This document shows, one piece after another, positions 1-64,000 of a stretch of DNA of 64,000 nt. This stretch comes from Pisaster brevispinus. Lineage: Eukaryota > Echinodermata > Asteroidea > Forcipulatida > Asteriidae. A program made the translations under genes and the position numbers. The stretch spans positions 682,001-746,000 of the forward strand of contig JAMKCF010000007.1 of NCBI GenBank assembly GCA_023634235.1. The letters run 5' to 3'. Below the pieces are notes generated by a model. That model did not search any database, was not told where the DNA came from, and saw only the letters and a list, made by a program, of their open reading frames with translations. The first letter of the stretch is position 1. Every line of letters begins with the position of its first letter.

Positions 1-1160
1 TATTTTATATTATTTCTGAGTTCATTTGACATAACTTGCGTCCATGAATAATTATTATCGTAATCTTTTGGATTCATCTGATTCCAACATCCAAACAAGC
101 CGTTTTGTTAATAAAGTGGGATCTCGAAACTTTCAAACGGACACTAATAACCTCGTTTGGTCATTTGGGTCACCAAAAGTAATGAGTTATAAAGAATCAG
201 ATGAAGAAAAAAAAAATGATGCTGCAAATTGTAATAACTTCAACTCAAGTCTGATAACGTCACATTTGTTTTAAATACAATAAGTCTAATATTATAAATT
301 TTAGTTGTAGTCAAACATATCCTGAAATGACTAAAAACTCAGTTTGTTTGAACTAAAACTCAGTTCTGGCCCCATCCGTCCACATTAATGAATATTGGAG
401 GGATGCCCCCATCTGCCCCCCCCCCAAGGAAAAGACAACCCAACTGTCTTCAACATTCTCATATTGATCTTTGCATGCCCCTTTTTTAAAGAATGATAAT
501 TAAATAAACAATGCTAATTAGACACAAATAGACATTACAGTGACAAGGAAGGAAGATAACTGAAAACAAAAATCAAACTAAACGACAGACTAATCTGTTA
601 AGGAAATACAAACCATCTTTAAACGTAGTGTCATAGATTGCAAAATTTTTAAATAATTAATGATCATGAACAATTTACTTGAGGATAAGCACTTCATATA
701 TTGAAAGTATAAAGTATTTTGAGAAAAGATGCCCTTCAAAGTAATATGGTTTTGATAATGTTTTGCCCCCAAAAGTCATGGTTGGTTGTGTCCGTTCGCC
801 AATGCTCTGGCCAGAGATGCGGTTGGTACCCGCTCTCACCTCGCTAGTTGAGGTTCTTCTGAAAATACCATGACAGTTTGTTGTTGTTTTCTCAGCAAGT
901 AGGCACTGTATTCAGCTGAAACTTTCACAGGTGACTTTTATTGTATCGTTCTTCACAATTTTGCCTATGAATCAGCAGAACGATGGCACAAAAACAATCT
1001 ATGACCGAACCTTTAAAGTCTTGTTTTTGCCAAGAATGTAACTTAATTGAAATCGTTTCCCTAACTCAGGTTTTATCAAGCCAGATGTCTTCAACATTTC
1101 ATATTTTGAATTGAGTTCTCGACTGACTTGTCCTAGGATCTCTAGTTTTCATATCAACGT
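1..1160. other. Upstream flank of receptor A, paralogous to other unit boundaries
   Basis: No gene supported. Positions about 90-330 match 42860-43110 and 61410-61660 (shared phrase ACTTTCAAACSGACAC), the recurrent unit boundary. Positions about 780-1160 match the upstream regions of type 1 receptors C, F and G, including CCTCGCTAGTTGAGGTTCTT and GCAAGTAGGCACTGTATTCA, so they probably hold the type 1 promoter. The TATA-like element seen in C and F (TATAAAG) is decayed here. Short ORFs are not conserved in the paralogous segments. Confidence 0.5.
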
Positions 1161-1161
1161 A

Positions 1162-1216
1162 AAGACTGCAGTTTGCTGCTATTTTATTGCTCATTATACA
1201 CGTATCAACAGCTACA
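1162..1216 (+). promoter_or_regulatory. Conserved pre-ATG leader, receptor A
   Basis: A leader of about 50 bases directly upstream of the ATG, shared by all eight receptor starts in the window. Recognisable parts are ACTGCAGTTTGCTG at the left and CAACAGCTACAATG at the start codon. Here TTATTGC replaces the usual TTCATCGC. Likely 5' UTR; transcription start not determined. Confidence 0.5.
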
Positions 1217-2977
1217 ATGTTTCTGCTCATTCTTGTTATGACTTCGATCTGTGGGTTGGGTGAGGCGACACTTTTCCAGACTCACCCAGTTGACACTCTC
1301 GCCTTGTCGGGTGAGCGTGTACCATTGACTTGTACACTCCAACATGTGCAATGTGGCGAACATGGAACTTATGAGTTACGCTGGCAACGAGGAGTGACCA
1401 CCGCACCAGAAAACAATAGTTTCATTTTTAGCGGCACTTCAACGTATAGAAATTTCACAGGGATGGAGAGGTATAGGGTCCGGTCTGTTGCCTGTACGTG
1501 GACTTTATACATACGGATTGTAAATCAAACCGATGGAGGCAGATATTACAGCTGCTATGTCAGCAAGGTGAAACCGTCTTCACAAAGAACGGATAAATTT
1601 CTAAAGTAGCGAGCCTGACTGTAGTCGATCCGATAGACACTACTGTCATACCGTCTCAGATTGAGAGTTACGTGGGTCAAAATGCTACATTTCGTTGCCA
1701 GACTAGTCGATTGACAACGTATGACTTACAATTCAGTTGGCAAATGCAAATGCAAATGCAAGACGCATCTTGGTCAAGAGTAGAGAAGAAAGACTGGATG
1801 GTTAAATTTAAAGACGATGGAAAGAGCATGACTCTGAGGTTAGATATGGGGATGAATGGTTCTAAGGTAAGATGTGGAGTGCGTATTTTGCGATCATCGT
1901 CATTCAAATGGGCCAGAAAAATTGGTTGGATAATTGTTTCACCGAATGATGAGGGAACCATCGAAACTTCAACAGACTTGGTGACAATGGAACCAACACA
2001 ATCACTCACAGATCCTCTTCTAATAAGCGACGCTGAACACATAACGAGTGAGCAGTTAGATCAGCAGTCAAAACCAGCTGCACCCCAGACCCCATCCCCT
2101 CTACCAACCAAGAAGCCAGACCCTGATCCTCTGAGTAGCAACCCTTCTTCAGGATCTACGGACTCTGCAGTCATATTAGTAGGAGGAGCTGTAGGAGCTG
2201 GTTTCTTATGTCTCATCATTGTAATCCTCCTGTACTTTCTTGTCTTCAGAGGACGATCTCAATTCAAGGCTATTGATAAGCGTAAATCTCACACACCTCA
2301 AGATGGTGGAGGAGAAAGTGAAGCAGACGGGGTATCAGAAACCCAACTGCACAGAGTCACTCTGAGGTGTGGACAAGAAACTGACCACACTAGCTCTGCA
2401 GGTCAGAGGTCAGTTCAGTTCCCGAGTGAAACAGTTATTGTTGTAGCGACACCAGCAGGCAGAGACAAAACATGATCAAGACGGTGCGGACAAACCTCTG
2501 TCCACTGAAACTGATGGATCAGTCAATGATGGGGAGGAGAAACGGATTGATACTCAGAATCATCATGAGTCCATGTATGCTGTGGTGGATAGCAGTCGCG
2601 CTAAGTACACAGCTACGACCGTGAGTATTTATTCTAAACATGAAATGCCGTCTGAGCATCAGAAATCAACCGTCGCTGTCAAGGATTTTCCGGTACCAGG
2701 ACGCGTCGTTGACCGTCAACCGTCCGGTCAGAAACCCCCTCGCGTCATTCCGTACCGTGTCTCCAAACGCCGAGCGAGCACCGCAACCCAAGCCCTGGCC
2801 GCGCAAGAGCAAACGGCAGACCGTGGTGAGGACGGTCTCGTCAAGGATGACCCAAGACAGAGGAATGTGGAAGGTCTGATCTACGCTGACTTGGATCTAT
2901 CACGAGGATCGGCAAGAGTCATCAACACGGAGGAGGAGACGGTTTATGCTGACATAGGATACAAGAAGGTGCTGTAA
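1217..2977 (+). pseudogene. Type 1 Ig receptor A, long ITIM tail, two frameshifts
   Basis: Homologue of intact receptor C at 15851. It has a signal peptide, a first Ig domain with four cysteines, a second Ig domain with the MNGSKVRC motif, a Pro-rich stalk, a transmembrane helix near 2160-2250 and a long tail. The tail carries three ITIM/ITSM-like tyrosines: SMYAVV, LIYADL and TVYADI. Frame is lost twice. Near 1595-1600 one base is missing relative to C, giving a stop after DKFLK. Near 2449 about 11 bases are missing relative to paralogous tails, giving a stop at 2475; the rest of the tail is open to 2977. A six-base slippage repeat (CAAATG) makes QMQMQMQ at 1741-1761 where paralogues have QIQ. 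ATG at 1217 matches all paralogues; the ATG at 1187 only extends through leader sequence. Probably a pseudogene, though a sequencing or allelic frameshift cannot be excluded. Confidence 0.8.
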
Positions 2978-3690
2978 AACTTCCGGGTTAGTAAACCCAC
3001 GAATCAAAAGGCAATGTGTCTTTAAGCTCAAAATCAACTCTCGAATGATAATATTATCTAATAATGTCTATTACTCTATAATTGTCATAATATTGGATAG
3101 TTAATGTTTTTCTGAATCTAAATTATTTAAAAGGGACGCTTAGAGCGTAGAAATAGAGAAGTTCAGAGTCAACCGCTACTTCATTAACAAACTACGCACG
3201 AATTAGAACTTAAGTCTCGTGTGCGGTTTTTGTGTTTCGCATGTCAAGCATCACATTCACTACTCAGTTACCAGTTATTGACTAAGTACTCGCTAATATC
3301 GACACATTATGCAAAGCTGTTTTATTTAAATTTGTGGAACTCGTTAAAAAAAATGACATCAGTTTAATACAAGATATAGCTTTTTATAGCTCAGATTATT
3401 TTCATCGGACTGACAGTCAAAATCAACCACTCCCTGCAGATTTGTTTCACTTATAATGTTTGGCAATAGAAAATTTATCACACTGCATGGCATTGAATAA
3501 AGTCGATTCTAATAGCAATCATTTCCTTGAGAACATTAATGTTGTCTTTCACAGGAAGCGGAAATGAATTATGACCTGATCTTCTCAAATGTCAATAAAC
3601 TTGGATGACACAAAACTGCAAGTTAAGACAGAAAAACGGATTTTGAGGACGAGGTTGTCCTCCTAGAAACTCCTTATGTGGAGAATGATT
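2978..3690. other. 3' flank of receptor A, duplicated after receptor C
   Basis: Non-coding. It aligns with 17627-19110 downstream of receptor C (shared phrases CTCAAAATCAACTCTCGAAT and GTTTCACTTATAATG), so the duplicated unit extends well beyond the coding region. No gene seen. Confidence 0.6.
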
Positions 3691-3735
3691 TATGACGCGG
3701 AGGTTGGACTCGAACCCACGACCTTCCACTTAATA
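3690..3735 (-). repeat. tRNA-derived SINE fragment (box B only)
   Basis: On the minus strand GGTTCGAGTCC (3706-3716) is a perfect Pol III box B with flanking T-arm-like sequence. No convincing box A is present. Related copies lie at 19110-19155 and 36890-36960 in paralogous flanks, so it was present before those duplications. Not a functional tRNA. Confidence 0.45.
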
Positions 3736-3754
3736 TATGAACATTCTAAAAACT

Positions 3755-3970
3755 GACGGGGCAGAATTGACCCAGATTCCTGGTCTTTAGGCCCTGAGCC
3801 ATTTCTCGGTCAGTGTGACCAGGAATCATTGTCAAACTGACCCAGAAATGGGTCAAACTGACAAAACCGAATTAAAATCTCCTTTGATTCAAAACCAGTG
3901 TCCGTGTCAGCCTGACCCAAGAGTGGTTCAAGCCCCACTGGGACCCGGAATCTTGCTCAGTTCTGCCATG
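3755..3970. repeat. Repeat rich in TGACCC / GGGTCA half-sites
   Basis: Several TGACCC or GGGTCA hexamers in both orientations, including the perfect hairpin TGACCCAGAAATGGGTCA near 3839. A second copy lies at 19168-19388. The hexamer resembles nuclear-receptor half-sites, but it may simply be the internal structure of an old repeat. Confidence 0.4.
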
Positions 3971-3989
3971 GAGTGTTTAGAGTGTTAAG

Positions 3990-5165
3990 GGGCCTATGTA
4001 TTTATCCAACATTTTATCGATTCGTTTAATCAGGAATATTTCCAGAAAAAAATTGCTAAAGTTGTTTAAATTAAATAAAACACGTCCACAGGATAAGTAT
4101 ATGCCATTTTCTTTATTGAATACTTGTTTACAAAGTTGGAGAAGTTACGACATAAGCATTTATAGTCAATTGTGTGATTTAATACTTTTCATATTGGTGT
4201 AATCAGTCTGGATTTTGTCCTGGGCAAAGTACCGCTCATGCTATGCTAGATTTGTATAAACATTTAACAGACCCTTTCCAAGCTTCTACATAGGTGTCTT
4301 CATGGACTTGGTTCTGCTGGTCATGATTTCTTGCTTAATAAGCTCAATTATTATGGGACTTGGTGAGTTTCACTTAATGTGTGTGTCTCTATCTTAACAA
4401 GCTTAGCCAGTATGTTCCACTGAACGGGCTGAATCCAACCATCGAGGTCCCCCAATGCTCTACACTTGGACCGTTATTATATTACATTGATGTTAATGAT
4501 ATGCCAATGTGTTGTTCGGTTGTAAAAGCCCCCCCCCCCTTTTTTTTGATGACACAACTCTTCTTGCTTCTGTGAATGAATGGAAGGAATTAGCTTTTTG
4601 GGGGAAACATAGATTGACTGGTTTTAAAAGACTGGCTTAGAGCTAATAGGTAAAAAGTGCACCCAGATAAAACGTATTGTATACATGTTATTCTTCCAGG
4701 CAAAATGAAAGGTGGTTACCTGATATATTGTTATTGCTATTGTTCGTTTGAAAATATTTTTAGTACTAGACTTTTAGGTTTTAAAACTGATACAAATTTG
4801 CTCTAGAAGGAACAGATATCCTATGTTTCTAATAAAGTACCCATAGTTAAATACATGCTTAAAAGAGAACCAAAATACTTACTAGGATTGAGAATAGTAT
4901 TTCTGTCTACAGCGCAAAGGTTAATTCCTATTTAAGTTACAGGGTTTTAGCATTGTGTGGTTTGTTTAGAATTGATCTATCTTTCTTTGATAGGATTATT
5001 TCACGTCTAAAGGAATGAATTAGGAATGCCTACCATGCTAAATACAAAGCCCATACTTCACCTATTTGTTTTACAATTTAAAAATTCTCCAGAGGGAGTT
5101 GATGATGTTAAGTTTGGTTTACCCTTTTATGATGGTTATGAATAATTTCATAACCTACTTCCTGA
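3990..5165 (+). mobile_element. Decayed LINE reverse transcriptase (CR1/Jockey-like)
   Basis: Reverse transcriptase fragments in shifting frames, in normal order. These include SLLNT near 4110, a QSG/F-like segment followed by STAHAMLDLY at 4200-4260, QYVPLNG near 4408, VPQCSTLGPLL near 4450 (normally VPQGSTLGPLLF), NDMP near 4495 and DDTTLLAS near 4545. These are the RT motifs of non-LTR retrotransposons of the CR1/Jockey/L2 group. Frameshifts, stops and a poly-C run (4530-4540) show it is dead. A shorter copy is at 19400-20020 in unit 2. Confidence 0.65.
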
Positions 5166-5635
5166 AAACTTAATCAGTGACTTTTGTTTTCGTTGAACCA
5201 AGACACTCATTCGTATACTACCCGCCAAAAATGACCACATCCATTTTCATGGTACTTGTAGACACGGCATTGCATTGGCTAATTATAGATACGTTTTGTC
5301 TACCATTGTCAATTCTCTTCCACCTCTCTAAAGACGTGACTAAGCGAACTTGTCTAAAATGGTGTTCACGAGGCAATAAACGGAATTTTATTTGTACAAG
5401 TACATGGATTTCCCTGGTGCTAATCTTAACTGTTTTCTAGCCCGTATAAGGAGCTGGGCAATATGTACTCTTAGTTTTACATTGCTATTGTATGTATTAA
5501 ACCCCTGAAGGAACTTGCCTTCAATTTGTATTGTGTTTTTCCAACTGATATAACTGTATGTTCGTAATTGCTATAATCTACTTGATCAAAATTTGACAGC
5601 AGTCTTGGGTGCTCCACTACAAAAAGCCCTTCTCT
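5166..5635. other. Unresolved sequence between LINE relic and foldback element
   Basis: No convincing gene. The right half (about 5340-5635) is also present at 20020-20320 in unit 2, with the same order of LINE relic then foldback element. Confidence 0.4.
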
Positions 5636-7883
5636 AAGGGCGATCATTGGGGCCAAAAAAGACAATTACAAAAATATATAGATTGCCAGAAATAAATCAA
5701 TCCCAAGAAATATAAATCAATCCCCATAAGTATTTCAATCACCAGAAGAACATCAATCCCTTAAATATATCAATCCCCAGAATAAACCATTCCCCAGAAA
5801 TATCGATCCCGGAAATATATCAAGCGGCTCAGGATACGAGTGATTTGCTATGCGGTTATTTTGTACACGGCCTATGAAGCAAGCGGAATCCACTATACGA
5901 GTTTATTTATAAATTATGGATTTGAAGCGCCCTATCAAGCGCCTGAAAGAAGAAGTTTGCCAGAGTTTTAAAATCACCACTTTAAAATTTGAATGAAGCA
6001 ATATAGTTTTATTTTAAAATAACACCGAAAATAGACCGATTGCGCGACCAATGTCACAATACCTATAGTGGGTGTAAAACATAAACAAAACAAGGCGTCC
6101 TCCATAGGAAGGTGCCGTTGTTGTAACTTACGTGATGATTGTTTTATTTTGCTTATTTTGAGACTTTTCTGTCTTGAAATACCGGTAAGTGCAGAATATT
6201 TCAGAGTCTGTAACATACCGGTGGTTCTGATGGAAATGTTCCAGCAAGTATTGTAAATTTAACAATGAATTAATCTTTTTATAAGTTCACGAATTTCACG
6301 ATCGACCGCATTTTTCAAAACAAGAATGTCAAAACTTTGAAGCTGAAATCATCTCAAAGAAAAAGGCTTTCCAAAACTGTTAGATTAATTTGTCTATTTG
6401 AAACTAAGTAAGACTAAACGCTTACCTTTCCAATGATTTATTTTCAGTTGGCAGAGAGACTATTAAGCTACACCGATTATACAACTCACTTATCCTTTGC
6501 CATAGCCCTATATAACTGTTGTTTCTGCCTTCCGAGGAATGTTCAAGCATTCTTGAGGCGTATCTAAGAGTCTCCTTGCCTTTGTTCACTCACTTTAGGC
6601 TCTCGCACGCATGCTATACACTCTTCTCAATCATTTCTAAATTTAACGTCAATGCTACACCTAAACAAGACTCAATTTCGATGAAGGAGAACAAGCTCGC
6701 GTCAAAAGAACTAAGCAAGTTGGGAACTTCGAATACGGCGGGAAGCTAGAAGTAGCGCTTGACAAATTCAAATTTGCCCTTTTCAGCAAATGCGATGTCG
6801 ACTTGGTAATCGAAGCAGTGCAGGAGGCCAAGGACTTGATTGCCAAAAGGAAGAGAATTAAGATCAGAATAGCCGACGGGAGCAAGCCGGCTGGACCACG
6901 GTTGAACAGCTCGATAGAGCAGCTCAAAAGCGTCAGAGTCGCAGAGGAAGAGGCCGTAAAAGAACTTGAACAACCGATATGGCGCAGGGGTCTTTCTACC
7001 CACAGTCCATCCCTCAAGATCTTGCTTCTCGCCGTCTTTTTCATACTTTGTTAGTTCAATCTGCATATCGTGGATGCAGCCCTGTCCAATACTTGTTGAT
7101 TAAAACTCTTGTCGTCCCACGCCGGTTGCATAACTCAAATAAAACCTCTCTGTGGTTGAATTTAATACTGCCAATTCATGAAACAGTAATGGGATTACAA
7201 CAATGTCGCAACATACAACTTTAATACAAGGGCTTAGCAACTCTGTTATTATTTTCCACAAACAAACATTTTGAAAACTGGTTTTCTGCAAAAAAAAACA
7301 CGAAAAAAACAACACACTTTTTTTAACAAAACCCTAATTATGAGGAAAAAAACTATCCATGGTGAAAATCAAATCAGAATGAAAACCCAAATATTTTAGG
7401 AGGGGAAGTGGAAAAGACTTTGTCACACAGTTAACCCTCTCCCCAAAATCATGAAAGTCCGCAAAATTAATATTTGCAATGGTGGACCCGGGGTATGGTT
7501 AGTCTTGTGCCTTGGGGGGGGGGGGGGGACTCCACGTCTAACGCTCGTATAGCGGGTTCAACTTGTTCCATATGCCGTGTACAAAATATCCGCATAGGAA
7601 ATCACCCGTATCCTGGGCTGCTTGATAAATTCCCGGGATTGATACATTTCTGAGAAATGATTTATTCTGGGCATTGATATATTTCTGGGAATTGAAATTT
7701 TTATGTGGATTGAAATGTTTCTGGGGATTGAAATGTTTCTAGGGATTGATATAAATCTGGGCATTGATATATTTTGGTGATTGAGATATTTCTGGGGATA
7801 GATTTATATTTCTGGGGCTTGATTTATTTCTGGGAATCTCTTTATTTTTGTAGTTGTCTTTTTTTCCAAAATGGCCGCCCATA
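5636..7883. mobile_element. Large foldback element with minisatellite arms
   Basis: The left arm (about 5639-5904) reappears inverted at about 7544-7883. Each arm contains a degenerate 17-18 bp minisatellite of the type ATATATCAATCCCCAGAA. The arms end outward with a match to CAAAAAAGACAATTACAAA and inward with GTACACGGC..CTATACGAG. About 1.6 kb lies between them, including a coding-like segment at 6680-6960. A deleted relative is at 20320-21435. The structure resembles foldback DNA transposons; no transposase was recognised. Confidence 0.6.
6680..6965 (+). pseudogene. Coding-like cargo segment in foldback element, frameshifted
   Basis: Homologous to the 87-residue open frame at 20729-20992, but a deletion and frame change after LASKELSKL break it. 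The downstream frame reads IEAVQEAKDLIAKRKRIKIR, then ADGSKPAGPR. It is rich in Lys/Arg/Glu and likely helical. It may be the remnant of a gag-like or other transposon protein; I do not recognise it firmly. Confidence 0.3.
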
Positions 7884-9020
7884 TTCTCTATAGTTACATC
7901 AAGTTCTAGGAAACAGGAATAGATACAAGTTTCTAATTATAAAACAAATTATGCCAAATTGAACACACCTTTCTGATATTTCGTCTGGACATAAAGTATA
8001 CAGGGAAACACAACCCAAACTAAAAGCACACTGACTTCTATAGCTGCTCAAAAGTCATGTGGGTAATTTGTTTTCGTGTATATCGATAAATGATTAGTTA
8101 AACTCCGACAGGCAAATATCTTACCAGTGGAATCTTGCATACTATTTGGCTACGGATAAAACTTTACTTTCCGAGCTTAAGCAAAGGGCAGAATCATCTT
8201 CTGTTTATAATTTTGTGTTAAAAAAAAAAAAATCAAATAAATAATAATAATCTGTCTAAATGTTAAGCTACAACAAGAGTGAGAAATGTGTTTGAATTTC
8301 AGTATAGATCACTCAAACAGCAAAATCCGATTTGGAAGATTGTGCTAAATTATAAATCTAAAGTTAACTTGCTTTTCTATACAAGTATAAATTCCAAACA
8401 TTTTGTGTAGTGATGCTTTATTAGCATTGGCTGTTGCACTGGTTTGCATTTCTAAATCTGAACTGATTTATAGACTGACTCGTCATAGGATCTCTGGTTT
8501 CCGGACTGTCCCAGACGAGGTTGACTAAATTACAAGACGAATTATACAAATACATAGACCAATAATGGCAAGAACAACATGTAAACATCTTAACCGTTGA
8601 GTTGAAATGAATTGAAAAATGCAATCCTTCTCACATGAATCATCTGAAAGTGAGTGATTTTTTGGGGTAAAAATATTCAATAAAACAAAGAAGAAGTAGT
8701 CGACAATTAGAAATAAAGCAAAGTTTATGTTTTTTTTTTATTCGGTTTCCTGCTATTTGCCTCTTACATATGTATGCTTTATCTATATCCGTTGAATACG
8801 CTTACTGTTTGCTGGCGAATAAAATGAAATGAAATGATAATAATGTCAATACAAATATGTCAATCTACGTTTGATCTTTTTATTGAAATCATCAATTCAA
8901 ACAAGTTGAATCTTGCGTCAACATAGAGAGAAGACTGGTCGGGGAAATGTTTCAATGTGCAATTGTTGACAACCCTAATGATGTTGTTTACAATAATTGT
9001 ATGTAGGCCCAGACATGCTT
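7884..9020. other. Duplicated intergenic segment upstream of receptor B
   Basis: Non-coding. Aligns with 21435-22270 in unit 2 and partly with 31840-34220 in unit 3 (for example GAATCATCTGAAAGTGAGTG and CAAATTGAATCTTGCGTCAA variants). A poly-A run lies at 8220. No gene supported. Confidence 0.55.
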
Positions 9021-9021
9021 A

Positions 9022-9176
9022 GGAGAGCTACATTGTGGGCTTTCCACAGGTGTTGTCTATGATCCCTTTTCTTTAATCTTTCCTGTTAAAAACATTGTGG
9101 GCACAGCCCCACAATGTAACAAAAGCCCACAACTGCTCATCCTACCTAAAACTCACCCCACAATGTATCTCTCGTC
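9022..9176. mobile_element. Small MITE present only in unit 1
   Basis: The paralogous site at about 22262-22275 lacks this segment: GTATGTAGGCC runs almost directly into TGGGATATAACGG. The insert ends are imperfect inverted repeats around GAGAGCTACATTGTGGG and its complement near 9157-9172, and ACATTGTGGG recurs internally. This fits a short non-autonomous DNA element of about 150-175 bp. Confidence 0.5.
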
Positions 9177-9700
9177 CGCCAATTGGGATATAACGGACGT
9201 GCAGACATAGAATTACACAGAGGCCACGGGGTGGAGGTCATGACCTCTGTTGCCCCTGGTTTTGGACTTGGTACCCAATTAACAGTTTCTCATAGACTTT
9301 AGCCTACAATTTTCCAATGAGCGTGCCGTTTGTAAACTTAAATTGGCTTTGTCATCTTAAAGTTGACATTCCAAGCATGGATGTGTTTGAAATGTGACAC
9401 TAATAATAAACTGACACAAACAAATATTTACTCAAGAGACATGTAAGGAATTAAATTTGATTAGTTCATTTAAAACGAGTGGTTCAGCTTATATTTGATC
9501 ATGTTGTTTAATTAACTTTCCTCCATGCGAGACGAAATCATAAAAGATGTATGGTCAAATTGGGATTTAAGTACAAATAAAAAAAAGTTGTTTCCGTAAA
9601 CCAATTGGCCAAAAAATGATTTATAGTTTCGTGGTAAAAAGTAAAGCGGAAGTTGGGAGAAAAAAACCACCTGTTTAAAAAGCAATCTTCAAAAAGCTTG
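9177..9700. other. Distal promoter flank of receptor B
   Basis: Non-coding. Aligned with 22270-22810 (upstream of D) and 34290-34760 (upstream of the 35012 relic), so it is the conserved type 2 upstream region. Confidence 0.5.
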
Positions 9701-9707
9701 TTTTTAT

Positions 9708-9714
9708 TATAAAA
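9708..9714 (+). promoter_or_regulatory. TATA-like element, type 2 receptor B
   Basis: TATAAAA in a segment conserved upstream of all three unit-type 2 genes (also 22818-22824 and 34769-34775), about 235 bases before the ATG in each. Conservation of position supports it. The start site is unmapped, and the distance implies a long 5' UTR or a second start site. Confidence 0.35.
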
Positions 9715-9890
9715 CCCGTACTTCATTGACAACGGATCGAGGTTTTATCAGTGTTTTGGTTAAGTTTGAAGATGACTTGAAGAATCTATGGATGAAAACA
9801 ATTAGATTTTGAATCTAATCGTTGCTTGGTGTAAAACATTAAGTACTTTGGTTAGGTTTTAATTTGTGACTTGAGTTCATAGCACTGTGA

Positions 9891-9944
9891 ACACGGCAGT
9901 TTGCTGTTAATTCATCGCTCAGTCTACTCGTATCAACAGCTACA
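9891..9944 (+). promoter_or_regulatory. Conserved pre-ATG leader, receptor B
   Basis: Same leader as at the other receptor starts: GCAGTTTGCTGTTAATTCAT then CAACAGCTACAATG. Likely 5' UTR. Confidence 0.5.
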
Positions 9945-10982
9945 ATGTTTCTGCTCATTCTTGTAATGACTTTGATCTGTGGGTTGGGTGAGGCGACACT
10001 TTTCCAGACTCATCCAGTTGACACCCTCGCCATGCGTGGAGGAGATGCATCCTTAAGCTGTAAACCAGTAAATGAATTTTGTGGAGGGCATCTGATTGTA
10101 TACTGGCAGCGCGGTCCTAACATAACACCGAAATGGAATAAAACCATTTTTAACGGCCTCGATGTTTCTAGAAACTTTACCGGTAGAGAGAGGTATACCG
10201 TGTCAGTTAGCGACTGTACATGGACTTTACGTATAGAGGACATTCAACCAGTAGATGGAAGATATTACAGTTGCTATATCAACAATGGGTATTCCAAAGT
10301 AGCAAGATTGATTATTGTTGATCCGATAGACACTACTGTCTTACCGTCGCGGATTGATAGATACGCGGGTGAAAATGCCTACTTCAGTTGCCACACGCAA
10401 CCACTCGACCAGCACGGTCTGGAATACACTTGGGATGTGAAAACACAGGGAAGCTCTGAATGGGAAGAATTGTTGGAGAAGAATACTAGGATTGAATTTC
10501 ACAATAACAAGACTATCATGACAATGGTTAGGTTGGGATTAGAGATGAATGGTTTCAGGGTCCAATGTTCAGTACACAATGGATTGTCGTCATGGCCAGG
10601 AATAAGACACAATGGCTGTTTGTTTGTGCACTCAACACCATCTGCACCCCAGACCCCATCCCCTCTTCCGACCAAGAAGCAAGATCCCAATCCTGTCAGT
10701 AGCAACCCTTCTTCAGGATGCACGAACTCTACAGTCATCTTAGTAGGATGGTCACTAGCTGCTGTATTCATCAATCTCTTCTGCTCATCTCTGGTGTACA
10801 TTATCGTGACCAAAATACGATCCAAAGCCAATCATAATTTAACCCGTGTAGTTCAGACAACTCAATATGATGAAGATGGAAACGCATATAAGGAATTGGA
10901 AACCCAACTACATGGGCAAGCTGCTTCTACTGGCCATAAAGAAACTGCACCATCCATCTATCAAGAACTGATATTTAAGTAG
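9945..10982 (+). CDS. Type 2 Ig receptor B, two Ig domains, short tail
   Basis: Intact 345-residue type I membrane protein. Signal peptide about 1-17. Ig domain 1 (about 18-125) has canonical C39/C110 with W54 and DGRYYSC, plus an extra pair C46/C91 (SDCTW). Ig domain 2 (about 126-225) has C149/C208 with W163 and EMNGFRVQC instead of DxGxYxC. A Pro-rich stalk precedes one uncharged transmembrane helix (about 264-288). The short tail has Y315 (AYKEL) and Y339 (SIYQEL, matching the ITIM consensus S/I/V/LxYxxI/V/L). The 24-residue spacing is too long for an ITAM. Family knowledge: ITIM tyrosines recruit SH2 phosphatases in vertebrate inhibitory receptors; such a role here is inference. No introns are needed. 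A polyadenylation signal AATAAA lies at 11409. Confidence 0.85.
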   Translation: MFLLILVMTLICGLGEATLFQTHPVDTLAMRGGDASLSCKPVNEFCGGHLIVYWQRGPNITPKWNKTIFNGLDVSRNFTGRERYTVSVSDCTWTLRIEDIQPVDGRYYSCYINNGYSKVARLIIVDPIDTTVLPSRIDRYAGENAYFSCHTQPLDQHGLEYTWDVKTQGSSEWEELLEKNTRIEFHNNKTIMTMVRLGLEMNGFRVQCSVHNGLSSWPGIRHNGCLFVHSTPSAPQTPSPLPTKKQDPNPVSSNPSSGCTNSTVILVGWSLAAVFINLFCSSLVYIIVTKIRSKANHNLTRVVQTTQYDEDGNAYKELETQLHGQAASTGHKETAPSIYQELIFK

Positions 10983-12240
10983 TATTTATTTTAAAGAGTG
11001 GGGCTTTCCCTAACTTTACTCATCACAAAACGAACACACTGTAAAAGACTGAGGTCAAATTCTCAAGTAAGCAACGCAAAATCATTTCCGTTTTGTCAGA
11101 GATTATTTGAAGGTCGCTTTGAAAGTTTATTTAAAGTGTTGTAGTGGTGATTGTAAGGGTCATACATTCCTACTTAATACATCATTTCAGATAATGCAAA
11201 CTTCGCTACTTGTTATAATAGGAGATATTGCAGAACAGAACCCATGTTCATTTCAATAATAACTTACCTTGCATTGTACACTTAATTTTATTCCAAAGTT
11301 ATGTTTCATACCAAATCATATCCATTTCACTGCTTTAAGCACCCAAGTAAACACTTAATGATACAAATCTTATGTTAAGTTTAAAGCTTTGCATGATGTA
11401 AATATAATAATAAATACACTTATATTGCTAGTAAATTTTGTGAGAGTCTTATGAAGACCACTAAAGTACACTCATTGAAACGTCGAAGTCAAATTGCCGG
11501 CTGTTCTCAGAGTCACATACAGTGTTCATGTTTTGTTTGATCCACCATATACGTGAAATAACAAACCGGTGAAAATTTGGGCTTAATCCATTGTGTGAGT
11601 CAGGAAAAAAAAAACAATGTAAAAATAATGCACAGTTTTCAGCATGTAAACACATTGTGTTTAATTTTGGTTGCAACATAAAAGTAGAACAGCCAATTTA
11701 CCTCTTGCATAAAGGTTTTAAGATACAATTTTCACAAATATGTGACATCGATTCGAAGGGGAAACATTGCACAGAAAAAATATATTTTGACCATAAACAA
11801 TAAGCGTTTAGACTAAAATTATTCAAAAATGTTTTTTATTCTTACCGATCCTGTAAAAATACCAGTAAGGAATTAATTTAATATTTATTTAATTTAATGT
11901 GAGGATAATAGCCTCTTGGCTCGGTCCTTTACACCACGGACTTGGCCCTGCCGGTTAGAAATGGCACTTGTAGACCCCCTCGTCACTCTTGTTTTCCATT
12001 TTAGTCAGAGTTACTTCTTTAATTTGATAATGATTCAAGCTAAAAACTTATGATACATTAGTTGGTCCCATGACAATGAAGTCAACGTATATGGAGATGA
12101 TTTTTAATTTTTTCCTCTGAAATAATTTGGATAATGATGCAAATTATAATTTCATTAGTCTACCAAGAAAAAAAGAAAATAAAACAAGCTGTTTAAGTTT
12201 TACTTCATTTGGGTTTGGGTTTGAACAAAGAAAAAAACAA
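10983..12240. other. 3' flank of receptor B
   Basis: Non-coding. The proximal part (about 10990-11260) matches the 3' flanks of E (38640-38860), F (46300-46500) and the 35012 relic (35600-35830), with phrases such as AACGAACACACTSTGAAAA and CAGATAATGCAAA. The rest is AT-rich. No gene supported. Confidence 0.5.
11409..11414 (+). terminator. Candidate polyadenylation signal of receptor B
   Basis: AATAAA about 430 bases after the stop codon at 10982. Its position alone supports it; the hexamer is common in AT-rich DNA. Confidence 0.2.
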
Positions 12241-12246
12241 CTGATG

Positions 12247-12306
12247 TGAGCGGGACTTGAACCAACGACATCCGCACTAACGTACCGGCGCTCTACCAAC
12301 TGGCCT
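12247..12306 (-). repeat. tRNA-Asn-derived repeat, decayed copy
   Basis: Reverse complement carries a box A-like AGTTGGTAGAGCGCCGG and a box B-like GGTTCAAGTCCCGC, preceded on the + strand by TTTGAACAAAGAAAAA. Same family as the complete foldback element at 53509-53716. It lacks the recognisable right inverted arm. Confidence 0.5.
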
Positions 12307-14340
12307 TGTAAAACACTTTACAACACAAATGACATCAATATATGTACAAGCTTCCATCAAACAATTACTGTTGTTTTATCAAACATTTTATGTTAAAACT
12401 ATTTACCACGAAATTAAGGAGTTATCAATGATTGGAATAATGTTTAACGATTATCCATAAATAATAATCAAGAATTGGACGGTGTTGTAAATCATTTTGA
12501 AATGAAATATTATTCCAGATATCTGCTAAAGTTACGTATACAGAATCGAACACGTTGCATATGATATCAAGAAGTTAATATGTGGTTTAACCCTTACACC
12601 GATGAGTGTCAATCACTGACATATACTCAGTACTTTCAAGAGTCCTGTGAAAAAAAGGCACAAACAAATACTTGAGTGGAAGTTCAATTAACATTAATTT
12701 TAATAACAAAACCACATTATAAATGACGTTCTCGGCTGACATTATTGTTGTGATTACTTTGTTATGTTTTCCATTATTATATGTATTATAACCAAAATCA
12801 TGTTTATTAGTAATTCACAAATTTAGGTGAATTGAATTGAAATGAAAGCAAGTTATAGTTTTGTCTTCACTCAAGTAATCTAAAACGTTGTTTCGTTGTT
12901 TTGTCTGCATTTTTTTTCTGTTTTTTTTTGGTGTTATTTTGGTAATTTAAAACGATGAGACTATAAATTGAAATACTAAAATTTAGATTGTACGGTAACT
13001 CTTTACACTTCAGAGGAATTAGTTCTTTCTTGAATTCTCGTCCTTTTTATGTTAAATACAACTTTGTGATTACAAATTGCCGCAAGATTCATTAGTTTTT
13101 GTCCCGTGTGCTTGCTTCATCGTTTTTTACACATGATCCGTGAGGTCTCAAATATTGCATTTGATGCTAAACTATTATTCCAATGACAGTCGAGGAAGCA
13201 AAGACAATTTTAGTTAAATTTAGCAATTTGTAGAATCACACTGGAGACTGTTTCCTGGATTATTGTTTCAGTTCTCTACACATGATATTGCATCGTAAAT
13301 ATTATTAATAACCAAACCTTAATTATTAAGTCAAGTGACGTAAACGGATTAATGCATATATTGTGACGAAAAGGTTGTAAATGCATTATTTTAGTGCCTT
13401 TATCATTCCATAATGTTGGTTTATTCAATATTCGGCTTCCAAGCTATCGTTTTACATTGAGACGCATTTGATGTTTGATTTCATATATTTATATACACAG
13501 GAAAGATATATTTATTGAGATCTAAAATATAAGAATACAAAAGAGGGATAGACATATGCGTTTCAACTGCAATGGACGTAGAATTAAACACACAAATGAT
13601 GTCACATTAGATCCGGGAACTACTCAAAATTAAATCCGTAATCAATGTCACGTGACATACAAAATGATTGTTGTGGTTATTGTTCTATAAAGCCATTGAC
13701 TGGTCTGATTTCATTCACAATATTGGTTGGTTTATTAATAATGTACGTTGTTTTAGTTTTATTTACTGTTGAGCGCAAATGAAATATTCCGCAATAGAAC
13801 ATGATTACTATAGTAGTATTCTTTTGAATGTGTTGTTTTCAGTCTGGCTCCAATAACATAATAACAATACATTGTCAATAAAATGTGATCTTGAAACATT
13901 TAAACCTACACAAATAACCATTGCAGTCACTGGACAAAACATAATAACAATATTTTAATAACGAGAAATAACATAATAAATAAAGAATGTAGCAGCAAAG
14001 CTTAAAACCTACAACTGTACAACCTTTGTCTTAAAATTACGTTAAGTATAATTGTCTAAATGTTGTTTATGATAAAATACATGCTGAGATGACAAATAAT
14101 ACTCAGTTCTTGTCTTCATCCTTCCACCTTCAGTCGACTTTGCCGTCCACAACGCATATTATAATTATTATCCTGATTAAAACAAACGGATGTATATGTC
14201 CAAAAACATTTAAAAGAGTAAAAAAAAAAAACCAAAACACGCACAAAAAACAAACAAACAACAACAACAACAAACCTGGGCATAAATATAAAAAAGAAAC
14301 GGTTTTCATGGTAACAATAAAGTAACACTTGGCGAGTCAG
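12307..14340. other. Duplicated AT-rich intergenic segment (unit 1)
   Basis: Homologous to 24830-26900, 40920-43300 and 59150-61700 (shared phrases include TGAGGTCTCAAATATTGCAT, CAAATTGCCGC and ACCCTTACACCGATG). It contains a CAA microsatellite at 14260-14274. Open frames here are not preserved in the paralogous copies, so I call no gene. Confidence 0.55.
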
Positions 14341-14760
14341 ATGAGAAGGGTGAGTCAGGAAGAGGTAGAAAACAATGTGTATAATGAAACTCAAATCAAT
14401 CAATTTACTTCAAAGACTACCCAACTGTCTTCAACATTCAGTGTTCGATTGTCTCTCCTCAACATACAATGAAACTTTAGTTTTTATGCCATGTAACATC
14501 TTAATTGAACGCCTTTTATTTTAAAGAATGATTTGATTACACATAATATAGACATTACAGTGACAAGGAAGGAAGTAATCTGGAAGTTGATCAGAGCAAA
14601 ACTAAACCGGAGTCCAACCGACTCGACCCACAAACAGCTCACTCCACCCCCTGATGATTCGGGTTTGAAGACCCGAACGAAACACTAAACATCCTAAGCT
14701 CCCTACTGGAAGAACAGGTCACATATACTGAAAACTCAACTCAGGATTAGAAATCCGCAT
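14341..14760 (+). pseudogene. Conserved coding-like block, unit 2 copy
   Basis: About 95 per cent identical by eye to 43560-43994. One base is missing relative to that copy at the GGTTTGAAG / GGTTTTGAAG site (about 14669), which breaks the frame. An upstream frame reads SQEEVENNVYNETQINQF (43.6 kb copy: SQEEADNNLYNETQINQF). It could be a terminal exon or a repeat-borne ORF; function unknown. Confidence 0.3.
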
Positions 14761-15700
14761 TCGGATTTATTACATTTTACCTGAACCTAAGCGGAATACA
14801 CAATTAATATGTCTCTCATGAGACATGAGACCTACGGATTCTATTTGAATCACCCACACGCAACTGATGGTTGCCAAGGAGGCATGGAAACATGTTATTG
14901 CTATACAGAGAGGATCTGAAAAAAATATCTTCACGGTCTCTCCCAAAAAATCCACCCTCTCACACATTTGTCAACATTTCCTCTGGTCCTGTCTATGTTT
15001 GTCAATTACCCCGGTCAATCCGACCAAAAATACAAACATGATACCCAGACGTAAACCATACCCATAAAACACGTAAAGCACAACTGTACAGTTTTATGTA
15101 AATCTCATGTCAACAGTGTGGAGCGTCACCGAATGGGACAGCGCCATCATTTATCTATAAAAAACACCCAAAACAACAACACACGACAGACTAATCTATT
15201 AAGGAAATACACAAATCGTTTAAGGTAGAGCCATAGAGTGGAAAATTCACAAAGAATTAATGACCATAAAAAACTTACTTGAGGATAAGCACTGCAGCTG
15301 TTGATAGTATAAACTATTTTGAGAAAAGATTCCCTTCGAAGCAATATGGTAGGACACAATTTTGCCCCAAAACATTTGAATCTGAGAACCAATTAATGCA
15401 TGAATCGTTTCTAAGATTTATGTTGGTTGGTGTCCGTTTTCCATCGCTATGGCCAGATATATGGTTGGTACCCGTTCTTACCTCGCTAGTTAAGGTTCTT
15501 GTGAAAATACCATGACAGTTTAATGTTGTTTTCTCAGCAAGTAGACAGTGTATTCAGCTGCAACTTTCACATGTGACTTTTATTGTATCTTTCTTAATAA
15601 TGTTGTCTATGAATCAGCATAACGATGACACAAAACGGTCTGTGACCAAACCTTTAAAGTCTTCTTTTCGCCAAGAATAATTGAAATCGTTTCCTGGATT
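14761..15700. other. Upstream region of type 1 receptor C
   Basis: Non-coding. Closely matches 43995-44935 upstream of F and 62760-63280 upstream of G, so this is the conserved type 1 upstream region. It contains a short palindrome TCTCATGAGA near 14814, kept in the copy at 44057. Confidence 0.5.
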
Positions 15701-15710
15701 GAGGGTTTCA

Positions 15711-15716
15711 TATAAA
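15711..15716 (+). promoter_or_regulatory. TATA-like box, receptor C
   Basis: TATAAA within TTTCATATAAAGCTAATT, 140 bases before the ATG. The identical element precedes receptor F (44946-44951). It is TATTAA before G and decayed before pseudogene A. Confidence 0.4.
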
Positions 15717-15800
15717 GCTAATTATCTTCAACAATTCTTTATTTGAATTGAGTTCTCGATTGACTCGTCCTAGGATCTCTGGTGTTCACCATATCAATGT

Positions 15801-15850
15801 GAAGACTGCAGTTTGCTGTTAATTCATCGCTCATTCTATCAATAGCTACA
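15801..15850 (+). promoter_or_regulatory. Conserved pre-ATG leader, receptor C
   Basis: GACTGCAGTTTGCTGTTA then TTCATCGCTCATTCTA, ending in AGCTACAATG. Slightly shorter than in the paralogues (CACGTATCAAC reduced to TCAAT). Likely 5' UTR. Confidence 0.5.
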
Positions 15851-17626
15851 ATGTTTCTGCTCATTCTTGTTATGACTTTGATCTGTGGGTTGGGTGAGGC
15901 GACACTTTTCCAGACTCACCCAGTTGACACCTTCGCCTTGCCAGGAGAAAGTGTATCCTTGACTTGTACACTTCTAAATGTACAATGTGACGAACAAGGA
16001 ACTTATCAATTGCGATGGCAACGAGGAGTGACCACCGCACCAGAAAACAATAGTTTCATTTTTAGCGGCACTTCAAAGTCTAGAGAATTCACAGGGATGG
16101 AGAGGTACATAGTCTATTCCACTGACTGCACGTGGACTTTAAATATACGGAATGTAGATCAAACCGATGGCGGCAGATATTACAGCTGCTATGTCAAGAA
16201 GGTGCAAACGTCTTCACAAAGAACGGATGAATACTCCCGAGTAGCGAGACTGACTGTAGTTGATCCGATAGTCACTACTGTCATACCGTCTCAGATTGAG
16301 GGATACGTGGGTCAAAAAGTAACATTTCGTTGCCAGACTAATCGATTTACAACGTTTGACTTACAATACAATTGGCAAATACAAAGGAAAGATGCTGCAT
16401 TTTTGTGGTCAAGAGTAGAGAAAAAAGACTGGATGGTTGAATTTAAACAAGATTGGAAGAACATGACTTTGAGGTTAGATATGGGGATGAATGGTTCTAA
16501 GGTGAGATGTGCAGTGAGTATTATTAACAGATCTGTGTCATTTAAATTTGCCAGAAACGTTGGTAGGATAATTGTTTCACCGAATGAGGAAACCATCGAA
16601 GCTACAACAAAATTTTTGACATTGGAACCAACGCAATCACTCACAGATCCTCCTCTAATTAGCGACGCTAAACGAGTAACGAGTGAATTGTTAGATCGCC
16701 AGTCTACCCCACCTGCACCCCAAACCCCATTCCATCTACCAACCAAGACGCAAGATCCCGACCCTGAGATTATCAACACGTCTGAAGAAGTCATGGACAT
16801 TACGTCAAATACGTTAAAACTAGACCGACAGTCAACGCCATCTGCACCCCAGACCCCATCCCCTCTACCCACCAAGAAGCCAGACCCTTATCCTGAGAGT
16901 AACAACTGTTCTTATTCAGCTGAAGAAGTCATGGAGATTACGTCAGATACGCTAAAACTAGACCGACAGTCAACGCCATCTACACCCCAGACCCAATCCC
17001 CTCTACCCACCAAGAAGCCAGACCCTTATCCTGAGAGTAACAACTGTTCTTATTCAGCTGAAGAAGTCATGGAGATTACGCAAGACACGCTAAAACTAGA
17101 CCGACAGTCAACGCCATCTACACCCCAGACCCAATCCTCTTTAAAGACCAAGAAGCAATATCCCAATCCTGACAGGAGCAATCCTTCTTCAGGATCTACG
17201 GACTCTACAGTCATCTTAGTAGGAGGAGCTGTAGGAGCTGGTTTATTAGTTCTCCTCATTGTAATCCTCCTGTACTTTCTTGTCTTCAGAGGACGATCTC
17301 AATCCAAGACTATTGATAGACGTAAATCTCACACACCTCAAGATGATGGAGGAGAAAATGATGCAGATGGGATATCAGAAACCCAATTGCACGGAGTCAC
17401 TCTGGGGTGTGATCAAGAAAATGACTACACTAGCTCTGCAGGTCAGAGGTCAGTTGAGTTCCCGGGAGAAACAGTTCCTGCTGTAGCGACATCGGATGAC
17501 CCAAGACAGAGAAATGTGGAAGGTCTGATCTACGCTGACTTGGATCTATCGCGAGGATCGGCAAGAATCATCAACACGGAGGAGGAGACGGTTTATGCTG
17601 ATATTAGATGCAAGAAGGTGCTGTAA
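15851..17626 (+). CDS. Type 1 Ig receptor C with repeat stalk and ITIM/ITSM tail
   Basis: Intact 591-residue type I membrane protein and the best complete type 1 member. Signal peptide about 1-17. Ig domain 1 has canonical C39/C113 with W56 and DGGRYYSC, plus an extra pair C46/C93. Ig domain 2 has C161/C220 with W175 and MNGSKVRC. The long Pro/Ser/Thr stalk (about 245-452) contains near-identical repeats of 43-46 residues (start codons of units at 16694, 16823, 16961, 17099). Uncharged transmembrane helix about 454-478. The tail has Y561 in LIYADL (ITIM) and Y582 in TVYADI (ITSM form TxYxxI), 21 residues apart, a spacing like vertebrate ITIM/ITSM pairs. Compared with A and D, the tail lacks the middle segment: TSD is joined directly to DPRQRN in frame. 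An inhibitory signalling role is inference. Single exon throughout. Confidence 0.88.
   Translation: MFLLILVMTLICGLGEATLFQTHPVDTFALPGESVSLTCTLLNVQCDEQGTYQLRWQRGVTTAPENNSFIFSGTSKSREFTGMERYIVYSTDCTWTLNIRNVDQTDGGRYYSCYVKKVQTSSQRTDEYSRVARLTVVDPIVTTVIPSQIEGYVGQKVTFRCQTNRFTTFDLQYNWQIQRKDAAFLWSRVEKKDWMVEFKQDWKNMTLRLDMGMNGSKVRCAVSIINRSVSFKFARNVGRIIVSPNEETIEATTKFLTLEPTQSLTDPPLISDAKRVTSELLDRQSTPPAPQTPFHLPTKTQDPDPEIINTSEEVMDITSNTLKLDRQSTPSAPQTPSPLPTKKPDPYPESNNCSYSAEEVMEITSDTLKLDRQSTPSTPQTQSPLPTKKPDPYPESNNCSYSAEEVMEITQDTLKLDRQSTPSTPQTQSSLKTKKQYPNPDRSNPSSGSTDSTVILVGGAVGAGLLVLLIVILLYFLVFRGRSQSKTIDRRKSHTPQDDGGENDADGISETQLHGVTLGCDQENDYTSSAGQRSVEFPGETVPAVATSDDPRQRNVEGLIYADLDLSRGSARIINTEEETVYADIRCKKVL
16694..17155 (+). 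repeat. In-frame stalk minisatellite within receptor C
   Basis: Three to four tandem units encoding DRQSTPSAPQTPSPLPTKK then PDPYPESNNCSYSAEEVMEI. Unit lengths are 129, 138 and 138 bases, all multiples of three, with a partial fourth from 17099. The last two full units are nearly identical, so the expansion is recent. Only one unit equivalent is present in A, F, B and the 35012 relic. Confidence 0.85.
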
Positions 17627-19109
17627 ATTTTCCGGGTTAGGGGGAAAACCACGCCTCAAAAAGGCAATGTGTCTTCAAGCTCAAAATCAACTCTCGAATG
17701 ATAATAGTTAATAATGCCTATTACTCTATAAATGTCGTAATATTGGAATGTTAATGTTTTTCTGAATCTACAATATTTTAAAAGGGGCGCTTAGAGCGTA
17801 TACATTTTGAAGTTCAGAGTCAACCGCTGTTTTATTTAACAAACTACGCACACATGAGAACCTAATTCCGAAGTCTCGTGTGAGGTTTTCGTGTTTCGCA
17901 CATCAAGCGTCACATTCATTCAATACTCAGTTACCAGTTATTGACTTAGTGCTAGCTAATACCGACACATTATTTAAATTCGTTTTATTTAAATTCGTGG
18001 AACTCGTTAAAAAATGACACCAGTTTAATACCAGAAATAACTTTAGTTCAAGTTATTTTTATCGGACTGAGAATCTTAATTGATATGAAATGTTTACTTT
18101 ATAAAATTCATCTTGAATTATGCTTTATTTGGATGAAGCTTACATAAGCAGGTTATGAACAAGGCTAGGACAAACCAGATAAAATCTGATTGAAGCTGAT
18201 GATAAAAAAATGCTGTTAGATGCATTAACCCTTAATTGTTTTCAACGTCGTTGGACATTTTTTAAATTTTAGCGAGAGCAGATTTAAGTAAAATGTCCAT
18301 GATAGAGACACATTTCACTGCAACTCTTCCCATCCTGGGCTACGGAACATAAAGCACCCCATTCTGCAGTACACCGCACCAGGCAAATGGGATCAGCCAG
18401 TCACAACTGCATCTTACATTTTCGCTCAAGTTATCTTGAGGGCTTGGTTGAGAGTTTGAGTTCAGTTTGACTTCCGTCAAACACCCTGATGCCGCCGTTA
18501 AATTATAAGTTTATATCAATCCTGATAGTTTATTTGGGGAACTTTTGAATTGGAATAAATGAGAATAATGATAATCAGTATTCGCATAACAAAAAACAAC
18601 ACTTCAATCAATTATATAAAATAAAGCCACTTACACCTTGATGCAGCCATTAAACCATTCCGAGGGAAAATAAATTGTTGAGTGTCTATCACGCCTGATA
18701 GTAAACTTGGGAAACTTTGAATTGGGATAAAGAAGAATAATGATAATCAGTGTTTGCATTAAGAATAGAAACTTCAATAAATAATATAAAAATAAAGCCA
18801 CACAAAACGTGTAAATCTTTTCAATTTAAAAAGTTGAAATCAACCACTCCCTGCAGATTTGTTTCACTTATAATGGTTGGCATTAGGAAATTTATCGCAC
18901 TGCATGGCATTGAATAAAACCGATTCTAATAACAATAATTTCCTTGAAACATTAACGTTGTATTTTACAGGAAGCGGGATAGAATTTGACCTGATCTTCT
19001 CAAATGTCAATAAACTTGGATGACACAAAACCGCAACATTGTAAAAACAGAAAAACGGGTTTTGGGGCGAGGTTGTCCTTCAAGAAACTCCTTATGTGGA
19101 GAATGATTT
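17627..19109. other. 3' flank of receptor C
   Basis: Non-coding, homologous to the 3' flank of A (2978-3690). It holds about 600 extra bases (about 18080-18830) with two diverged direct repeats around TTGAATTGGRATAAAKRAGA (18547 and 18718). No gene seen. Confidence 0.5.
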
Positions 19110-19155
19110 ATGACGCAGAGGATGGACTCGAACCCACGACCTTCCATTTAATACA
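19110..19155 (-). repeat. tRNA-derived SINE fragment, unit 2 copy
   Basis: Box B GGTTCGAGTCC on the minus strand at 19124-19134, in the same flank context as 3690-3735. Confidence 0.45.
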
Positions 19156-19167
19156 TGAACATTCTAC

Positions 19168-19388
19168 AAACTGACGGGTCAGAATTGACCCAGATTCCTG
19201 GTCTTTAGGGCCTGAGCCATTTCTCGGTCAGTGCGACCAGGAATCAGAGTCAAAGTGACCCAGAAATGGGTCAAACTGACAAAACCGAATTAAAATCTCC
19301 TTTTATAAGAACCCAGTTTCCGTGTCAGCCTGACCCAAGAGTGGGTCAAGCCTCGCTGGGACCCGGAATCTTGCTCAGTTCTGCCGTA
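19168..19388. repeat. Half-site-rich repeat, unit 2 copy
   Basis: Paralogue of 3755-3970 with the TGACCC/GGGTCA hexamers and the TGACCCAGAAATGGGTCA hairpin preserved. Confidence 0.4.
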
Positions 19389-19399
19389 GAGTGTTTAGA

Positions 19400-20020
19400 C
19401 TGTAGGGGCCTATGTCTTTATCCAACATTTTATTGATTCGTTTAATCAGGAATATTTCCGGAACAAACTGAATTGGCTAAAGTTGTTCAAAATAATTAAA
19501 ACATGTCCGAAGGATAAAGATAAGCAATTTTCGCTATTGAATACCTTTTTTTTTAAGTCGGAGAAGTCGCGACGTAGGCGTTTTCTTGTCAATTGTGTAG
19601 CAAGTATGTGCCACTGAACGGGTTGAATCCAACCATTGAGGTCCCCCAAGGCTCTACACTTGGACCGTTATTATATTACATTGATGCTAATTATTTGCCT
19701 TTGTGTTGTTTGGTTGTAAACGCCCATTTTATTTGATGATGACACAACTCTTCTTGCTTCTGTGAATGAATGGAAGGAATTAGCTGTTGGGGGAAAACAT
19801 AGATTGACTGGTTTTACAAGACTGGTTTAATAGCTAGTAGGTTGAAAGTGCACCCAGATAAAACGTATTGTTTACATGTTAGTCATCCAGGCAAAATGAA
19901 CGGCGGTTACCTGATATAATGCTATTGCTACTGTTCGTTTAAAATGGTTTCTAGTACTAGACTTTTAGTCTTTAAAACTGATTCAAATTTGCTCTAGAAG
20001 GAACAGATCTTGGCAAACTT
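19400..20020 (+). mobile_element. LINE reverse transcriptase relic, shortened copy
   Basis: Paralogue of 3990-5165 with an internal deletion: the segment with STAHAMLDLY is gone. It retains VPQGSTLGPLL near 19640, with the Gly that the first copy has lost, and DDTTLLAS near 19737. Dead element. Confidence 0.6.
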
Positions 20021-20319
20021 GTCTTAAATGGTGTTCACGAGGCAGTAAACGGAATTTTATTTGTACAAATACAGGGATTTCCCTTGTGCCAATCTTAACT
20101 GTTCAATCTTAACTAAACTTTTCTAGCTCGCATAAGGAGCTGTGCAATATGTACTCTTAGTTTTACATTGCTATTGTATGTATTAAACCCCTGAAGGAAC
20201 TATATTTGTATTGTGTTTTTCCAACTGATATAACTGTATGTTCGTAATTGCTATGATCTACTTGATCGAAATTTGACAGCAGTCTTGGGTGCTCCACTAC
20301 AGAAAGTCCTTCTCTATGG

Positions 20320-21435
20320 GCGACCATTGGGGCAAAAAAGACAATTACAAACATATAGAGATTGCCAGAAACAATACAATCCAAAGAAATATAAACCAAT
20401 CCCCCAAAGTACATGAATCACCAGAAATATATCAATCCCTTAAATATATCAATCCCCAGAATAAATCATTCCCTAGAATTATCGATCCCGGAATTACATC
20501 AAGCGGCTCAGGATACGAGTGATTTCCTATGCGGTTATTTTGTACACGGCCTAAGGAGCAAGTTTAACCCACTCTACGAGTATATTTTTAGACGCGGAGT
20601 CTCCTTACACTGTGCAAAAGCAATGTGAACAAGAATATAGCCGTATATTCCCGGTCCACCATTGCACATTTTGTGGATTCGAGGGGAAATTTAACGCCAA
20701 TGCCACACCTAAACAAGACTAAATTTCGATGAAGGAGAACAAGCTCGCGTCAAAAGAACTAAGCAAGTTAAGCAATGTTGCCAAATTAGAATTCTGCGGG
20801 AAGCTGAAAATAGCGCTTGACAAAGTCAAACTCGCCCTTATCAGCAAATGCGATACAAACTTGGCAATCGAAGCAGCGCAGGGGGCAAAAGACTTGATTG
20901 TCAAAAGGAAGAGAATTAAAATCAGAATAGCTGACTGGAGCAGGCCGGCTGGGCCACGGTTGAACAGCTCAACAAAAAGGGCGCGGGATTGATACAATTC
21001 TGGGAAATGATTTATTCTGGGGATTGAAACGTTTCTGGGGATTGATATATTTCTTGGAATTGAAATGTTTCTGGGGATTGAAATGTCGCAACATACAACT
21101 TTAATACAATGGCTTAGCAACTCTGTTATTATTTTCCACAAACAAACATTTTGAAAACTGGATTTCTGAAAAAAAAGAAAGAAGAAAAAAAAACAACACA
21201 CTTTTTTTACAAAACCCTAATTATGAGGAAACAAATTTCCATGGTGAAAATCAAAGGAAATATAGGAAACCACCCGTATCCTGAGCTGCTTGATATATTC
21301 CCCGGCTTTTATTCTGGGGATTGAAATGTTTCTGGGATTGATACATTTCTGGGGATAGATTTATATTTCTGGGGCTTGATTTATTTCTGGGAATCTCTTT
21401 ATTTTTGTTGTCTTTTTTTCCCCAACGGCCATTTT
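20320..21435. mobile_element. Foldback element, deleted unit 2 copy
   Basis: Left arm about 20324-20582. The right arm is split between 20985-21085 and 21260-21432. Same 17-18 bp ATCAATCCCCAGAAATAT minisatellite in opposite orientations. Most of the 1.6 kb interior seen in unit 1 is missing, but the coding-like segment is kept (20729-20992). Confidence 0.55.
20729..20992 (+). pseudogene. Open coding-like segment inside foldback element
   Basis: An open frame of 87 residues, basic and likely helical: MKENKLASKELSKL, then CGKLKIALDKVKLALISKC, then IEAAQGAKDLIVKRKRIKIR, ending in GPRLNSSTKRARD. The last residues read into the right minisatellite arm, so the true C-terminus is lost. The frame survives here but is broken in unit 1. 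I suspect a fragment of a transposon structural protein; no catalytic motif is visible. Confidence 0.3.
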
Positions 21436-22817
21436 GTCTGGACATAAAGTATACAGAGAAAACAAAACCAAAACTAAAAGCACACTGACTTCATGTGGGT
21501 AATTTGTTTTCGTGTATCAATAAATGTTTAGTTAAACTCCAATAGGAAAATATCTTACCAGTTGAATCTTGAATACTATTTGGCTACAGATAGAACTTTA
21601 CTTTCCGAGCTTAAGCAAAGGGCAGAATCATCTTCTGTTTATAATATACATTCCAAACATTTTGTGTAGTGATGCTTTTTAGCACTGGTTGTTGCACTGG
21701 TTTGAACTGATTTCTCGACTGACTCGTTTTTTTCATAGGATCTCTCGTTTCCGGACTGTCCAGACGAGTTTGACTAAATTACAAGGTGAATTATACATAC
21801 AAATACATAGACCAATAATGGCAAGTAAACAATTTAAACATCTTAACCGTTGAATTCAATTTAATTGAAATGAATTGAAAAAAGGCATTCCCTTCTCTTC
21901 TGAATCATCTGAAAGTGAGTGATTTTATTTGATTAAATGTTCAATAAAAAAAGAGAAAGCTAGCCGACAATTAGAAATAAAGCAAAGTTGATGATTTTGT
22001 CTTCGGTTGCCTGCTACTTGCCCTTATGTATGTTTTATCTATATCCATTGAATATGCTTATTGTTTGCAAGCGAAAAAAATGAAATGAAATGAAAAAAGA
22101 AATGTCAATACAATTATGTCAATCTGTGTCTGATCTTTTTATTTAAATCATCAATTCAAACAAATTGAATCTTGCGTCAACATAGAGAGAAGACCGGTCG
22201 GGGAAATGGTTCAATGTGCAAATGTTGACAACTCCAATGATGTTGTTTACAATTATTGTATGTAGGCCTAATGGGATATAACGGACGTGCAGACATAGAA
22301 TTACACAGAGGCCATGGGGCGGAGGTCATGACCTCTGTTGCCCCTGGTTTTGGCTTTGGTACCTAATGACAAGTTTCTCCTAGGTTTTAAGATTTTTCAA
22401 TTAGCGTGCCTTTTGTAAAATCAAACTCAGCTTTGTCCTCTTAAAGTTGACATTCCAAACTCGGATGTGTTTGAAATGTGACACTAATAATGAACTAACA
22501 CAGACAAATATATACTCAGGAGACACGTACGGAATTAAAATTGATTAGTTCATTAGTTTAGTCATTATTTTAAACGGGGCGAGTGGTTCAGCTTAGATTT
22601 GATCTTGCTTAATTAACTCTCCTCCATGCGAGACGTAATCATAACAGAATTATGGTCAAATTGAGATTAAAGTAAAAATTGAAAATAAAGAAAAGTTTTT
22701 TCCGTAAACCAATCGGCCTAGACATGATTTATAGTTTCGTGGTAAAAAGTAAAGCGGAAGTTGGGAGAAAGAAAAAAAACCTGTTTTAAAAGCAATCTTC
22801 AAAAGGCTTGTTTTTAT
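21436..22817. other. Duplicated intergenic segment upstream of receptor D
   Basis: Non-coding, aligned with 7900-9705 in unit 1 but lacking the MITE at 9022-9176 and other short stretches. No gene supported. Confidence 0.55.
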
Positions 22818-22824
22818 TATAAAA
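22818..22824 (+). promoter_or_regulatory. TATA-like element, receptor D
   Basis: TATAAAA at the position equivalent to 9708-9714, about 235 bases before the receptor ATG. Confidence 0.35.
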
Positions 22825-23000
22825 CCTGTACTTCATTGACAACGGATTGAGGTTTCATCAGTGTTTTGGTTAAGTTGGAGGATGACTTGAAGAATCTATG
22901 GATAAACAGTTAGATTTTGAATCTAATCGTTGCTTGGTGTAAAACATTACGTACTTTGGTTAGGTTTTAATTTGTGACTTGATTTCATAGCACTGTGAAC

Positions 23001-23057
23001 ACTACAGTTTGCTATTATTTCATCGCTTATTCTACAGTACACCTATCAACAAATACA
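23001..23057 (+). promoter_or_regulatory. Conserved pre-ATG leader, receptor D
   Basis: Leader with ACAGTTTGCTATTATTTCAT and AACAAATACAATG, a slightly diverged version of the shared block. Confidence 0.45.
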
Positions 23058-24215
23058 ATGTTTCTGCTCATTATTGTTATTACTTCGATCTGTGGGTTGG
23101 GTGAGGCGTCATTTTTCCAGAATAACCCAGTTGACACTCTCGCCTTGCTGGAAGGAAGTGTGTCCTTCAGTTGTACACCAAACAATACATTCTGTGGAAG
23201 GCATCTGATTGTATACTGGCAACGTGGGCCCGAACTGACACCGATGCGGGATAAAACCACTTTTAACGGCACCGAGGTTTCTAGAAACTTTACCGGTAGA
23301 GAGAGGTATACCGTGTCAGTTAGCGACTGTACATGGACTTTACGTATAGAGGATATACGAGCAGTAGATGGACAATATTACAGTTGCTATTTCAACGATG
23401 GGTATTCCAAAGTAGCAAGATTGACTATTGTTGATACGAAGTCCAGATGTCCAGAAGTCTCTACCGTCATCTTAGCAGGCTGGCCTGTAGCCGGTATTTT
23501 ACTCATCCTCCTCATTGTAATCCTCCTGTACTTTCTTGTCTACAGAGGACGATCTCAATCTAAGGTTATTGGTAGACGTACATCTCACACACTTCAAGAT
23601 GATGGAGGAGAAAGTGATGTAGACGGGATATCAGAAATCCAACTGCATGGAGTCACTCCGAGGTGTGATCAAGAAAATGACCTCACTAGCTCTGCAGGTC
23701 AGAGGTCAGTTGAATCCCTGAGGCACACATCTACTGGACAGGCAGAGTCTATGTATGCTTTGGTGGATAAACGTTGCGCCAAAAGTAAGACTTTGGGCGC
23801 AACTTCCACTGGAGTAGCATCTTGGAAAGTCTCAAGAGGCGGGAAGGATGGATCAAAGCTGAATTGTGGAACAGACACAGCTCAGACCTTGAGTATTTAT
23901 TCCAAAGATGAAACTCCGTCTGATCATCAGAAATCAACCGTCGCTGTGAAGGATTTGCCGGTATCAGGACGCGTCGTTGACCGTCAACCGTCCGGTCAGA
24001 AACCCCCTCGCGTCATTTCGTACTATCTTTACAAACAAGCAAAAGCAAGCAACACGACCCGAACCCATGTGGCACCAGAGCAGACAGGAAACAGCGTTGA
24101 GGACGGTAGTGTCGCTGATGAAAGTCTCCAATACGCTAACTTGGATCTATCGCGAGGCTCGGCAAGAATCACTAACCTAGAGGAGGAGTCAATATATGCT
24201 GACATTGGAAACTAG
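23058..24215 (+). CDS. Ig receptor D: type 2 domain, no second domain, long ITIM tail
   Basis: Intact 385-residue protein. I place the start at 23058 by homology; an in-frame ATG at 22995 only reads leader sequence. It has a signal peptide, then one type 2 Ig domain (four cysteines, YWQRGP, SDCTW, GQYYSC). There is no second Ig domain and almost no stalk: VDTKSRCPE leads directly to an uncharged transmembrane helix (about 137-161). The long type 1-style tail has three ITIM-consensus sites: Y233 (SMYALV), Y359 (LQYANL) and Y380 (SIYADI). A ligand-binding head of type 2 is thus joined to a type 1 tail, evidence for domain exchange. A membrane-bound inhibitory receptor is the likely role (inference). 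Single exon. Confidence 0.85.
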   Translation: MFLLIIVITSICGLGEASFFQNNPVDTLALLEGSVSFSCTPNNTFCGRHLIVYWQRGPELTPMRDKTTFNGTEVSRNFTGRERYTVSVSDCTWTLRIEDIRAVDGQYYSCYFNDGYSKVARLTIVDTKSRCPEVSTVILAGWPVAGILLILLIVILLYFLVYRGRSQSKVIGRRTSHTLQDDGGESDVDGISEIQLHGVTPRCDQENDLTSSAGQRSVESLRHTSTGQAESMYALVDKRCAKSKTLGATSTGVASWKVSRGGKDGSKLNCGTDTAQTLSIYSKDETPSDHQKSTVAVKDLPVSGRVVDRQPSGQKPPRVISYYLYKQAKASNTTRTHVAPEQTGNSVEDGSVADESLQYANLDLSRGSARITNLEEESIYADIGN

Positions 24216-24762
24216 AAGGCCGAGGGTAAGCTGAGGGAGGGGAGTACATAAACCACACAGAGGATGATTTTAAATCGTCTTCATACAAACTATAGAGACA
24301 AGATCGAGGCAATAGCTGAAACAACTTGCTCTATATAGTTCTATTTTTACCCAATGTTTTCGAACATTGCATATAAAGGGAGACAAAAACAAATCTGATT
24401 GCGCTAAGACTTTTTGTTCATGTGGGTAAGGGTTCATTTTTTTCAAGAAACTATTACTAAAACGTCAATAAAGCCAGACCTAACAAGTGAAATCTTATAA
24501 ATCTTTTGGTTGAAGATCAAATTACATATTTGAGCTTGTAAAACAACGAAGGGGCACAATCTGTTTATAGTTTCGTAATTTATTAAAAATATATTAACAT
24601 ATAATAGCAAACATGGGCTGGCTACTTTACACTTCAGTGACCGCCACATGATAAAAATGATTAATCCGTTTTGCATTTTGGATTTGTTCCCTTAGATCAT
24701 CTAAAACAAAACATTGTTAGTTTTTATATTTTTAGGGTTCGAACAAAGACAAAAAGAAATAT
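24216..24762. other. 3' flank of receptor D
   Basis: Non-coding. The first part continues the type 1 tail flank (AGGGAGGGGAGTACA, also after the 39.9 kb relic). Around 24430-24560 it matches 37140-37280 just upstream of receptor E. Confidence 0.5.
24467..24472 (+). terminator. Candidate polyadenylation signal of receptor D
   Basis: AATAAA in AACGTCAATAAAGCC about 250 bases after the stop. The same phrase recurs at 37175 in a paralogous flank. Confidence 0.3.
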
Positions 24763-24826
24763 GACTGGAGCGAGACTTGAACCAACGACCACCGGATTAA
24801 CGTACCGGCAGTCAACCAATTGCCCT
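24763..24826 (-). repeat. tRNA-Asn-derived repeat, decayed copy
   Basis: Minus-strand box B-like GGTTCAAGTCTCGC. The anticodon-arm region CGGTACGTTAATCCGG is kept. Followed on the + strand by CCCTTGTGGTTTAT, which matches the right arm of the complete element (53698-53712). So this is a deleted copy of the same foldback family. Confidence 0.5.
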
Positions 24827-25897
24827 TGTGGTTTATTACTTGATAGTTGTGATTTAGTTCAAACATTTTTCAACACAAATGCAATGAACAAGCTTCCATC
24901 AAACATTTAAGTTTGTTTTATCAACCATTTTATGTAAAACCATACACCACAAGAATAAGGAACTATCAATGATTTGAATAATGTGTTACGTGTTTCAAAG
25001 ATTGGACGGTCAAGCAAATCATTTAACAATGAAATATTATTCCAAATATCTGCTACAGTTACATAGGGATCGAACACGTTGCATATGAATCCAAAAGTTA
25101 ATGTTTGGTTTTTCCCTTACACCGATGTGTGTCAATCACTGTATACTCAGAACTTTCCAAATTCCTGTGAAAGAAAAGTCACAAGGAAAATACTCGAGTG
25201 GAAATTCCATTAACAATGATTTTAATATTCAAACCACATTTTTTAAGACGTACTCGGATGATATTAATGTTGTGATAATTGTTTATGTTTTCCATTATTA
25301 TATATGATTAGTCTAAGTAATTGGTACAATCTAATTCATATGTATTAATAATTCACAAATTGAGTTGAATTGAATTGTAAACAATATTAAGTTTCGTCTT
25401 CACTCAAGTAATTTCAAACTGTATATTTGGTTGTTGTTGCTGCTGTTGTTGTTGTTTTGGGGGTGTTATTTTGTTAATTGGAAACAATGAGATTAATTAG
25501 ATTGAAATGCTAACATTCAGATTGTAGGGGTAACTTTTTACATGTCAGATGATTTAGTTGTTTCTTGAATTTTTGTCTTTTTTATGTACAATACACCTTT
25601 ATGATTACAAATTGCCGCTACATTCATTAGTTTTTATCCTGTGTGCTTAGGTCTCAAATATTGCATTTAATGTTAAACTATTGTTCCAATGATAGTCAAG
25701 GAAATAAAACTTCATTTATTGAATATATAAATTCGTAGAAAAACACTGGATACTGTTTCCTGGATTATTGCTTCAGTTCTATACACTTGACATAGCATAG
25801 AGAATAGAGAAGTAAATATTATAAATAACCAAACCTTAAATATTAAGTCAAATGACGTACTCGGATAGATTGAATAATTATTGTGATAAAAATGTAT
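24827..25897. other. Duplicated AT-rich intergenic segment (unit 2)
   Basis: Aligned with 12310-13370. Contains a GTT-type microsatellite at 25433-25455. No gene supported. Confidence 0.5.
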
Positions 25898-26387
25898 TTA
25901 ACTCTTTGTGACACCATACAAAAAATCACACCATTTCGCCATGCCTTACTTGTTGAGTAACAGTTTAATTTTAGCGTGTAATACATTTCTGTGAAAAAAC
26001 AAACCACTTTTAAATCAGCCACAGCATTAGATATAGACCCTTTTGACTAAATAAAATCAATTCAAGCAAAATTGCATTTTGAGATGAGCCCACATGTCTC
26101 TTTCTGCTCAATCAACCATTTCTTTGACTAACGCCCTTTATTTACACAACTTAGCAAGGCTGAGTAATTGCTGTACAATTCCTATGGGAATTCGTGGAGA
26201 GCGGGTCAATGTTGGATTGTGTTAGTTAAAAACAAACCCCGGGTAGTAATAAGACATTTGGCATGCTTTTTGCAGTTGAAGAACTTGTAATTTTTTAGAT
26301 TAAAAAAAAATAAAAAATGGCGGACTTATTACTTTTTAATTAAAAACTGTTACTCAATAAGTGAGCGATGGTGTCACGGAGGGTTAA
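25898..26387. mobile_element. Non-autonomous piggyBac-like element with TTAA ends
   Basis: Flanked by TTAA at 25898-25901 and 26384-26387. Imperfect terminal inverted repeats match GTGACACCAT and CTTRTTGAGTAACAGTTT at the left and their complement at the right, ending GAGGGTTAA. The paralogous segment at 13370-13400 lacks it. TTAA duplication and GGGTTAA ends are typical of piggyBac-type elements. The interior has no transposase. Confidence 0.6.
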
Positions 26388-27365
26388 TCCTTTACTTTAG
26401 TATCTTAGTCTGCTATTATTCCATAATGTCAGTTTATTCATTATTTGGCTTCCAATATATCGTTTTATTATGATACGCATTTGATATTGTATTTCATATA
26501 TTAATTTACATAGAAAATATATATTTATTCAGATCTATACTATAAGAATAGAAATAGTAGGAGACAGAAATATCAAGCCTAATTAATTGCCTTAAAACTA
26601 AAAGCTTGCATTGATGAGTTTCAACTGCAATGAAAGTAGAAATAACACGCATACGATGTCACACTAGATCAGGGAACTAATAAAAACCAAAACAATAATC
26701 AATGTCACGTGACGTACGGATTCAATGAATGTTGTGATTTGTTCCTATAATGCCACTGATTGGTCTGATTTCATTCACAATGTTGGTAGGTTTGTTAACA
26801 ATTTGTTTGTTTGAACTAAAACTCAGTTCTTGTCTTCATCCTTCCACCTTCAGTCGACTTTACCTGCCACAGTGCATCTTATAATTATTATCCGGATTAA
26901 ATCAATCAGATGAGTATGTCCAAATGCAGTTTAACAGAGTAAAACAAAACAAGAATTAAAAAGAAAAGTTGTGTTTGGTAAACACAAATGCCACGCAAGC
27001 CAGTCCATTTCACAACATTTGACCTATGTGGTCTAAAAATAGGAGGTGTCTGTATCCCGAGACCAAGCCACACACCAGTTCATATGCCAAGTCCTTTTAA
27101 AATTATCACTGGGACATCATTTTTTTTGTAGGCATAAAATAATAAATAGCATCAAAAAGGCAGCATCTGAAGCAAACAGTGTTCCCAAGTTAAAATACAT
27201 GAAAAACATGTAGAACAGAGTGTTTTTTTCACAAACAATCTTAGCCAGCATGTGCAATGCTTGTGGATACTGTGTCATGTGGGTGGGGAAGGACCAATGG
27301 CTGAAGATGTGTACTCATACATACTACAACCCCCCCACCATTTCTACTATTTTTACATAACATTT
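26388..27365. other. Intergenic tail of unit 2 running into repeat island
   Basis: 26400-26900 matches 13400-14150 in unit 1. After about 26950 the paralogy stops, and repeat-like sequence begins (CCAAGCCACACACCAGTTCA, related to the degenerate repeat at 27990-28350). No gene supported. Confidence 0.45.
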
Positions 27366-27369
27366 TTAT

Positions 27370-27965
27370 AAAGAAGGTTTAATCATTGTCAAGTGGGTTG
27401 GGTAGATGGCTGGGAAGGAAGGGTGGGATGAAGGATGGGTGTGGGAAGGGGGAGGAGGGGTGGAGAAAGAGGGTGGGGAACACGTGCAAGAAGGGGAGGA
27501 TGAATGAAGAAGGGGTGTGAGAAGGGGTGGGGAGGGTTGGGTTGGAAAGGGGAGGGGTGGGGGAAGAGGGTGGGGAGGTAGAAGGGAACAATGGGTGGGG
27601 AAGGGGTTGGGGAGGGAGGATTGGGTTGGAAGGGGGTGGGGAAGAGGGTGGGGGAAAGAGGGGGAAAGGGGTGGGGAAGGAGGGGGCAAGGGGTGGGGGA
27701 AGGAGTGGGGGAAAGGGTGGGGAGGGTTGGGTTGGAAGAGGAGGGGTGAGGGAAGAGGGAGGGGAGGTGCAAGTAAGGGAGGATGGGTGGGAAGGGGTGG
27801 GGGAATGGGTGGGGGAAGGAGGGGGCAAGGGGTGGGGGAAGGAGTGGGGGAAGGGGTGGGGAGGTTGGGTTGGAAGGGGAGGAGGGGTAGAAGAAGATGC
27901 TGGGTGGGGAGGAAGGATGGGGAAGAGGTTTCATGGGGTGGGATGGGATGAAGTGGTGGGGACGG
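27370..27965 (+). repeat. G/A-rich low-complexity tract
   Basis: About 590 bases of almost pure purine with interspersed GGGTTGGGTTGG. It is built from loosely repeated units such as GGGGTGGGGGAAGGAGTGGG. Dense runs of four or five G predict G-quadruplexes on this strand. Long Pro/Ser-rich or Gly-rich frames on both strands are by-products of composition. Confidence 0.85.
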
Positions 27966-27984
27966 TGGGGGTCCCCATACATGA

Positions 27985-28350
27985 AAGTGGCAACACACCA
28001 AGTTGGGAGATAATATGCCATGTCCTTCAAACAAAGTTTGGAGTTGATATGACAAGTCCTAGTCGAGGTATTGCTCAGACAGCATTTCTTTTGTTTTAGC
28101 CATAATGACCTTGACATTTGACTGGGGGGGTCCACAAATCATAGACTTTTGAGGGACCCAAAGACCAATCCACAAACCAAGTTTGCAGTTAATATGCAAA
28201 GTCCATCTCAAGTTATCAAGTGTTTTAGCCATAATGACCTCGACATTTGACCTAAGGGGTATCAGAAACGACAGGCTTCTGGGGAGAATCCCATGGCCAA
28301 TCCAAACACCAAGTTTTGAGTTGACATTTGAGTCCTCCTTGAGTTACAAT
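27985..28350. repeat. Degenerate tandem repeat (CCAAGTTTG..GACATTTGACC type)
   Basis: Two to three diverged units of about 150 bases. Each contains an AACCAAGTTTG-type phrase, GTTGATATG, AAGTCC, then TTTTAGCCATAATGACC and GACATTTGACC. An outlying copy lies at 27020-27115. No ORF of interest. Confidence 0.6.
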
Positions 28351-28360
28351 TTGCATGCAA

Positions 28361-28735
28361 GCACACACACACACACACACAACCTTAAATTTCGCAGTTA
28401 CGGGGTACTGCTATTGTTGTTCTATTATTCCCTTTTCTAAAGAATTCCCTTGTGGGGCCCAATTGTTCCTATTGAAATTACCTTGTGGGGTCCATTGTTC
28501 CATGGTTAAAAATACCCGTAAGTTGGCATGTGTAAGGGCACACACACACACAACCTTACGGATCCGGTTTGTGGGGTACTGCTATTGTTGTTCTATTATT
28601 CCCTTTTCTAAAGAATTCCCTTGTGGGGCCCTATTGTTCCTATTGAAATCACCTTGTGGGGTCCATTGTTCCATTGTTAAAAATACACCGTAAGTTGGCA
28701 TGTGTAAGGGCACACACACACACTCGGAAGGACAT
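28361..28735. repeat. Two tandem copies of a CA-linked 165-bp repeat
   Basis: Copies at about 28384-28540 and 28551-28712 share GGGGTACTGCTATTGTTGTT, CCTTGTGGGG and GTAAGTTGGCATGTGTAAGG, and are separated by CA microsatellites. A third copy is at 62598-62757, also beside a CA run. It looks like a dispersed element that inserts in or carries CA repeats. Confidence 0.7.
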
Positions 28736-28910
28736 GTCGGAAACAGTATGCCCCTTCGGTGGCTTCGACAACCGCGGGGCAAAAAAATCAACAACCAAAG
28801 AAACACAGGAATCGGCTCTACAATATTGAAATGACAAAACAGTCTTTCTCACACCTCCTTATACCATATTATACCACCTCCATCCCTCCTAACTACTTAC
28901 ACTACCCTTC

Positions 28911-29070
28911 CTTACACCCCTCACACTGCCCCTCCTTTATACCCTTCCTTACACCCCTCACACTGCCCCTCCTTTATACCCTTCCTTACACCCCTCACAC
29001 TGCCCCTCCTTTATACCCTTTCTTACACCCCTCACACTGCCCCTCCTTTATACCCTTCCTTACACCCCTT
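28911..29070 (+). repeat. 37-bp minisatellite, about 4.3 units
   Basis: Units start at 28911, 28948, 28985 and 29022, plus a partial one at 29059, each beginning CTTACACCCCTCACACTGCC. Nearly perfect copies. Confidence 0.9.
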
Positions 29071-30279
29071 CCTTTTACAACTCTTCTCCCTCTCCCATTA
29101 TCTCCCCTCCCCTTCCAATTGTACCACCTCCTAAACAGCAGAAAATGGAAATTTGCTTAAAAGCCGAATGGAATAATTTGGATAGAAACACTAGCAGCAT
29201 TACTTACTGGAGGTCGAGAGTACCGGGCGACGAACCCCCTGGTCTGGCTAAGGCAACTGGCTCAGGTAGTACGGATGATTATTTAATTGACACGGTGGTA
29301 GTCAGGAAAGTAGCTGTCCACGTCCTGAGTCCGGCCACACCTTGGAAGTCTTCAGGGTCGGGCGTCCACATCGGGCATCGTCTACTCCCCACCGTGTCAA
29401 TTGGTACTTCACCGTACTCCCGAATTTCCCCAAATACTACTAGGTGTAGACAAAAGGTACACCTGACATACAGTACTAATCACCTATCACCTATACAAGT
29501 TACACCTTACATACCGTGCTAACTACCTACATCACCGGTGCCTATAGTACAACCAACTTTCGCTACTTCATTTATGTTGGAATGTTATAATACCATAAGG
29601 AATGTGACGTGACAAAACCCTCTCCAGATACGGGTCCCCCTATAACAGTTTAAGTATTTAAACAATTCGAGCTATAGTTGGCACGTATTCAAGATTACGA
29701 ATACTTTAATTTGTTGGCACTTATGACACATACCACGGCAGTGTCTTTAGCGTATCTTTTTTTACCGTGAGGTATGCGTAGGACAGTTAGACTCTAGGTC
29801 TTCCTTCGTAAAACATATGGTGAATTAACACTGCTAATTACACCACCGAGATGCTGGATAAGCTATTCAACCAACTAAACCATCCCTTCTAGTATTGATT
29901 TTTACTCCAACCTTTTTCATTCTTCATACCTTCCTTCTTTTCAAGCTTTCTATCCACGCCCACTTGCCACACCCCCTTCCTACTCTTAAGTCTCCATCAC
30001 TACACTTACACTCCATTTTATAACCAACTATCACACATGTACCACAATCCCTCTTAACCTAACACTACCCTACAAACACCACCCTGATTCACCTACCTAC
30101 CCCACCTTTCCCCTACATTATAACCCATACCCCTTCCTTATATCCTATCCACAAATCCCTTCCCCCACCCCTTCCCTAACACCCCTCATTACACACCAAC
30201 CCTTATTCCCCTCCCTCCACCCCTACATTAAACCACTTCGAACACCCCTCCCGCCACCCCTACGCCACTTCTAACACCA
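29071..30279. other. Unique-looking gene-free sequence beside the repeat island
   Basis: Pyrimidine-rich in places (29870-30280). A perfect 14-base inverted repeat (AATTGACACGGTGG and its complement) spans about 29286-29403. The 125-residue frame at 29145-29522 overlaps it and has no recognisable features. This stretch has no paralogue elsewhere in the window. Confidence 0.4.
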
Positions 30280-30345
30280 ATGGCGGCGGCGGCGTTGAAG
30301 GGTGCGGCGACGACGACGGCGACGACAACAACTCGCTCATATAAC
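30280..30345 (+). repeat. GGC/GAC trinucleotide run
   Basis: ATGGCGGCGGCGGCGTTG followed by GCGACGACGACGGCGACGAC. A short GC-rich microsatellite in otherwise AT-rich DNA. Confidence 0.7.
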
Positions 30346-30789
30346 ACCTATCATTTTAGCTCGACACGACGACCAATATTATCCAGAATCATCCACAAGC
30401 TGATGCTAATTGTTTTCAAAGCACTCATTGGGCGAGCACCAACGTACATCATGGACATGAAGTCTTGAGTAGTTAGGTCTCGTCAAAATTCTCTCCCAGA
30501 CCGTAAAAAAAGGAAATACTTTCTGGAAAGTACTCAAACTATTTTTGAAATCCAAGCGACTTTTAAAACAATCTTCTATGAAAACCACTCATTCATGAAT
30601 ACGGGTTAGCGCCATCAACGATGGGGTCAACGGTCATACACAGAGAATGATTAACACTGGCTGTTTTGTTCAAGGGCGTTGTACTGAGATTTTCTTGTCA
30701 TCATTTGGCAACTTTCTCGAATCTATTAAAATAGCAATTACACAATTAGCTGCAGTATCGGCTGCTTACCAACCAAAATAAACTCTGGT

Positions 30790-30912
30790 ATAAATGCAAA
30801 GAATAGTTAGTGGCTTGACGTTTCGACCCTAGCATAGTCTTTCTCGAAGGTTAAAGAAAGCTGTTGAGAAAGACTCTGCTAGGGTCGAGACGTTAGGCCA
30901 ATAAATATTCTT
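30790..30912. mobile_element. Short foldback element (TCGACCCTAGCA hairpin)
   Basis: The left arm (CAAAGAATAGTTAGTGGC .. GACGTTTCGACCCTAGCA .. AGTCTTTCTC) is the near-complement of the right arm ending TAAATATTCTTTG. Arms about 50 bases, spacer about 15. MITE-like; no ORF. Confidence 0.7.
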
Positions 30913-31440
30913 TGTATAAGTTTTGGGGTCAAACTGGACCTAGAATCTTGATATTTGAAGTTAGACAAATATTATGTAAATACATTGAGTCAAAACTGAA
31001 GTTTCCTTTTTTGTAGAGGAGGTATTAAATAGCAATATTTACTTTTCTTTCGTTTAAATGGTCTGTATACGTTTGGTAATGACTCTGAAAACTAATGGGA
31101 AAAAAACCTGACTCTTTAAGAAGTACATCAACTTTTGTAAGTATAGTGCAGTTTGAGAAACATTCTACTTCGAAATAATGTGGTTACAAAAAAGATTTTA
31201 CTTTTTGTCCCCCAAAACTTGAATATAAGAAACGTTACTCACACATTGTGTATTCCTATGGGGATTTGTTCTTCATGCGTAGACAATATTTCCACCGGAT
31301 TTTCGGCGATATCTAAAAACTACAACCACTTTTAGATATGAGATTTTCACAGGTTATTTTTATTGTATATATCACTGTTTCAAAAACCAAAGGCATACTT
31401 TGCCTTTAAAAGAAGGGAGAGAAAGTTTACAAACTGTAAA
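30913..31440. other. Flank of degenerate receptor relic
   Basis: No gene supported. 31140-31360 shows faint similarity to the type 1 upstream region (GAAACATTCTACTTCGAA.. CCCCAAAACTTGAAT, and CACAGGTTATTTTTATTGTAT near 31348). Confidence 0.35.
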
Positions 31441-31836
31441 ATAATGGTTGGCCATTATATCCATAATGGCTGGCCATTATATCACACAGTTGACACCCTC
31501 GCCTTGACGGGACAAAATGTCACAAACGGGGATCATAAATATAGCTTGTATTGGAAACGCTCAAAAACGATGACGTTTCCATCGCAACCGTACATTTCAG
31601 ATGGCATCACGGTGTATGAGCAAGGAGGTGAGAGATACACAGTCACATTAAGTGATTGTATGTGGACTGTACACATACAGAACGTCAGAGCAATCGATGA
31701 GGGATACAACGGATGGTATGTCTACATGGCTCAAACCTCGTCCCTAAACGATTCTGATGTAGAGAGACTGACTGTTGTAGTTGATCCGATAGACACTACG
31801 GTCATACCGTCTCAGATTGTGGGGTTAAACGCGTGA
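31441..31836 (+). pseudogene. Degenerate type 1 receptor fragment
   Basis: An open frame around 31363-31836 includes VDTLALTGQNV, YWKRS, ERYTVTLSDCMWTVHIQNV and VDPIDTTVIPSQI. It covers most of Ig domain 1 and the first strand of domain 2. The signal peptide is gone. The first canonical cysteine is lost, and YYSCY has become NGWYV, so the core disulphide cannot form. The match stops at about 31830, where sequence typical of the 8610-8630 intergenic region begins. An old truncated relic at the type 1 position of unit 3. Confidence 0.65.
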
Positions 31837-34768
31837 ATTGAAAAAATGCACTCCCTTCTCATCTGAATCATTTGAAAAAGAGCGAATTTTGTTTGTTTAT
31901 ATGTTCAATAAAAAGAGAAGAAGTAGCCGACAATTAGAAAAGCAAAAGTTATTCAGCGTGGGTGAATAACGAACAGATAAAAGAACAGAGGGAAAACAGC
32001 AACAGACAAAGTAAAACCAATGAGTCATCTGTTTCCAGAAGCAACACTTTAAGAAAGTAGTTAAAAGCAATATCCCTTAGGATGAACACAAATGGGAGTT
32101 GAATGAAGTTCAGATTTAGGCCCAAGGAGGACGTAGCTTTGGTGGGCACAGCCTGTTATTACAACATGATTATTAACTCAAGCATGACCACGTCTTGTAA
32201 GAAACAATAGAGCCATTAACCAAAAGCACCGGTGTAAAATATGAAACAAAAACTCTGCACAGCTCAGCCAACATGGGTTGGCTACCCTACACGTAGTGAC
32301 CACAACACGATTAATCCATTTTGCATTTCCTCATGTAGACGTCATGAATTTGTTTCATTCGCCTCAGAAATAATAACATTGAAAAAAAAAAAAAAAATGA
32401 AAAAAATAATAATAATGAAGCAAAAATCTGAATTTCTGTTAAACATGTATTTGAATGCAATCAATAAAATGTGTTAAGATTTTGTCAAACATGCCTCCTT
32501 CTTTTCGGTTTTTGAAGAAGTTAATGATTTCTTCTTGTGTTTCTTGCTATTTTCCCTTATGCATCTACATGTTTTTTCTATATCCGTTGAATATGCTTAA
32601 TGTTTGCCGGCGAGTAAAATACAATGACATGAAATGGACAAATGTCAATACAAAACACGTCAATCTGTGTTTGATCTTTTTATTGAAATCATCAATGGAA
32701 ACATGAGAGAAATAGAACAGAACTAATGAGGATAATGGATATTGGATGGATTTGAGACCCTCTGTTGAATATTAGACTTGATGACAAGTCGTTAGTCAGT
32801 GTCTATTTGTCTGCCAGCGCTGCCTATTACAAACACACATCCTGCCGTTCATGCAACAGTCACAGTGCGATTGTACATTCATGCAACAGTCGTAGGTAGC
32901 GCGTGGCAAGGTCTGTCAGCTCTAAATGTAAATGTGTGTACCGCCGCAACTAGACCGCACAAATACCGACTTGATTTCAAGACTAGTTGAATATACGCCT
33001 AATAATTTTGAACTGACTCGAGATGGGGCTATTTACACAGAACAGGAACTATTGAGGAACAAAATACTTCCTGCGGTCATAATTCTTGATTTATTTTTTA
33101 TTAAAACACCCGAATAAAGGCATACAATATGTTGACTTTAGAACGTTAAAATAGAAAGAAGATTGGAAAAAATTATGCTATCTAGCTTTCTATAGTAAAC
33201 AAACAAACCTTGCTGGTCAGCATGGGAAGTTAGCGTACAATAAATTGTGTGAACAGATGCTCTAACAAATTCATAATTTCTGCAAACTTTTAAATACAAA
33301 TCGCATCACAAGATTGGTTGCTTTGTTTCTGACAAACTCAACACTATTTGTATTTCTGTGTAACATTGTTACAAACTGTGGCTATTTGTCTTTGCTATGC
33401 ATTTACGGCTTCCTATTGTTTTCCAACCTTGGTTGACAAAAACTCGGACTGTGGCGCTACATCAGACAATTCTGTACTGTCAAAATTTGAATCTAACTAC
33501 GTCCTTAACGAGAAACGAAGAGAATACGATATTTGTTTTTGCTCCGACTGGCATTATATTTATGATACCTCAACGTATTGGACGGAAAAACTTGTCTCAA
33601 AGATTGACGTCTGTGAAGATTGAAGACACTATACAAAATAAACCTCAACAGAATTCAGAATCATCTTCAATCTGTCACTAAGGTGAATCTTTAATCAATC
33701 TAATTTGACGTAAACATTCAATACTTGTTCATCGATCATAACTTGCTTTGTGGCTGTTCTCTATATTAACTATAGCAGTTTTTACATGATGAGGTGCATG
33801 ATGTGCAAGGGCTAGACTCGATGCGGGGGGGGGGGTTGGACACTTAGTAACGCGCCACCAACGTTGAACATAATTTATTTTGATTCTTCAATCGACCCAA
33901 CCGGTCTCACCCAAAAACCTTGGTGCTTGCATAAATTCGTGTTCAGGATATAGTGATGCATGATGGGAATGATTGTACTGCGATCAACGCGATGCACGCA
34001 TTCATTCTATACACACACACACGATATTATAATGTAGTCTCCATGGATAAAGACCTTGTAAACCAAAGTTACAAGACGAATGTTGCGATCGATCCCTGGT
34101 TTTAGTACAAAGCAAAGCATGTAATATTTATATGCAATGGATTTACATATTAGATATATGGCATTATTATTGATAATCGAATCTATCGTAAACATGAAGA
34201 GGAGACAGGGTTTTGGGTCGTGGGAATGGTTCAATGCGCAATTACTGACAGCCCCTTTCATGATGTTGTTTTTACTTATTGTACTATGGGTTATAACGGA
34301 CGTCATACCAGGAATTACACGGAGGCCACGGGGCGGAGGCCATGGTCTATGTTGCCCCTTGTCTTGGCCTTGGTGCCCCTTCTAAGGTTTCCTATGAACT
34401 TAACACATTTCAAATAGAAGTGCTTTTTGCAAAATGAAATTGGCTCTTCCCTTTTAAAGATGAAACTCTAGGCATGGACGTGTTGGAGTGTGAAACTAAA
34501 AAGGAACTAACACAGCAAAATGAGTACTCCGGAAACAGGTCAGGAATTGCATTAGCTCATTAGTTTACTTATTACCAGTAGTTCAGCGTAGATTTGATCT
34601 TGTTGTTTACTGAACTGTTATTTTAAAAGATGGTTAAATGGGGAATTAAAAATACAAGATTCAGTAAAATGTTTCCCATCAACTAATCATTAGGTTCCGG
34701 GGTAAAAAAAGGGAAGGGGAAGTTTAAAAAAAAGAAAAAAAAGCAATCTTCAAAATGCTTATTTCGAT
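31837..34768. other. Duplicated intergenic segment (unit 3)
   Basis: 31837-31940 and 32490-32710 match 8615-8900. 31945-32490 is extra here and partly matches 58780-59110. 34190-34380 matches 9210-9290 and 22300-22370. Several frames of 60-100 residues occur (for example 33348-33623), but none is conserved or recognisable. A poly-G run lies at 33827. Confidence 0.45.
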
Positions 34769-34775
34769 TATAAAA
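34769..34775 (+). promoter_or_regulatory. TATA-like element of the 35012 relic
   Basis: TATAAAA at the position conserved with 9708 and 22818. Confidence 0.3.
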
Positions 34776-34954
34776 TTTGTATTTCAATATGTTTCACCAG
34801 ATTGGGTTTTATTTCAGTGTTTTTGGTAAAAATGGAGAATGACTTGAAGAATATTTGGATGAAATCAATTAATCGATTTGAAATCTAATCGTTGCTAGGC
34901 GTTATTTTACGTTATTTGGTTTGTTTAGTTGTATGACTTGATTTCATATAAATG

Positions 34955-35011
34955 TAAAGACTGCAGTTTGCTGTTATTTCATCGCTTATTCTACACGTAT
35001 GAACAGCTACA
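34955..35011 (+). promoter_or_regulatory. Conserved pre-ATG leader of the 35012 relic
   Basis: GACTGCAGTTTGCTGTTA, TTCATCGCTTATTCTACACG, GAACAGCTACAATG. The leader is intact although the gene is broken. Confidence 0.45.
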
Positions 35012-35599
35012 ATGTTTCTTCTCGTTCGTGTTATGACGTCGTTCTGTGGGTTGGGTGAGAATAATTATAGGATTGAATTTCACAACAAGACTACCATGAC
35101 AATGCTTAGGGTGGGATTAGAGATGAATGGTTCCAGGGTCCAATGTACAGTGCACCATGGATCATCATCAGTGACAAGAATAAGACACACTGCCTTGTTA
35201 TTTGTGCATCCAAACGAGGAAGCCATGGAAACCACGTCAGTCTACCTAGACCTACAGTCAACTCCATCTGCACCCCAGACCCCATCCCCTCTACCGAACA
35301 AGAAGCAAGATCCCGATTCTGACAGTAGCAACAATTCTTCAGGATCTACGGACTCTACAGAAGGATGTCTGTAGCTGCTGTCTTCATCTGTCTCTTCATC
35401 CCATTACTGCTGGACATTATCGTGACCAAAAGACGATCCAAAGCCAATCCTAATTCAACCCGTATAGTTCAGACAGCTCAAGATGAAGATGGAAATGCGT
35501 ATGAGGAAGTGGAAACCCAGCTACACGGGCAAGCTGCTTCTACTGGCCACAAAATGAAACTGCACCATCCAGCTACCAAGAACTGATTTTTAAGTAGTA
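35012..35599 (+). pseudogene. Type 2 receptor relic with internal deletion
   Basis: The signal peptide MFLLVRVMTSFCGLGE joins directly to NNYRIEF in the middle of Ig domain 2. Domain 1 and half of domain 2 are therefore deleted (about 480 bases relative to B and E), in frame. The end of domain 2 (EMNGSRVQC) and the Pro-rich stalk follow. About 10 bases are then missing at the start of the transmembrane helix (stop at 35374). The helix and short tail continue in another frame (35365-35586). A two-base insertion after GHK removes the final YQEL motif. The deletion ends in GAG/GAATAAT shared by both breakpoints, suggesting microhomology. Confidence 0.8.
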
Positions 35600-36889
35600 T
35601 TTATTTAAAGAACGGGCCATTTCCCATCATTTAATGATCCTTAATAAACGAACACACTCTGAAAATGCCTGAGGTCAAATTCTCAAGTAATCAACCTAAA
35701 GTTGTTTCAGTGTTGTCAGAGATTATTTACAGGTCACTCAATTTTTTTTAGTAAAAAGTAATTTAGGGTGCTTCAGCCGTGATTTTGAGAGTAATAAATT
35801 CCTCTTTAATAAACACCTAAATTTTACATTTATTTGAGAAATATATTTGGTTGTTATTGTTAAATGTTAGCTCTGCATGATGTTGATAGAAATAAGTTAA
35901 TAACAGTGCTATCTTGCGAGAGCAATGTCAAGACCAAAACGTCAGCTGGTCTTAGAGCCAAAAGAGATTCACTCGTTGGTTGTAACAAAACATATTTACT
36001 TCTAAAATCGTATGCTTCAGATGAGAGTCCACAAAACATTAGATGGATATGACGTCAAACTGTTCTTTTAGTTTCTTCTTAATTATTATGATTCTGGATA
36101 TACGGATCCACGAAGCATTAGTTGTTCACGTGGATATGACGTCACGATGTGTTTAGCTGGTAGTTGGGAATTGGTTTTATCCTTACACCGATATGTATAA
36201 AGAACTATACACTCGGTACTTAACACCCATTTTTAAATGTCCATTTAAGAACAACTACTTTAATGATAATTTTAGTCGGGCTGCAAAATACGGAAAAGAA
36301 AATATGTATAACTAAGTGAGGTTTGCGGTAACACCATGTGAAAATCTCGTTTGAATAGTGTAGGTTCTTAGTGTGTGTTTTTTGTTTCAATCCTGAGTAT
36401 GTAATTCACTGACAGGTTAATTTCCCACACAGACAGACACTGTTGCTCTGATGTTTTTAACAGCTGCCTGTCTAGAAGTGTCATCAACTTATTGACGTAT
36501 CTTTACTGCTCGTCTACACAATAGTGACGTAGATGTAGGACTGATGGACTCTAGCTCTATCTTTACAAAAACACATCAGCTTGCTAACTTTAAGGCGCTG
36601 CCGTGGGCATGGTACATTTCATAAAAAAAGTCAAAGTGGCTGTTGCCCATGTACAGTAGCCAATTCCAGTAGTTATTTGTAGTGTGACATCACACTTTGC
36701 TTAACAATTCAGATTGATATGCCTTTCGAATTAATCGCAGCTCTTTAAAAATGTAAGCGCCTGTACTTTGATTTTTCAATGCCATCAGATGTCAAAATGT
36801 GACTATTATAAAGACACAGAAAATGTAATATTAAATGTTGAGGATGATGTCGTTCTCCAATAAACTCCTTATCAGCAGAATGATTTACG
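35600..36889. other. 3' flank of 35012 relic
   Basis: The first 200 bases match the short-tail 3' flanks of B, E and F. 36290-36320 matches 48100-48145 and 36650-36850 matches 56256-56460. These are the two host edges of the PLE insertion, so this is the paralogous empty site plus about 340 bases. No gene supported. Confidence 0.5.
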
Positions 36890-36960
36890 ACTCAAGGGGT
36901 TGGACTCAAACCCACAACCTTTAACATACGAACATTTTAAGCGTTAGACCATTTGGGTCA
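36890..36960 (-). repeat. tRNA-derived SINE fragment with boxes A and B
   Basis: On the minus strand a box A-like TGGTCTAACGC (36942-36952) precedes box B GGTTTGAGTCC (36902-36912). Best copy of the family also seen at 3690 and 19110; still not a good tRNA fold. Confidence 0.45.
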
Positions 36961-37552
36961 CGCGGTGATGAACTGACGTAACTAGTGCATCAAGGAAAAC
37001 ATTAACATTGCCAAAGTCTTGAAACGTAAAGAACAATTGTGCCAAGTGGAAGAACATTTCTACCATTGTTATCGGGCTTTACATAAGAAGGGAGATAAAA
37101 GCAATTATGATAACACACATACCTAATAACCATGTGGGTGAGGGTTCATCTGAGTCAAGAAATGATTCGTTAAACGTCAATAAAGCCAGACATATTAACT
37201 AGTGTTTGGTCTCAGATCAACTTGCGATGTTTGAGCTCGTAAAGGACGAAGGCAACAACACAATCAGTTTATAATTTCATAAACTAATAAAAAAAACCAG
37301 TTTAAAACATGATAGCGAATGTCTTTCTTTCTTAATATAACTGTTTTTTTAACTACAATAAATAATAATTTACGATCAAACAAGTGTGTTTTATTTTATG
37401 AACGAGTGTGTTAAATGAGGAAGAGGAACAACATAATTTAGAATTCAAAGTTTGAAATCTAGGCCTAACCAGACTCATTTCCTGGATTGATGCTTTATTG
37501 ATGCTGGTTTTCCTAAGCCATTCCAAGTTTGAACTGTTTCTTGTCAGGATCT
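36961..37552. other. Upstream region of receptor E
   Basis: Non-coding. 37130-37290 matches the 3' flank of receptor D (24420-24560), not the usual type 2 promoter. Receptor E has thus been joined to a D-like downstream flank, consistent with an unequal exchange. Confidence 0.5.
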
Positions 37553-37606
37553 CAGACTGCAGTTTGCTGTTATTCATCGCTCAGTCTACACGTACCAACA
37601 GCTACA
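37553..37606 (+). promoter_or_regulatory. Conserved pre-ATG leader, receptor E
   Basis: GACTGCAGTTTGCTGTTA, TTCATCGCTCAGTCTACACG, CAACAGCTACAATG. Only this block and CAGGATCTC just upstream are shared with the other genes; the distal upstream region differs. Confidence 0.5.
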
Positions 37607-38623
37607 ATGTTTCTGCTCATTCTTGTTATGACTTTGATCTGTGGGTTGGGTGAGGCAACACTTTTCCAGACTCACCCAGTTGACAATATCGCCATACCGG
37701 GAGGAAATGTGTACTTCAGTTGTAAACCGAACAATACATTATGTGGAGGGCATATGAATGTATACTGGCTGCGCGGGCCCAAGATGACACCGACATGGAA
37801 TAGAACCATTTTTAACGGCACCGAGGTTTCTAGATACTTCACCGGTATGTGGAGGTATAACGTGTCAGTTAGCGACTGTACATGGACTTTACGTATAGAG
37901 GACATTCAATCAGTAGATGAACGATATTACAGTTGCTATATCAACGATGGGTATTCCAAAGTAGCAAGATTGATTATTGTTGATCCGACAGACACTACTG
38001 TCTTACCGTCGCGGATTGATAGATACGCAGGTGAAAATGCCTACTTCAGTTGCCACACGCAACCACTCGACCAGCACGGTTTGGAATACACTTGGGATGT
38101 GAAAACACGGGAAAGCTCTGAATGGAAAGAATTGTTAGAGAATAATACTAGGATTGAATTTTACAATAACAAGACTACCATGACAATGCTTAGGTTGGGA
38201 TTAGAGATGGATGGTTCCAGGGTCCAATGTTCAGTAAACAATGGATCATCGTCAATATCAGGGATAAGACACAATGGCTGGTTATTTGTGCATCTGGCCG
38301 AGGAAGCCCGACCGACCAAGAAGCAATGTCCCGATCATGGCAGTAACAACCCTTCTTCAGGATCTTGGGACTCTACATTAATCTTTTTAGGATGGTCTCT
38401 AGCTGCTGTCTTCATCTGTCTCTTCACCTCATCACTGCTGTACATTATCGTGACCAAAAGACGATTCAAAGCCAATCATAGTTCAACCCGTGAAGTTCAG
38501 ACAACTCAAGATGAAGATGGAAATGCATATGAGGAAGTGGAAACCCAACTACGCGGGCAAGCTGCTTCTACTGGCCATAAAGAAACTGCATCATCCAGCT
38601 ACCAAGAACTGATTTTGAAGTAG
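37607..38623 (+). CDS. Type 2 Ig receptor E, two Ig domains, short tail
   Basis: Intact 338-residue protein, closest to B. An in-frame ATG at 37529 lies in leader sequence, so the start is placed at 37607. It has a signal peptide and Ig domain 1 of type 2 (CKPNNTLCGG, VYWLRGP, SDCTW, ERYYSC). Ig domain 2 has YTWDVK and EMDGSRVQC (MDG instead of MNG). The stalk is shortened: the block STPSAPQTPSPLPTKK present in B is reduced to LAEEARPTKK. Uncharged transmembrane helix about 258-282. The tail has Y308 (AYEEV) and Y332 (SSYQEL, ITIM consensus). Many N-glycosylation sequons. A cell-surface receptor; signalling direction is inferred only from the tail motif. Confidence 0.85.
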   Translation: MFLLILVMTLICGLGEATLFQTHPVDNIAIPGGNVYFSCKPNNTLCGGHMNVYWLRGPKMTPTWNRTIFNGTEVSRYFTGMWRYNVSVSDCTWTLRIEDIQSVDERYYSCYINDGYSKVARLIIVDPTDTTVLPSRIDRYAGENAYFSCHTQPLDQHGLEYTWDVKTRESSEWKELLENNTRIEFYNNKTTMTMLRLGLEMDGSRVQCSVNNGSSSISGIRHNGWLFVHLAEEARPTKKQCPDHGSNNPSSGSWDSTLIFLGWSLAAVFICLFTSSLLYIIVTKRRFKANHSSTREVQTTQDEDGNAYEEVETQLRGQAASTGHKETASSSYQELILK

Positions 38624-38861
38624 GCATAGTCTTTTTTTAAAGGAACAGGCCATTTCCTTCCTTATACATAAAAAAAACGAACAAAATGTAAAAAAATGAC
38701 AGTTTTAAATCATTCAAGTAAGCATCCCAAAATCATTTCCGTTTGTCAGGTATTGTTTGCAGGTCGCTATAAAAGCTTCTTTAGGGTGCTGTAGCGGTGA
38801 TTTTGAGGGTAAATCTTTATATATTTTTTCAGATAATGCAAATTTCGCTGGAGAACGACAC
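38624..38861. other. 3' flank of receptor E
   Basis: Matches the short-tail 3' flanks of B and F (GTCAGG..TTTGYAGGTCGCT). Confidence 0.5.
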
Positions 38862-40000
38862 ACTACTGTCTTAGTGCACAATGGATACTAGACAAGGATA
38901 ACACACAACGGCTAGTTATTTGTGCATCCAGGCGAGGAAATCAGAATAAACACAGCAGATTAATGGTGATGTCAGACTCATTTCCATCTCGAGGTCCAGA
39001 AAACTATACCGTCATCTTAGCACGCTGGCCTGTTGCCGGTATTTTACTCATTCTCCTCATTGTGATCCCCTGTACTTTTTTGACGATCTCAATCCAAGAC
39101 TATTGGTACACTTAAATCTCACAGACCTCAAGATGATGGAGGAGAAAGTGATGCTGACGAAATATTAAAAACTCAACTGCACGGAGTCACTCGGGGTGTG
39201 ATCAAGAAAAAGACCACACTAGCTCTGCAGGTCAGAGGTCAGTTGAGTCACCGAGAGAAACAGTTAATAGTGGTGGAATCGGACTTACACTAGCACGCAG
39301 AGACAAAACATGATCAAGACGATGTGGACAAACCTCTCTCCACTGAAATTGATGGACCCGTTAAGGATGGGGAGTAACGTAATGATAAACAGAATCATCC
39401 TGAGTCCATGTATGCTGTGGTGGATACAAGTCACGCCAAATGTAAGACATTTTGGCACCATTTCCACTGAGGAATCATTTGAGAAAGTCTCCGGAGTCTG
39501 GAAGGATGAATCGAAGCTGAATCGTGGTACAGACACCACTCCAACCTTGAGTAGTTATTCTAAACATGAAACGCCATCTGAGCATCAGAAATCAACCGTC
39601 GATATGAAGGATTTGACGGTACCAGGACGTTTCGTTGACCGTCAACTGTCCAGTCAGAAACCCCCTCGCGTCATCCTGTACCGTCTCTCCAAACGTCGAG
39701 CGAGCACCGCAACCCAAGCCCAGGCCGAGCTAGAGCAGACGGCAGACCATGGTGAGGACGGTCTCGTCAAAGATGACCCGAGACAGATGGATGTGGAAGG
39801 TCTGATCTACGCTGACTTGGATCTATCGCAAGGATCGGCAAGAATCATCAATACGGAGGAGGAGACAGTTTATGCTGATATTGGATACAAGAAGACTGCG
39901 GGTAAGATGAGGGAGGGGAGTACACTCAAGGCCACGCCCCTTAGGCAGTCCAAGACTAGGTTGACTCAGTTACAATGTGAATTATACAAAATAATTCACA
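38862..40000 (+). pseudogene. Receptor relic: end of Ig domain 2, transmembrane and long tail
   Basis: About 38862-38940 resembles the end of a type 2 domain 2 (TGCACAATGGAT.. GGCTAGTTATTTGTGCATCC). 39010-39060 encodes a D-like helix (WPVAGILLILLIVI) broken by a frameshift. The tail follows in several frames. The last segment is open from about 39440 to 40026 and keeps LIYADL (near 39808) and TVYADI (near 39869). No start, signal peptide or domain 1. A second relic with the same boundaries is at 56590-58150, so the truncated form was itself duplicated. Confidence 0.7.
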
Positions 40001-40853
40001 GACTAATTTTTAACAGGTTTTTTTAACTGCATTTTATAATAATAATAAAAACATCTTCAAATTGCCTATTTACTTAAAATTGTCATTATAGTCCAAAAAT
40101 TGCTATCGAAACATGAATTTAAAGCAAAACATTGTTGTTTTACTATTTTCTTCTTCAAATTGTTTTAAAACATGCTCAAAATTTTACAGATCAACCTAAT
40201 TTGTAAAGGCTAACAATTAAAACATTTATAATTTATAGTTATATGATATAAATACATTGTACATTTTGTCATGTTCGAGGTTCAAGGGATTAAACAAAAA
40301 TATATCCTCTCCTCTTTTCGCTTGGTTTGAGCAGCAAAGGATCATTTTTGTTTATCCATTCCACTTTTCGGCTAGGTTTGGGGAACAAGGGATAGAACTG
40401 TCTATCCTCTACTCTTTTTGGCCGGGTTTGGGCAGCAAAGGATACAACAATCACCCCCTCTCTTTTAGGCTGGTTTTGAGGAACAAGGGATACACAAATC
40501 TATCCCCTTTCATAAAATATTCCCACTCGAACCACAATTAAACTCTTGTTTTTGCAGTTTCGCAATAATGAAGTATACATTGTAAATAAAAATGTGTGTG
40601 TATATTGTTTGTTTTATTATGATGCAGTTAGTTTTGAGTACAACATGAGGCGTTTTTTTGCTAACAAAAACTAAAGGTATAAATCCAAAAACTTTTAAAA
40701 AGATTTGTTTCTGAAGTGCACTCCGGCAAACAGAAAAACAGCTTTATTTTTACACTTTGAAAACAACTTCAAGAAATGTTGTTAGACATTACAAAAACAA
40801 AATAAAATGAATGTTTTGTATTTAATTTGTTTTTGAACAAAGAAGAGCAAATA
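40001..40853. other. 3' flank of tail relic with short tandem repeats
   Basis: 40290-40510 has four diverged 55-65 bp units containing TTTTCGGCTRGKTTTGRGSAACAAGG and GGGATA, encoding no stable frame. One unit recurs at 58275-58325. No gene supported. Confidence 0.5.
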
Positions 40854-40917
40854 ACTGGAGCGGGAATTGAACCAACGACCTCCGGATTAACGTACCCGAC
40901 AACCAACCAACTGCCCT
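40854..40917 (-). repeat. tRNA-Asn-derived repeat, decayed copy
   Basis: Minus-strand GGTTCAATTCCCGC with TACGTTAATCCGGAGGTCG. Followed by CCCTTGTGGTATAT, a match to the right arm of the complete foldback copy. Same deletion form as 24763-24826. Confidence 0.5.
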
Positions 40918-42363
40918 TGTGGTATATTATTTGATATTTATTATTATTCAAGTTAAAGCATTTTCAACAGAATCAATTCGTACAAGCTTCCATCAAACAT
41001 TTCGTTTTGTTGTATCAAGAATTGTATGTACAAACTATTCACCACTAGATTAAGAAGTTATCAATGAATTGAATAATGTTTTACATTTATCCAGAAATAA
41101 TCATTAAGGATTGGACGGTGTTGCAAATCATTTTATATCTACATGATTGAACACAATGCATATGAATCCAAGAAGTTAATGTTTGGTTTTACCCTTACAC
41201 CGATGAGTGTCAATCACTGTATACTCAGAACTTTCCAGAGTCCTGTGAAAGAAAAGTCACAAGGAAAATACTCGAGTGGAAGTTCCATTAACATTAACTT
41301 TGATAACCGAACCACATTTTTAATGACGTAATCGGCTGACAATAATGTTGTGATTACTTGTTTATGTTTTAGATTATTATATATGATTGTTGTGTTTGTT
41401 TAAAAAAGTGGTATAATCTGACTCATATTTATTAATAATTTACAAATTTAAGTAATTTGAATTTAATTGAAAGCAAAACAAGAGTTTCGTCTCACCCAAG
41501 TCATTTTGAGACTAATTGAAATGCTAACATTTAGACTGTAGGGTAATTCTTTACATTTCAGATGAATTAGTTGTTTCTTGAATTGTCGTCTTTGTATGTA
41601 AAATACAACTTTATGACTACAAATTGCCGCAACAGTTATTAGTTTTTATCTTGTGCGCTTAATTACTTGGTCATTTTTACACACGATCAACGAGGTCTCA
41701 AATACTGCATCTAATGTTAAACTATTATTCCAATGATAGTCAAGGAAGTAAGGACAATTTTAGTTAATTTTGAAAAATATGTAAAATAGCACTGGAGGCT
41801 GTTTCATGGATTATTGCTTCAGTTCTACATACATGATATTGCATTGAGAACAGCGAATTGAATATGATTAATAACCAAACGTTAATTATTAAGTCAAATG
41901 ACGTACTCAGATGGTTTAATCAATATTTGGCTTCCATGCTAAACATCGTACTTTGATTGGACATGTTTATTTACAAAGGAACGATTTTCTTATTTAAAAA
42001 GAAAAATAGTCGGAGGAGATACAGGATTGTCAAGCCTCAGGAATTGCCCCAAAGCAAAAAGCTTGTCTGGATGCGTTAAAAACTGTACTATAAGTAGAAA
42101 CAACACGCGGGATCTCACATTAGATCCAGGAAGGAGTGGAAAACTAAAATGTCACGTGACGTACTCGGCTACAATGAGTGCTGTGATTATTGTTTTGTAA
42201 TGGCATTGAATGGTATAATTTAATTCACAATATTGGTTGGTTGATTAATCATTTGTGATGTTTTGGTACTTTTTACTGGTAGATCCGTCTGTTTTAATGG
42301 GAACTACCCAATAATATATACAGTAAATAACAGTTTTACAAGTTACTCGTGAATTCATTTGAT
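40918..42363. other. Duplicated AT-rich intergenic segment (unit 3)
   Basis: Aligned with 12310-13750, 24830-26800 and 59180-60990. Lacks the TTAA element of 25898-26387. No gene supported. Confidence 0.5.
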
Positions 42364-42790
42364 ATAATTTGATGCCTTTTTCAAGGCTCAACCTTATTGC
42401 TGTATACAAGCCTTGGCGGCGACCCCTGAGTAGGCATAAGCCAAAAGGGCTAGCTGCCTCTTTCCCAGGCTGCAGGGCTGACCATTATGTAAATTACTTG
42501 TGTGGATCTTGAACCAATTAGGTTGGAATGTGGATCAAGCAAAAATGCAGTTTACTTCACGCAAAGGCGGGAAGACTCATATTCGGTACAGCTTTCATTG
42601 CTGGTTAACACACTGGCAAGCTGCCAAGGAATCCGGGGCTTGTAAAATGTTTTTGTGGCAAGCTGCTCCTTGATTTTGTTCTATTTCAGGTTTCATATTT
42701 TGCTAAACTGGTCATTGACCAGTGTCTGTTTGGTAATAAAAACAGTTTGAGCTGTGCCAAAAAGTCAATCAATTGATTTGTTTATCTTAT
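42364..42790. repeat. GC-richer duplicated block
   Basis: CCTTTTTCAAGGCTCAACCT, TGCCTCTTTCCCAGGCTGCA and TGTGTGGATCTTGAACCAAT recur at 60999-61310, where a middle part is deleted. It interrupts the AT-rich flank and looks like an inserted element or captured exon. Frames are not conserved between the two copies. Confidence 0.5.
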
Positions 42791-43559
42791 TGGGGTCGTC
42801 TGAGAATAATTATTCTCGTATTCTTTTGGATTCTTTCTTTTTAGTCTGACTCCAAAAACCAAACAAATACTATTGTCATTAAAATGGGATTACGAAACTT
42901 TCAAACCGACACCAATAACCTCGTTTGGACATTTGAGTCGCCAAATTAAACAAAACAAAGAATCAGATGACGAAAAAAAGAAAAATAAGGGAAGCTGCAA
43001 ATTATAATAACTACACCTATAAATTTTAACAGCGTAACATTAAAAAAAAAAAAAAAAAACCTCTAAGTCGAATTTTATAAATATTGTTCATGAACAAACT
43101 TATCCTGAAATGACAAAATACTCAGTGTGTTTGAACTAAGACTCAGTTCTTGTCTTTATCCTTCCGCATTCAGTCAACTTTGCCGGCCATTACGCATTTT
43201 ATTATGTTACATAGATTAAACAAAACAATGATAAGATCCACAACAGTTTTACAGGGTAAAACATAATAATAATAAAGAAGAAAAAAAAGAAAAGAAACGG
43301 TTTTCATGCTGACAGTAGAGCTAACATTGAGAAAGTCTCATAATTTACTTGGGATCGGCCGTTTGAAAACACTCCAATATAAGAAGGGGATGCCACCCCC
43401 CATATATACACAATCGCACAATTCCCAAATATTGTGATAATAATATAAATTTTAAGATATTTGTTGATGGTATTATTATGTTATGACGATTAATATTCAA
43501 AATAATATTCTTTATTGTTTGTCTGATCTTAACTTTTTTTCAGCCGATTGCCTCAAAAC
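42791..43559. other. Unit boundary region before receptor F
   Basis: Matches 1-330 and 61340-62100. Poly-A run at 43044. No gene supported. Confidence 0.45.
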
Positions 43560-43994
43560 TTTCAAGGTTGAGTCAGGAAGAGGCAGACAATAATTTGTAT
43601 AATGAAACTCAAATCAATCAATTTACTTCAAAGACTACCCAACTGTCTTCAACATTCAGTGTTCGATTGTCTCTCCTCAGCATGCAATGAAACTGCAGTT
43701 TGTATGCCATGTAACATCTTAATTGAACCAAAGATCTCTTATATCGACCTGTGCACGCCTTTTATTTTAAAGAATGATTTGATTACACATATAGACCTTA
43801 CAGTGACAAGGAAGGAAGGAATCTGGAAATTGATCAGAGCAAAACTAAACCGGAGTCCAACCGACTCGACCCACAAACAGCTCACTCCACCCCTTGATGA
43901 TTCGGGTTTTGAAGACCCGAACGAAACACTAAACATCCTAATCTCCCTACTGGAAGAACAGGTCACAAATACTGAAGACTCAACTCAGGATTAA
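43560..43994 (+). CDS. Conserved coding-like block, possible exon or repeat ORF
   Basis: A polypyrimidine tract ending in CAG at about 43545 precedes one open frame reading SRLSQEEADNNLYNETQINQ and onward, closing near 43690. An overlapping frame from ATG 43602 stays open for 130 residues and ends LLEEQVTNTEDSTQD at 43994. The 14.4 kb copy keeps the same stop position but has a one-base change of frame. The 62.1 kb copy keeps only the first part. High identity outside codon third positions argues against calling this a proven gene. Function unknown; a terminal exon or a transposon-derived ORF are both possible. Confidence 0.25.
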
Positions 43995-44945
43995 AAATCC
44001 GCATTCGGATTTATTACATTTTACCTGAACCTAAGTGGAATACACAAATAATATGTCTCTCATGAGACATGAGACCTACGGATTCTATTTGAATCACCCA
44101 CACGCAACTGATGATTGCCAAGAAGGCATGAAAACATGTTATTGCTATACAAAGAGGATCTGAAAAAATATCCTCGCGGTCTCTTCCCCCAAAATCCACC
44201 CTCTGACACATTTGTCAACAGTTCCTCTGGTCCTTTCTATGTTTGTCAATTACCCCGGTCAATCCGACCACAAATACAAACATAATACCCAGACGTAAAC
44301 CATACATATAAAACATGTAAAGCACAACTGTACAGTTTTATGTAAATCTCATGCCAACAGTATTGGAGCGTCACTTATCTGTCAAAAAAACCCAACAACA
44401 ACAACAACACGACAGACTAATCTATAAGGAAATACACACATCTTTAAAGGTAGGGTCATAGAGTAGAAAATTCACAAAGAATTAATGATCCTAAAAAACT
44501 TACTTGAGGAGAAGCACTGCAGCTGTTGATAGTATACACTTTTTTTGAGAAAAGATTCCCTTTGAAGCAATATGGTATGGACACATTTTCGCCCCAAAAC
44601 ATTTGAATCTGAGAATCAAGTCATGCATGAATCGTTTTCTCAGATTTATGTTGGTTGGTGTGCGTTTGCCATTGCTATGGCCAGATAATTGGTTGGTACC
44701 CGTTCTTACCTCGCTAGTTGAGGTTCTTGTGAAAATACCATGACAGTTTGTTGTTGTTTTCTCAGCAAGTAGGCACTGTATTCAGCTGAAACTTTCACAG
44801 GTGACTTTTATTGTATCGTTCTTCATTGTTTTGCCTATGAATCAGCACAACCATGGCACAAAAACAATCTATGACCGAACCTTTAAAGTCTTGTTTTTGC
44901 CAAGAATGTAACTTAATTGAAATCGTTTCCTGGATTGAGGTTTCA
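43995..44945. other. Upstream region of receptor F
   Basis: Conserved type 1 upstream region, aligned with 14761-15710 and 62760-63290. No gene. Confidence 0.5.
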
Positions 44946-44951
44946 TATAAA
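44946..44951 (+). promoter_or_regulatory. TATA-like box, receptor F
   Basis: TATAAA in TTTCATATAAAGCTAATT, 146 bases before the ATG, identical to the element before C. Confidence 0.4.
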
Positions 44952-45035
44952 GCTAATTGTCTTCAACAATTCTTTATTTGAATTGAGTTCTCGATTGACT
45001 CGTCGTAGGATCTCTGGTCTTGCCTGTATCAATGT

Positions 45036-45091
45036 GAAGACTGCAGTTTGCTGTTAATTCATCGCTCATTCTGCACGAATCAACAGCTACA
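45036..45091 (+). promoter_or_regulatory. Conserved pre-ATG leader, receptor F
   Basis: GAAGACTGCAGTTTGCTG, TTCATCGCTCATTCTGCACG, CAACAGCTACAATG. Confidence 0.5.
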
Positions 45092-46282
45092 ATGTTTATG
45101 CTCATTCTTGTTATGACTTCGATCTGTGGGTTGAGTGAGGCGACATTTTTCCAGACTCACCCGGTTGACACCCTCGCCATACCGGGAGGAAGTGTATCCT
45201 TGAGTTGCACTCTACAAAAACTACGATGTAGAGACAAAGGAACTTATGAGTTACGCTGGCAACGAGGAGTTACCAACGCATCAGAAAACAATAGTTTTAT
45301 TTTTAACGGCAATTCAACATATAGAGATTTCAAAGGGATGGAGAGGTACATGGTCTATTCCGTTGACTGTACGTGGACTGTATACATACGGAATGTGAAT
45401 CAAACCGATGGCGGCAGATATTACAGCTGCTATGTCAACAAGGTGCAAACGTCTTCACAAAGAGCGGATGAATACTCCCGAGTAGCGAGACTGACTGTAG
45501 TTGATCCGATAAACACTACTGTCATACCGTCTCAGACTGAGAGATACGTGGGTCAAAATGCAACATTTCGTTGCCAGACTAGTCGATTCACAACGTATGA
45601 CTTACAATACAATTGGCAAATACAAATAAAAGACGCATCTTGGTCAAGCGTAGAGAAGAAAGACGGAGTGGTTGAATTTAAAGAAGATGGGAAGAACATG
45701 ACATTGAGGTTAGATATGGGGATGAATGGTTCTACGGTGAGATGTGGAGTGAGTATTAAGAGATCTACGTCATTCAAATTGGCCAGAAACGTGGGTAGGA
45801 TAATTGTTTCACCGAATGAGGGAACCCTCGAGGGTACAACAGTCTTGGTGACAATGGAACCAACACAATCACTCACAGATCCTCCATTAATTAGAGACAC
45901 TAAACGCATAACGACTGAGCTGTCAGATCGCCAATGTATCCCATCTGCACCCCATACCTCATCCCCTCTAACGACGAAGAAGCAAGATCCCGATCCTTCC
46001 AGTAGCAACCCTTCGTCAGGATCTACGGACTCTACAGTCACTTTAGTAGGATGGTCTTTAGCTGCTGTCTTCATATGTTACTTCATTTTATCACTGCTTT
46101 ACATTATCGTGACCAAAATACGGTCCAAAGCCAAGCATAATTCAACCCCTGTAGTTCGGACAACTCAAGGTGAAGATGCAGATGCGTATGAGGAAGTGGA
46201 AACCCAACTACATGGGCAAGCTGCTTCTACTGGCCCTAAAGAAAATGCACCATCCAGCTACCAAGAATTGATATTAAAGTAG
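45092..46282 (+). CDS. Ig receptor F: type 1 ectodomain on short type 2 tail
   Basis: Intact 396-residue protein. Signal peptide, then type 1 Ig domain 1 (TYELRWQRG, VDCTW, DGGRYYSC) and type 1 Ig domain 2 (YNWQI, MNGSTVRC). The stalk has the VTMEPTQSLTDPPLI segment typical of A and C, then a single Pro-rich unit without the repeats of C. From the transmembrane helix on (about 316-340, VGWSLAAVFI) the sequence is type 2: the tail has Y366 (AYEEV) and Y390 (SSYQEL, ITIM consensus). The switch from type 1 to type 2 falls in the shared stalk block TTKKQDPDP..SSNPSSGSTDST. With receptor D it shows reciprocal domain/tail combinations. Start chosen by homology and the leader. Single exon. Confidence 0.87.
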   Translation: MFMLILVMTSICGLSEATFFQTHPVDTLAIPGGSVSLSCTLQKLRCRDKGTYELRWQRGVTNASENNSFIFNGNSTYRDFKGMERYMVYSVDCTWTVYIRNVNQTDGGRYYSCYVNKVQTSSQRADEYSRVARLTVVDPINTTVIPSQTERYVGQNATFRCQTSRFTTYDLQYNWQIQIKDASWSSVEKKDGVVEFKEDGKNMTLRLDMGMNGSTVRCGVSIKRSTSFKLARNVGRIIVSPNEGTLEGTTVLVTMEPTQSLTDPPLIRDTKRITTELSDRQCIPSAPHTSSPLTTKKQDPDPSSSNPSSGSTDSTVTLVGWSLAAVFICYFILSLLYIIVTKIRSKAKHNSTPVVRTTQGEDADAYEEVETQLHGQAASTGPKENAPSSYQELILK

Positions 46283-48149
46283 TGTTTTGTTTTTGAATTG
46301 GCCTTCCCGGCCGTTTACTCGTCCTAAAACGAACACACTGTGAAAATGACTGTGGTCAAATTCTCAAGTAAGCAACTCTAAACCATTGACGTTTTGTCAG
46401 GGGTCGTTTGTAGGTCGCTGTACAAGCTTATTAAGAGTGTTGTAGCGCTAATCTAGAGGTTTATAATTGTTGTTTAAATAATATTTAGATTATGCAAACT
46501 TTGCTGGTGGATGAAACTGGCTCACTTGATATAATCGGTAAAATTACAGAAGAACACATGCACATTTCAGTTATTACCCAGCGCATATGTTACACTTATT
46601 TGATAAGTATATTTAAAAAAAAAAACCGCTCTTTCTTCATTGTTTTTCTTCCGATTTACAACAAATGTGGGTTCATTTAATCGCTTAAACACCCACTTAA
46701 ATACGTAATGTTGCAGCAAATATAATGTTATGTTTTTAAACTTTGCATGATGTTGATAAAAAAGAGAGGCTTGTCAGTAAATCTTGCGAGAGCCTGAAGA
46801 CAAGCAAAGTATACTGCTTGAAACGTCGAGACTAAACCGTCGGCAGTTCTCAGAGTCAAAAAGGATTCACTCTATGGTTGTAACCGAATTATTTCATACT
46901 ACTAACAACTTGATCTTATGTTTCAATAGAAGAATCCATGATGCACGTGGGTATAAGATTAACCTGGTAACCATTCAAACAAATTCCTTACAAGGATAAT
47001 TAAAAGTAGAGGTACTATAATGGTATAGAACTGACAAAAAAGCCGCATGTTTTCCTGATCAACTGATTAAGTGTTTTAACAAACCGGTCAGTAAAAATGT
47101 TAACAACTCTTGCAATTGTGTTTAGCTTTTCAGGTTTTCAGCAGTTTTATCGAATATGACTTCATTTCAGTGGGAAACGTTTCACATAAAATTGGTTTTC
47201 TTATATAAACTTTATAATCAGTAAGCTTTGAGACTTATATTAATCAGTTTTGTTTATGCAATTTCATATTACGAGATCTGTTACGGAAAAAAAACAACCT
47301 CAAATATAAAAGCAAAGAGCGCTTAGATTACAATTTTCCCAAACGCGGTTGGATTCTGTAACTATTTAAAATGTACATTGATAAATAAACCATAAAGGGA
47401 CCTTTGTTGAATTGAATTGGCACCCATTTGTATAATTTAAATTAATTTATTCTGCACAATGTTTAAAAACGGGCGTCCATATCGTTTACGTGTCTCTGCT
47501 TAACTCTTGCTTTTGGAAGTGTTCTTTTTATTTCATCTATTCTTATTTATTTTACTCATGTAATGTACAAGGTTTACCGAACGAATTTTGGTCTTGTGGG
47601 TCAAAATATTCTTTCGAATGAACTAAAACTAAGATTTAACAAATAGTTTTCCATTCTTCACAATTGATCAAATAAAAAAAGTAAAAAATAAAAACAAATA
47701 AAAAATAAAAAACGCTTATTAGACTACCACGTTCAAAAACCACTTTGAGAATTTAAAACAAGGAAGGATAGTCATTATACAAATAATGACATACATTTAA
47801 GTTATGTTTTGTTTAATGGTTGGTAAACGAGGAAGAAAAACAGCGAAAATGGTTGTTTAAAGTCCTTTCTAATATTTGTGCGATAATGTCAGTAATTTTG
47901 TAGTAGTTTGTTTTTAATATCTTATACTGCACTTAGTTTTGTTGTACTCCAAAACTCATGTTCTGAGTGCGCGTCAAAAGCTATGCTGAAAAAAAAAATT
48001 GAATACATAAATAAATAAAACCTATTGATGAACAAATATTTAAAAAAAAGCAAAACTTGTTATCGTATATAATAAGTTGAGAGTATTTATTCAGAGGTTT
48101 AGGCATGGTTAGGCTGCAGAATACGGAAATGAGAAATATGTATATATAT
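46283..48149. other. 3' flank of receptor F up to PLE insertion
   Basis: The first part matches the short-tail flanks. The rest is AT-rich. 48090-48145 matches 36280-36312, the host side of the PLE insertion. No gene supported. Confidence 0.5.
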
Positions 48150-48156
48150 ATTTTTC

Positions 48157-48424
48157 CACAGGTTTCATAACTGTTTCTCTTTACAGGTCTTTAAGTAACC
48201 CGTTCTTTTTTCCACATGTTTTGTTAACTTGTTCTCTTTTCAGGTTTTGAAATAACCCGTTTTTCCACAGGTCTCCTAACTTGTTCTCTCTACAGGTCTC
48301 TTATTAACCCGTTCTTTTTCCACAGGTTTCATAACTTTTTCTCTTTGCAGGTTTTCAAATAACCCCTTTTTCCCACAGGTTTATTTACTTGTCCCTTTTT
48401 GTTACCCATACTTTCCACAGGAAT
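48157..48424 (+). repeat. Splice-acceptor-like repeat array 1 (truncated)
   Basis: Tandem half-units of about 30 bases, each with a TAAC-type branch-point-like motif, a polypyrimidine tract and CAGGT, for example TTGTTCTCTCTACAGGT. About eight CAGGT sites. Leads into the PLE ORF at 48476. Confidence 0.75.
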
Positions 48425-48475
48425 TTTTTATTACAACTTCTCTCTCGATATTCCTAGCTTTCTATGACATAACTC

Positions 48476-50895
48476 ATGGCGCTCCCTACTGACACAAAGT
48501 GCATTTTCCGTAAGCTACGTAAGCTTAAAGAAAAGAACATTCGTTACTCGTCACATCTTGACAACTACCGCTTTTATCGTTTGTCTCGTATTCTGCCTAA
48601 AGGACTACAGATCAAGTGTGCCCCTTCCTTTGGGGACCTTGATCCCTCCTTTCTTAAGAAATGGAACAAGACACTCACTAACACGTCTTTCCAATTGCTT
48701 ACACTGCTAGAAAATCAATGTCAACAATACATTGATAACCAGTTACTTGAGATAACAGACACTGAATCTCAACTCAAAGAGTCATGCTCTAATCAAGAGT
48801 TTGAACATTTACAGGATACCATTCTGTCTAACGTCAATCACCTACGGTCCACCCTATTGGACAAACAGAACAAGAAACGCATGAATGTCCAAGCTAACCA
48901 TAAGAAATACATTCATAGGCGTTTCCACAGTAAGAGGCCAACTATTGTTCCTGATACTGACAGGTCACTAGTTGCACCACGTACAGTAGTTAGCCTATCT
49001 GACAAAGTTCTAACCGACCCACAGGTTAAACTCCTCTCAAGGAGTCTTAAATTTTGCCCCACACCCAGAGAACCGAACCAACTGTCTTTTCAACAAGACA
49101 TGGCCCAATTCAACCGTAGGTTACGCCTACGTGAATATTTTCATGTAGAGCCCTCCACAGAGGACGAGTCATCTGTGGACGTCAACCCAACACCCGCAAC
49201 CGCTTCAGGGAGAAAAGTCGTTGGGTACCCCCTAAGAACCGAGATGTGGCTCTTGATACCTACATCAATTCAGTCAGCTCCGAGGTTCTTAAGGTCCCTA
49301 ACACCTTGGCACTAAACAACCTCCCCCAAGATGAACGTCATGCTCTAACACAGCTCCGCCAATCACCAGACATAGTGATTAAACGTGCTGACAAGGGGTC
49401 CGCAGTTGTAGTCATGAACACACATGACTACATAGCTGAGGGCCTCAGACAACTCAGCAACACTGATCATTATATTGAATGTGACACTGACCCTACTCAA
49501 TTATTTTCGAAACAAATCAGTGACACCTTGGTTAGAATGCACAATGCCAACGGTATCGACAAAGATACCTTCAACTATCTCCTTCCACAGGACCCCCGTA
49601 CAGCACGCTTCTACCTTCTACCTAAGATACACAAGCCCAACAACCCAGGCCGACCCATTGTATCTGGTAATGGTAGCCCTACAGAGCGCATTTCTGAGTT
49701 TGTAGATAGCTTTCTCAACCCCCTAGTCTCCGGCATCCCTTCCTTCATAAAGGACACCACAGACTTCCTCCATAAGCTAGAGGATGTCAAACATCAAATA
49801 CCTGACTCTGCTTTTTTGGTTACTTTAGATGTTTCATCACTGTATACTAACATACCCCATAATGAAGGCATAAGTGCGTGTGTCTCTGCCCTCAGGGGCA
49901 ACAAACAATCCCGCCCCTCAGTGATACATGTTAAGGAACTCATCAGCCATATTCTCACTAAGAACAACTTTTCATTCACTGACAGGCATTTTCTACAGAT
50001 ACAGGGTACCGCCATGGGTACAAAAATGGCGCCCTCATATGCCAACATTTTCATGTCTGACTTACAGTCAGGCCTTACGCATAAGACGTATCTGCTCCAC
50101 AGATACCCTATACAAAAGGCGCTCATCGGACCTCAGGAAACACCTTGTTTCTAGAGGTCACAGCGAACGCAGGGTTCAACTTGCCATCAACAAGGCCCTC
50201 AGTATACCACGCCATACTCTTTTGGCCAACAAGGGGTCCAGAAAAGTCCCGACCAATAGAGTTGCCCTGGTCACCACCTACCACCCTAACCTACCCAAAC
50301 TCTCCTCAATCCTCAATGGTAGAATGGATATTCTCCATTCATCTAAGAGGATGCGCTCAGCAATCCCTGATAACCCCATGGTTGCTTTCCGCCGCCCTAA
50401 AAACCTGGGAGACATTCTAGTCAGGGCCAAACTCCCCCAGGTACAGGCCAAACACCACCACTAACAGAGATACAGGGTTGTCACAAGTGTACCCGCTCTA
50501 AATGTAGAACCTGTCTCTACATCAAACCTGCACTTAAAGTGAAGAGTCATAGCACTGGCTCTTCTTACAATATCAAGACCGACTCCCTATGTAGCACACC
50601 CAATGTGGTCTATGTTATATCTTGTAAAAGATGTGGACTACAGTATGTGGGAGAGACTAAGACCAAACTCAGTCTACGCTTTGCAAATCATGTCTCTTCC
50701 ATAAAGACCAAGAAACTGTACCCCGTATCCATCCACTTCAACAGCCTTAATCACAGCGTCAAAGATGTTGAACTCATCGTGATTGAGGCTTGCAACGGTG
50801 ACGACACACACCGCAAACTCAGAGAATCACACTGGATTCACCAACTCAAGACAGTCCAACCCTTTGGACTCAACGTAAACACTGGTGTTAAATAA
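48476..50895 (+). pseudogene. PLE polyprotein: reverse transcriptase plus GIY-YIG, decayed
   Basis: Unit 1 ORF. The N-terminal region of about 250 residues (basic, no named domain) is open to 49315. One base is missing at GACGTCAACCC (units 2 and 3 have GACGTCCAACCC), shifting frame near 49180. RT core follows: KRADKGSAVVV, FYLLPKIHKPNNPGRPI, motif A LVTLDVSSLYTN (Asp of the catalytic set) and motif B QGTAMGTKMAPSYAN. The YxDD motif C and neighbouring palm are absent: MSDLQSGLTHK runs into thumb-like sequence (DLRKHLVSRGH, VALVTTYHPNL, VAFRRPKNLGDILVRAKLP) in another frame. A third frameshift near 50455 precedes CHKCTRSKCRTC (two CxxC pairs) and the GIY-YIG domain (VVYVISC..LQYVGET..SLRFANH) ending at 50895. 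Not capable of reverse transcription. Confidence 0.85.
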
Positions 50896-51346
50896 ATTCC
50901 CATCACACTCCTTCCACCTTTCCTTTTTTTTTTGATACAAAATAAATAAAATAACTGTAAACAACAAGTTCTCTCCACTAGTCTATTTTTACGCTTTTTC
51001 TCTCGCTTACTTCATTGATACAAAATAGATACAGTTATTGTCATTTACATGTTCCCTACACTTCTTTTTTCTCTCTCTCAAAAAGTTTTGAAAAAATCAA
51101 CCTGTCAATAACCCATTCCCTCTGCAGAGGAATTAATAACCTGCTCTCTCTGCAGGTTCCTCTTGCTTAGTTTTAACTTCTTACACTGATTCTTTTATTC
51201 TATAATTACTTTGATCTTGCCTCCTATTGATCTTGCCTCCCTTTCATGCTTCCCGCATTGTAATACCTACAATGCAGTACCACCTCTATGGTCCAGCGAT
51301 CCAGCCTTTGACTCTGACCATCCTTTGTTCTCACCTCTTCACTCTT
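50896..51346 (+). other. PLE 3' untranslated region and start of next unit
   Basis: From 50960 the sequence (AACAACAAGTTCTCTCCACT) recurs at 53738, marking the head-to-tail junction. Includes paired CTGCAGAGG / CTCTGCAGG motifs at 51120-51160. No ORF supported. Confidence 0.6.
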
Positions 51347-51449
51347 ATTGGTTCTTAGCCAGTAAATTTACAACTCTGATTGGCTATATTTTCCCGCTTT
51401 TTTTCTGGATACTCTCCCTTAATCCTTTGCTCCTCTTTTTGCTATAAAT
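51347..51449 (+). promoter_or_regulatory. PLE internal promoter: two inverted CCAAT boxes and TATA
   Basis: ATTGG at 51347-51351 and 51379-51383, then TATAAAT at 51443-51449. A start about 30 bases downstream would fall at about 51475, immediately before the hammerhead-like motif at 51478. The same arrangement recurs at 54157-54258. Confidence 0.5.
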
Positions 51450-51477
51450 GGATATGTTTGTGTTTGTTCTTGTTTAT

Positions 51478-51516
51478 GCCTCTGACGAAGGTCCGGATTG
51501 GATCGAAAGCTAAGGC
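51478..51516 (+). ncRNA. Degenerate hammerhead-like motif in PLE unit 2
   Basis: GCCT, then core CTGACGA, a helix GGTCC/GGATC around GGATT, core GAAA, GC, TA, then AGGC pairing with GCCT. Helix I is 4 bp and helix III nearly absent; one extra A follows the first core. It resembles the minimal hammerheads known in Penelope-like elements but is weaker than the motif at 53393. Probably degenerate or active only as a dimer. Confidence 0.35.
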
Positions 51517-51774
51517 CATCTCCCCTACTAATTTTATATATCACCGGTCATCAGGATTATCCTGTTTGCAACTCTACGGTTTCAACAGACCCTCACCATT
51601 CGTAGTAAGAAACTTAATTTTCTGTTGTGGTATCCCTTCGTGGTGATCCCATTGAGTTGCTTGTCTTCTGTTTCTATTTGTTTTTACTGTATCCCTTTTA
51701 ATTCCCCTACTCATCACCTGTTCTTTTCAGAACACCTTCAAATAATTGCATTTTTCCGCTTTTCACAGGCTTTT

Positions 51775-52470
51775 TTCTATTTACTTTTTCTACATGTACA
51801 GGTTTTTTTAATAATCTGTCCTTTCCACAGGTTTCTTAACTTTCTCTCTTTTCAGGTTTCTAAATAAACCATTTTTCCACAGGTTTCATAACTGTTTCTC
51901 TTTTCAGGTTTTGAAATTACCCTTTTTTCCAAAGGTTTTGTTAACTTTTTCTCTTTTCAGGTTTTGAAATAACCCGTTTTTCCACAGGTCTCCTAACTTG
52001 TTCTCTCTACAGGTCTTTAAGTAACCCGTTCTTTTTTTTCCACAGGTTTTGTTAACTTTTTCTCTTTTCAGGTTTCTAAATAACCCGTTTTTCCACAGGT
52101 TTCCTAACTTGTTCTCTCTACAGGTGTTTAAGTAACCCGTTCCTTCTTTCCACAGGTTTTGTATCTTTTCCTCTTTTCAGGTTTCTAAATAACCCGTTTT
52201 TCCACAGGTTTTTTAACTTGTCCTCTCTACAGGTCTTTAAATAACCCGTTCTTTTTTCCAAAGGTTTTGTTAACTTTTTCTCTTTTCAGGTTTTGAAATA
52301 ACCCGTTTTTCCACAGGTCTCCTAACTTGTTCTCTCTACAGGTCTCTTATTAACCCGTTCTTTTTCCCACAGGTTTCATAACTTTTTCTCTTTGCAGGTT
52401 TTCAAATAACCCCTTTTTCCCACAGGTTTATTTACTTGTCCCTTTTTGTTACCCATACTTTCCACAGGAA
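51775..52470 (+). repeat. Splice-acceptor-like repeat array 2
   Basis: About 700 bases with about 22 CAGGT sites, spaced roughly 25-37 bases. Each is preceded by a TTTTCCA or TCTCTYT pyrimidine tract and, upstream, CTAAC, TTAAC or ATAACCC. Higher-order period about 60 bases (two sites). Part of the PLE leader before the ORF at 52523. Confidence 0.85.
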
Positions 52471-52522
52471 TTTTTTATTACAACTTCTCTCTCGATATTC
52501 CTAGCTTTCTATGACTTAACTC

Positions 52523-53296
52523 ATGGCACTCCTTACTGACACAAAGTGCATTTTCCGTAAGCTACGTAAGCTTAAAGAAAAGAACATTCGTTACTCGTCA
52601 CATCTTGACAACTACCGCTTTTATCGTTTGTCTCGTATTCTGCCTAAAGGACTACAGATCAAGTGTGCCCCTTCCTTTGGGGACCTTGATCCCTCCTTTC
52701 TTAAGAAATGGAACAAGACACTCACTAACACGTCTTTCCAATTGCTTACACTGCTAGAAAATCAATGTCAACAATACGTTGATAACCAGTTACTTGAGAT
52801 AACAGACACTGAATCTCAACTCAAAGAGTCATGCTCTAATCAAGAGTTTGAACATTTACAAGATATCATTCTGTCTAACGTCAATCACCTACGGTCCACC
52901 CTATTGGACAAACAGAACAAGAAACGCATGAATGTCCAAGCTAACCATAAGACATACATTCATAGGCGTTTCCACAGTAAGAGGCCAACTATTGTTCCTG
53001 ATACTGACAGGTCACTAGTTGCACCACGTACAGTAGTTAACCTATCTGACAAAGTTCTAACCGACCCACAGGTTAAACTCCTCTCAAGGGGTCTTAAATT
53101 TTGCCCCACACCCAGAGAACCGGACCAACTGTCTTTTCAACAAGACATGGCCCAATTCAACCGTAGGTTACGCCTACGTGAATATTTTCATGTAGAGCCC
53201 TCCACAGAGGACGAGTCATCTGTGGACGTCCAACCCAACACCCGCAACCGCTTCAGGGAGAAAAGAGACAGATGTGTTCTTACTTCAGTGACGTAA
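52523..53296 (+). pseudogene. PLE unit 2 ORF, N-terminal 247 residues only
   Basis: Near-identical to the N-terminus of the unit 1 ORF and frame-intact here through VDVQPNTRNRFREKR. At AGAAAAG (about 53266) it is joined to unrelated sequence, ending DRCVLTSVT. RT and endonuclease are missing. Confidence 0.8.
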
Positions 53297-53351
53297 ACGC
53301 GTACTAACTTCGGTGACGTGGCGCGCGTCACGCTTGCGCGCACTTTATAAT
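53289..53351 (+). promoter_or_regulatory. CRE-like and TATA-like elements before hammerhead
   Basis: TGACGTAA (53289-53296), TGACGTGG (53314-53321) and TATAAT (53346-53351), in a CpG-rich patch unlike its surroundings. A donor-like AAGGTAAGA follows at 53358. The block is repeated exactly 2805 bases downstream (56094-56156) with one base change in the CpG-rich patch. Confidence 0.45.
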
Positions 53352-53392
53352 TCGAAATAAGGTAAGATGCTACTTGTATTCTATTTTCGTCA

Positions 53393-53436
53393 TTCTGCTG
53401 ATGAGTGCCTTATGGTACGAAACAGTCTGTCCAGAA
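53393..53436 (+). ncRNA. Minimal hammerhead ribozyme motif, copy 1
   Basis: All conserved parts are in order. Helix I TTCTG (53393-53397) pairs with CAGAA (53432-53436). Core CTGATGA is at 53398-53404. Helix II GTGCC/GGTAC closes a TTAT loop (53405-53418). Core GAAA is at 53419-53422, and a short helix III (ACA/TGT with a GTC loop) ends at TC, with predicted cleavage after C53431. Minimal type I hammerheads with very short helix III are established in Penelope-like elements. Confidence 0.75.
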
Positions 53437-53470
53437 GAGAGATATGCCAGAGTTTTTTTAACTCATATTC

Positions 53471-53740
53471 TGAATTTATTACATATATATATATATATAT
53501 AAATATCAAGTCATGAACCACAAGGGAAACTGACTGGGAAATTTTATTTAAATAGTTTGGGTTTGAACAAAGAAAAATTTACTGGAGCGGGACTTGAACC
53601 AACGACCTCCGGATTAACGTACCGGCGCTCTACCAACTGAGCTATCCTTAGCTTTCGACCGCCAACATAGGGCTGAAATAAAATTTCCCAGTCAGTTTCC
53701 CTTGTGGTTCATGACTAGCTATTATATATATATTATAAAC
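53471..53740. mobile_element. Foldback element: perfect 41-bp inverted repeats around tRNA-like core
   Basis: Left arm 53509-53549 is the exact reverse complement of right arm 53676-53716 (outer end AGTCATGAACC). TA microsatellites flank both sides. The core holds a tRNA-Asn-like sequence on the minus strand. The element lies between PLE units 2 and 3. Decayed relatives at 12247, 24763 and 40854 show it is a family. Confidence 0.85.
53583..53647 (-). repeat. tRNA-Asn-like Pol III promoter core of foldback element
   Basis: Perfect box A TAGCTCAGTTGG and box B GGTTCAAGTCC, with an anticodon-like loop containing GTT (Asn) between CCGG and CCGG. The acceptor stem does not close (GGATAGC against CGCTCCA), so it is a tRNA-derived Pol III promoter rather than a tRNA gene. 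Confidence 0.65.
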
Positions 53741-54156
53741 AACAAGTTCTCTCCACTAGTCTAATTTTACGCTTTTTCTCTCGCTTACTTCATTGATACA
53801 AAATAGATACAGTTATTGTCATTTACATGTTCCCTACACTTCCTTTTTCTCTCTCTCTCAAAAAGTTTTGACTAAATCAACCTGTCAATAACCCATTCCC
53901 TCTGCAGAGGAATTAATAACCTGCTCTCTCTGCAGGTTCCTCTTGCTTAGTTCTAACTTCTTACACTGATTCTTTTATTCTATAATTACTTTGATCTTGC
54001 CTCCTATTGTTAGTTGCATTCTCTTATGTGGCTTGCCCTCTAATCCTACCCTATCATGCTTCCCGCATTGTAATACCTACAATGCAGTACCACCTTTATG
54101 GTCCAGTGATCCAGCCTTTGACACTGACCATCCTTTGTTCTCACTTCTTCACTCTT
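53741..54156 (+). other. PLE unit 3 leader, upstream part
   Basis: Repeat of 50960-51346, with a 40-50 base stretch at about 54005-54055 that is shortened in the earlier unit. Confidence 0.6.
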
Positions 54157-54258
54157 ATTGGTTCTTAGCCAGTAAATTTACAACTCTGATTGGCTATATT
54201 TTCCCGCTTTTTTCTGGATACTCTCCCTTAATCCTTTGCTCCTCTTTTTGCTATAAAT
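54157..54258 (+). promoter_or_regulatory. PLE internal promoter, unit 3
   Basis: ATTGG at 54157 and 54189, TATAAAT at 54252-54258. Same layout as unit 2. Confidence 0.5.
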
Positions 54259-54286
54259 GGATATGTTTGTGTTTGTTCTTGTTTAT

Positions 54287-54325
54287 GCCTCTGACGAAGG
54301 TCCGGATTGGATCGAAAGCTAAGGC
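54287..54325 (+). ncRNA. Degenerate hammerhead-like motif in PLE unit 3
   Basis: Identical to 51478-51516: GCCT, CTGACGA, GGTCC/GGATC helix, GAAA, AGGC. Confidence 0.35.
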
Positions 54326-54593
54326 CATCTCCCCTACTAATTTTATATATCACCGGTCATCAGGATTATCCTGTTTGCAACTCTACGGTTTCAACAGACC
54401 CTCACCATTCGTAGTAAGAAACTTAATTTTCTGTTGTGGTATCCCTTCGTGGTGATCCCATTGAGTTGCTTGTCTTCTGTTTCTATTTGTTTTTACTGTA
54501 TCCCTTTTAATTCCCCTACTCATCACCTGTTCTTTTCAGAACACCTTCAAATAATTGCATTTTTCCGCTTTTCACAGGCTTTTTTCTATTTAC

Positions 54594-55275
54594 TTTTTCT
54601 ACATGTACAGTTTTTTAAATAATCTGTCCTTTCCACAGGTTTCTTAACTTTCTCTCTTTTCAGGTTTCTAAATAAACCATTTTTCCACAGGTTTCATAAC
54701 CGTTTCTCTTTACAGGTTTTGAAATTACCCTTTTTCCCACAGGTTTTCTTAACTATCCCTCTTTACAGGTTTCTAAATAACCCGTTTTTCCACAGGTTTC
54801 TTAACTTTTTCTCTCTACAGATCTTTAAGTAACCCGTTCTTTTTTCCACAGGTTTTGTAACTTTTTCTCTATTCAGGTTTTGAAATAACCCGTTTTTCCA
54901 CAGGTTTCCTAACTTGTTCTCTCTACAGGTGTTTAAGTAACCCGTTCCTTCTTTCCACAGGTTTTGTATCTTTTCCTCTTTTCAGGTTTCTAAATAACCC
55001 GTTTTTCCACAGGTTTTTTAACTTGTCCTCTCTACAGGTCTTTAAATAACCCGTTCTTTTTTCCAAAGGTTTTGTTAACTTTTTCTCTTTTCAGGTTTTG
55101 AAATAACCCGTTTTTCCACAGGTCTCCTAACTTGTTCTCTCTACAGGTCTCTTATTAACCCGTTCTTTTTCCCACAGGTTTCATAACTTTTTCTCTTTGC
55201 AGGTTTTCAAATAACCCCTTTTTCCCACAGGTTTATTTACTTGTCCCTTTTTGTTACCCATACTTTCCACAGGAA
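54594..55275 (+). repeat. Splice-acceptor-like repeat array 3
   Basis: Near-copy of array 2 with small substitutions and one unit reorganised around 54730-54850. About twenty CAGGT sites. Confidence 0.85.
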
Positions 55276-55327
55276 TTTTTTATTACAACTTCTCTCTCGA
55301 TATTCCTAGCTTTCTATGACTTAACTC

Positions 55328-56101
55328 ATGGCACTCCTTACTGACACAAAGTGCATTTTCCGTAAGCTACGTAAGCTTAAAGAAAAGAACATTCGTTACT
55401 CGTCACATCTTGACAACTACCGCTTTTATCGTTTGTCTCGTATTCTGCCTAAAGGACTACAGATCAAGTGTGCCCCTTCCTTTGGGGACCTTGATCCCTC
55501 CTTTCTTAAGAAATGGAACAAGACACTCACTAACACGTCTTTCCAATTGCTTACACTGCTAGAAAATCAATGTCAACAATACGTTGATAACCAGTTACTT
55601 GAGATAACAGACACTGAATCTCAACTCAAAGAGTCATGCTCTAATCAAGAGTTTGAACATTTACAAGATATCATTCTGTCTAACGTCAATCACCTACGGT
55701 CCACCCTATTGGACAAACAGAACAAGAAACGCATGAATGTCCAAGCTAACCATAAGACATACATTCATAGGCGTTTCCACAGTAAGAGGCCAACTATTGT
55801 TCCTGATACTGACAGGTCACTAGTTGCACCACGTACAGTAGTTAACCTATCTGACAAAGTTCTAACCGACCCACAGGTTAAACTCCTCTCAAGGGGTCTT
55901 AAATTTTGCCCCACACCCAGAGAACCGGACCAACTGTCTTTTCAACAAGACATGGCCCAATTCAACCGTAGGTTACGCCTACGTGAATATTTTCATGTAG
56001 AGCCCTCCACAGAGGACGAGTCATCTGTGGACGTCCAACCCAACACCCGCAACCGCTTCAGGGAGAAAAGAGACAGATGTGTTCTTACTTCAGTGACGTA
56101 A
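55328..56101 (+). pseudogene. PLE unit 3 ORF, N-terminal part only
   Basis: The predicted 257-residue product equals that of 52523-53296, with the same junction to the CRE/TATA/hammerhead segment. Confirms recent duplication of the 2805-base unit. Confidence 0.8.
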
Positions 56102-56156
56102 ACGCGTACTAACTTCGGTGACGTGGCGCGCGTCACGCTTGCGTGCACTTTATAAT
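56094..56156 (+). promoter_or_regulatory. CRE-like and TATA-like elements, second copy
   Basis: TGACGTAA at 56094, TGACGTGG at 56119 and TATAAT at 56151, upstream of hammerhead copy 2. Confidence 0.45.
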
Positions 56157-56197
56157 TCGAAATAAGGTAAGATGCTACTTGTATTCTATTTTCGTCA

Positions 56198-56241
56198 TTC
56201 TGCTGATGAGTGCCTTATGGTACGAAACAGTCTGTCCAGAA
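56198..56241 (+). ncRNA. Minimal hammerhead ribozyme motif, copy 2
   Basis: Base-for-base repeat of 53393-53436. It lies 16 bases before the end of the PLE cluster. Confidence 0.75.
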
Positions 56242-56257
56242 GAGAGATATGCCAGAG

Positions 56258-56589
56258 TTAGCCAATCTCACTAGTAATTTGTAGTGTGACATCACACTTT
56301 GCTTAGCATTTCAGATTGATTTGCACTTACAATTAATCGTAGCTCTTTGTGAAATCAAGCCCAGGTATTTTGAGTTGTCAAATGACATCAGATGTCAAAA
56401 TGTGATTATTGTAATGACACGATACATATATTATTTAACATTGAGCGTGAGGTCAATAAGCTCCTCATCAGAAGAATGATTTATGGCCCAGGGGATGGTT
56501 TGCAGGTCGCCATACGAGTTTAATGTTAGAGTGCTGTAGCTGTTACTTTTAGGGTCCAAAACGTCTACAATTTTTTGGATCATGCAAAT
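56258..56589. other. Host sequence after PLE with deletion junction
   Basis: 56258-56487 matches 36655-36890. From about 56490 it matches the short-tail 3' flank after receptor E (38755 onward). The segment equivalent to receptor E and its start is therefore deleted here, with the junction inside the tRNA-like repeat. Confidence 0.6.
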
Positions 56590-58150
56590 TTATCTTGAGA
56601 ATGACACACTACTGTCTCAGTGCACAATGGATAATAGACAAGGCTATTGATGTGTGCATCCAGGTAAAAAAATCAGAAGAATCACTGCAGATTAATGGTG
56701 ACGTCAGACCCATTTCCATCTAGAGGTCCAGAAGTCTCTACCGTCATCTTAGCAGGCTGGCCTGTAGCTGGCATTTTACTTATTCTCCGCATTGTAATCC
56801 TCCTGTACTTTCTTGTCTTCAAAGGACGATCTCAATCCAATACTATTGTAAACCCTGAATCTAGCTGTCATCACCAGTAATTATTTTAAGAATAATTGTC
56901 CCTATTAGAAACACAGCCTCCTTCCAACCTTAACCCCATTATCCCCAATTATCAAGCTTCCGTCCACTTCCTTGACCATGCACTCAAGCCCATAAATGTC
57001 CACTTAAATCACCCAGGTGGTAGGCCCACCTGATACACCCATCGACCTGCACTGACCACCACTATTATTCGGTCAGTGACCAAGATTTACCAATCCTCTA
57101 TATATTGTCCATATAGTTTAATTCTTAGTTCATTCTCTGCTTTTCTCGGTAGTCTGGTTAGCCCATGTGGCCCAATCCAGTTTTCTTTTCATCTAACCAC
57201 CAGCCAGAAAGAATACAATAAAATACCGATACAGCCCAGTATACAGTACGTGTCTGCCTTCCTCTTTCTGTCGTCTACTGTATACCTGTAACATTTAGTT
57301 ATCGGCCGCTCAAGTAGCACACAACAATATCTTGTGTTACACTATTGATAAAACGTAAATCTCACACACTTGATGATGGAGGAGAAAGTGATGCAGACGT
57401 GATATCAGAAACCCAACTGCATGGAGTCACTCCGAGGTAGGTGTGATCAAGAAAATTACGACACAAGCTATGCAGGTCAGAGGTCAGTTCAGTCCCCTAG
57501 ATAAACATTAACTGTAGCAGTGGCATCGGACTTACACCAGCAGACAGAGACAAAACATGATGTGGACAAACATCTGTCCACTGAAACTGATAAATCAGTC
57601 ATTGATGGGGCAAAACGCACTGATTAACAGAATCATCGAGAATCCTCGTATGCAGTGGTGGATAAAAGTCGCGCTAAAAGTAAGACATTGAGAGCCATTT
57701 CAACTGGCGGAGCATCTTGGAAAGTCTCCAGAGGCTGGAAGGATGGGTCGAAGCTGAATCTTAGAACAGACACAGCTCAGACCTTGAGTAGTTATTTCAG
57801 ACATGATACTCCGTCTGAGCATCAGAAATCAGCCGTCGATATGAAGGATTTGCCGGTACCAGGACGCGTTGTTGACCGTCAACCGTCCGGTCAGAAACCC
57901 CCTCGCGTCATACTGTACCATCTCTCCGAGCGAGCACCGCGACCCAAGCCCAGGCTGGTGTAGAGCAAAGCGGCAGACCGTTGTGAGGGCGGTCTCGTCA
58001 AGGTTGACCCAATGCCGAATAATGTGGAAGGTCTGTTCTACGCTGACTTGGATCTATCACGAGGATCGGCAAGAATCATCCACACGAAGGAGGAGACGGT
58101 TTGTGCTGACATTGGGAACAACAAGACTGTGGGTAAGCTGAGGGAGTAGA
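56590..58150 (+). pseudogene. Second transmembrane/long-tail receptor relic, split by an LTR
   Basis: Paralogue of 38862-40000. It has a domain 2 remnant (near 56600-56700), a transmembrane segment STVILAGWPVAGILLILRIV at 56738 (with an Arg) and the start of the tail. A 495-base solo LTR then interrupts it, and the tail continues from 57342. Tail frames are broken. The 57655-57963 frame covers SRAKSKTLRAIS to HLSERAP. The ITIM region is near 58036-58110, and the final motif TVCADI has lost its tyrosine. Non-functional. Confidence 0.75.
56847..57341. mobile_element. Solo LTR with 4-bp target duplication
   Basis: Begins TGTAA and ends TTACA (five-base terminal inverted repeat with TG..CA ends). 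Flanked by CTAT on both sides (56843-56846 and 57342-57345). Paralogous tails have a single ACTATTGATA here. Contains TATATAT near 57099 and AATAAA near 57217. Fits a solo LTR of a Ty3/gypsy- or BEL-like element; orientation is tentatively +. Confidence 0.75.
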
Positions 58151-59820
58151 GTTAAGGCCACGCCTTATTGTAAAAAAAAAACAAGCTCCAGATTATACAA
58201 ATCAATCTAACTTTTCTAGGGTGACAACTTAAACATTGGTAAGTTCCAGTTTTAGAGGCATAGAACAATCTAACCCGTCCTCTTTTCGGCTGGTTTTGAG
58301 AAACAAGGGATACACAAATCTATCCTCTTTTTAAAATTATTACCACTTGAACCACAAATATAAATTGTTTTCAGCTTTCCCAATAATGAAGTGTACATTG
58401 TAAATAAAAAGGTGTGTGTATACTTTTTAAAATTATAATGCTGCAATAATAGTTTTGAGTACAACACGTGTAAATCAAAAGACTGTTAAAAACAAATGTA
58501 CTAAAGTGCACCCAATTTTAACTTTGTTCCTCCAGCTATATTTTTATGAAGACAAACAACATGCTTTTCACATTTATAAAAACAACTTCAAGAAAAGTTG
58601 GTAAATATTATTTAAAAAAAAAAAATTGCTTAAAACAAACGTATTTTTCATGCACAATGATAACATTATTTTATCCTCAAACGAATCAATTAACTGAGCG
58701 ATGTTGTTTGATTGAAGTTCTTCAATAAAAACGAGAAGAAGTTACTGACAATCAAATATTAAAGTAAACGATTTTCAAAGCCGATGAAAAACCAAAATGA
58801 CAAGAAAGGGGCTAAAGAGCAACAGACACAACCAATGAGTCATCTGTTTACAGGAAGAACAATTCTAGAATTGTAGTTAAAAGCAATATAACATAATATG
58901 AACACAAATGAAAATATAATTGGGGTCGCAGCTTTGATGGGCGTGGCCAGTTATAGGTATTAACTCAAGCATGACCACGTCTTGTAAGAAAAAATAGACA
59001 CATTAACAAATCACAGGTAAAGGAACTTAAATAAAAGCATTGCGCAGCTCAGCAAACATGGGTTGGCTACTCTACACTTCAGTCAACACAATACAACACA
59101 ATAAATATTCCGTTTTGCGTTTTCTCTTAGACACGCCATTGTTAAATCTTGAGAGATTTGTTTTATTATGTTGCATACGAATCCGAGAGGTTAATAATAT
59201 TTGGTTTTACCCTTACACCAATGTTTGTCAAATACTGTATATTGAGTACTTTCCCGAGTCCAGTGCAACAAAAAGTCACAAGTAAATAACTCGATTGGAA
59301 GTTTCATTAACGCTCATGTTAATAACCATACCACATTTTCAATTACGTACTCGGATGATGATAATGTTGTGTTTTGTATTGTTTATGTTTTACATTATCA
59401 TATCTCAATATTTTGTTTTGTTTTAAGTGTTTGATATAATTTAATTCATATTTATTAATAATTCACAAATTGAGGTGATTTGAATTGAATTTGAGAGCAA
59501 GTTTGAATTTCCTCTTCACTCAAGTCATTTCAAACTGTATGTTTCGTTTTTGTTGCTGCTATTGTTGTTGTCTTGCTATGTTAAATTGTTAATTGAAAAC
59601 TATGAGATTATTGAAATTGATTGAAATGCTAACATTCTAATTGTTAAAGGGTAACTTTTTGCATTTCAGATGAATTAGTTGTCTTTTGAATTGTCGTTCA
59701 TTTTATGTCAAATGCAACTTTATGATTACAAATTGCCGCTACATAAAATAGTTTTTATCCTGTGTGCTTACTTCATCGATTTTGCACATGATCCGTGAGG
59801 TCTCAAATTTTGCATTTAAT
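58151..59820. other. 3' flank of second tail relic
   Basis: Non-coding. 58260-58460 matches part of 40440-40640. 58780-59110 matches 31960-32330. 59180-59820 matches the AT-rich intergenic segment of other units. No gene supported. Confidence 0.5.
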
Positions 59821-60446
59821 GCACCCAATGGCACTATCGCTGACTATCAAGTTCCACATCTTCACCTAGCCTAATAGCATGTCAATCGTCTTATTACCAT
59901 CGGATGTGTTTTGGTCACTAAAACAATCCATCAATGACCAACTCTCCAGAAACTCCCATAGGAATTGAACAGAAATTACTCAACCTTGGTACTAATAATT
60001 AAAATCACTACTGGGTAAAACGAAGCACATTGTTTTTAGATTGCTTCTTCTCCAGACTCTTGGCTTTGCCCTGGTTGTTTATTTGGATAATTGAGCAGGA
60101 TGATGTGACAAGGATTAACTAGACATTAGACCCTATTAAAAGATGTAAGAGATTGTGATGTTCTTTCTGAGTTGTGTAAACAAAGGGTGTTGTTCAAAGA
60201 AAAGGTTGATTGAGCAGAAGTGGTATAAACTTTACAAAGAGATACATGTTGGCGCATCTCAAAATAAATGTTGCTTGAATTGATTGTATTATGTCAAAGG
60301 GGTATACTTCTAATGCTTTGTGGGAATTAAAAGTGATTTGGTCCCCACAAAAGCGCATTACACGCTAAAATCAAAACTGTTACTCAACAAGTAAGGCAAG
60401 GTGTCTGAGTGTAACAGTTTTGTTTACGGTGCACAAAGGGTTAAAC
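59821..60446. mobile_element. TTAA element, second and longer copy
   Basis: Interrupts GGTCTCAAAT..TTAAACTATT, which is continuous at 13146-13172 and 25652-25683. The right end reads AACTGTTACTCAACAAGTAA then CACAAAGGGTTAA, as in 25898-26387. The left TTAA end is degenerate. No transposase frame. Confidence 0.5.
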
Positions 60447-60998
60447 TATTATTCCAATGATAGTCAAGAAAGCAGAGACAATTTCAGTAAAATTTGTCAA
60501 TTTGTAGAATAACACTGGAGACCGTTTCCTGGATTATTGCTTCAGTTCTGTACACATGATATTGCATAGAGAAAAGAGAAGTAAATATTATTAATAACAA
60601 ACCTTAATTATTAAGTCAAGTGACGTAATCGCATTAATGCATATATTGTGACTAAAACGTTGTAAATGCTTTACTTTAGTGCCTTTATCATTCCATAATG
60701 TTGGTTTATTCAACATTTGGCTTCCAAGCTATCATTTTACTTTGAGACGCATCTGATGTTATATTTCATACATTTGTATACAGAGGATAGATATATTTAT
60801 TCAGATCTAACATATAAGAGTACAAAAGGGGAGAGACAGATGAGTTTCAACTGAAATGGAAGTAGAATTAACACACATATGATGTCACAGTAGATCCGGG
60901 ATATACTAAAAACCAAATCCGTAATCAATGTCAGGTGACGTACGGATACAATGAACCTTGTGACCACATTATTTGGCAAAGACCCCAAGTCAGCTCAG
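60447..60998. other. Duplicated AT-rich intergenic segment, last copy
   Basis: Aligned with 13165-13690 (AAGTCAAGTGACGTAA, CATTCCATAATGTTGG). No gene. Confidence 0.5.
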
Positions 60999-61310
60999 CC
61001 GTGATGCCTTTTTCAAGGCTCAACCTTACTTCTTTAAACAAGCCTTGGCAGCAACCCCTGAGTAGGGCATATGTCAAAAAGGTTAGCTGCCTCTTTCCCA
61101 GGCTGCAGGGCGGACCTTTATGCAAATTGCTTGTGTGGATCTTGAACCAATTAGGTTGGAATGTGGATCCAGCAAAAGTGCAGTTTACTTCATCACGCAA
61201 TCCTTGATTTGTTCTCTTTCAGGTTTAATATTTTGCTAAATTGGTCATTGACCAGTGTCTGTTTGGTAATAAAACAAAATTGAGCTGTGCCAAAAAGTCA
61301 ATCAGTTGAT
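60999..61310. repeat. GC-richer duplicated block, second copy
   Basis: Paralogue of 42364-42790 with an internal deletion of about 110 bases. Confidence 0.5.
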
Positions 61311-62359
61311 TTGTTTATCTTACATGGGTCGTCTGAGAACAATTATTCTTGTATTCTGTTGGATTCATTCTTTTCAGTCTGACTCCAATAAAAAAAAAAT
61401 ATAATAATACCATTGTCATTAAAATGGGATCACGCAACTTTCAAACCGACACAAACTACCTCGCTTGGTCATTTGAGTTGCCAAATTAAACAAAACAGAC
61501 AAATAAAGAATCAGATGACGAAATAAAAAAAGGAAACTGCTAAGTATAATAACTACAACTAAATGTTAACAGCGTAACATAAACAATATTTTTATATACA
61601 TATTTTTTTAACATTAAGTCGAATTTTTCAAATGTTGTTTATGAACAAATATATCCTGAAATGACAACATACTCAGTGCGTTTGAAACTAAGACTCAGCT
61701 CTAGTCTTCATCAACTTTGCCGGCCATTACGCATTTTATTATTGTACCTAGATTAAACAAAACAATAAGTAAGATCCACAACAGTTTTACAGGGTAAACA
61801 TGGGTTTTTTTTAAATAGAAAAATAAAAGTAAATACCTGGGCACCAAGACAACAAGAAACGGTTTTCATGCTGACAGTAGAGCTAACATTGAGAAAGTCA
61901 CATAATTTACTTGGGATCAGCCGTTTCAAAATACTCCAATATAGGAAGGGGATGCCACCGTGTTCCCTACCCCACAATTCCCAATTAGTGTGATACTAAT
62001 ATAAAGTTTAAGGAATTTGTTTATGGTGACATTTTTTTATGACGATTAACATTACAAATAATATTCTTTATCGTTTGTCTATTCTTAATTGTGTGTTTTT
62101 TTTCCAGCCAGAAAATAATTTTTAAAATGAAACTCAAATCAATAAATTTACATCAAAGACTACCCAACTGTCTTCGATATTCAGTGTTTTATTTTTTCTC
62201 CCCAGCATGCAATGACACTGCAATATGTATGTAATGTAACATCTTAATTGAACAAACGATCTCTCGTATCGATCTTGTACACCTTTTATTTTAAAGAATG
62301 ATTTAATTACACATCTAGACATTACGGTGACAAGGAAGGAAGTAAACTGAAAAAAGAAG
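61311..62359. other. Unit boundary region before receptor G
   Basis: Matches 42780-43820. 62097-62340 is a decayed copy of the coding-like block at 43560-43994, preceded by a polypyrimidine/CAG stretch. No open frame is retained. Confidence 0.45.
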
Positions 62360-62400
62360 ACCCCCCCCCCCACACACACACACACACCCACACACACACA
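62360..62400 (+). repeat. Poly-C and CA microsatellite
   Basis: C10 followed by CA repeats, next to the dispersed 165-bp repeat. Confidence 0.9.
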
Positions 62401-62597
62401 AGTGTGTAAACACCTCCAATCGGGGACCTCCTATTGTCCCTCTTTTGTTTGGACTTTCACTTTTTGGCAACAGCTCCCAATGGTTTTGTACACAATTTCC
62501 AACTGGGGACTTTTACTGAACCGGGGACCCTATTGTCCTCTTTTGTTATAGGTCCCCGGTTTGAATGTGAAAACAAACTCAGACACACACACCCAAC

Positions 62598-62757
62598 CTT
62601 ACGGATCCGGTTTGTGGGGTACTGCTATTGTTGTTCTATTGTTCCCTTTTCTAAAGAATTCCCTTGTGGGGCCCTATTGTTCCTATTGAAATTGCCTTGT
62701 GGGGTCCATTGTTCCATTGTTAAAAGTACCCCGTAAGTTGGCATGTGTAAGGGCACA
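62598..62757. repeat. Third copy of the CA-linked 165-bp repeat
   Basis: Shares CCTTACGGATCCGGTTTGTG, CTATTGTTGTTCTATTGTTC and GTAAGTTGGCATGTGTAAGG with 28551-28712. It replaces the ordinary type 1 upstream sequence at this point. Confidence 0.7.
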
Positions 62758-63288
62758 CGACAGGCTTATCTATTTAGGAAATACACACAACTTTAAAGGT
62801 AGGGTCATAGAGTGGAAAATTCACAAAGAATTAATGATCATAAACAATTTACTTTAGGATGAGCACTGCAGCTATTGATAGTATACACTTTTTTTGAGAT
62901 AAGATTTCCTTCGAAGCAATATGGTAGGACACAATTTTGCCCCAAAACATTTGAATCTGAGAATCAATACATGCGTGAATCGTTTCTCAGATTGTGGTTG
63001 GTTGGTGTCCGTTCGCAATTTCTTATGGCCAGAGATACGGTCGGTACCCGTTCTCACCTCGCTAGTTAAGGTTCTTCTGAAAATACCATGAAAGTGGTTA
63101 ATTTCTCAGCAAGTAGACACTGTATTCAGCTGAAACTTTCACAAGTGACTTTTAGTGAATCGTTCTTTATAATTTTGCCTATGAATCAGCATAACGATGG
63201 CACAAAACGATCTATGACCGAACCTTTAAAGTCTTGTTTTTGCCAAGAATGTAACTTAATTGAAATCGTTTCCTGGATTGAGGTTTCA

Positions 63289-63294
63289 TATTAA
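63289..63294 (+). promoter_or_regulatory. TATA position of receptor G, variant TATTAA
   Basis: TTTCATATTAAGCTAATT where C and F have TATAAAG. The variant may weaken the promoter. Confidence 0.25.
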
Positions 63295-63378
63295 GCTAAT
63301 TGTCTTCAACAATTCTTTATTTGAATTGAGTTCTCGATTGACTTGTCCTAGGATCTCTGGTCTTCACCGTATCAATGT

Positions 63379-63434
63379 GAAGACTGCAACTTGCTGTTAA
63401 TTCATCGCTCATTCTGCACGAATCAACAGCTACA
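63379..63434 (+). promoter_or_regulatory. Conserved pre-ATG leader, receptor G
   Basis: GAAGACTGCAACTTGCTG, TTCATCGCTCATTCTGCACG, CAACAGCTACAATG. Confidence 0.5.
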
Positions 63435-64000
63435 ATGTTTCTGCTTATTATTGTTCTGACTTCGATCTCTGGGTTGAGTGAGGCGACATTTTTCCAGACT
63501 CACCCAGTTGACACTCTCGCCTTGCCCGGGGGAAGTGTATCCTTGAGTTGCACTCTACAACAAATACGATGTAGAGCCAAAGGAACTTATGAGTTACGCT
63601 GGCAACGAGGGTTGACCACCGCACCCGAAACCAATAGTTTTATTTTCAACGGCACTTCAACATATAGACATTTCATTGGGATGGAGAGGTACACTGTGCA
63701 TTCCAATGGTTGTACGTGGACTTTACACATAGGGAATGTGGATCGAACCGATAACGGCAGATATTACAGCTGCTATGTTAGCAATGTGCAAACGTATTCA
63801 CAAAGAGCGGATGAATACTCCCGAGTAGCGAGACTGACTGTAGTTGATCTGATAGACACTACTGTCATACCGTCTCAGATTGAGAGATGCGTGCGTCAAA
63901 ATGCTACATTTCGTTGCCAGACTAGTCGATTGACAACGTATGACTTACAATACAATTGGCAAATACAAACAAAAGACGCATCTTGGTCAAGCGTAGGATG
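63435..64000 (+). CDS. Type 1 Ig receptor G, 3' end outside window
   Basis: Open from the ATG to the window edge (about 188 residues). Signal peptide MFLLIIVLTSISGLSEA, then a full type 1 Ig domain 1 (CTLQQIRC, TYELRWQRG, GCTWTL, DNGRYYSC) and the start of domain 2 (ATFRC, YNWQI). Closest to F, including the SLSCTLQ-IRCRA segment. Domain 2 has RCVRQN where the paralogues have RYVGQN, adding an unpaired cysteine just before the first canonical one. Stalk, transmembrane helix and tail type are not visible. Confidence 0.8.
   Translation, partial: MFLLIIVLTSISGLSEATFFQTHPVDTLALPGGSVSLSCTLQQIRCRAKGTYELRWQRGLTTAPETNSFIFNGTSTYRHFIGMERYTVHSNGCTWTLHIGNVDRTDNGRYYSCYVSNVQTYSQRADEYSRVARLTVVDLIDTTVIPSQIERCVRQNATFRCQTSRLTTYDLQYNWQIQTKDASWSSVG

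Follow-up and report, generated by a model that had tools for sequence, protein, structure and literature searches.

The window, the whole 64-kb stretch of DNA analysed, carries 11 paralogous immunoglobulin (Ig) receptor genes on the + strand, of which six are open, one of them truncated at the end of the window, and five are broken (Table 1); this bears out the count given by an earlier sequence-only reading. Five ORFs of at least 300 aa were present in the window, versus none across 20 mononucleotide shuffles. The CpG observed/expected ratio of the window was 0.68 at a GC content of 38%; vertebrate ratios lie near 0.2–0.3, and the window values give the invertebrate source proposed earlier indirect support. 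Penelope-like elements were inserted in the array, and when viral contigs were scanned with the reverse transcriptase frame, none of the 5 pattern matches was a relative. Protein searches found 15 proteins (P-numbers below), of which 14 were counted as relatives by eye; P0012, which has many Ig-like domains and looks bacterial, was judged by eye to be unrelated. Genome contigs scanned with A4 yielded 18 pattern matches, none of them a relative.

Table 1. Receptor copies (c1 to c63; ectodomain classes A and B, tails long or short), duplicated blocks and shared stretches in the window
Feature	Position	Strand	Description
c1	1217..2977	+	Class A ectodomain and long tail; broken, frame breaks near 1600 and 2450-2470
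c10	9945..10982	+	Class B; V, Ig2 and short tail; open, 345 aa; V-set E 7.7e-10
c16	15851..17626	+	Class A; V, Ig2, repeated stalk (138-bp unit, 16782-17156) and long tail; open, 591 aa
c23	23058..24215	+	Class B V directly onto transmembrane segment and long tail, without Ig2 or stalk; open, 385 aa
c31	31483..31833	+	V-domain remnant only, further class (like P0005), leader lost
c35	35012..35597	+	Leader joined to second half of Ig2, followed by stalk and short tail; broken
c38	37607..38623	+	Class B; V, Ig2 and short tail; open, 338 aa
c39	38945..39894	+	Long-tail copy, 3' fragment (transmembrane segment and tail); frame-broken
c45	45092..46282	+	Class A ectodomain and short tail; open, 396 aa
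c57	56716..58131	+	Long-tail fragment with insertion near 56848-57341; broken
c63	63435..64000	+	Class A; open, truncated at window end
Block 1	582..13742	+	A gene (c1), B gene (c10) and spacers; colinear with block 2
Block 2	15183..26802	+	A gene (c16), B gene (c23) and spacers
Leader anchor in c16	15798..15925	+	-53 to +75 of ATG
Leader counterparts	1164-1291, 9892-10019, 23005-23132, 37554-37681, 45039-45166, 63382-63509	+	
Stalk anchor in c16	17097..17221	+	Counterparts start at 2057, 10629, 35248 and 45926

Complete open copies encoded a signal peptide, a V-set domain and an uncharged transmembrane segment, in most cases with another Ig domain (Ig2, with two or three cysteines per copy) after V, all in one uninterrupted frame. 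The single exon proposed from sequence thus holds for the coding frame, and a 5' UTR intron could still be present. Where the signal peptide ends, a GTGAG...CAG stretch was considered as an intron and rejected, because at 20 nt it is too short and would break the frame. Five of the six open copies scored above the Pfam cut-off with the V-set profile, and c23 fell just under it (24.1 vs 26 bits). Hydropathy peaked at the N-terminus and before the tail in 5/5 complete open copies, the pre-tail peak being free of K, R, D and E in all five. The model of the whole c45 protein, at a pLDDT of 46, was too weak for use, and that of the ectodomain had a pLDDT of 59 overall, fair in the V domain only; the top Foldseek hits for the two-domain ectodomain were chiefly antibody chains, most of them with TM scores of 0.35–0.43. 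The structural reading rests on the V domain, modelled and compared alone, which is predicted to fold as an antibody V domain.

Motifs of the SMYAVV (ITIM), LIYADL (ITIM) and TVYADI (ITSM-like) types occurred in long tails, c1 having these three themselves, and short tails carried SxYQEL plus YEEV or YKEL. The ITSM consensus, TxYxx(V/I), was matched by TVYADI in c1, c16, c39, P0013 and P0015 and by TLYADI in P0014, and was absent from c23 (SIYADI), c57 (TVCADI, tyrosine lost) and the short tails of c10, c38 and c45. The ITIM consensus (S/I/V/L)xYxx(I/V/L), taken from PMC2442602, was present in 5/5 complete open copies (c10, c16, c23, c38 and c45). The earlier description of a tandem receptor family with ITIM/ITSM-like tails is supported. 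Compared with shuffled tails, motif counts gave p values of 0.011 (c16) and 0.007 (c23) for long tails and of only 0.07–0.13 for the three short tails (c10, c38, c45), where the ITIM could be a chance occurrence; conservation across copies is stronger evidence for these putative motifs than the shuffle p-values. Judged by sequence, the proteins look like inhibitory recognition receptors. That the tyrosines instead serve Src- or Grb2-type adaptors, the proteins being adhesion molecules, is rather unlikely: motifs by themselves do not prove inhibition, YEEV occurs in short tails, and the best solved sequence relative of c45 was the adhesion protein contactin-2 (E 2e-6; that of c10 was an antibody light chain), but the transmembrane segment lacks a charged residue, and a tail motif pair lies 21 residues apart in c1, c16, c23, c39, P0013, P0014 and P0015.

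The array is a mosaic, with all four combinations of ectodomain and tail class present (A with long in c1 and c16, B with short in c10 and c38, B with long in c23, A with short in c45) and part-by-part trees in strong conflict. Copies of both classes share stretches at the leader and the stalk. The leader block (~130 nt) had 0 fixed A|B differences across 116 gap-free sites, 29 of which were variable, none separating A from B, and its silent sites and most of its 5' UTR part were likewise alike between classes; in the stalk block, 0/107 columns were fixed for A|B or for long|short. The V domains, in contrast to leader and stalk, showed high silent-site divergence. We infer that exchange caused these shared stretches, and the leader likeness could instead reflect constraint on DNA or RNA. 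A birth-and-death family whose leader, stalk and tail merely experience more purifying selection than its ectodomain, and whose tails are occasionally swapped by recombination with no homogenisation of the leader, would account for the nearly identical signal peptides of P0004, P0006, P0009 and P0011, which make the leader alike family-wide, and for sites variable across classes being no commoner in the leader (3/116) than in V (6/299). It remains a somewhat improbable account, given leader sites that vary without ever splitting A from B, and the likeness of silent and 5' UTR positions.

Blocks 1 and 2 are colinear, with pieces 73–89% identical, and the array grew at least partly by duplication of 12–13-kb blocks of two receptor genes. 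The retrocopied founder proposed by the sequence-only reading was not borne out, as no retrocopy signature was found and two gene pairs lie in a duplicated DNA block together with their flanks. Foundation of the array by an mRNA copy, or separate retroposition of several copies, would explain the lack of introns between signal peptide, Ig domains, transmembrane segment and tail, as well as the homology among the A, B and c38 5' flanks ending at about the same point, 50–75 nt before the ATG. Beside the duplicated flanks, however, the homology of the c10 and c45 short tails (66%) reached position +533 downstream of the stop codon. In c10 this lies beyond a candidate AATAAA at +427, a signal missing from c45, and the homology so does not end where an mRNA copy should. 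Farther upstream than about -53, the flank of c38 showed no relation to the c10 flank, and part of it (within 37056-37293) was 69% identical to 24343-24589, downstream of c23; a target-site repeat was sought around c38 and none was seen, and c38 was on this ground rejected as a separate retrocopy or insertion. An origin of the family by retrocopying is accordingly unlikely; a founder retroposed much earlier than the block duplications is possible, and in that view its marks would have been lost by now.

Selection keeps some of the frames open. Indels were frame-preserving and a neutral estimate counted against decay, both using pairs picked because they were open, and the neutral chance for the V domain of c10 and c23 alone was up to 0.0097. 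Synonymous excess among open copies, proposed as a check on the earlier reading, was mixed, with V dN/dS at 0.28–0.43 between classes and at 0.43–1.10 within them (Ig2 0.56–0.94 within classes), and the within-class values indicate weak residue constraint; distal long tails gave 0.22–1.07. Change in the first half of V (bases 75-249) was raised over Vc (and over Ig2 if present) at p<0.01 in 3/3 class B and 3/6 class A pairs, and, for 3/7 pairs having a flank, it exceeded the flank value at p<0.001. Positive selection is not claimed for this hypervariable first half of V, since silent and replacement changes rise together. It is very doubtful that we are looking at a cluster of little function in which most copies are decaying: 5/11 copies are broken, Penelope-like insertions are present and several within-class pairs have near-neutral dN/dS, but the frame-preserving indels, the neutral estimate and P0001, a long open relative at 71% identity, argue against it.

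Antibody-like V domains outside rearranging receptors occur in amphioxus VCBP, secreted with chitin-binding domains, and in hagfish APAR, which have a J segment; both are likened to the array, by description, through this V domain. Among the relatives, P0013 joined an ectodomain of 27–31% identity to the same long tail. The array most likely consists of germline-diversified inhibitory recognition receptors, of the kind seen in NITR, CEACAM, Alr and FcoR-like arrays. The novel immune-type receptors (NITR) of fish, described for medaka in PMC2442602, resemble the array in being type I proteins encoded in clusters, with a single Ig domain or two, V domains that diverge, ITIMs and, in inhibitory members, an uncharged transmembrane segment; they differ in having separate leader, V, I, transmembrane and cytoplasmic exons in place of one open frame, six conserved cysteines in the I domain (two or three in array Ig2), and J-like motifs, whereas neither FGXG nor TxLx(V/L/I) was found after V in 6/6 open copies, over 60 residues starting at YYSC. 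Mammalian CEACAM paired receptors (PMC2832619) likewise combine gene conversion that keeps one part alike with tails that swap ITIM and other motifs, but there conversion mostly preserves the likeness of the N exon, which binds the ligand, and each module is an exon, whereas in the array leader and stalk are alike and V differs, all inside one frame. Hydractinia Alr (PMC11067881 and PMC12065747) are clustered invertebrate IgSF receptors with pseudogenes and reported ITIM-type motifs, and are likened to the array by description. Botryllus fester co-receptors, FcoR (PMC12065747), share clustering, V-type Ig and transmembrane segments and alternative ITIM or hemITAM tails, but have sushi and two C2 domains, and in some of them splicing exchanges the motifs; the scanned frames of the array gave no match to sushi. 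Among the matches listed from the open-access literature (titles and abstract starts), none described an intronless invertebrate ITIM Ig array.

We favour, at a probability of about 0.6, a tandem family of single-frame type I Ig receptors diversified in the germline by block duplication and by exchange at leader and stalk. Copies would arise by duplication of two-gene blocks. The leader (-53 to about +75) and the stalk before the transmembrane helix would be kept alike by gene conversion or homologous exchange, which would also re-sort diverged ectodomains against the two tail kinds. The V domain may bind a variable ligand, a self marker or a microbe; phosphorylated LIYADL and TVYADI, at their 21-residue spacing, would dock a SHP-type tandem-SH2 phosphatase and inhibit the cell, and the short tail may give a weaker or different signal. 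From the architecture, an immune or self/non-self role is plausible.

More tentatively, the locus may be a single-exon cassette system, with recombination anchored at leader and stalk and, inside a single exon, repeatedly exchanging antibody-like ectodomains and inhibitory tails. If so, one array makes new recognition-to-signal combinations in the germline, and an intronless gene achieves what vertebrate paired receptors achieve by exon shuffling. Because a whole receptor could be amplified as one piece of genomic DNA, the array offers a simple test bed. Vertebrates are the best-known source of inhibitory Ig receptor arrays, joined recently by hydroid and tunicate allorecognition loci; finding such an array, intronless and with ITIM/ITSM-like tails, in one more lineage, apparently an invertebrate one, would show that neither exon-based domain shuffling nor a vertebrate immune setting is necessary for it.

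A single receptor family occupied the + strand of the window as 11 paralogous pieces, named here by their start in kb. Each of the five complete open frames ran uninterrupted for 338–591 residues, in the order signal peptide, V-set Ig domain (V), second Ig domain (Ig2), Pro/Thr-rich stalk, uncharged transmembrane (TM) helix and tail, with c23 lacking both Ig2 and stalk. Five ORFs of at least 300 aa were observed and none in 20 mononucleotide shuffles. The six open and five broken paralogues of the sequence-only reading were confirmed.

Receptor copies in the window, with ectodomain class and tail kind
Copy	Start	Frame	Strand	Ectodomain	Tail
c1	1217	broken	+	A	long
c10	9945	open	+	B	short
c16	15851	open	+	A	long
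c23	23058	open	+	B	long
c31	31483	broken	+		none
c35	35012	broken	+		short
c38	37607	open	+	B	short
c39	38945	broken	+		long
c45	45092	open	+	A	short
c57	56716	broken	+		
c63	63435	open (truncated by window end)	+	A	none

The one-frame structure concerns the coding part, and an intron may lie in the 5′ UTR. A donor-like GTGAG stood at the signal peptide end of c16 (15894–15913) and at the same place in seven other leader-bearing copies (8/8 leader copies compared), followed 20 nt further by CAG in 7/8; it sits in phase 1, the usual phase for introns of Ig genes, and the stretch is possibly the relic of a lost intron. By eye, the stretch that carries the first V-domain cysteine was missing from both c31 (31483–31833) and the outside relative P0005, so that some V domains may form a class lacking the canonical disulphide.

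Sorting by ectodomain and sorting by TM region plus tail gave different groups, and all four combinations were seen: A-long (c1, c16), A-short (c45), B-short (c10, c38) and B-long (c23). Trees of 8 rows each were built for ectodomains (leaving out c35, c39 and c57) and tails (leaving out c57, which has an insertion, and the tailless c63 and c31). Constraining the short-tail genes together on the ectodomain tree cost 160 log units (AU p = 5.9e-33), and constraining class A or class B together on the tail tree cost 169 (p = 3.0e-8) or 190 log units (p = 3.5e-50), the groups having been picked after seeing the divergence data, so that the p values are not blind.

The two classes shared their leaders. 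Across nine A–B pairs, silent divergence was 0–0.20 in the first 25 codons and 0.84–1.51 in both V halves, and 0.71–1.20 in Ig2 for the six pairs having it, all with wide bootstrap ranges. In 25-base bins around the ATG (six of 12 possible A–B pairs), identity was 20–52% at −150 to −76, 42–68% at −75 to −51, 58–96% at −50 to −1, 84–100% at 0 to +74, and 24–72% at +100 to +249. Within this leader block (about −53 to +75), four A and three B copies had fixed class differences at 0 of 116 gap-free sites, 29 of them variable, versus 66/299 in V (Fisher 7e-11; variable sites only, 2.5e-6). Cross-class shared variants were no commoner in the leader (3/116) than in V (6/299), which speaks against exchange having produced the likeness. 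Upstream of about −53 the flanks of c38 and c10 were unrelated, so this edge has acted as a breakpoint at least twice. None of the 107 stalk columns was fixed for either A|B or long|short, and after the stalk 76/231 were fixed for long|short and 6/231 for A|B, comparing c1, c16 and c45 with c10 and c35 (c35 taken as B by Ig2 only; c38 aligned but diverged in the stalk, and c23, with no stalk, left out).

Protein searches returned 14 relatives. In P0013 (547 aa, one frame) the long tail seen here (60–75% identical) followed a strongly diverged ectodomain (27–31% identical to c10, c16, c38 and c45, and 48% to c23 over 29 residues), so mixing of ectodomains with the long tail extends beyond the window. 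P0001 (399 aa) was 71% identical to c45, matching it as far as AYEE, with an unrelated end after residue 372 that reflects use of another exon or else rearrangement of the copy.

The tails, which carried the ITIM/ITSM-like motifs reported earlier, were of two kinds. Long tails carried SMYAVV, LIYADL and TVYADI, exactly so in c1 and P0013, with TLYADI third in P0014, LVYADL second in P0015, and SMYALV, LQYANL and SIYADI in c23; c16 had lost the first by deletion, c39 kept the second and third in a common frame, with SMYAVV in a different one, and c57 had SSYAVV and LFYADL, the final tyrosine being lost. Second and third motifs started 21 residues apart in c1, c16, c23, c39, P0013, P0014 and P0015. 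Short tails (c10, c38, c45) had YEEV or YKEL, then SxYQEL. Motif counts exceeded those of shuffled tails in c16 (p = 0.011) and c23 (p = 0.007), with short tails reaching only 0.07–0.13.

Six aligned coding pairs were analysed for indels. Lengths were multiples of three in c10–c38 (18, 3), c16–c45 (6, 3, 15) and c16–c63 (6), c10–c23 had none, and the odd lengths in c45–c63 (5) and the c16–c23 tail (2) both fell at cut ends. Indels were not multiples of three in 32/37 cases across five upstream flank pairs, 10/13 across two downstream pairs and 5/13 across three pairs that included a broken copy. Using the lowest flank indel rate, and for pairs selected because open, the neutral joint chance of both frames staying open was at most 2.8e-5 (c10–c38), 1.1e-4 (c16–c45) and 0.0097 (c10–c23, V alone). 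dN/dS was 0.28–0.43 between and 0.43–1.10 within classes in V, 0.56–0.94 within classes in Ig2, and 0.22–1.07 in the distal long tail. Together these values indicate frames under selection with weak residue constraint.

The segment 582–13742 (c1, c10, spacers) was colinear with 15183–26802 (c16, c23, spacers), pieces being 73–89% identical, and spacer pieces recurred after c38/c39 and after c57; the array therefore spread at least partly by two-gene DNA blocks. The short-tail genes c45 and c10 showed 66% homology up to +533 past the stop, beyond the AATAAA at +427 in c10 (c45 has no such signal), as would be expected from DNA duplication or exchange but not from copying of an mRNA. Marks of the retrocopying proposed from sequence alone were not found; a retroposed founder of old date is possible.

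Spacers of both blocks held, in either orientation, an 18-bp satellite of the GGGATTGATATATTTCTG type (5686–5823, 7635–7834, 20397–20502, 20985–21391). A 130-aa ORF (43602–43994), with no Pfam match, lay in a spacer found again ahead of c16 (~14346) and c63 (~62110). A 242-aa proline-rich ORF (27389–28117, − strand) over a G-rich tandem repeat (27510–27864) is probably not a gene. Retroelement pieces with reverse transcriptase (48151–56259; Pfam RVT_1, E = 3.6e-7), which we take to be Penelope-like, contained 52/109-bp tandem arrays and a tRNA-like match (53584–53647, − strand; Rfam RF00005, 37.4 bits) at which ARAGORN found no tRNA; 50958–53454 and 53736–56259 were 97% identical, indicating a recent double copy that separates c45 from the tail fragment c57.

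Among known systems, NITR clusters share architecture and ITIMs with this array, but their leader, V, I, TM and cytoplasmic parts each have an exon of their own, the second domain has six cysteines and J-like motifs occur (PMC2442602); on the features tested, the array belonged neither to NITR nor to Botryllus FcoR. CEACAM paired receptors are described as undergoing conversion with exchange of tails between exons (PMC2832619). Two invertebrate allorecognition families of clustered IgSF genes, Hydractinia Alr (clusters described in PMC11067881) and Botryllus FcoR, are both reported to have ITIM-type motifs (PMC12065747).

The array thus holds receptors coded in one frame, spread in part by duplicated blocks, with ectodomains and tails re-sorted among copies and leader and stalk stretches in common. 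The leader and stalk may have been used for exchange by unequal crossing-over or conversion, the V domains would bind a variable ligand, and the long tails would recruit an SHP-type phosphatase and so inhibit, short tails presumably signalling in a different way. We put the probability at roughly 60% that this is an exchange-diversified array of one-frame receptors for a variable ligand, with inhibitory long tails.
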